From assembly GCA_024401695.1 (NCBI GenBank), contig JAKSKN010000008.1, positions 66,871 to 99,511 on the forward strand: a stretch of DNA of 32,641 bases, read 5' to 3'. Made by a program: the position numbers and the translations under genes. Numbering within the stretch: position 1 is the stretch's first letter; the number at the start of each line of letters is the position of its first letter. The notes below the pieces were generated by a model, which had not been told where the DNA came from, did no database searches, and was given only the letters and a program-made list of their open reading frames with translations. Shown here piece by piece: positions 1 through 32,641 of this stretch. Source of the DNA: Bacteroidales bacterium. Its GTDB lineage: Bacteria > Bacteroidota > Bacteroidia > Bacteroidales > UBA932.

Positions 1-930
1 CACGCCCATCGATTCAAGCCAGGCGAACTCCTCTTCGCGTGCCTCCGGGGTGCGGAGACGGTCTTCAGGCTGAGGTGAGCCCGGGCCTGTCCAGCTTGTA
101 CCGGAGTTGTACCACAGATTGATGCGCACACCTTTTTCATTGGCATATGCCATCACGTCCTCGATGGTCCTGCCACCTTCCATCTGAGGCCATTCCCAGT
201 CGACAAGGCAATATGGCCAGCCCATCTCGGCTGCAAGGTCGATGTATGAGCATATTATGTCATAATCCTTGGAACCGTGGTTGTACGCCCAGTATATCCA
301 GGAAGAGACGCCAGGCTTGATCCAGGAAGTATCCTCGATGCGGCAAGGCTCGGAAAGGTCGGTGATCATAGTCGAAGAAACGATGGTCTCGAGGCTTCCG
401 ATGGTCAGGATACGCCAGGGAGTCACGTCATATTGCGGATTCTCATCGATGGTCTCCACGAGGTAACGGCCCTGCTCTTCTCCCGTGAGGAGATGGGAGC
501 AGCTGTGGCCGCGTTCGATGTCAGCCTCGGCGATAAAGCCGAACAGCCCGTCGGAATATTCCACCAGAAGCGGATATATCCATTTTCCGGGTACAGAAGC
601 CTCCGCTTTCGGGAAAAGGGCCTCATAGCCGGTATGCGAATATCTGCCCTGCCATCTGTTGAGACCTTCAGGGATGACATATGTCGTCTGTATCTCTTTC
701 TGCAGGTATCTGAATGCAACTCCGTCATTGCGGACCTTGATCTCGACGTTCACACCGGGATCAAGAGGTACGGCAGTCTCGATTGACTGCACAGGGGCCC
801 CACCATAAAGGACCTGCATACCGCTATCGGTGATTTCAACCTTGATTCTGCCGTCAGGAGATTTAAGATTGCCGGAGCAACCCGTGACAAAGACGGTGAT
901 TGCCAGAAGAATTAATGGAATACGTTTCAT
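1..930 (-). CDS. GH97-family glycoside hydrolase, lipoprotein (3' part missing)
   Basis: The first 310 residues are visible; the frame is open from the ATG at 930 to the window edge. A signal peptide ends in the lipobox VTGC (Cys18), so the protein is probably an anchored lipoprotein. The GH97 N-terminal beta-sandwich opens with SPDGRIKVEI. The start of the catalytic barrel follows: SWIKPGVSSWIYWAY, then SKDYDIICSYIDLAAEMGWP and LVDWEWPQ, then an EAREEEFAWLESMGV segment typical of the family. GH97 enzymes are SusB-like alpha-glucosidases (inverting) or alpha-galactosidases (retaining). The residues that separate the two classes lie just beyond the edge, so specificity is open. The gene is 48 bp downstream of the HTCS gene in the same direction and probably belongs to the same glycan locus. 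Confidence 0.88.
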   Translation of the reverse strand, partial: MKRIPLILLAITVFVTGCSGNLKSPDGRIKVEITDSGMQVLYGGAPVQSIETAVPLDPGVNVEIKVRNDGVAFRYLQKEIQTTYVIPEGLNRWQGRYSHTGYEALFPKAEASVPGKWIYPLLVEYSDGLFGFIAEADIERGHSCSHLLTGEEQGRYLVETIDENPQYDVTPWRILTIGSLETIVSSTMITDLSEPCRIEDTSWIKPGVSSWIYWAYNHGSKDYDIICSYIDLAAEMGWPYCLVDWEWPQMEGGRTIEDVMAYANEKGVRINLWYNSGTSWTGPGSPQPEDRLRTPEAREEEFAWLESMGV

Positions 931-978
931 AAAGGCTTTGCTTGTGTTTTCGTTGAAGCCGCAATTTACGAAAAATAC

Positions 979-3900
979 TTATTCAAGCAGTCTCTTCAGG
1001 TCCGGATTTTCAAGATCGTTCTGATATTTGTTGACAAAATCCTTAGGAGACATTCCGAAATAATCCCTGAATGCCCTGGTAAAATATGAATGTGTCGTGA
1101 ATCCGACCTTGAATGCCACTTCCGACACATTGACCTTGTTGTGCACGAGAAGTGACGCCGCCTGCTTGAGGCGGATGGATTTCACGAGGGCGTTAGGCGA
1201 TGCCGAACCGGCCTCCTTGAGCTTTCTGTTGAGGTGCACGCGGCTCATACCAAGGTCGGCGCTCATCTTCTCGACAGACAGCTCCGGATCGTCGATATGT
1301 CCGCGTATATAGTCAAGCACCTTGCCATACAGCTTGTTGCGGTCTGACTTCATCGATATGTCGGAATAATCGTTCGTGGTTTCGTTCTCATATTTGCCCT
1401 TGATGACCGAGCGTGACCTGACGACCTGGGCGATGCCGCTGAGCAGGACATCCACAGACACAGGTTTGCAATAGAATTTGTCTGCGCCGGCATCAGTGCA
1501 CGTCTTTTCCGTGTCCTCGTCCCTTTGCGCAGTCAGGAATATCACTGGAATATGGTTGGTTGACTGGTTGTGGCGGATTTTCGAGCACAGCTCTATCCCG
1601 TCCATTTCCGGCATCACGAGGTCGGTGATGACAGCGTCGGGAAGCGTCCTCGTTATCTCCGCCCACGCCTCGCGGCCATTTTCACAGACTGTTACATTGT
1701 ACGATTCCGCCAGCTCGCGCCTGAGGTATTCACGCGTGTCGATGTCATCTTCGACCACGATGACAGACTTCTTGGTCTTCGCCTTGTGCAGGAAGCCGCT
1801 GTCGGATGCTGCAGCCTTCCCAACCTCGTCACGCGACGAACTGCGGTTATAGAGGTCCTTGTGGTGGTCGGTGACGCTGAGCTCCTCTCTGGTAAGATGT
1901 GCGTTCCCGGCCGGCAGGGTCACGGAGAACTCGACTCCGTCGTCCCTGTTGGCTGCTGCTATGGTGCCGTGATGGAGGTCGACAAGCATCTTCGCCAGGT
2001 TCAGTCCCACGCCCGAGCCGCGTGTCATATCATCTGCGCTTGCCTGGAAGAAACGGTCAAAGATCCTGTCGAGATTCTTTTCTTCGATCGAACTGCCGGA
2101 GTTGTATATCGAGATCCTGACGCTGCCGTTAACCGGTCTGGTGACATACAGCCTGATCTGGCCGTTTTCCGGAGTGTACTTGAACGCATTGGAGAGGATG
2201 TTGAAGATAATCTTGTCGAAGTTGCCCTGGTCTATCCAGAGATTTTCCGCTTCCCTGTCGGAAGACAGCTCGAAAAGGATGTTGTTATCCGAGGCAAGTT
2301 CCTCGAAGGACTGCATTATATCCCTGATGAAGAATATCACGTCGGTCTCCACGAAATGCATATGCATCTGCCCGTCGTCAATCTTTCGGATATCCATCAA
2401 CTGATTAACTATACGATTGACTCTCAAACAGTTGCGATACATCAAATTATAAGTGTCCTTCTGGCGCGGATCCGATTCGTTCTCTCGCAGTTTCTTGAGG
2501 GGGCTCATCACGAGGTTGAGAGGGGTCCTGATCTCGTGTGTCATATTGGTGAACATCGAGAGACGCACCTCCTGCATCCTTGTCTCCTCCCTGGAGCGCA
2601 TCTCAAGTTTCTTGCTCTTGTATGATGTTTCAATCAGATGCAGAAGGAACAGCAGAAATGCGACGTACAGGCAGACGGCCCACCAGGAAAGATATAACGG
2701 AGTGGGGATATGTATGGTGGCAGTCTCTTCAGAGAACTCATCCTCCTTGCCGTCAAAGAACGCCCTGACCCGCAGCGTGTAGTTCCCGTGCGTGAGATTG
2801 GAATATCTGGCTGCGCGGAAGCCCAGTCCGGCGTGGCGCCAGCCGTCATCGACACCTTCAAGCATATAGTCGTAATTGACCTTCGCCGGATTGGTATATT
2901 CAAGTGCGGAGAAGCTGCAGGAGAAGGAGTCATTGCTGCCGAACTGCCTGGTTATCTTGACCGGCGGTATCGAGTGGGAGTCACGTTCGACATTGTGGGG
3001 ATAGAATTGCGTCAGGCCTCCGCTGCCCCCGAAGAACATCTGCTTGTCGGATGAGATGAAACCGGTGCAGGTGTGGAATTCGTTTCCCTGCAGCCCGTCG
3101 GCGGCGTAATAGTTCGTGAATTTGCCGTTATAGCGGTTGTAACGGCTGAGGCCCCTGCCGGTAGCAGCCCACACGGAGCCGTCGGCACACAGGATATCCT
3201 TGATGGAATTGTTGCACAGCCCGTCATCCTCCGTAAGGGTTATTTTCGTGCGGGAGACAGGATGGATGCCGAAAAGGCCCTTGCCAGTTCCGAACCATAT
3301 CATCCCGTCTTCACTTTCGCTGATGGCATAGACGCGTACATCCTCAAAATTTTCAGAGACGTCAAATGCGTGTATCCTCCCGCTTTCGGGATCGTATTTC
3401 ATCGGGCCGTTGTATGTACCTATCCAGACGATGCCGGTATGGTCTATGCAGAGGTCGCTGACCCATCGGTTGCCCTGTTCTATCACGATGTTTTCAATGG
3501 TTTCCGTCTTCGGGTCTATTATCATCAGACCGTCGCCGGATGTAGCCACGTACAACCTGTCCGAAGCGTAGTCGTAGGCAAAGGTCTTGATGCGCTTGGG
3601 CGTATCCAACACCGGGTCCCTGAATGTACGGAACGTATTCCCCTGCATTATACAGATGCCGTCCTGATAGGTCCCTACCCACAATTTGCCGTGTCTGTCC
3701 ATACAGACGGCCATTATGGAATTGCTGCTGATATCGGAATTGGAAGTACAGAAACACTGTTCGCGCTGGCCGTCGTGTATGCGGAAAAGGCCGGCACCGT
3801 CCGTGCCCACCCAGGTCACACGGTTGTCAGTATCCCTGAAAACGGCACATACACAGGCGGAATTCTCACCACGGACTCCGCGCTGACTCATCGTAAGCAT

Positions 3901-4935
3901 ATCGAAGCCGTACATCGGTTTCGGCACCAGCACCGCACCGGTCTGATATGCCGCCATCCACACGTTGCCCTGGTTGTCTTCGAACAGTGCGTGGATCTTC
4001 CAGTTGCCGGTTTCCTGACGGATGCTCGAAAAATGACCGGGGACAATCTCTTCCGAACCTATCTCAAAGAAATGGAATCCCGAAGATTCGGTCCCGACGA
4101 TGAATGACGGACGTCCGGCTATGGTCTGGATCCTGTTGTAAAGAAGAGCTGTGACGTCGAGCTTTCGTGAAGCCATCGTCCTGGACTGGCGAAGCTTGCC
4201 ACCGTCATATACGAGTATCCCATTATTCTGCGTACCTATATAGATGTTGTGTGTGACAGGGTCCTCCGCAAAACAAGTGGCCACTATCTTGTCAGCTATG
4301 GGGAGGAGTTCATCGCTCCAGCTGCAGAAATTCTCAGGATAATCGGAATTATAGTTGATCAGGGTGATTCCGCCAAGCGGAGATGCAATCCAAAGCCTTT
4401 CGTGTGAATCGAGGAACAGTTTGCTCAGATACGGCGACGCAAGCTGTGCGTTGATCACATCCATTTTCTTCTTGTTGAGTTCCCTTGTTTCAGCATTCAG
4501 GACGAACACGCCGCTGGACGAAGTGGCAAACAATATATCGTCAATACCGGAACTCGTGCTTGCTTCAATGACATCGGCGATATACAAAGGCACGGCAGGG
4601 TCATCCTGCTGGACTGCAGGCACCGGCAGGAATGTCCCGTTGACGGCATCAAACATCCTCAGGCCCACAGCCGTCCCGACCCACTTTGTCCCTTTCGAGT
4701 CTTCAAAGAAGGACATCACGCCTTCGTTACGGAATGTTTCGAAATCCATCCCGTTGAACCGTGCAAGACCTTCCTGCGTCGCGAACCATATATACCCCTC
4801 CCTATCCTGGAAGACACAGTTCACCTGGTTGCTGGGCAGGCCGGTATCAGAAGAATATATCCTGGCGAACTGCGCTCCTGCTTCCACAGATGAAACAAGG
4901 CAAAGGAGCAGATACAAAAATGCAATTTTTCTCAT
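979..4935 (-). CDS. Hybrid two-component system (HTCS) sensor-regulator
   Basis: A single-chain sensor of 1318 residues that detects a glycan fragment in the periplasm and controls transcription of the neighbouring uptake genes. A signal peptide (about 1-21, ending EAGAQ) is followed by two-bladed propeller (Reg_prop) repeats from about 25 to 645, with many copies of the pattern G-x-x-W-x-G/A-T. A Y_Y_Y domain spans about 675-743 and a membrane helix about 748-767. The HisKA H-box is MTHEIRTPL with His800. The HATPase has an N-box near 912-922 and a GSGVGLNLAK box at 973-982. A receiver domain follows (phospho-acceptor Asp1105 in TDLVMPEMDG, Lys1157), then an AraC-type double helix-turn-helix at about 1205-1310. 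All catalytic residues appear intact. It is divergent from susC across 196 bp, the usual HTCS arrangement. Confidence 0.97.
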   Translation of the reverse strand: MRKIAFLYLLLCLVSSVEAGAQFARIYSSDTGLPSNQVNCVFQDREGYIWFATQEGLARFNGMDFETFRNEGVMSFFEDSKGTKWVGTAVGLRMFDAVNGTFLPVPAVQQDDPAVPLYIADVIEASTSSGIDDILFATSSSGVFVLNAETRELNKKKMDVINAQLASPYLSKLFLDSHERLWIASPLGGITLINYNSDYPENFCSWSDELLPIADKIVATCFAEDPVTHNIYIGTQNNGILVYDGGKLRQSRTMASRKLDVTALLYNRIQTIAGRPSFIVGTESSGFHFFEIGSEEIVPGHFSSIRQETGNWKIHALFEDNQGNVWMAAYQTGAVLVPKPMYGFDMLTMSQRGVRGENSACVCAVFRDTDNRVTWVGTDGAGLFRIHDGQREQCFCTSNSDISSNSIMAVCMDRHGKLWVGTYQDGICIMQGNTFRTFRDPVLDTPKRIKTFAYDYASDRLYVATSGDGLMIIDPKTETIENIVIEQGNRWVSDLCIDHTGIVWIGTYNGPMKYDPESGRIHAFDVSENFEDVRVYAISESEDGMIWFGTGKGLFGIHPVSRTKITLTEDDGLCNNSIKDILCADGSVWAATGRGLSRYNRYNGKFTNYYAADGLQGNEFHTCTGFISSDKQMFFGGSGGLTQFYPHNVERDSHSIPPVKITRQFGSNDSFSCSFSALEYTNPAKVNYDYMLEGVDDGWRHAGLGFRAARYSNLTHGNYTLRVRAFFDGKEDEFSEETATIHIPTPLYLSWWAVCLYVAFLLFLLHLIETSYKSKKLEMRSREETRMQEVRLSMFTNMTHEIRTPLNLVMSPLKKLRENESDPRQKDTYNLMYRNCLRVNRIVNQLMDIRKIDDGQMHMHFVETDVIFFIRDIMQSFEELASDNNILFELSSDREAENLWIDQGNFDKIIFNILSNAFKYTPENGQIRLYVTRPVNGSVRISIYNSGSSIEEKNLDRIFDRFFQASADDMTRGSGVGLNLAKMLVDLHHGTIAAANRDDGVEFSVTLPAGNAHLTREELSVTDHHKDLYNRSSSRDEVGKAAASDSGFLHKAKTKKSVIVVEDDIDTREYLRRELAESYNVTVCENGREAWAEITRTLPDAVITDLVMPEMDGIELCSKIRHNQSTNHIPVIFLTAQRDEDTEKTCTDAGADKFYCKPVSVDVLLSGIAQVVRSRSVIKGKYENETTNDYSDISMKSDRNKLYGKVLDYIRGHIDDPELSVEKMSADLGMSRVHLNRKLKEAGSASPNALVKSIRLKQAASLLVHNKVNVSEVAFKVGFTTHSYFTRAFRDYFGMSPKDFVNKYQNDLENPDLKRLLE

Positions 4936-4954
4936 ATGGCAAAATCAACTGTTA

Positions 4955-4987
4955 CAAAAGTAGTCAAAATCGTTTCAGAAATACAAG
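4955..4987 (-). promoter_or_regulatory. Candidate Bacteroidetes promoter for the HTCS gene
   Basis: Read on the minus strand, a TACTTTTG box (4955-4962) fits the Bacteroidetes -7 consensus TAnnTTTG. It is preceded after 21 bases by CTTG (4984-4987), close to the -33 TTTG element. It lies 19 bases upstream of the HTCS ATG at 4935. The match is good, but the region is AT-rich and such boxes can arise by chance. Confidence 0.45.
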
Positions 4988-5049
4988 TATTGTAACAAAA
5001 TTGAAAATCCATGTTCGTTTTACACACACGCGCGGAACATCCACAAGAC

Positions 5050-5076
5050 TAATTTTGCAACATAAAATTACGTTTG
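5050..5076 (+). promoter_or_regulatory. Candidate -7 boxes upstream of susC
   Basis: Two sequences match the Bacteroidetes -7 consensus TAnnTTTG: TAATTTTG at 5050-5057 and TACGTTTG at 5069-5076. Neither has a clear TTTG at 19-21 bases upstream. The absence of a good -33 element would fit a promoter that needs an activator, here the divergent HTCS, but that is inference. The second box would leave a leader of roughly 50 bases before the susC ATG. No other feature was recognised in the 196-bp intergenic region. Confidence 0.35.
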
Positions 5077-5131
5077 TTGAACACAACTTCATCAATAATC
5101 ATTTTTAATTCTAACACAAAAAACAGTTCTT

Positions 5132-8100
5132 ATGAAACTCAACCTTAAGAAGTCCATCGGACTTATGTTTCTGTGCTGTATGACCACCCTTTCGGCGTTC
5201 GCCCAGAACGTCACGGTGAAAGGTGTCGTCACAGACCAGAATGGTGAGACTGTAATCGGCGCAACCGTTGCAGTACAGAACACCTCAATCGGCACCGTGA
5301 CAGACATCGATGGCGCCTACTCACTGAGTGTTGACCCATCAGCGACTCTCGAGTTCTCCTGCATGGGCTACACCTCACAGCTCGTTCCTGTAAAGGGACG
5401 CACCAACATCGACGTTGTCCTCGGCGACGACGCCCAGGCACTTGACGCAATCGTTGTCATCGGTTATGGTTCCGCACGCCGTGCAGACGTTACCGGTTCA
5501 ATCGCCACAATGGGCGGTGACAACCTCCGCGAAGTCGCTTCCGGTGATTTCACACGCGCTCTCAGCGGCCGTATCGCCGGTGTCACGATGACACAGACCA
5601 ACTCAAAGCCAGGCGCAAGCATGGAGATCCGCATCCGCGGCCAGCGCTCGCTTTCCGCTTCCAATGACCCTCTCATCGTTCTCGACGGTGTTCCGTTCAT
5701 GGGCAGCCTCTCCGACATCGCAACAAGCGACATCAAGAGTATGGATATCCTCAAGGATGCATCTTCAACCGCAATCTACGGTTCACGAGGCGCAAACGGT
5801 GTCATCCTCATCACCACATATAAAGGTGTAGCGGGACAGGAAGCCAAAGTCACCTTCAACAACTACATCGGCTTCAAGAATGCCATCAAATATCCTATGA
5901 TGAACTCACAGCAGTACAACGCAATGCGCAAGCTCGCCAACAAGTTCACCGACAAGATCGGCTTCGAGGATCCTAACACCAACACAGACTGGCAGGACCT
6001 TCTCTACCGTACCGGTATCGTCCGCAGCCACGAACTCAGCGTTGTCGGCGGCACAAAGAAGGGCAGCTACCGTGTAGGAGCCAGCTATTATAAGGATGAG
6101 GCAGTCATCCCTGGACAGCAGTACGACCGCTACGCAATCAACGCCAGCGTTGACCAGAGACTCAGGGACTGGTTGAAGATCGGTTTCAGCACCAACACCA
6201 ACTACAACCGCTCGGAAGGCAACCAGCACGGTCTTTATGACATCCTTCAGCTCACCCCTATCCTCAATGCAAAGGATGCACAGGGCAACTGGCTGGAGCG
6301 CGCAGAAATGCCTCTCGACCAGGTATATCTCCACACCAAGAGAAATATCGAGCTCAATGCAGACAAATGGGTGAACGAGAGCGCCAGCCTCGGTACATAC
6401 AACACCGGTTACGTTCAGCTTGACGCACCTTGGGTACCGGGTCTTTCCTTCAAGCAGACCGCCAGCCTCAACTACCGCAACAACAAGAGCGGCAATTTCA
6501 CGGGCTCCGGCGTCAACAACTTCAGCAAGACATCAGACAACACAGCAGGCCAGGGATACAACCAGACACTCAACTGGACTCTCGAGAGCCTTCTCACCTA
6601 TGACCACACCTTTGCTGAGAAGCATCACGTCAACGTTACCGGAATGTACTCCGTAGAGCAGACCACCTACCAGTCAAACGGCATCTCTGCCAAGAAAATC
6701 CCTAACGAGCAGTTCCTTTACTATAACATCGGTGCAGCAAATTCTGAGGACATCACCGTAAGCCCTAACAGCTTCAACTACTGGCAGGCAGGTCTCCAGT
6801 CCTGGATGGGCCGTATCATGTATACCTATGCTGACCGCTATATGATTTCAGCAGCCGTCCGTTCAGACGCTTCCTCACGCCTTGCAAAGGGCCATCAGTG
6901 GCACACATATCCTGCAGTTTCCCTCGGTTGGAACATCCACAACGAGGCATTCATGCAGAACGCAAGCAGCTGGCTTTCAGAGTTGAAGTTCCGCGCCGGT
7001 TTCGGTGAGACCTCCAACCAGGCCATCAACCCATACGCAACCCTCGGTTCACTCGGCACCCGCCCTTACAACTTCGGCGACACCTATGCAACCGGTTACT
7101 ATGTTTCAACACTTCCTAACGAAGAACTCGGCTGGGAATACTCCAAGACCTGGAACTTCGGTCTCGACTTCGGATTCTGGAACGGCCGCCTGACCGGTAC
7201 CCTCGAATACTACATCCAGAACACCAACGACGTCCTCCTCTCACTCGGTCTTCCTGCAACATCCGGTGTAAGCAGCTATACAGCAAATATCGGTTCAACC
7301 CAGAACAAGGGTCTCGAGCTCTCTCTCAACGCCAACATCATCGACAAGGGTGACTGGAAATGGGATTTCGGTATGAACATCTATGCCAACCGCAACAAAC
7401 TCGTCTCACTCGCATCAGGCGCTGACGACGACACAGCCAACGGCTGGTTCAAGGGCTACCCTATCAACTGCCTCTACGACTTCGAATATGACGGCATCTG
7501 GCAGGCTGGCGACAAGTATCTTGACATCCTCGAACCGGGCGGAAACGTCGGTATGATCAAGGTCAAGTACCACGGCGACTACAACGCAGACGGCACTCCT
7601 GTACGCGCAATCAATGACGAGGACAAGGTTCCTATCTCAACCGAGCCTCTCTTCCTCGGCGGTTTCAACACCCGTCTCGCCTGGAAGAACCTCGACCTCA
7701 CCGTTCTCGGAACATTCCAGGCTGGTGGTATCCTCATATCATCAATCCACGGTGCCGGCGGTTACCTCAATATGCTTACCGGCCGTCGCGGCAACATCGC
7801 CGTCGATTACTGGACTCCTGAAAACACCGGCGCACGCTACCCTCTCCCTGGCGGTGTACAGAGCGGTGACAACCCTAAATATGGCAGCACACTCGCCTAC
7901 TTCGACGGTTCTTACCTCAAGATCGGCACCATCACCCTCGGATACAACTTCGAGAAGCTTCCTGCACTCCGCAAGGCAGGCATCGACAAGCTCCGCGTAT
8001 ATGCTACCGTACAGAACCCGTTCGTTCTCTTCTCTTCATTCACCAACGAGTGCGGACTTGATCCGGAACCGAACTCACGCGGTAATGAGAACCAGGCAGT

Positions 8101-8188
8101 TGCCAGCTACAACAGCAGATTCAGTATTATCGGTACCAACACCCCTAATACCAAGAATTTCCTCTTCGGTGTCAACATCACTTTCTAA
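5132..8188 (+). CDS. susC: SusC/RagA-type TonB-dependent outer-membrane transporter
   Basis: Outer-membrane channel of 1018 residues that imports oligosaccharides using energy from the TonB system. A signal peptide (MKLNLKKSIG... ending SAFA before Q25) is followed by a carboxypeptidase-regulatory-like domain (about 27-110, with VKGVVTDQNGETVIGATV). The plug carries the SusC signatures DPLIVLDGVPF and LKDASSTAIYGSRGANGV, then comes a long beta-barrel ending in the aromatic FGVNITF. The length is normal for SusC. The downstream susD starts 12 bp after the stop, so the two form a pair. The substrate cannot be read from the sequence; the GH97 and GH43 neighbours suggest a plant or host polysaccharide. 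Confidence 0.97.
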   Translation: MKLNLKKSIGLMFLCCMTTLSAFAQNVTVKGVVTDQNGETVIGATVAVQNTSIGTVTDIDGAYSLSVDPSATLEFSCMGYTSQLVPVKGRTNIDVVLGDDAQALDAIVVIGYGSARRADVTGSIATMGGDNLREVASGDFTRALSGRIAGVTMTQTNSKPGASMEIRIRGQRSLSASNDPLIVLDGVPFMGSLSDIATSDIKSMDILKDASSTAIYGSRGANGVILITTYKGVAGQEAKVTFNNYIGFKNAIKYPMMNSQQYNAMRKLANKFTDKIGFEDPNTNTDWQDLLYRTGIVRSHELSVVGGTKKGSYRVGASYYKDEAVIPGQQYDRYAINASVDQRLRDWLKIGFSTNTNYNRSEGNQHGLYDILQLTPILNAKDAQGNWLERAEMPLDQVYLHTKRNIELNADKWVNESASLGTYNTGYVQLDAPWVPGLSFKQTASLNYRNNKSGNFTGSGVNNFSKTSDNTAGQGYNQTLNWTLESLLTYDHTFAEKHHVNVTGMYSVEQTTYQSNGISAKKIPNEQFLYYNIGAANSEDITVSPNSFNYWQAGLQSWMGRIMYTYADRYMISAAVRSDASSRLAKGHQWHTYPAVSLGWNIHNEAFMQNASSWLSELKFRAGFGETSNQAINPYATLGSLGTRPYNFGDTYATGYYVSTLPNEELGWEYSKTWNFGLDFGFWNGRLTGTLEYYIQNTNDVLLSLGLPATSGVSSYTANIGSTQNKGLELSLNANIIDKGDWKWDFGMNIYANRNKLVSLASGADDDTANGWFKGYPINCLYDFEYDGIWQAGDKYLDILEPGGNVGMIKVKYHGDYNADGTPVRAINDEDKVPISTEPLFLGGFNTRLAWKNLDLTVLGTFQAGGILISSIHGAGGYLNMLTGRRGNIAVDYWTPENTGARYPLPGGVQSGDNPKYGSTLAYFDGSYLKIGTITLGYNFEKLPALRKAGIDKLRVYATVQNPFVLFSSFTNECGLDPEPNSRGNENQAVASYNSRFSIIGTNTPNTKNFLFGVNITF

Positions 8189-8200
8189 TTTGAATCGGAT

Positions 8201-10129
8201 ATGAAACAGATCAGACATATTTTCGCAGCATTCGCTGCCACTATGGTTCTTGCATGTTCTTGCAACCAGGTGCTTGAGGAACAGCCTCGCACATTCTATG
8301 AGCCGGGCTTCTTCCAGACTGAGGCCGGTGTTGAAGGTGGTCTTACCGCTCTCTACGCCTCCCTCCGTTATCTCTACGGCCAGGCTTACTATTACAACAG
8401 CTTGACAACCGGTACCGACGAGGCCACCTGGGGCCAGTCAGCCGACGGCAACTTCAAGAGTTCGGACCTCTCCGGCCTTGATGCTCTCGATGCCACCTCA
8501 AACAGGAGCGACGTCCTTTGGAATACCGTTTTCACATATATCAACACTGCAAACGGCATCATCAAGAACGCTACTGAAGTCGGTCTTTCCGATGCACTCA
8601 TCGCAGAGGCTGAATTCTTCCGCGCATTCTATTATTTCCAGCTTGTCCAGACTTTCGGCGGCGTTCCGCTTGACCTCGGTTCCGGCGAGCTCGAATTCAA
8701 CAGCACTCCAAGCCGTACTTCTGTCCGCAACACCGTCCCTCAGGTTTACAAGGCCATCTTCGCCGACCTCAACGACGCTGTCGCCAAACTTCCTGATACC
8801 CAGCGTGTCACCGGTGCAGTCACAAAGAACGTAGCCCGTCTCGTCCTTGCAAAAGCATCCCTCACCTTCGGCTGGTGGCTTGAGAATCCCAAGAACATCG
8901 ACACCTACCCGTCCTGTGACCGCAAAGACCTCGACGGACACGATGCCAGCTTCTATTTCAACCAGGCACTCACTATCTGCCAGACTGCAATCGCCAATCC
9001 GGGTCCTTACGGACTCTGCGACACATATCGCGAAGTCAACCTGGCCCAGAACGACCGCAACAAGGAGATCATGCTTTATGCTGACCACACTGAGAAGAGC
9101 GAGCAGTACAACGGCGGATCCCTCACCTATGGTGGTGGCGGCGCTCCTGACAACTTCGCCGGCTGGATGATCAACTGGAACCACGGTACCCTCAACATCG
9201 ACGGTGTCGGCCTCGTAACCCGTGAGGCTTGCCAGGAAGTCGGTCGTCCTTGGACCCGTATGGCTCCTACCCACGAAGCAATCAAGGTCTTCACATCTGG
9301 CGACATCACCAAGGACTCCCGTTTCGACGGCACCTTCACCACGATGTATTACGGTACCTGGAACAAATCAGGCAACCCGGCAGAATCCGTTACCGGTGCT
9401 GACGGCAGCAAGATCCCTCTCAACGGCCGCGTACTCTCTTTCATTCCGGAAGTGCTTGATGACATCGTCTATCCGGGCAACCAGGCCGGTGGTGCAAATG
9501 TAGGTGCAGGCAAGGTGCCGGGGCGCGCAGACTATGTCTTCGACCTCAATGGTATCAGCCGTATCGCCTACCCTGCTCTCTGGAAACTTGGATGCTATCG
9601 TACCAACTACGACAAGGCCAACGCCGCAGGCGACCCTAACGCCGGCTCCACCCGTCCGTTCTCAGTGCTCAAGTTCTCTGACTTCTACCTCACAGCAGCA
9701 GAAGCAGCATTCAAGCTCAGCAAGAACGATGACGCCAGAAATTACATCAACGTACTCCGCAAGCGTGCAGGCAACTGGACCTACAAGAACAACGAGCGTG
9801 TTGCTTACGTAGCCGACTTCGGCGACGAGCTTGTAGCCGCAACACCTGCCACCATCACTCTCGACTACATCCTCGATGAGCGTATGCGCGAATACTACGG
9901 TGAAGGTTTCCGCTGGTTCGACCTCGTCCGCACACAGACCTGGCAGGAACGTGCCGGCCAGTACACCATCAGCGGTGCCAACTGGGGCGACCACACTCCT
10001 GAGGTCTTCACCCGCACCATTGAGAATTTCCGTTACCTCTGCCCTATCCCTAAGGGACAGCTCGACGGAATGGAGATGAGCGAAGCAGAAAAGGCCGCAT
10101 ACCAGAACCCTGGCTATGCCACCAAATAA
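8201..10129 (+). CDS. susD: SusD/RagB-type surface glycan-binding lipoprotein
   Basis: Lipoprotein of 642 residues that caps the SusC channel at the cell surface and binds the glycan. The N-terminus MKQIRHIFAA...VLACSC has a lipobox with acylation at Cys19 or Cys21. It continues with NQVLEEQPRTFYEPGFFQTEAGVEGGLTALYASLR, the standard start of mature SusD proteins. TPR-like segments include AEAEFFRAFYYFQLVQTFGGVPL. The C-terminal RagB/SusD region has DFYLTAAEAAFKL and the DERMREYYGEGFRWFDLVRT motif. Somewhat longer than the archetype but within the family range. It is translationally close to susC and followed by a strong intrinsic terminator. Confidence 0.96.
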   Translation: MKQIRHIFAAFAATMVLACSCNQVLEEQPRTFYEPGFFQTEAGVEGGLTALYASLRYLYGQAYYYNSLTTGTDEATWGQSADGNFKSSDLSGLDALDATSNRSDVLWNTVFTYINTANGIIKNATEVGLSDALIAEAEFFRAFYYFQLVQTFGGVPLDLGSGELEFNSTPSRTSVRNTVPQVYKAIFADLNDAVAKLPDTQRVTGAVTKNVARLVLAKASLTFGWWLENPKNIDTYPSCDRKDLDGHDASFYFNQALTICQTAIANPGPYGLCDTYREVNLAQNDRNKEIMLYADHTEKSEQYNGGSLTYGGGGAPDNFAGWMINWNHGTLNIDGVGLVTREACQEVGRPWTRMAPTHEAIKVFTSGDITKDSRFDGTFTTMYYGTWNKSGNPAESVTGADGSKIPLNGRVLSFIPEVLDDIVYPGNQAGGANVGAGKVPGRADYVFDLNGISRIAYPALWKLGCYRTNYDKANAAGDPNAGSTRPFSVLKFSDFYLTAAEAAFKLSKNDDARNYINVLRKRAGNWTYKNNERVAYVADFGDELVAATPATITLDYILDERMREYYGEGFRWFDLVRTQTWQERAGQYTISGANWGDHTPEVFTRTIENFRYLCPIPKGQLDGMEMSEAEKAAYQNPGYATK

Positions 10130-10157
10130 AAGGTTTTTATAGGTTAAATTGGTTGTT

Positions 10158-10187
10158 GGGCGGCTGCCGGAAGCAGCCGCCCTTTTT
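10158..10187 (+). terminator. Intrinsic terminator after susD
   Basis: A perfect 10-bp stem (gggcggctgc pairing with gcagccgccc) with a five-base loop (cggaa) is followed directly by five T residues. It begins 28 bp after the susD stop and ends 10 bp before the start of the next co-directional gene. It should stop or attenuate transcription of the susCD message before the GH43-like gene. Confidence 0.9.
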
Positions 10188-10197
10188 AAAATTGATA

Positions 10198-11253
10198 ATG
10201 AGAAAAATTCTGCTTGCAGTATCACTGCTGGCCATACTCACGTCCTGTTCACGAACTAAGGAATCTGCCCAGGAGTTCAAATATGACAATCCCATCACCC
10301 GCGACGCCGGCATTTCGATGCGCGACCACTGCATTATCAAGGTTGGTGACAAATGGTACTGCACCGGTACTTCCGAACCGGTATGGACCGGCCACAACCC
10401 GGGTGTACGGTTGCTGGTTTCAGATGACCTGCTTCACTGGAAGCATAATTCCTGGCTGATAGACGCATCCCTGCTCCCGGACGACTGCCCTTATGACGGA
10501 CGGTTCTGGGCGCCGGAGATCCATTACATCAAGGGAAGATACTGGCTGACTGTGAATTCGGGCAAGGTAACCGACGCAGACCCCAAGGGAATGGATACCC
10601 ATAGCGTGTGGCTGTTCTGCTCCGATGAAGTCACCGGCCCATACAGGCTGGTAAACGGACCGCTCACCGACAGGTACAACAACGACGCGACCCTGTTCGA
10701 GGATGAGGACGGTCAGGTTTACTTCTACTGCAGCGGAAACGGCCTTTTCCAGGCCAAGATCGACCTTGAGAAAGGCGTTCTCACGACACCGCTCGAGAAA
10801 TTCCTCGACAAGGACCAGGAAGGATGGCCAAAATGGATGTGCGGCGGCATTGAGGGTCCGTTTGTCATAAAGCAGGACGGCACATACTTCATGTTCTTCT
10901 CAACCTGGACCCGCGGATACGAAGTTGCTCTCCTAAAGTCCGGAACTCCGCTCGGGCCGTGGAAACTTGCCTCCCCCGATCCTATCTTCGGAACAAGGAA
11001 GAACGCTTACCGTCCGGAATTCGCAGGCGGAAACATATTTGAAGACACTCCCGACCCATATCAGGAAACAGGGCACAACTCATTGTTCATAGGTCCTGAC
11101 GGGAATCTATGGAACTCCTGTCACTACTTCCTGTATGAAAATGAACTCCCTGCCGATGCTCCGGAATGGATGCACCACCCTCAACTCGGCATAGAGCCCG
11201 TCACTTTCTCCGACGGCATCTTCCATATCGCCGGGCCAACCTGCGAACTCTGA
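10198..11253 (+). CDS. GH43-like glycoside hydrolase, lipoprotein
   Basis: Five-bladed beta-propeller glycosidase of 351 residues. The start is placed at ATG 10198 because an upstream in-frame start would lie in the terminator hairpin and because MRKILLAVSLLAILTSC forms a clean lipoprotein signal with Cys17. Family motifs are visible in order: RDHCIIKVGDKWYCTGTS (candidate base Asp43), RFWAPEIHYIKGRYWLTV, NNDATLFEDEDGQVYF (candidate Asp163), GGIEGPFVIKQDGTYFMFFS (candidate acid Glu219) and a late GHNSLF histidine. GH43 enzymes are mainly arabinofuranosidases and xylosidases; a related GH43/GH32-clan family is possible. Only a propeller is seen, without an extra binding domain. Confidence 0.82.
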   Translation: MRKILLAVSLLAILTSCSRTKESAQEFKYDNPITRDAGISMRDHCIIKVGDKWYCTGTSEPVWTGHNPGVRLLVSDDLLHWKHNSWLIDASLLPDDCPYDGRFWAPEIHYIKGRYWLTVNSGKVTDADPKGMDTHSVWLFCSDEVTGPYRLVNGPLTDRYNNDATLFEDEDGQVYFYCSGNGLFQAKIDLEKGVLTTPLEKFLDKDQEGWPKWMCGGIEGPFVIKQDGTYFMFFSTWTRGYEVALLKSGTPLGPWKLASPDPIFGTRKNAYRPEFAGGNIFEDTPDPYQETGHNSLFIGPDGNLWNSCHYFLYENELPADAPEWMHHPQLGIEPVTFSDGIFHIAGPTCEL

Positions 11254-11296
11254 CAATTTTAATCAGGCATTTCTTTTGCAGCGATATGCTATCGCT

Positions 11297-12472
11297 ATGA
11301 AAAAGGATGCTAATATAGGTCTGTTCAACGACTGTTTCCCTCCTGTAATGGATGGAGTATCGGTATGCGTGCAGAATTATGCGTACTGGTTGCAGAAAAA
11401 AGTCGGCGGGGTGAGTGTCATCACCCCGAATGTCCCCGGAACCGATTACTCGGTTTACGACTACAAGGTGATTGACTATATGTCAGTCCCCGTGCCATTC
11501 CGTCCGCCATATGTCACAGGCGTAGCAGAACTGGACCCGTTTTTCGTCTCCGACATCCTCAAGACACGGTTCAAGATAGTCCACGCACATTGTCCTTTCG
11601 CAACTGGGCTTGCGGCGCTGAGAGTCGCCAACGTGCAGCACATTCCCATAGTAGGAACCTTCCATTCGAAATACAGGGACGATTTCTCGCGCGTAATCAA
11701 GTCGAAGCGGCACGTCAACACCATAATCAAGAACATCATCGCATTCTATGAGAAATGCGACGAAGTGTGGGTCCCGCAGGAGTCTGTAAAGGAAGTAATA
11801 CGTGAATACGGATTCAAGGGTAATGTGGAAGTGGTCGACAACGGCTGCGACCTTGTCGCAGACTATCCGGAGGAATATTTTGCCGATGCCCGCAAGAAGC
11901 TCGGCATCGCACCGGAGGAGTTCGTGATGCTTTTCGTGGGCCAGCATATCTGGGAAAAGAACATACGTTTCATCCTGGACGGACTGGACAAGGTGAAGGA
12001 CGTACCGTTCAAGATGTATTTCGTGGGGAACGGCTATGCCGCAAACGAGATAAGGCACATCATCTCCGAAAACGGGCTTGAAGACAAGGTGACAATGGTT
12101 GGCAGCATTACTGACAGGCAAACGATGAAACTGTATTACGCCGCCGCCGACCTTTTCCTGTTCCCTTCACTTTACGACAACGCCCCTCTTGTCGTAAGAG
12201 AGGCCGCGGCCCTGCATACCCCGTCACTGATGATTGAAGGAACGACTGCATCAAGCATTCTCACAGACGGCAGGAACGGATTCCTGGTGGAAAATTCCGT
12301 GGACGACTTTGCCGGCCGCATCCGCCAGCTTGCCGCGGACCCTCAGCTTGTCAGGTCCGCCGGCATAGGGGCCTCCGGCAGCATAGTACGCTCCTGGGAA
12401 GACGTGGTCGGAGAAGTACTGGACCGCTACAACTCCCTGATCCGCAGAAAAAGCGAAATCCGCTCGATGTAG
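11297..12472 (+). CDS. GT4-family glycosyltransferase
   Basis: Cytoplasmic GT-B fold glycosyltransferase of 391 residues. The N-terminal half has the GT4 acceptor signature (FNDCFPPVMDGVSVCVQNYA) and VHAHCPFATG. The C-terminal donor domain has LFVGQHIWEKN, FVGNG and FPSLYDNAPLVVREAAALHTP. The usual E-x7-E nucleotide-sugar motif is changed to D-x7-E (Asp294, Glu302). The closest general resemblance is to glycosyltransferases acting on diacylglycerol or other lipid acceptors, but acceptor and donor cannot be fixed. The ATG at 11297 is preferred over a TTG at 11276 because the family start motif follows directly. It lies 43 bp after the GH43-like gene and converges on the MATE gene. Confidence 0.85.
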   Translation: MKKDANIGLFNDCFPPVMDGVSVCVQNYAYWLQKKVGGVSVITPNVPGTDYSVYDYKVIDYMSVPVPFRPPYVTGVAELDPFFVSDILKTRFKIVHAHCPFATGLAALRVANVQHIPIVGTFHSKYRDDFSRVIKSKRHVNTIIKNIIAFYEKCDEVWVPQESVKEVIREYGFKGNVEVVDNGCDLVADYPEEYFADARKKLGIAPEEFVMLFVGQHIWEKNIRFILDGLDKVKDVPFKMYFVGNGYAANEIRHIISENGLEDKVTMVGSITDRQTMKLYYAAADLFLFPSLYDNAPLVVREAAALHTPSLMIEGTTASSILTDGRNGFLVENSVDDFAGRIRQLAADPQLVRSAGIGASGSIVRSWEDVVGEVLDRYNSLIRRKSEIRSM

Positions 12473-12510
12473 ATGATGAGCGTGCATTGAGTTCATTATC
12501 CCGCATAAGA

Positions 12511-12531
12511 CTGACGCACTGCAAGTGTCAG
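12511..12531. terminator. Weak hairpin between convergent genes
   Basis: The segment ctgacgcact...agtgtcag forms an 8-bp stem with one bulged G and a three-base loop. It overlaps the stop codon of the minus-strand MATE gene and lies 38 bp after the stop of the plus-strand glycosyltransferase. There is no clear T tract, so it may be a weak bidirectional terminator or chance. Confidence 0.25.
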
Positions 12532-14231
12532 ATCTTGAGCGTCACCATATTCTGATTGAATATGTATTTGTAGTCGATATCCTTGCAGAAGGCGTTCGCC
12601 AGAGTGAGGCCGAGACCGATCCTGGAATCCGACGACTTCACGCATTCGACAGGATTGAAGGCCTTCCCGTCATCGTGTATGGAGATGTTCACGACCTCGC
12701 CTTTCACGGATGCGGCGAGGTCGATGGCAGTGGCGTTGCCGTGCCTGATTATATTGTTCACGAACTCCTCAGCACACACGGCGGCGACATTGACGGCATG
12801 GGCGCCGATCCCATTTGAGGACAGGAATGATTTCAGCGAGACGATGGCTTCGCTCAGGGCTTGCGAGGATGGAGCCAGGCTCATATCCAGCACCTTCGAG
12901 TCGTCACACGACGGTATGAGCAGAAATCTGCACAGCCTGCGGTCCCTGTGCCGCAGCACAATCTCCCATACAAGGATTGCAAGTCCGGTCACCACCTGAC
13001 CGACAAAGAACCCTATCCACCTGCCGCGCATCAGAAGGAAGAACACCATAGGCAGAAGGGTCTGGGCAATGGAAAGCAGCAGGGCAAGGCCATTTCTGCC
13101 ATAGAGCTGGAATGCAGGGAGCAGGAAGCAGAGCAATGCCTGCATCACAATGTTCAGAGAGAACAGAGGCAGGGCTTTCCGGACCATCTCAAGCCCGCTC
13201 CCTTCCTGTACGCCCAGAAGAGAGCCTATCTGTCCCGGGAGCAGCACAAGCAGAGCCGTGTATACTGCAAAACAGACGGCCATGAAGGCATAGCCGCGCT
13301 TCATAAGCAAAAGAAGTCCCTTGTCATCGTCAAGACCCTTGAGAATGGACCCGACCGGCTGTATCGTGCGCAGAGTACCAGTAAGGATGATCATCGAAAA
13401 TGCGAACAGCTGGATGCATACCGCCAGAGCCACGAGTCCGTCATCACCCAGGAAACGGCTTGCCGCATAGTTGTTGCCTACGTACTGGACAGACATCAGC
13501 ACGGTGGAGAAGAAGAGCGGCAGACCGATGGAAAATATCTTCTTCAGCTCGACATCCCCCGGTCTGGTCAGGTGCAGGCGCAGGGTGCCCTTCCTGCGGA
13601 AATGAGGCAGCATCATAATGATGCACACCACATACATCACACAGGTGGCGATCGCCGCACCGGCTATTCCCATAGAACAGTATCTGATGAATACGATGTC
13701 CAGCAGTATATTGAACACATTTCCTATGATGACGGCACGGGAAACCCTCTTAGGCTCACCGTCAACAGTAACAAACTGATTCAGGGTCAGCATCAGCAGC
13801 TGAGGCGTCGCAGAGATCAGAGTGACACGCATGAATGCCTCCGACATCGGGCGCAGGGTTTCCGACTGGCAGAGCAATGACGAGATGCGACCGAAGAACA
13901 GCAGTCCTGACGCAGTGAACAGCAAACCGAGCAGCAAGGAAAACTCGAGGGAAAACGAGAACAGCCTGTCCGCAGTCATTCTGTCACCCTTGCCCATCGA
14001 CATTCCCGCCAGGATAGTGGAACTGGCCACATACAGGCAGGTGACGGCAAAGAAAGCCTGAAGCAAAGGCTTGCTCAGGTTTACGGCCGCAAGGCCTTCC
14101 TCGCCTACAAGATGGCCGACGATGATGGCATCGACTATATTTGCGACCTGAGTCGCAGCGACCGTCAGGATTGAAGCCCACAGATACTGGTTGAAGGCCT
14201 TGTTGACAAGTTTTGCGTTTCTTTTCTGCAT
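12528..14231 (-). CDS. MATE-family exporter fused to an RsbW-like HATPase
   Basis: Residues 1 to about 430 form a MATE/MOP drug exporter with about 12 hydrophobic segments and typical loops (IVDAIIVGHLVGEEGLAAV near 32-50, NQFVTVDGEPKRV at 151-163). After a basic linker (RHRDRRLCRF), residues about 440-567 form a small GHKL ATPase like RsbW/SpoIIAB. Its N-box is AEEFVNNIIRHG (Glu489, Asn492/493), the G1 box is DDGKAFNP (520-527) and the G2 box is IGLGLTLANAF. RsbW-type proteins phosphorylate STAS antagonists and sequester a partner, classically a sigma factor. MATE exporters expel small molecules using Na+ or H+ gradients. It is the last gene of the NRPS operon, 19 bp after the acyltransferase gene. 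The likely role is export of the pathway product under control of the operon's STAS protein; the control is inferred. Confidence 0.92.
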   Translation of the reverse strand: MQKRNAKLVNKAFNQYLWASILTVAATQVANIVDAIIVGHLVGEEGLAAVNLSKPLLQAFFAVTCLYVASSTILAGMSMGKGDRMTADRLFSFSLEFSLLLGLLFTASGLLFFGRISSLLCQSETLRPMSEAFMRVTLISATPQLLMLTLNQFVTVDGEPKRVSRAVIIGNVFNILLDIVFIRYCSMGIAGAAIATCVMYVVCIIMMLPHFRRKGTLRLHLTRPGDVELKKIFSIGLPLFFSTVLMSVQYVGNNYAASRFLGDDGLVALAVCIQLFAFSMIILTGTLRTIQPVGSILKGLDDDKGLLLLMKRGYAFMAVCFAVYTALLVLLPGQIGSLLGVQEGSGLEMVRKALPLFSLNIVMQALLCFLLPAFQLYGRNGLALLLSIAQTLLPMVFFLLMRGRWIGFFVGQVVTGLAILVWEIVLRHRDRRLCRFLLIPSCDDSKVLDMSLAPSSQALSEAIVSLKSFLSSNGIGAHAVNVAAVCAEEFVNNIIRHGNATAIDLAASVKGEVVNISIHDDGKAFNPVECVKSSDSRIGLGLTLANAFCKDIDYKYIFNQNMVTLKI

Positions 14232-14250
14232 TTTCAGGAAAAGGCTGGGA

Positions 14251-15513
14251 TCATTTCAATGAAAAGGCCGGGGCCTTGGCTTCAGAGCTGTAGAGAAGGT
14301 CGAAATCCAGATTCAGGTTGACTATTTCCTTGAGGAACGCATTGAAATATACGTCTTCGCGCCAATCCTGCATGAATACGACATAGAACCACCCGTCGGC
14401 GGCCGTCACCTCCATCAGAATGCCTATGCCTACCGGTTCGCCCGCAGGGAACAATGCCTGGATGTGCCTGTCGCACGATCCGAATGACTTCTTGCCCGAA
14501 TAGCTGATGGCGAAGGTGGTCTGCGCGAAGAAATCGGCCATTCCCTGCCCCACCGCACCGAACTTGTCCTGAAGCGTCGGAAGGCCGTTCACCGCTTCGC
14601 AGGCGGCCTTGATTCCGGACACGGTATGCAGGAGGATATTAGGGTCGGAATAATAGAGTATGTTGCCGCGCATTATGGTATTCTGCCTTTCAAGCGGCAT
14701 ATCCCTCATCGTATGGTCATATACCAGAGGAAGGGTGGTCACCATATTATGGTGCGACTTCTCCGCCCCTACGGCGCTGCGGTAATCACAATACACCTGG
14801 CCGATGATAGGGTCCTGGGCATCAGGATGCAGTTTGTCGATGGCACGGCTCATCAGAAGGGAGAGAATCGTGTTCGGGGTGCCGTCACTGCTCTTGCAGA
14901 GGGACATCAGCTGCTTCTCATTGATACGGATGTAATGCAGATGCTGTTTCGAGCGGACTACAAGTCCCTGGTCTTCGAGACGCAGGGCCTTCGGCAACGG
15001 ATCCGGCATAGGAAGAAGGTCATCGATCTCCGGGAGCGGCTGGGTGAACGGGTCAAGATATTCCGCCGGGTCGACCGGTGTACCGGCAAGCCAGACTCCC
15101 GGCATATCGACATCCTCATTGTAACGCATCTTGCAGTAATAATACATCAGCGTATGCAGCATCGGGCCGCGGCCACGGCCGTCGAATATTGCGTGCACGT
15201 TGTTGAAGAAGATGTCCCGCCTGAAATAAGTCAGCGCGAAAAGATGATAGTTTGACTCGCTTCCGCACAAGGTCATAGGGACATCGGATTCCTTTACGAC
15301 AAGAGGAAGTTCATTGTCTTCCAGCGTATAGCCCCTGTCATCGGCGACGATGCGCTTCTTGAGATATGGGTAACGCGTCATCGTGATGTCCAGCGCCTTG
15401 CGGAGCACCTCACCGTCAACCTCATCCTTCATATGGATGATATATCGGAACGATTTGGAGACATTCTCGTTCAGACAGTAGTAATCAAGTGTGTCACAAA
15501 AGAAATTCTGCAT
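14251..15513 (-). CDS. Free-standing condensation-superfamily acyltransferase
   Basis: Protein of 420 residues in the CoA-dependent acyltransferase/NRPS condensation superfamily. The second half of the HHxxxDG motif is kept as HAIFDG (His107, Asp111), while the first His is replaced by Val. SFRYIIHMKDEVDGEVLRKALDITMTRYPYLKKRI matches the N-terminal lobe of alcohol acetyltransferase-like condensation proteins. The ATG at 15513 is chosen because it lies 10 bp after the previous stop; an upstream in-frame ATG at 15570 would overlap that gene by 47 bp. The catalytic His is intact, so an acyl or aminoacyl transfer to an amine or alcohol is plausible. It may act on the A-PCP-TE protein or on the peptide product. 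Substrates are unknown. Confidence 0.78.
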   Translation of the reverse strand: MQNFFCDTLDYYCLNENVSKSFRYIIHMKDEVDGEVLRKALDITMTRYPYLKKRIVADDRGYTLEDNELPLVVKESDVPMTLCGSESNYHLFALTYFRRDIFFNNVHAIFDGRGRGPMLHTLMYYYCKMRYNEDVDMPGVWLAGTPVDPAEYLDPFTQPLPEIDDLLPMPDPLPKALRLEDQGLVVRSKQHLHYIRINEKQLMSLCKSSDGTPNTILSLLMSRAIDKLHPDAQDPIIGQVYCDYRSAVGAEKSHHNMVTTLPLVYDHTMRDMPLERQNTIMRGNILYYSDPNILLHTVSGIKAACEAVNGLPTLQDKFGAVGQGMADFFAQTTFAISYSGKKSFGSCDRHIQALFPAGEPVGIGILMEVTAADGWFYVVFMQDWREDVYFNAFLKEIVNLNLDFDLLYSSEAKAPAFSLK

Positions 15514-15514
15514 G

Positions 15515-15523
15515 ACTGTAAAT
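15515..15523 (-). repeat. Copy 1 of the 9-base element ATTTACAGT before a start codon
   Basis: On the minus strand, ATTTACAGT follows directly after the TAA of the A-PCP-TE gene and ends one base before the ATG of the acyltransferase gene. The same nine bases occur at 17993-18001 in the equivalent position of the preceding junction. It may act in translation initiation or be chance. Confidence 0.4.
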
Positions 15524-17986
15524 TTATTGTTGCCTGTTTTTCTGTTCATTGAAAAGATTGTCCGCTTCAAGATAGAGAAGTTCGGTTTCCATAATATTCC
15601 TGATGCGGTTGCTGATGACCTTGCGCCCGGTTTCCGACATCATGCCGTCGTGATGTTCAGGGATATCATATATGGTCAGCTGATGCGGCGGAACGAATTT
15701 CTCGATGCCTCCCGCCAGCTCGCGCACGATATGGGCGAAGTATGTACGCTGCGATGTCTGGATGTCATCGGCGATTTTCGTCGCCTTGAAGAAATGGACT
15801 CTTCCCGTGTACGGGCGGGGCACGAAATCAGCCATATTCCGTCCCACACAGCGTGAATTCTCTATGATGGTCTCGATCATACCGCGTCCGCGGAAATCCG
15901 CGAAGAGCGGGCTCTTTTCATAATATTCCCTGTTGACGTGCTCCACCTGGTTGGCAATCACGAGGCGGCGGTCATAGTCGCTGTTCATTATGTACGCGTC
16001 GATGAGGATCAGGCTGCCCATATCCTCCCCCGACTCCTTGAGCTGGCACGCCATCTCGTATGCGATCATACCGCCATAGCACCAGCCTCCGAGATTGTAC
16101 GGACCGTGCGGCTGGCGCATCTTCAATATTTCGATGTATTTGGCCGCGATGGCGGGTATTCCCTCACGGATGTCATCAGGGTGGAAGATATTGTATTGCT
16201 CTATGACAGAGAACGAACAGCAGTCCTTGATATCGTTTGCAAGGGCATAATATGCCTCACTGCCCGTGCTGCCGGTGTGGATAAACACCAGAGGTGCCTT
16301 GTCTTCGTGTGCCGAGTAGACATAATCGAGAGGTATCTCCGAAGGGGCGCTTTCAAGCGTCCGGGCAATGCCGCGGACGGTCGGATTCTCATAGATGCGC
16401 GCAGGCGGCACTTCCTTGTGCAGAGCCTTGCCGATTTCGCCGCAGAGGCGCATGATAAGGATGGAATCGCCTCCGAGTTCGAAGAAGCTGGAATCCGCGC
16501 CCACGTCTTCGATGCGGATCGTGAGTATCTGGCATATTATCTGAGCAACCTTGAGCTCTATGTTGCCCTCGAGAGGCTTGAGGTCCGAACGGTCGTTCTG
16601 CGGCAGAGGAAGGTTCTTCCGGTCTATCTTGCCCGTGGCATTGATCGGGAACTTGTCCAGACGGACATATCGCAGCGGTACCATATAGTGAGGGAGCTTG
16701 TCCCCGAGGAAACTGATGATGTCTTCCTTCGCCACCTCTGCGGTGTCCGCGGTATAATAGCCGCACAGATACTTGCTTCCGCGGCCGTTGTCAACGCCCT
16801 GGACGATTGCGCCCGTGATTCCCGGCATACGCTTCATCACGCTCTCGATCTCACCCGGCTCAACCCGCTGCCCGTTGATCTTGAGCATCCAGTCCTTGCG
16901 GTTGACATAATGGATTATGCCTTCGGCATCGATACGCGCCACGTCACCGGTATGCAGCCAGCCGTCCTTGTAAAGGGCGGCAGTCCGCTCAGGATCCTTG
17001 AAATAGCCCTGGCAGAATGAGCCCTTGAGCACCAGTTCGCCGTCGGTGTCAGGCGGGACGTCGTTGCCATTCTCGTCAACGACGCGGGCGACGTTGTGGT
17101 TGATTCCCCGGCCAAGAGGCGCAGAGTCCGACATTTCAGCAACTTCAAAGGACATCACGGCGCCACCGGTCTCGCTCATTCCGAACATATTGTACAGCGC
17201 ATACCCGTCCTGGGAATGCTGGGTGGTCAGTCGTTCGCCGCCGGTGATCACAGCCCTCAGGGATTTGCTGCGGTTGTGGAACAGCGTCAGCACCGCCGGG
17301 CTGATATGGCATACCGTAATGCGGTTGTCATCGATATAATACTCGATGGCCTTGGCGCTTGCCTTGTAGGCATCGCTCAGGATGTGCACGGTGCCTCCAC
17401 CGTACAGCACGTCGAAATTGCCCAGGATAGTGACGAAATAGAACGGCGAAGCAGCGCCGAAGCGCGTGTTCTCATCGTGCGCGATGGCGGCCGGCACGCG
17501 CGGGTTGTTGTCAATGAGCGTGGAATGGTTGTGCAGGATGCCTTTCGGCTTGCCCGTACTGCCCGACGTGTAGATGAGCATTGCCCCGTCGCTTTCTTCC
17601 GGATATTGGAACGTGAAACCGGACTGGTCCGGCTGCGCCTGAATCCCGGAGAGGACATCCTCGTCGATGGTCAGCGCACTGTCGCAGTGGCCAACGATAT
17701 AGTCGATGCGTTCCTGGGGGAATTTGTCGCCCATCGGCACCGCAACGCAGCGTGAAAGCCATATTCCTATCTCCACCGCCATATATTCGGCGCAAGGAGG
17801 CAGTTTTACGGTGATGAATGACTGCACCCCTATGCCACGGCCCGAGATGAACGAAGCGGTCTTCTCGGCCAATGCAAGGATGCTTCCGTAAGTCGTCTTA
17901 CGGACACCTTCCCGGTCTACCACTGCCACCCGTTCAGGATGATTCAGGCAGTTCTCCACTATTCTCCTGATATATGCTGACTCCAT
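15524..17986 (-). CDS. NRPS-like A-PCP-thioesterase protein
   Basis: The 820-residue product has three domains. The adenylation domain (about 5-460) has the P-loop-like YTSGSTGKPKG at 139-149 and catalytic Lys453 in TGKIDRK. The PCP (about 475-545) carries the phosphopantetheine serine Ser508 in FFELGGDSI. The alpha/beta-hydrolase thioesterase (about 562-790) has Asp663 and His778/His779 in IPEHHDG. The adenylation pocket lacks the Asp that binds the alpha-amino group: the FDxx motif reads FYFV. YGPTE is also replaced by FGMSETGG, so a carboxylic, aryl, hydroxy or keto acid is more likely than an amino acid. The thioesterase elbow is GWCYGG, with Cys636 in place of serine. Start at ATG 17986, 16 bp after the NRPS stop; an earlier in-frame ATG would overlap the NRPS by 62 bp. 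It may supply an acyl cap or handle a separate acyl product. Confidence 0.9.
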   Translation of the reverse strand: MESAYIRRIVENCLNHPERVAVVDREGVRKTTYGSILALAEKTASFISGRGIGVQSFITVKLPPCAEYMAVEIGIWLSRCVAVPMGDKFPQERIDYIVGHCDSALTIDEDVLSGIQAQPDQSGFTFQYPEESDGAMLIYTSGSTGKPKGILHNHSTLIDNNPRVPAAIAHDENTRFGAASPFYFVTILGNFDVLYGGGTVHILSDAYKASAKAIEYYIDDNRITVCHISPAVLTLFHNRSKSLRAVITGGERLTTQHSQDGYALYNMFGMSETGGAVMSFEVAEMSDSAPLGRGINHNVARVVDENGNDVPPDTDGELVLKGSFCQGYFKDPERTAALYKDGWLHTGDVARIDAEGIIHYVNRKDWMLKINGQRVEPGEIESVMKRMPGITGAIVQGVDNGRGSKYLCGYYTADTAEVAKEDIISFLGDKLPHYMVPLRYVRLDKFPINATGKIDRKNLPLPQNDRSDLKPLEGNIELKVAQIICQILTIRIEDVGADSSFFELGGDSILIMRLCGEIGKALHKEVPPARIYENPTVRGIARTLESAPSEIPLDYVYSAHEDKAPLVFIHTGSTGSEAYYALANDIKDCCSFSVIEQYNIFHPDDIREGIPAIAAKYIEILKMRQPHGPYNLGGWCYGGMIAYEMACQLKESGEDMGSLILIDAYIMNSDYDRRLVIANQVEHVNREYYEKSPLFADFRGRGMIETIIENSRCVGRNMADFVPRPYTGRVHFFKATKIADDIQTSQRTYFAHIVRELAGGIEKFVPPHQLTIYDIPEHHDGMMSETGRKVISNRIRNIMETELLYLEADNLFNEQKNRQQ

Positions 17987-17992
17987 ATCTGA

Positions 17993-18001
17993 ACTGTAAA
18001 T
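17993..18001 (-). repeat. Copy 2 of the 9-base element ATTTACAGT before a start codon
   Basis: On the minus strand, ATTTACAGT lies one base after the TAA of the large NRPS gene and six bases before the ATG of the A-PCP-TE gene. It is identical to the element at 15515-15523. Confidence 0.4.
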
Positions 18002-18002
18002 A

Positions 18003-21000
18003 TTAACGTTTGAAGTCGTTGTCAAAGACTCCGAGCCCCTGGAGGCAGCGGAGATATTTCTCAATGTAGTCCCAGGTGGTGAATGACCATCTGAATCCCA
18101 GACGGAGGAGCACCTGGGCAGTGTATGCCTTGGTTTCCCATCCGTTCACGACCTTGAAGGTCCCGTCATTCTCCTCCTTGTAAGCCACGAGGCTCTGCAC
18201 CAGCTCGGACTTCTCCGGGTCCTGCATAGCCTCTGCAAGGCGACGCTGGAACTCAGCATTCTCCACCCGCTCCACGTGCACACCGATGCCGTTCAGGCAG
18301 TCTATGGTGTCACCATAAGGCGGCCAGTGGACGTTGCCCGGCTGGAAGACCGTACAGCCGTCCGGCGTAAGACTCAGGCGCACGATTGCATCGGCGACCT
18401 CATTGATCGGCGAGAACTCTGAGTAAGCGCAATCCTTTTCATAAGGGATGCAGCCGATCGTCTGATAGGCCTTCAGCGCAGCCATTGCATTGTTGCTGCG
18501 GAAGTTGATCTGGAACTCACCGTCGGTCGAGCGGGCGGACAGATTGCCCAGACGCATTATCTTGCCTTTCAGGCCGCGGTTCCTGACTGCATCGAGCACG
18601 GCGCGCTCGGCAAGGAACTTTGATGCGGTATATTTCGACGTAAGCTGCTGGCCATAGTAAAGGTCTTTCTCCGTAAGGAAATGAGGTGCCACAGGAGTGT
18701 CGCTGACAGTAAGGCCTGCGACGCTTCCGGTCGAAGTCTGGATGAACCTCGCTCCCGTGCGCACACACAGGTCTATGCAGTTCTGGCAGCCCTTGATATT
18801 GATGTCCTCGATATCGGTGCCGGCAGAGAAGTGCTTCACGTTGGCGGCGCAGTTGAACACGACATCGATATGCCTGTCGAAATTCTCGAACGACCCTGCA
18901 TCCGTCACATCCCCGTCCATCACGACGATGCGCTCCCCGAACTGTTCCTCATATTTCTGTCCGAAATAGTAGAACAGCAGCGTGCGCACCCTGCTCTCGG
19001 CGGAAATGGACTTGCCGCCGCGCACGAAACAGTAGATGTGAGGCACATCCTCACGCTCGATGAGATTGTGGAGGACGTGAATGCCGAGGAAGCCCGTCGC
19101 TCCTGTCAGGAACACATCTCCCATCTTCTCATAGCACGGTCCGTTGCGGAAGGTGTCAAGATTGTTCGCTGCGAGCAGTTCGTCGAGCTGGCTGTAATCA
19201 TAAGCCTCGATCTCGTCGATCATAGGGAGGTTCCTGCGCTTGGACTCATTCGCATAGAGTTCAGGCTTGAGCAGCTGTGCAAGAAGCCTAGGAGTGGCAT
19301 TGTCGAACACGGTCTTGTATACCAGCGTGTATCCGGCCTTTGCGGCTTCCGCGATGAGCTGCATCGCGACAAGCGACGTTCCGCCCATTTCGAAGAAGTT
19401 GTCACCCGCGCCCACCTTTTCCAGCTTCAGGATCTTGCTGAATATGTCGCAGAAAGTCTTCTCGACGTCATTCTTCGGGGCTTCGTATCCGCCGCTTCTG
19501 AATTCAGGGAGAGGCAGACGCTTCACATCGGTCTTGCCTACAGGGGTCAGAGGCATCTCATCAAGACGGACGAAGATGCCCGGGACCATATATGGGGTAA
19601 GCCTCAGCGACATATTCATCCTGAGGATTTCCTCGAATGCCTCGGCAGGCATATCCGCAACCGTCTCATCGACGGTATAATAGCCGATGAGCTTGTCGAT
19701 GTTGCCGAGTTTCTTGATGACTGCCACGCACTGGCGCATCCCGGGCTGCTGGGCCATCACGGACTCGATCTCTCCAAGTTCTATGCGGAGTCCGTTCAGC
19801 TTGACCTGATTGTCGGTACGGCCCATTATTATGATATTGCCGTCCTTCGTCCACATTGCATAGTCTCCGGTGCGGTAGATGCGCTTGCCCTGCCACTCGA
19901 TGAAGGTCTCGGCAGTGCGTTCCGGCATATTGTTGTAGCCGCGCGCAAGGCCTATGCCTCCGATGCAGAGTTCGCCCATCACACCGACAGGGAGTTCGTT
20001 GCGGTCGCAGTCAAGCACCTGATAGGTGTAATTTGTGAACGGCTTGCCCACGTGGATCTCGCGCGTGCCGTTGAGCACACCGGCGCTGCTGCCCATAGTG
20101 GTCTCGGTAGGACCGTATGTGTTGATGATGTAGACATCCATCTTCTCCAGTTCGTCCAGAAGGGCGCCCGGAAGTTTCTCGCCACCGGTCACGACACATT
20201 TCATCTGATCCCTGACAAGGTCGTAGTAGTCCTTGAACTCAAGGTTGACGGCAAGTCGCGACGGTGTGCCGCTGATGGTCTGCGCGCCCGTGCGGCGGCA
20301 GAGCTTGACCATCTCGACAGGGCTCATTATCTCATCCTCGTTGGCAAAGACGACGGTGTCGCCGTTGAACACCTGCACGCCGATCTCTCCGACTGAAAGG
20401 TCGAACGACACGGTTGACTGGCAGAGTCCGAAACGGTTGGCATTGCTGTCTGAGCCGAAGTTGGTGTCGCTCTTGTAGAAGGTGAGGAACGATGCGGCTC
20501 CGAGATGCTCTATCATCACACCCTTCGGGCGGCCCGTCGAACCGCTGGTATAGATGAGATACGCCAGATCGTGAGGGTCAACCTTCACGTCGAGGTTGCC
20601 GTCAGGCAGGGCTGCGGCCTCCGCGAGAAGTTCCATCACGTCGATGGCACGGCCCGGATAGCTTGCTGTCCTGTCGGAAGTGGTTATGACAAAGCGGCCC
20701 TCGGAATCATCGAGGATATATTCGATGCGGTCAGCCGGATATTCAGGATCCATAGGGATGAACGCGCCTCCGCATTTCATAACCGCGAACATAGCGGTAA
20801 GATAATAGCTGCGTCGAGGCAGGAGAAGCACCACCCTGTCACCCTTCTGCATTCCGCGCGCCATCAGGGCGCGGGCGATACGGTTGGCCTCCGAGTTGTA
20901 CTCACGGTAGGTCATATCTCGGTCGCAGGCCATCAGCGCGAGAGCATCAGGCGTCTTGACAGCCCACTGCTCTATCCCTTCGTGGAACGTGCGGATCGGG

Positions 21001-24000
21001 AACGACATATCCTCGTTGACGCTGTGCATTCCCTCGACCTCGAGACGCTGGCGTTCGCTCATTATGCTGACGTTCTTCACCAGGGCATCCATATCTGCAG
21101 CGAAATGGCCTGCCACGGCAATAACGCTTTCAGTGAAATGGAGCGCCAGCTCACGGCTGTACATTGAATCATCATATTCGGCATCGACGCTCGGAACGCC
21201 CTTCACGTTCTGGATGAAGATGCTGAACGGAATCTTGGCTTTTGACAATGACACGGACGACCGTACCACTTCCTTCCCGCCTACGGTGTATGCGCTCAGA
21301 ACGCCCATCTGATAGGCATAACTTGCACATCCCTTGAAATCATAGTCGGAAGCGATGCGGGCAAACGGATAGTTCTCGTGGTCAAGACTGCCATAGAAGG
21401 CATCGCTGGTCTCCTTTATGAACTCCCTTACGGTCTGGTCCTTGACGTGCACGGCGCAAGGAAGGGTGTTGACGAACATTCCGACGGTGTCGACGACCTT
21501 GATATCCCCACGGCCGGAGCTGATGAATGCCGTATAGACGTCTTTCGTATTTGCGAAACGGGAAAGGGCATAATTGAACGCAGCGAACCAGAAATGGGCC
21601 TGGGTCACACCTTCAGGCAATGAAAGTTTCAGAAGAGACTCAGGAATGGCTGTCACTGCATGCTGCGGCAGGCCCTCCCCGGTGGAAGTCCTGTCTGCCG
21701 GCACATTGGCCGCAGCCTCGTACGAGGCGAACATCTCATCGTAGAATGCCTTGCTCTCCTCCAGCCCTCCCTGCACGGCTTTCTCATTCTGCGCGGCTGC
21801 AAATTGCAGGTACGGACAGCTCTCCGCATCGATGTCCCGGCCTTCAAGCACGGAAAGTATCTGTTTGATGACGATATCGACCGAGGCGCCGTCGGCCACC
21901 AGATGATGCATATCGATCAGGAGGACAAGCGGACCGCCGGTCACGGAGCATATCTCCGCACGCACCAGCGTGTCGAGTTCCAGATTGAAAGGACGCACGA
22001 ATGCCTTCTTGATATCCTCAAGTTCATCCACATCCGCCGACCTTACAGGCACATCGAACCTGTCCCCTGAAGAACGGCGCATCACTACGCCTCCGTCGGT
22101 CTGGAAGAAATTGCAGGAAAGGGACGGGTGCGAGCCGACAACCTTCAGCACAGCAGACTTCAGAGCTTCCGGACTCGTCTCAGAAGGGAATTCGAGCACC
22201 ATAGGCATATTGTACATCGTGGTGTCTGGATTCATCTGGCAATCCATATACACGCCCTGCTGAGGGAAAGTCAGCGGAGCCTCGGAGATGGCGTCACCCA
22301 CGGGCTGCGTGCTCCCCTTCTGCACTGAGACAGAGCCGGAGGCAGCCGCGCCGCCATTCATCCAGCTGTCGAGTATCTGGTTCTCTATGCTCTGGAGCGT
22401 GGCATTCTTCGCAAGCGACCTGGCGTTGACCTGAATGCCGAATTTCTTGTATATGAGAGCCGCAAGCTTGATGCTTGAAATGGAAGTGAGCCCCACATAT
22501 CCAAGTACATCGGTGATGGAGAAATTCTCAGTATTCAATATCGGTGCGATAATGGACTTGAGTTCCACCTCCAACGCGTTCAGAGGGGCGGCAGTCGCGT
22601 CACTTCCGGTCTGCGCCTTCGGCTCAGGCTTCGGCAATGCCTTCCTGTCAACCTTCTGGTTCACGTTGAGCGGGATACGGTCTATCTGGATAGTGGCTGC
22701 CGGTACCATATATGGCGGTTTCTGTTCGAGGATGAATGCATTCAGGGCATCGATATCCACCCTTCCGTCCCCGACGACATAAGCGGCAATGAACTTTCCG
22801 CCGTCCGGGCTGTCGAATGCCTGTACGGTGACGTCCCTGATGCCGGAGAACTCACGGATCACGGCTTCCACTTCCTTGAGTTCGATGCGGAAACCGCGGA
22901 TCTTGACCTGACCGTCCCTGCGGCCCACGAACTCGATGTTGCCATCCTGACGATAGCGCACGATGTCTCCGCTGTGATATGCGCGTTCACCATTCAAGGT
23001 GAAGAACGCCTCGGCTGTCTTGTCCGGGCGGTTGAGGTAACCGCGTCCGACCTGCCTGCCCGCAATGATGAGTTCTCCTGCAGCGCCGACCGGCAGACGG
23101 TGAAGCTGCTTGTCCATCACGTAGCAGCAGAGTTCGCCGACAGGCTTGCCGATAGGGATGTTCTGTTCCTTCCTGAGCACAGGCATCACCGTGGAGAAGA
23201 TAGTGCATTCAGTCGGGCCATAACCGTTATGGAAAGTGTATCCCACGGCCGGATCGACGCTGACCAGCTTCTCGCCGCCGACGCTGAGATGCTTCAGTGA
23301 GTGATTCTCCTCATTCTGAAGGAACTGCACGCCTACCTGGGTTGTGAAGAAACTGTGGGTTATGTCATTGGCTTCAAAGTATCCGTTGAGCGCAGTCAGG
23401 TCGAGACGGATGTCCTCCGGAATGATATGGACCGTCGCACCGCTTGTAAGCGCAGGATACATATCCATCATACAGGCATCGAAACCGAATGATGCGTATG
23501 CGGCCACGTTGTGCTCCGGCCTGAGGTCATAATACCTGCGATACCAGCTGATGAAGGCGACGAGGTTCTGATGCTCGAGCATAACGCCCTTCGGCACGCC
23601 GGTGGAGCCGGAAGTATAAAGCAGTATGAACAGGTTCTGAGGCGTGAGCGGATTTGCAGGCAGTTCCCTGCCGCCTTCTTTCTCAAGGGCATCCGTGCAC
23701 ATCACCTCCCCGTCAAATCCATCGATCAGGCCGCACAGGCCAGGGTCCTCGATAAGAAGGGCGGCATCGGCATCCTTCACCATAAAGTTCAGCCGTTCGC
23801 GAGGATAGCTCGGGTCAAGAGGCTGGTATGCACACCCCGCCTTCATCGAGGCGAGAGGAAGGATGAACATATACTCGTTTCTCGGTATGAGGATGGACAC
23901 GACAGGTTCGTCCTTGCCGCAGCCCTTTACCTTGTCATAGATCAGGCTTCCGATACGGTCGGTCAGGTCGTCAAGCTGTCTGTAGGTGTATTTCTTATCC

Positions 24001-27000
24001 TTGAAAACAGCGGCGGCATTGTCCGGATATTGCCTTGCAGCCTTCTGGAACAGCGACAGAACCGTCTCTCCGGCATCCTCTCCGGCACACGCCGGACCGT
24101 TTTTCAGGTTGAAGGAATCAAGAAGAGCCAGCATACCGTCATCGCTGATGTTGACATCGCCCAGCTTTTCCTTCACCAGCAATTCCCCCACCACGCACTG
24201 TACGGCATCGGCAAAGCCTCTCATCATATCCTCGGAGAAAAGGCTTTCATCATACTGTACATTGATCACGCCACCTTTCCCGGCACTGCCTTCTATGAGC
24301 ACGGACACAGGGAACTTGGCCTTCTGTATCTCGAGCTTCTGCAACTCGATCACGCCCTTGCCGCAAGCATAGCTGTTGAGCACACCAACCTGGTATGCAT
24401 ACATCAGATGGGCTGAATAACCGAATTTCTCCACGATACGGCCATAAGGATAATCCTCGTTCGCAAGGGTATCCACGAATGTTCCCGCCACCTGACGCAG
24501 ATAGTCGTCCACAGGCATATCAGGATCAACCCTGCCTACCAGAGGCAGCGTGTTCACGAACATTCCCAGGGTATTTGTCAGACGGAGGTTGCTCCTGCCG
24601 TTTGAAACGGTGCAGATGCCGACCGTGTCCTCACAGGTATATTTGCTGACGGCGACCATCACGGCAGCCAGGTACAGCGAAGCCGGCGTGATGCCCAGGG
24701 CCTTGCACTTCGGCTGGACGGCCTGAATATCCGTAGGTCTTTTCAATTCACCCTGGGTGTGGTTTTCGTCCGCATCATATCTGTCCGGCAGAAGGGCGGA
24801 CGCCTCTTCTATCCGGCTCAGCTGATCCGCAAAGAACCGCTCGGTGTCATCGTCGGCCTTCTGGTCGGTCACAAAGTGATAGTAGTCATATTTCTCCTTC
24901 TCGGGGCTTTCTCCATCAAGCGCCTTGCACAGCTGCCTGTAAAATATGTCCAGAGAGCCACCGTCCATCACGAGATGATGGTAATCGGCAAGCAGATGGA
25001 CTGCAGAAGGGGTTTCAACGATCTCAAAACGGTAGAGAGGCCCTTCGTTCAGGTCGAAAGGACGGACGAATGACTTCTTCTCCCTCTCAAGTTCCTGCTC
25101 AGACATACTGACTATAGGCAGGTCGTAAGGCTTCCTGTCCATCGGGCACTGGTAGAAGTCGCCCTTGTTATCGCTCTGGAAATGAGTGTTTATGTACGGA
25201 TGCGCCTCAAGTACCTTTCCCAAGGCGGACTTCAGCTGGATTGCAGTGATGCCCTGAGGCAGGGTGAGGCATTCAGGTATGTTGTACTGGATGTCATCCG
25301 GATTGGCGGCACACTCGGAGAAGATGCCGAGCTGGGAGAACGAAAGAGGTGCGGACTTGATCTCTCCGCCGGCTTCATTCTCATTGCCGATGCGCTTCAG
25401 CCTGGCTGCCATCCCCTTGATTGTCGGATAACGCAGGATGTCAGACACTGAAAGGGCTGCCTCCATCCTGCCTTTCACCATCACGGACATTCGGATGGCA
25501 AGCAGAGAGGTCAGTCCGGCGCCGAGCAGATTGGTCCCGGTGCCGAAATTGGTGCTGCCTATTATTTCCGCAGCAATATCATACAGGGCCTGTTCGTCAG
25601 CCGTGGCCGGCATAAGCTTTTCCTCATCGGAAAGCGCAAGGTCAGGCTGAGGAAGTGCCTTGAGGTCAGTCTTGCCGTTCGGGGAGACCGGCATCTTATC
25701 AAGTTCCATAAAGATGGTCGGAACCATATAATGGGTGAGGCTCCGGCCCATCTGCTCCTTGAGAGTGTCGGCACTGACCTTTTCCCTGACGGTATAATAC
25801 GCGACGAGATGGTCGTGGCCATCCACGTTCCGGATCATTGCGACGCCTTCCTTGACCTGCGGTTGCCGGCAAAGGACGGTTTCCACCTCCCCAAGCTCTA
25901 TGCGGAGGCCGTTGAGCTTGATCTGATGGTCCTTGCGCCCGAGGATGATGACCTCGCCCTCAGCATTCCAGTATGCATAGTCCCCGGACTTATAGCAGCG
26001 CTCCCCATCGTAGTCGATGAACGCCTCGGCGGTCTTTTCCGGAAGGTCATTGTATCCGGCGGCAACGCCCAGGCCACCGATCAGAAGTTCGCCTGTCACG
26101 CCTACAGGCAGTTCGTTCAGGTCATCGTCCACCACATACTCCCTGACATTCAGCAGCGGCCGGCCGATCGTGATGCGGTCGGAATGCGTCAGTTCCTTGC
26201 CGTTGCAGCTTACGCTTATCTCCGTAGGGCCATAGGTATTGAAAAGCCGGGCGGACGGAGCCAGGGCCTTGACCTGCGGAAGCAGGGTCGGAGGATACTT
26301 CTCACCACCCAATACGATGAATCTGCATTTCGCAAATGCCTTCTGGAAATCCGGCAGGTCGAGGAACATCTTCAGTCGGGAAGGAGTACCGCTGAAGCCG
26401 TCCACTCCGGTAGTGAGCATAAGGTCGGCAAGCGCCTGCGGGTCATTCACCTGGTCTTCGTCGGCAAAGACGAGCGTCATACCGTTGAACAGCGAGGCAC
26501 CTATCTCCTTGAGGGAGAGGTCAAAGCTTACGGTCGTTATGCAGAGCATCGTACTGCAGTCGCCGACAAGGGCGTGGAAATGGCGGTTCTCCTCGTGGTC
26601 GGTGAGATAATTGCAGATGCCGGTATGACGGAGCATCACGCCCTTCGGACGTCCGGTGGAGCCGGATGTGTAGATGAGGTATGCAAGCGAATCGGAATCC
26701 TGACGGACGGACGGGTTCTGGACATTGCCGCCCGCTGCAAGCAGTTCTTCCACGTCGAGAGCGCGGTCACCGTATCCGGCCATCTTGTCTTTTGTGGTGA
26801 TGACGTAGCGGGCGTGGCTGTCTTCCGTGATAAGCCTGATACGCTCTTCAGGATATTCAGGGTCGCAAGGGATGTATGCGGCACCAGCCTTCATCACGCC
26901 GAACATTGCAAGCAGATGCCAGCTCTTGCGCGGAAGGAGCAGGCAGATGCGGTCGCCCGGAGTCACTCCCCTGTCGATGAGCGCGTGGGCGAGGATGTTT

Positions 27001-28397
27001 GCCTTTTCGTTGAAGAGGCGGTATGTCAGAGTCTCATTGCAGGCGATGACCGCCGTGGTGTCCGGAGTCTTCTCCGCCCAATATTCGATACAGTTGTGGA
27101 AAAGCGGGAAGCGGACGGCCGACGGGTCGATGCAGGTCTGCCGCAGTGCGGCGACCTCTTCCTTCTGGCCCCGGCTCATTATGGATGCGGCGAGCAGCCT
27201 TTCATCGGGATTCTCAAGGAAATGAGAGATGACGGCATCCATCGATTCCGCGAATCTGCCCGCCATATCTGCAGAATACCTTGCAGTGTCGTAATTGATC
27301 ACGATCGCAGGCCTGCCGTCGATCTTGTTTATCGTGATGGTGAACGGGAACGTGTGGCTGTTCATAACCATACGCTCCTCCACGACTTCCTCTCCATTCA
27401 CGTGGAAGGCATTGCCAAATGTCCCATACTGATATGTGAACCGGACATTCTGCTCAATGCCATAGTCGCCGGCAAGGGCAGAGAACGGATATTCCTCGTG
27501 GCTGCGGGTTTCCAGGAACGACTCGCGGACGCCGTGGATGAACTCACGGATGCTGGAATCACCGATACGGCATACGAGAGGCAGGGTGTTGACGAACATT
27601 CCCACCACCCCTTTCGACATAGGGTTGAGACGGCCGTTGCTGATTGTGGTGATACAGATGTCCTTCGTATTGGCATAGCGGCTGATGGTGTAGAAAGCCG
27701 CTGCGATGAACAATGCCGACGGAGCGGTGCCGAGCGCCTTGGCCCTTGACATAACATCCGGCGCACTGACAAAACGCAGGTGTTCGGCGTGAGGGCCCGC
27801 CTCTCCATTCAGGTCGGCCGGAAGCGTGGTGGATGTCACGCCTTCCCCGAACAACTTGTCAAAATATGCCTTGTGGTCTGTCGTGCAGGCCTGCTGCGCC
27901 TCTGCGAAATCCGCATATGAGTCCGGCTCGTCCACAGGCTCCGACCCTTCAAGGGCAGCGCAGATCTCATTGATGATGATGCTGAGGGAGGTACCGTCAT
28001 ATACGAGATGATGGAAGTCCAGAAGCAGGGTCACACCGGACGGCGCATCAAGCACCTCCGCCCTGTAAAGCGGACCTGACGAGATGTCAAATGAACGGAT
28101 GAAACCCTCCTTCGCCGACTTGACATCCTTATCCTCAAGTCTCGTGACACCGACCTCGGCGCGACACCTGTCAGCATACACCTGGACTCCCCTTCCGTCC
28201 CTGTCCTCAAAATGCGAGAACAAAGCCGGATGGCGCTCCAGAACCTTCCGTACCGTTTCCGCAAGGGCGTCAGGAGAGGCTATGTGGGAAAACAGGACTG
28301 CGTGTGGATTGTTATATCTGAGATTTTCAGAGTCGATGATACAGTCGATATACACACCTTGCTGTGCGTATGTGATGGGGGAAGTTTTTCCGCTCAT
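18003..28397 (-). CDS. Trimodular non-ribosomal peptide synthetase with terminal reductase
   Basis: Single 3464-residue chain, C-A-T-C-A-T-C-A-T-R. C1 (about 5-400) has HHLVYDG at 129-135, C2 (about 1015-1420) HHLVMDG at 1140-1146, and C3 (about 2040-2445) HHLVADG at 2164-2170; all are intact. A1 (about 430-920), A2 (about 1440-1925) and A3 (about 2465-2965) each have YTSGSTGxPKG, YGPTE and the final lysine (Lys909, Lys1915, Lys2955). Carrier serines are Ser964 and Ser1972, both in GLTS, and Ser3008 in GGTSL. The reductase (about 3090-3464) has the NAD(P)H motif GATGFLG at 3099-3105 and Y3256-x3-K3260. Release by reduction would give an aldehyde or alcohol. A leading C domain suggests the first residue is N-acylated. 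No epimerase or methyltransferase domain is seen. My reading of the specificity codes is DLKSVGTVSK (A1), DAMFSGGIFK (A2) and DLGSVGTMGK (A3). A2 resembles aliphatic codes; A1 and A3 are not assigned. Confidence 0.96.
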   Translation of the reverse strand: MSGKTSPITYAQQGVYIDCIIDSENLRYNNPHAVLFSHIASPDALAETVRKVLERHPALFSHFEDRDGRGVQVYADRCRAEVGVTRLEDKDVKSAKEGFIRSFDISSGPLYRAEVLDAPSGVTLLLDFHHLVYDGTSLSIIINEICAALEGSEPVDEPDSYADFAEAQQACTTDHKAYFDKLFGEGVTSTTLPADLNGEAGPHAEHLRFVSAPDVMSRAKALGTAPSALFIAAAFYTISRYANTKDICITTISNGRLNPMSKGVVGMFVNTLPLVCRIGDSSIREFIHGVRESFLETRSHEEYPFSALAGDYGIEQNVRFTYQYGTFGNAFHVNGEEVVEERMVMNSHTFPFTITINKIDGRPAIVINYDTARYSADMAGRFAESMDAVISHFLENPDERLLAASIMSRGQKEEVAALRQTCIDPSAVRFPLFHNCIEYWAEKTPDTTAVIACNETLTYRLFNEKANILAHALIDRGVTPGDRICLLLPRKSWHLLAMFGVMKAGAAYIPCDPEYPEERIRLITEDSHARYVITTKDKMAGYGDRALDVEELLAAGGNVQNPSVRQDSDSLAYLIYTSGSTGRPKGVMLRHTGICNYLTDHEENRHFHALVGDCSTMLCITTVSFDLSLKEIGASLFNGMTLVFADEDQVNDPQALADLMLTTGVDGFSGTPSRLKMFLDLPDFQKAFAKCRFIVLGGEKYPPTLLPQVKALAPSARLFNTYGPTEISVSCNGKELTHSDRITIGRPLLNVREYVVDDDLNELPVGVTGELLIGGLGVAAGYNDLPEKTAEAFIDYDGERCYKSGDYAYWNAEGEVIILGRKDHQIKLNGLRIELGEVETVLCRQPQVKEGVAMIRNVDGHDHLVAYYTVREKVSADTLKEQMGRSLTHYMVPTIFMELDKMPVSPNGKTDLKALPQPDLALSDEEKLMPATADEQALYDIAAEIIGSTNFGTGTNLLGAGLTSLLAIRMSVMVKGRMEAALSVSDILRYPTIKGMAARLKRIGNENEAGGEIKSAPLSFSQLGIFSECAANPDDIQYNIPECLTLPQGITAIQLKSALGKVLEAHPYINTHFQSDNKGDFYQCPMDRKPYDLPIVSMSEQELEREKKSFVRPFDLNEGPLYRFEIVETPSAVHLLADYHHLVMDGGSLDIFYRQLCKALDGESPEKEKYDYYHFVTDQKADDDTERFFADQLSRIEEASALLPDRYDADENHTQGELKRPTDIQAVQPKCKALGITPASLYLAAVMVAVSKYTCEDTVGICTVSNGRSNLRLTNTLGMFVNTLPLVGRVDPDMPVDDYLRQVAGTFVDTLANEDYPYGRIVEKFGYSAHLMYAYQVGVLNSYACGKGVIELQKLEIQKAKFPVSVLIEGSAGKGGVINVQYDESLFSEDMMRGFADAVQCVVGELLVKEKLGDVNISDDGMLALLDSFNLKNGPACAGEDAGETVLSLFQKAARQYPDNAAAVFKDKKYTYRQLDDLTDRIGSLIYDKVKGCGKDEPVVSILIPRNEYMFILPLASMKAGCAYQPLDPSYPRERLNFMVKDADAALLIEDPGLCGLIDGFDGEVMCTDALEKEGGRELPANPLTPQNLFILLYTSGSTGVPKGVMLEHQNLVAFISWYRRYYDLRPEHNVAAYASFGFDACMMDMYPALTSGATVHIIPEDIRLDLTALNGYFEANDITHSFFTTQVGVQFLQNEENHSLKHLSVGGEKLVSVDPAVGYTFHNGYGPTECTIFSTVMPVLRKEQNIPIGKPVGELCCYVMDKQLHRLPVGAAGELIIAGRQVGRGYLNRPDKTAEAFFTLNGERAYHSGDIVRYRQDGNIEFVGRRDGQVKIRGFRIELKEVEAVIREFSGIRDVTVQAFDSPDGGKFIAAYVVGDGRVDIDALNAFILEQKPPYMVPAATIQIDRIPLNVNQKVDRKALPKPEPKAQTGSDATAAPLNALEVELKSIIAPILNTENFSITDVLGYVGLTSISSIKLAALIYKKFGIQVNARSLAKNATLQSIENQILDSWMNGGAAASGSVSVQKGSTQPVGDAISEAPLTFPQQGVYMDCQMNPDTTMYNMPMVLEFPSETSPEALKSAVLKVVGSHPSLSCNFFQTDGGVVMRRSSGDRFDVPVRSADVDELEDIKKAFVRPFNLELDTLVRAEICSVTGGPLVLLIDMHHLVADGASVDIVIKQILSVLEGRDIDAESCPYLQFAAAQNEKAVQGGLEESKAFYDEMFASYEAAANVPADRTSTGEGLPQHAVTAIPESLLKLSLPEGVTQAHFWFAAFNYALSRFANTKDVYTAFISSGRGDIKVVDTVGMFVNTLPCAVHVKDQTVREFIKETSDAFYGSLDHENYPFARIASDYDFKGCASYAYQMGVLSAYTVGGKEVVRSSVSLSKAKIPFSIFIQNVKGVPSVDAEYDDSMYSRELALHFTESVIAVAGHFAADMDALVKNVSIMSERQRLEVEGMHSVNEDMSFPIRTFHEGIEQWAVKTPDALALMACDRDMTYREYNSEANRIARALMARGMQKGDRVVLLLPRRSYYLTAMFAVMKCGGAFIPMDPEYPADRIEYILDDSEGRFVITTSDRTASYPGRAIDVMELLAEAAALPDGNLDVKVDPHDLAYLIYTSGSTGRPKGVMIEHLGAASFLTFYKSDTNFGSDSNANRFGLCQSTVSFDLSVGEIGVQVFNGDTVVFANEDEIMSPVEMVKLCRRTGAQTISGTPSRLAVNLEFKDYYDLVRDQMKCVVTGGEKLPGALLDELEKMDVYIINTYGPTETTMGSSAGVLNGTREIHVGKPFTNYTYQVLDCDRNELPVGVMGELCIGGIGLARGYNNMPERTAETFIEWQGKRIYRTGDYAMWTKDGNIIIMGRTDNQVKLNGLRIELGEIESVMAQQPGMRQCVAVIKKLGNIDKLIGYYTVDETVADMPAEAFEEILRMNMSLRLTPYMVPGIFVRLDEMPLTPVGKTDVKRLPLPEFRSGGYEAPKNDVEKTFCDIFSKILKLEKVGAGDNFFEMGGTSLVAMQLIAEAAKAGYTLVYKTVFDNATPRLLAQLLKPELYANESKRRNLPMIDEIEAYDYSQLDELLAANNLDTFRNGPCYEKMGDVFLTGATGFLGIHVLHNLIEREDVPHIYCFVRGGKSISAESRVRTLLFYYFGQKYEEQFGERIVVMDGDVTDAGSFENFDRHIDVVFNCAANVKHFSAGTDIEDINIKGCQNCIDLCVRTGARFIQTSTGSVAGLTVSDTPVAPHFLTEKDLYYGQQLTSKYTASKFLAERAVLDAVRNRGLKGKIMRLGNLSARSTDGEFQINFRSNNAMAALKAYQTIGCIPYEKDCAYSEFSPINEVADAIVRLSLTPDGCTVFQPGNVHWPPYGDTIDCLNGIGVHVERVENAEFQRRLAEAMQDPEKSELVQSLVAYKEENDGTFKVVNGWETKAYTAQVLLRLGFRWSFTTWDYIEKYLRCLQGLGVFDNDFKR

Positions 28398-28424
28398 ATT
28401 TTAAGAATGACTAAGTGGCCGTTG

Positions 28425-28727
28425 CTATTTGATTATGAACATCCTGTCGAAATGGGTAACCTTGAGTATCTCCATGATATTCTCATTGACACCCGACAAT
28501 GTGACCTGCTGGCCCTGTGCAGCACTGGCCTTGCGCAGGCGCAGAAGCACGCGCAGACCCGAGCTGGCGATATACTCAAGCGCATTGCAGTCTATGATCA
28601 TCGGCTTCGACGCCATCCCTTCAAGTTCCTTGACGGTCGGTTCAGCCTGCTCGGAGGCCAATGTGTCAAAACTTCCGCTCATTACGACGGTTACGTTTTC
28701 AGGATTTTCTTGTACTTTGATTTCCAT
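28425..28727 (-). CDS. STAS-domain anti-sigma antagonist (RsbV/SpoIIAA-like)
   Basis: Small cytoplasmic protein of 100 residues forming one complete STAS domain. The diagnostic DCNALEYIASSGLRVLLRL contains the Ser55-Ser56-Gly57 phosphorylation site. In partner switching the unphosphorylated form binds an RsbW-type kinase and frees the kinase's other partner; phosphorylation by that kinase inactivates it and a SpoIIE/RsbU phosphatase restores it. Both other types occur in this operon: the phosphatase gene ends 19 bp upstream, and the kinase-like domain is fused to the exporter in the last gene. The NRPS gene starts 27 bp downstream. Confidence 0.95.
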   Translation of the reverse strand: MEIKVQENPENVTVVMSGSFDTLASEQAEPTVKELEGMASKPMIIDCNALEYIASSGLRVLLRLRKASAAQGQQVTLSGVNENIMEILKVTHFDRMFIIK

Positions 28728-28746
28728 AGTGATTATTGTTTTATGA

Positions 28747-30432
28747 TTATGATTCAGATTCGATGAATTTCACGCACAGCATCGTGATGTCGTCACTCTG
28801 CGCCGCCCCGGAAGCATGCTGTCTGACGCGTTCCAGCACTTTTCCAATGACCCCGGAAGCGCTGCCATCGGATACGGATTCCGCCGCCTGCATCATCGGT
28901 TCAGTTCCGAATTCACGTCCGTCGGCATCCATTGCCTCCGTCACGCCGTCAGTATAGAGCAGCAGCGTATCCCCCGGCAGCAGAACCGTGGATTTTGAGA
29001 TGAACCTCTCGTCATCGGATATGCCGAAAGGCATATTGTCGGACTCCGGGAAGAATTCAACCCTGCCGTCCCGCACAAGTACGGGGGCATTATGACCGGC
29101 ATTGACATACTCGAGCCTGCCGCTGGCCAGGTCAAGGCAACCGAACCAGAATGTGATGAAACGGCAGTTTTCATTGTCGGCGCAAAGGGAGGCGTTGATC
29201 TGTCCGGCTGCGTCGGAAGCAGCGCTCCTTGCCACGACGTTGCGGAAAAGATAATGGGTCGCAGCCATGAACAGCGATGCCTGGACACCCTTGCCGCTGA
29301 CATCGCCTATGCAGAAATAGAGCGTATTCCCCATAATGAAATAGTCATACAGGTCACCGCCGACTTCGCGCGCCGGGTACAGCGTGGCCGACAGGTCCAG
29401 TCCCTTCCGCTCCGGGAACGGAGGGAACACGTGCGGTATCAGTTCTTTCTGCGCGGCCGACGCGAGCTGCATCTCATTGTCCATCACGGCTTTCTCCTTC
29501 TCTATGAGATGCTGCCTGCGGACAAACGGCCTCGCCACGTGTTTCACCACGAAGATGATGGCAAGCACCAGCAGGATTGACATCAGCAGGATTATCACGG
29601 CAAGAGAAATCAATTTCTGGCGGACCTCCCCGTCGATGACATTCCTGTCGGCGGAAAGAATCACCTTCCAGCCGAGATGTTCTATTTCAACTTCCCTGGT
29701 GATCAGCTCATCCGGTGAAAGTTCCAGTATATAGTCGTCCGGTGCGACCAGCATTGCGCCCTTACCGTTGTAGATGCTGATATCTATGTCTTTCCTGATC
29801 TTGTAACTTGTCACGAAGGATGTGACATAACTCAGGGGCACCCACGAATATGACACACCGATATGCTCTCCAAGGTTGTCAAAGACAGGCGCTACATAGC
29901 ATACGATGTCAAGCCCGCTGATATCTCCCGTGGTCGGGTCGCTCCACATCGACATTTCGCTGTCATAGCATTCCTGCCAATGATATCTCTCATCAGGTTC
30001 ACCATCATATATCTTTGTCCCCGACAGGATGTTGCGGTCCTTGTCGAAGTACGCATACGGTTCGTAGAACCTGCCGTCGGCGCCATACCCTTTCTGGAAT
30101 ATGATCGACATCCCCAGAATGTCGTTTATGGAATGGACTGTGCGGTAAAGCACGGAATCAAGGTCACTTCTGTCTTCTACAAGGGAGGATGCGATATTGA
30201 CCATGGTATTGCTCGCATCTTCAATGCGCAGCATCCTCTGCTCGATGTTCTGGGTGATGGCTACCAGGTCGTCGGTGATGCGGCTGTCAAGCATCCCCTC
30301 GTAATCCCGGCGTATGCGGCCCGCCATTATCACAAGCGCCGCCGTAGAGATAAGCAGAACCGCAGACGCGACGTAAATCGTCATTCTGACCTGCAGGCCT
30401 CCCTTTGTCGTTATTTTGTCATACCATCCCAT
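28747..30432 (-). CDS. Membrane sensor with SpoIIE/RsbU-type PP2C phosphatase
   Basis: A 561-residue phosphatase that should dephosphorylate the STAS protein encoded next. A membrane helix at about 17-38 is followed by an extracytoplasmic region (about 39-272) that looks like a dCache sensor (IIFQKGYG..., then DPTTGDISGLDIVCYVAPVF, then HIGVSYSWVPLSYV). A second helix lies at about 273-298, then a linker coil (RRQHLIEKEKAVMDNEMQLASAAQKELIP). The PP2C domain (about 345-558) has REVGGDLYDYF (Asp360), IGDVSGKGVQASLFMA (Asp377), NAGHNAP, YTDGVTEAMD (Asp495) and SDDITMLCVK (Asp547/548), so the metal ligands are intact. It is the first gene of the operon and its likely signal input. The ligand is unknown. 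A second in-frame ATG at 30384 would remove the cytoplasmic tail only. Confidence 0.95.
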   Translation of the reverse strand: MGWYDKITTKGGLQVRMTIYVASAVLLISTAALVIMAGRIRRDYEGMLDSRITDDLVAITQNIEQRMLRIEDASNTMVNIASSLVEDRSDLDSVLYRTVHSINDILGMSIIFQKGYGADGRFYEPYAYFDKDRNILSGTKIYDGEPDERYHWQECYDSEMSMWSDPTTGDISGLDIVCYVAPVFDNLGEHIGVSYSWVPLSYVTSFVTSYKIRKDIDISIYNGKGAMLVAPDDYILELSPDELITREVEIEHLGWKVILSADRNVIDGEVRQKLISLAVIILLMSILLVLAIIFVVKHVARPFVRRQHLIEKEKAVMDNEMQLASAAQKELIPHVFPPFPERKGLDLSATLYPAREVGGDLYDYFIMGNTLYFCIGDVSGKGVQASLFMAATHYLFRNVVARSAASDAAGQINASLCADNENCRFITFWFGCLDLASGRLEYVNAGHNAPVLVRDGRVEFFPESDNMPFGISDDERFISKSTVLLPGDTLLLYTDGVTEAMDADGREFGTEPMMQAAESVSDGSASGVIGKVLERVRQHASGAAQSDDITMLCVKFIESES

Positions 30433-30439
30433 AATACTA

Positions 30440-30456
30440 CAAAATTAATAATTTTG
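30440..30456. promoter_or_regulatory. 17-base perfect palindrome just upstream of the SpoIIE-like gene
   Basis: CAAAATTA-A-TAATTTTG is a perfect inverted repeat around a central A. It lies 7 bases upstream of the ATG at 30432. Each arm also matches the Bacteroidetes -7 consensus TAnnTTTG, one on each strand. The minus-strand box has no TTTG at the ideal spacing (nearest at 14 bases), and would put the transcript start almost at the ATG. It could be an operator, a promoter box, or chance in AT-rich DNA. Confidence 0.45.
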
Positions 30457-30524
30457 TCTTTCAAATAAAACAACCTGGCAATTAAGAATGACTTATATGA
30501 CGGGACACGTGGCGCGTCCAGGAT

Positions 30525-30555
30525 TTTGGCGATAACATAAATTGTGCTATATTTG
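30525..30555 (+). promoter_or_regulatory. Bacteroidetes promoter for the exported protein / M13 pair
   Basis: TTTG (30525-30528), exactly 19 bases, then TATATTTG (30548-30555): a complete match to the Bacteroidetes -33/-7 consensus. Transcription should start a few bases downstream, giving a short leader before the ATG at 30577. Confidence 0.8.
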
Positions 30556-30576
30556 ATTGATAATAGCATCTGCCCT

Positions 30577-31152
30577 ATGAAACATTTTTTTACAACTCTC
30601 GCAGCCATCTTATTGGTTTCTTTCACACTGTCAGCACAGAATGACCCACGCGAACCCGGCCTCTATGCAATCATTGGAGACGAGTCCGTTCCTCTGGCAT
30701 ATCAGGGCGGCGTAGCATCCGATTCCGGCACCAGTTTCCTGGGCATCATCGAAGTCGGCCAGAAGAAATACACCTTCAAGGGCGCATCTTCCGATATGCC
30801 GGCAGGCAACACCTTCGTGATGGTCTGCGACCTCGAAAGGAAACACATCACCCGCTCGCTCAAGAAATATGATGTCTTCGTCGAATCGATGACACCCGAC
30901 AATATCGTCGTCATCCCTCTTGAAGTCCAGAAAAACAAGCGCGTCTTCGACGAAGGCACCAGCGTGAACGGGTTCAATACCGAAAAGAAGACTTCAATGA
31001 AATTCGAATGGGAAAAATTGTATGACAATTCATTCCTCATCACCGTCCCGGACCTGACCCCGGGAGAATACGGATTCGCGTTCAAACCTGCAAAATTCGG
31101 TCAATTCGATTTCACGGCAATTTTCGGTTTCACAATACCGGAGGCAGAATAA
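30577..31152 (+). CDS. Exported protein of unknown function
   Basis: Protein of 191 residues with a clear signal peptide (MKHFFTTLAAILLVSFTLSAQ, cleavage near SAQ-N). The start is placed at ATG 30577, since an earlier in-frame ATG at 30544 lies within the promoter. The mature part appears rich in beta-strand, with no cysteine-rich or known catalytic motif (segments include GLYAIIGDESVPLAYQGG, DNIVVIPLEVQKNKRVF and PDLTPGEYGFAFKPAKFGQFDFTAIFGF). I do not recognise the family. The PGEYGFAFKP stretch recalls beta-sandwich proteins of Bacteroidetes, but this is weak. It lies 2 bp before the M13 peptidase gene, so the two are probably co-transcribed, divergently from the NRPS operon. Confidence 0.85.
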   Translation: MKHFFTTLAAILLVSFTLSAQNDPREPGLYAIIGDESVPLAYQGGVASDSGTSFLGIIEVGQKKYTFKGASSDMPAGNTFVMVCDLERKHITRSLKKYDVFVESMTPDNIVVIPLEVQKNKRVFDEGTSVNGFNTEKKTSMKFEWEKLYDNSFLITVPDLTPGEYGFAFKPAKFGQFDFTAIFGFTIPEAE

Positions 31153-31154
31153 CA

Positions 31155-32641
31155 ATGAAATTCACACGCCTATTCTTTGTTTTCGGCATATTGCTATGTC
31201 TGTCTTCCTGTTCGAAAGACAGTTATGAGCCTTTCAAGCCTTCGGAATGGCAATATGACAGATATTCGGATCCAGGCATATTGCCCGGAGATGATTTCTA
31301 CCGTTATGTCTGCGGGAAGGGCATTGCAGAGGAGGGAGCGGATTCCTGGACTCCGTTCTCACGTTGGAAAAAACAGGAAATGGATTTTATGGGCCTGGCT
31401 TTCAGTGATGGCGATGATAATCCAGTGCCTGCCATCAAAAGGCTGAATGAGCTAAAGGCGGCCTTATCTGGAGATAAAGAAGAACACGTTGCAGAGGCTT
31501 TCACCAGTATGAGCGAAAGGCTGAATGGCATTGAGAGCCGAGTAAGAGATAAGGGATTTATTGATAAGGCCGCAGAGTACTACAAGAATGGTTATTCCCT
31601 TTTCGTTGTCACGCCCATGAATCTTGACGGGCACAAGTTCGGGCTCGGTGTCTGTGCCTGTTTTGAAGGTATGTTGACGGATTGGACTGAAGAGCAGTTG
31701 GCTATGGCGGGGATAAAAGATGAATACAGCAGGTTGCTGCCAAAGGCCCGGAAGTTTGAAAAATATTTTTCGGACAACATCAAGGATAATGGGAAATCCA
31801 TTCAGAACCTTAATGCCGGCGTCCCTGAAGAATGCAGGCGGATGAAGGAATATGTCGAATCATTCTCCAGCACAAAAGCCGGCGGCAATGCTTTGGAACG
31901 TTTTGCTTCGGCCATTGGGAACCGCAACCCCGATTTCATTCCGCTTGATGATATGACGAGGCAACTCTTTGAACTCGTGGACAAGATGGACGATCCTGAG
32001 ATGAAGGAGGCTGCAGACGCCTTCCTGTGGTGCGTGGCAGTGTCCTTTGATATGGCACTCATACTCAATGCCGACGAACAATTAGTTTTCATTCTGACCA
32101 TTCTGTATCCTAACCTTATGATGAATATATCACATTGTTTTTGTGATATGTACGTAAAACCGGATTGTGGAACAAAAAATAGGGAAATTTTCGAAGCACT
32201 GCGCATTACGATGGGTGAAAGAATCGAGCAGTCGGAATGGATGACCCCATATTCCAAAGTCGTCGCCAAAGAAAAATTGGATGCAATGGAATGCCACACC
32301 GGAATATTTGACTGGTCAAAATATGAAGCTGATATGCCCGTATCTGGCGATTTCTGCTCCGCTTTGCACGAGGTTGGCAGTTCCAATATTTCCAAACTGA
32401 TGGCTTTCAGCGGTGAAAACACCAATCTGGACAATATCGTAGCCATCTTCTATATGACGCCCTTGGTCGGGACTCCGGCATATGCTGCAAATTCCTTCTA
32501 TATCCATAATGCCAATGCTATGTGTATCCTTCCAAGTTCTTCCATAATGATGGATATGAACCAGGAATTCCCGTTCATGACTTATCTCGTTGCCCACGAA
32601 ATGTGCCACGGATTCGATGCAAATGGTGCCAACTATGATGC
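31155..32641 (+). CDS. M13-family (neprilysin-like) zinc metallopeptidase, lipoprotein (3' end missing)
   Basis: The first 495 residues are visible and the frame is open to the right edge. The signal MKFTRLFFVFGILLCLSSC has a lipobox (Cys19), so the enzyme is membrane-anchored outside the cytoplasm. The M13 N-terminal region opens with DPGILPGDDFYRYVCGKG, similar to the PxDDFYxYVNG of the family. NAMCILPSSSIMM and the zinc-binding HEMCHGFDANGANYD follow, with His481, Glu482 and His485. The third zinc ligand (ExxxD) would be past the edge. M13 enzymes cleave short peptides on the amino side of hydrophobic residues. The middle section (about 32050-32220) looks more AT-rich than its neighbours. 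It shares a promoter with the exported protein just upstream. Confidence 0.93.
   Translation, partial: MKFTRLFFVFGILLCLSSCSKDSYEPFKPSEWQYDRYSDPGILPGDDFYRYVCGKGIAEEGADSWTPFSRWKKQEMDFMGLAFSDGDDNPVPAIKRLNELKAALSGDKEEHVAEAFTSMSERLNGIESRVRDKGFIDKAAEYYKNGYSLFVVTPMNLDGHKFGLGVCACFEGMLTDWTEEQLAMAGIKDEYSRLLPKARKFEKYFSDNIKDNGKSIQNLNAGVPEECRRMKEYVESFSSTKAGGNALERFASAIGNRNPDFIPLDDMTRQLFELVDKMDDPEMKEAADAFLWCVAVSFDMALILNADEQLVFILTILYPNLMMNISHCFCDMYVKPDCGTKNREIFEALRITMGERIEQSEWMTPYSKVVAKEKLDAMECHTGIFDWSKYEADMPVSGDFCSALHEVGSSNISKLMAFSGENTNLDNIVAIFYMTPLVGTPAYAANSFYIHNANAMCILPSSSIMMDMNQEFPFMTYLVAHEMCHGFDANGANYD

Follow-up and report, generated by a model that had tools for sequence, protein, structure and literature searches.

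A nonribosomal peptide operon of a gut Bacteroidales bacterium with its own phosphorylation switch and a kinase-like domain joined to an export pump

The window analysed here, a stretch of 32,641 nucleotides from a gut Bacteroidales bacterium, contains a peptide-making cluster with its own phosphorylation switch, the kinase-like part of which is joined to an export pump. All six genes lie on the minus strand. Coordinates, strand and Pfam matches confirm the block named, at the same positions, in a preliminary description of this DNA: a phosphatase, a STAS protein, a nonribosomal peptide synthetase (NRPS), an A-PCP-TE protein, a condensation-type protein and a MATE-HATPase.

30433..30466, minus strand: possible operon start region, TAATTTTG; weak, placed by eye from a -7-like element of the Bacteroidetes type, for which only part of a -33 stands at the usual distance
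28747..30432, minus strand: dCache/PDC sensor with SpoIIE (PP2C-type) serine phosphatase, 561 aa (Pfam)
28425..28727, minus strand: STAS protein, anti-sigma-antagonist type, 100 aa (PF01740, E 1.8e-15; TIGR00377 over cut-off)
18003..28397, minus strand: NRPS, C-A-T-C-A-T-C-A-T-R, 3464 aa (Pfam: three C, three A and three PP-binding domains with a terminal thioester reductase)
15524..17986, minus strand: A-T-TE protein, 820 aa (Pfam: A, PP-binding, Thioesterase); the first ATG, at 17986, was chosen as start
14251..15513, minus strand: condensation-superfamily-like protein, 420 aa, with a HAIFDG motif at 107
12528..14231, minus strand: MATE transporter (about residues 1-440; MatE, 2.5e-21) and anti-sigma-kinase-type HATPase (about 442-567; HATPase_c_2, 1.3e-11), 567 aa

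With the likely ATG starts assumed, the intergenic gaps measure 19, 27, 16, 10 and 19 bp, a spacing that suggests a single transcript for all six genes. A consensus scan placed no terminator-like sites in the gaps between genes (21 in the region as a whole, 12.9 expected). Promoter-like sites numbered 25 against an expected 13.7, and two weak matches (9/12) on the operon strand overlap gaps, at 28773-28746 before the STAS gene and at 14259-14230 before the MATE gene; internal transcription starts may therefore occur within the operon. The full promoter consensus pattern has no match on the operon strand at 30433..30466.

The three modules of the NRPS were recognized from the outset, but its terminal reductase domain (NAD_binding_4, residues 3097-3338, E 2.2e-34) had been missed. 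The C domains carry HHxxxDG motifs at 129, 1140 and 2164, and the cofactor and catalytic motifs of the reductase are present as TGATGFLG at 3098 and YTASK at 3256. Reductase-terminated NRPS clusters form a known family in the human gut. The window shares with them the starting C domain, the short module chain and the terminal reductase, and differs in its additional A-T-TE and condensation-like proteins, its Bacteroidales host and its switch-linked exporter. The chemistry described for such enzymes leads to peptide aldehydes and pyrazinones (PMC7586950). The thioesterase motif of the A-T-TE protein is GWCYGG, with a cysteine where serine is usual. For the neighbouring protein, initially described as a condensation-type acyltransferase, the main evidence is the HAIFDG motif, which is invariant in five aligned family members; the protein itself has no Pfam match, one of the five members matches Condensation at E 0.1, profile comparison is weak (hhalign probability 2.2) and the fold model is poor (pLDDT 51.5).

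All three parts of a partner switch are encoded, as had been proposed, and they have their key residues. The phosphatase matches PF07228 (SpoIIE, 2e-48), PF22673 (7.4e-8) and PF02743 (7.1e-7), and Pfam finds no HATPase domain in this 561-aa protein. The metal-site aspartates are kept in 35/35 distinct SpoIIE domains from the loci collected. The predicted phospho-acceptor of the STAS protein is Ser55 in ASSGLR, and this serine is kept in 33/33 distinct STAS domains. The HATPase domain contains the N, G1 and G2 boxes. Its predicted model has a Foldseek match to an anti-sigma-F factor whose structure was solved in the presence of the antagonist, which on the level of the model makes this an anti-sigma-kinase fold. 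Kinase and phosphatase activity on the STAS protein, as well as mutually exclusive binding, are predicted from these domains and motifs. By sequence, the phosphatase matches Rv1364c (3ke6, 1.7e-14) best among PDB entries, a single polypeptide that combines a phosphatase with a kinase and a STAS domain; in the window, these belong to three separate proteins, with the kinase-type domain on an exporter.

The domains and key residues correspond to those of the RsbU-RsbV-RsbW and SpoIIE-SpoIIAA-SpoIIAB systems, including the likeness of the HATPase model to an anti-sigma-F factor. Unlike in those systems, the HATPase forms part of a transporter protein, and no SigB/F/G factor was found over cut-off. 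A TIGR02980 search of the whole assembly (97% complete) gave 13 matches at E <= 1, none of which reached the curated cut-off (best match 113.6 bits vs 234.35). This agrees with the earlier view that a sigma factor partner is absent and leads us to reject a SigB-type output; the scope of the search is the SigB/F/G type, and other sigma factors could be targets. In none of the six proteins does Pfam detect a domain of a sigma factor or one that binds DNA. The complete switch set, the lack of a SigB-type sigma factor over cut-off and the retention of the set near this type of NRPS together make it likely that the switch is dedicated to the pathway.

The preliminary description knew of no pathway with such a layout; one was in fact published in 2010. 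In the rumen archaeon Methanobrevibacter ruminantium M1, a phosphatase (mru0066), an anti-sigma antagonist (mru0067), an NRPS (mru0068), a MatE protein (mru0069) and a second phosphatase (mru0071) lie together, for which Leahy et al. proposed roles in sensing and export as well as control over the expression of the NRPS (PMC2812497). Phosphatase, STAS protein, NRPS with a starting condensation domain and MatE protein occur in the same order as in the window, where two further genes separate NRPS and MATE. The archaeal locus differs in its host, its two modules and its second phosphatase. The terminal domain of mru0068 is a thioesterase in the text and a thioester reductase in the legend to Figure S8 of that paper. 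In the window the MATE protein bears a HATPase; mru0069 may or may not do so, the published passages on it making no mention of one. The layout is thus already known in kind, and the window cluster, with its kinase part joined to the exporter, is a variant. The same paper describes a second group, mru0512-0516, of acyltransferase, antagonist, PPTase, phosphatase and anti-sigma kinase.

Similar clusters were found in many gut relatives. Of 97 confirmed relatives, 80 were kept; the genomes of 50 of these 80 loci were searched, which gave 73 rows for 72 places (one gene being split in two), and 50 of the 72 were taken by hand. Those left out include L018, L029, L051 and L067, which have the switch or part of it, and L023, L024, L026, L028, L037, L084 and L086, which have no switch in range. 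Neighbours were annotated with HMM profiles that had been built up starting from the domains in the window and may miss divergent STAS proteins. Switch genes are present at 16/29 NRPS-linked MATE-HATPase loci, as compared to 2/18 loci with no NRPS nearby; the loci were found through MATE-HATPase, which biases both counts, and Fisher tests on them treat related loci as independent. The remaining 13/29 lack SpoIIE, STAS or both in the range examined, where some contigs end early. In Prevotella sp. MA2016 (L043), for instance, an NRPS-linked MATE-HATPase has a SpoIIE gene close by, and no STAS gene was detected. In an order-wide sample free of this bias, 3/25 NRPS contigs carry the pair, with both SpoIIE and STAS required (the STAS list being complete for its threshold and SpoIIE taken among the matches listed). 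Relatives with the NRPS that regularly lack the STAS or phosphatase genes, which the preliminary description would have counted against its reading, are thus found in part. The switch parts are kept through many gene orders, mostly on the same strand and with intact active-site motifs. On balance, the suggestion that the switch controls the pathway itself is partly supported.

In four clusters, the MATE protein lacks the HATPase, and it is the phosphatase that bears this domain; at the G255 locus the pump is of the RND type and no MATE was found. An exporter-borne HATPase is therefore not needed for the association of switch and NRPS, and these loci speak against the exporter as output. So do a second HATPase besides the MATE-borne one in 7/21 switch-bearing clusters (in G307, L122, it is fused to SpoIIE) and the 18 MATE-HATPase loci that lack an NRPS nearby. 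Most of the HATPases labelled 'free' turned out to form the C-terminus of a SpoIIE protein, and the label was dropped for these; a few are truly separate. Among loci picked by hand for having both a MATE-HATPase fusion and a STAS protein, STAS and SpoIIE show strong co-divergence (partial r 0.83 in 10 loci). With HATPase distances held constant, those of STAS also track those of MATE (partial r 0.28 in 24 loci, p 0.0004), and relatedness of the sequences tends to inflate tests of this kind. As evidence of partnership, co-divergence is therefore suggestive only.

Our preferred reading, to which we assign a probability of roughly 0.4, is that the operon makes an acylated or capped tripeptide aldehyde and has a partner switch of its own, the kinase part of which rides on the exporter, so that export is matched to a cue. 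The NRPS reductase would release the acylated or capped tripeptide as an aldehyde. An outside cue, detected by the periplasmic dCache domain, would activate the SpoIIE domain, which would dephosphorylate the STAS protein at Ser55. STAS without its phosphate could then dock on the cytoplasmic HATPase at the end of the MATE protein and change its state; once the cue fades, the HATPase would use ATP to rephosphorylate and thereby release STAS. The net effect would be export of a reactive product in step with an environmental signal. The domain anatomy, the intact active-site motifs, the modelled anti-sigma-kinase fold and the conserved linkage are observed; reactions, ligand, product and the direction in which transport would be affected are all putative in this scheme. 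A stricter version, in which STAS binding to, together with phosphorylation by, the MATE-built HATPase directly gates efflux of the NRPS product on an extracellular cue, as a sigma-free, post-translational mechanism widespread in gut Bacteroidales, is more tentative, and we would not favor it over its negation. If the fused HATPase does receive the STAS signal, a metabolite exporter would be a new output class for partner switching, and gut bacteria could let reactive peptides out when an external signal calls for it, with no need for transcription. With the HATPase on the exporter, the phosphatase or both, the family offers natural comparisons that make the idea directly testable.

Alternatively, the dedicated switch might control synthesis, through transcription or through protein binding to the NRPS, with the MATE protein merely carrying the kinase. 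This amounts to the reading of the preliminary description minus product feedback. It would fit the persistence of SpoIIE, STAS and HATPase beside reductase-ended NRPSs whether the transporter is a MATE-HATPase, a MATE without HATPase or the RND pump. Regulation of NRPS expression was also the proposal for M. ruminantium (PMC2812497), and in SiaABC/SiaD of Pseudomonas aeruginosa a partner switch acts on an enzyme without a sigma factor (PMC7647112, PMC8457831). That system resembles the window in its PP2C phosphatase/kinase pair on an antagonist-like protein and its enzyme output; its output is a diguanylate cyclase, whereas Pfam finds no GGDEF match in the six window proteins. Synthesis control leaves the fusion to an exporter without a reason and has to contend with Pfam detecting no DNA-binding or sigma-factor domains and with the genome having no SigB/F/G factor over cut-off, and we regard it as possible but doubtful. 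Even if synthesis is the output, such loci hint at how silent gut NRPS clusters might be turned on.

It is unlikely that the cluster is an input to a global response, its phosphatase and STAS protein feeding a partner switch that serves the whole genome, for which the free HATPase-STAS-RelA/SpoT genes would be an example. The same genome does contain a second HATPase-STAS pair adjoining a RelA_SpoT-domain protein (L008:8748-10560) and a second dCache-SpoIIE protein (C1:110793; L005). The cluster set is, however, self-sufficient and stays together through rearrangement, and its STAS and SpoIIE proteins co-diverge.

The preliminary description further suggested feedback, with the product of the pathway as the signal read by the phosphatase sensor. 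In favour of this, one locus encodes the sensor along with synthesis and export, and dCache domains bind small molecules (PMC9540692). Yet the window sensor shares 41-42% identity with its counterparts in G295 and G297 although the A domains of these clusters are 82-92% identical. Pocket residues, placed via motif anchors from the PheA code and used only for comparing relatives, with no substrate named, are nearly the same in all three. In G298, likewise with nearly the same pocket residues, the window sensor has no tblastn match at 1e-5, and Pfam gives a dCache/PDC match; these results are used because the start-codon rule cut this sensor too short for a reliable global alignment. The divergence is weak evidence. 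In control reciprocal-best dCache-SpoIIE pairs, catalytic/sensor identities are 85/50, 67/49 and 60/40% for fast sensors and 76/65, 57/50 and 54/47% for slow ones, a range that includes the window pairs with G295, G297 and G302 (60-67/43). Unusually fast sensor evolution is thus rejected, and the comparison reveals no extra constraint from a shared product. Product feedback is therefore unsupported and, in our estimate, improbable, while product sensing stays compatible with the data. In one NRPS-cluster pair, G305-G299, the sensor is conserved (87/85). A different third module in G302 was dismissed: the contig ends within this NRPS, short of a third A domain, and it is the first A domain that gave the match at 47%. 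The residue set for AI-2 (CahR) is, in PctA-equivalent positions, R126, W128, Y144, D146 and D173 (PMC9540692). By eye, in a sensor alignment without PctA, the Y144 position is apparently not Tyr in the window, which leaves AI-2 unsupported as a ligand.

Proximity by chance or as passengers, which the 22/25 order-sample NRPS contigs without the pair and the many SpoIIE genes of some relatives (26 in one of 41 genomes; at least 67 in one of 21) would allow, is highly improbable given the retention of the switch genes in many gene orders with intact motifs, their skew toward NRPS-linked loci and the mere 3 SpoIIE matches in the 2.65 Mb of G000.

The putative biosynthetic cluster is a compact block of six genes, with the following surroundings in the window:

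12528-30432, minus strand: six co-directional genes, with intergenic gaps of 19, 27, 16, 10 and 19 bp
30544-31152: divergent gene at the upstream boundary, together with an M13-peptidase-like ORF
30525-30555, plus strand: full Bacteroidetes-type promoter match (TTTG...TAnnTTTG), pointing toward the divergent gene and away from the operon; at least one match occurred in 18 of 100 shuffles
979-12472: ordinary polysaccharide-use set adjoining the cluster downstream, with a convergent glycosyltransferase, then GH43, SusD, SusC and a hybrid two-component regulator

In order, the products are a phosphatase with dCache and SpoIIE domains, STAS, the NRPS (3,464 aa), an A-T-TE protein, a condensation-like protein of 420 aa and a MATE-HATPase fusion. 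The NRPS had been described as trimodular; its three C-A-T modules bear this out, but a terminal reductase (NAD_binding_4, residues 3097-3338) was missing from that list. HHxxxDG is present in all three C domains, and the reductase carries TGATGFLG and YTASK. In the TE of the A-T-TE protein (15524-17986, 820 aa), Cys replaces the usual Ser in a GWCYGG motif at residue 634, a feature shared with genomes G295, G297 and G298 and with a related protein of G300. Cys-type TEs are found in beta-lactone- and beta-lactam-forming NRPSs.

Relatives of the fusion come from two samples. Across 295 genomes of the order, a MATE-HATPase match at 1e-20 was found in 39, and only five matches, in four genomes, extended past residue 520 into the HATPase (the window's genome G000 twice, G266, G028 and G237); the G1 motif of the HATPase is broken in G028 and G237. 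A scan of genome contigs gave 97 confirmed relatives, of which 80 were kept. They are labelled as Bacteroidales, Prevotella/Prevotellaceae, Muribaculaceae and Bacteroides/Bacteroidaceae; the exceptions are single loci labelled 'Bacteroidetes' and 'uncultured bacterium', and six under Candidatus names. For 50 of these loci, a genome search for MATE-HATPases yielded 72 places, of which 50 were retrieved with flanks of at most 19 kb either way. The fused HATPase was absent from six; the other 44, the window, G266 and the second G000 copy form a set of 47 fused places.

The arrangement is real and conserved. The exact six-gene order recurs in G295 and G297, and other genomes hold variants of it:

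G298: same six genes on one strand, STAS and SpoIIE downstream of MATE-HATPase
G302: SpoIIE, STAS, MATE-HATPase, NRPS
G299, G305: STAS, MATE-HATPase, NRPS; SpoIIE next, on the opposite strand
G306: STAS, NRPS, MATE-HATPase, HATPase, SpoIIE
G307, G308, G319, G334, G266: MATE-HATPase, NRPS, SpoIIE-HATPase, STAS
G323:C5, G320:C23, G336:C40, G325:C20 (contigs): SpoIIE-HATPase, STAS, NRPS, MATE without HATPase
G255 (G255:C119; L189:4088-19717, L190), single strand: RND pump set (identified by eye from ORF starts), C-A-C-A-R NRPS, STAS, SpoIIE-HATPase, PPTase

The G298 cluster has an additional 362-aa ORF between the A-T-TE and condensation-like genes (L096:3129-4217), and G255, from another family of the order, pairs the switch with a different exporter. 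SpoIIE and STAS lie near an NRPS in 21 clusters (16 fused-MATE loci, four unfused-MATE loci and G255), each with at least one HATPase; in the 16 this follows from MATE-HATPase having been the means of finding the loci.

Same-strand C and A domains occur within 19.5 kb at 29 of the 47 fused places. Within that distance SpoIIE is found at 21 of the 29, STAS at 17 and both at 16, versus 3, 2 and 2 of the 18 places without an NRPS (L004:9972-11723 and 17 others, the second G000 copy included). Both genes are present in 7 of the 15 NRPS-linked places having at least 15 kb on either side, and in 13 of 17 reductase-bearing versus 3 of 12 reductase-free places. Over all 80 scan loci, the counts are 10/43 NRPS-linked versus 1/37 others, with flanks of at most 10 kb, a length that would miss the phosphatase in a layout like that of the window. 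Several NRPS clusters count against a dedicated switch, although some of their contigs end early: neither gene is in range at G300, G315 and G348:C29 (reductase-ended NRPS with MATE-HATPase) or at G326:C27 (unfused MATE), and G301:C12 has STAS with no SpoIIE in range.

The order sample allows selection independent of MATE-HATPase. A condensation domain at 1e-30 was found in 21 of the 295 genomes, on 25 contigs; three of these contigs (G000, G266, G255) have both SpoIIE and STAS no more than 20 kb away from it. These are among the seven contigs with a reductase alongside the NRPS; the switch thus occurs in 3/7 reductase-bearing versus 0/18 other NRPS contigs (Fisher p 0.015). In these small numbers, the switch is absent from most NRPS contigs and its association is with reductase-ended ones.

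What does the switch control? The fusion ties the HATPase to export within this lineage, and the fold match points to STAS as the likely partner of the MATE-borne HATPase. With MATE removed, STAS and fused-HATPase distances correlate at 13 loci (r 0.27, p 0.049), at 11 loci with a definite or likely HATPase on SpoIIE (0.48, p 0.003) and at all 24 (0.33, p 0.0002). With HATPase removed, however, STAS distances also correlate with those of MATE, at 0.25 (p 0.094), 0.21 (p 0.074) and 0.28 (p 0.0004), respectively. Our leading, tentative reading is that export of the NRPS product is the output of the switch (probability about 0.4). Control of synthesis instead is somewhat less likely, but it is favoured by the unfused-MATE and RND loci, where the switch accompanies the NRPS despite the lack of an exporter-borne HATPase.

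Product feedback through the phosphatase sensor, also suggested earlier, fares worse. Between the window and G295/G297, identities are 82–92% for A domains, 88–90% for R, 87–90% for TE, 78–79% for MATE, 76–83% for STAS and 67–71% for HATPase, falling to 60–66% for the SpoIIE catalytic domain and 41–42% for the sensor. The A-domain pockets, located through motif anchors, have identical residues across the window, G295, G297 and G298 save one Ile/Val in the second domain. The comparison at that domain's position 278 excludes G297, G298 and G302. The comparison with G295/G297 thus gives no sign of a sensor held constant under a shared product. The argument is weak, since this divergence falls inside the range of other dCache-SpoIIE pairs, but it points away from feedback.

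The layout, for which the preliminary description knew of no example, has a published precedent: in 2010, PMC2812497 reported a phosphatase, an anti-sigma antagonist, an NRPS and a MatE together in M. ruminantium, and proposed that the locus senses the environment, regulates expression of the NRPS and serves export. That locus differs in having a second phosphatase. The new, testable element is the exporter-borne HATPase; the open-licence PMC literature searched, as far as accessible, yielded no description of a MATE-HATPase fusion as a partner-switch component. In other sources, SiaABC is a partner switch (PMC7647112) whose SiaC activates the enzyme SiaD (PMC8457831), STAS proteins can act through anti-sigma kinases (PMC8256260), and a HATPase protein controls Streptomyces antibiotic production by a mechanism unexplained there (PMC9137472). 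A rumen survey counts 5,346 NRPS clusters, with Prevotella NRPS clusters expressed; 'sigma', 'transporter' and 'reductase' are absent from its main text (PMC8241843).

The host assembly, in which the window lies on contig 70, is 2.65 Mb and 97.2% complete. It is placed in Bacteroidales by the adjoining SusC/SusD genes and by its named relatives. The nearest relatives by MATE-HATPase (72–77%) comprise three MAGs from horse faeces as well as Candidatus Minthomonas equi (Bacteroidales), making the equine gut its likely source. The cluster is accessory, since condensation, STAS and SpoIIE matches are absent from G008, of the same genus, and condensation domains from G126 and G224, of the same family. 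Some SpoIIE repertoires are large: 15–26 per genome in five Prevotella/Prevotellaceae (G310, G312, G323, G317, G314) and, among the matches listed, at least 47 in G066 and 67 in G174 of the order sample. Elsewhere in G000 (C1, about 447 kb; L008:8748-10560), a separate free HATPase-STAS pair is followed directly by a RelA_SpoT-domain protein, while an S41 protease and an AMP-binding enzyme are encoded upstream; partner switching and (p)ppGpp may thus be connected in this genome.
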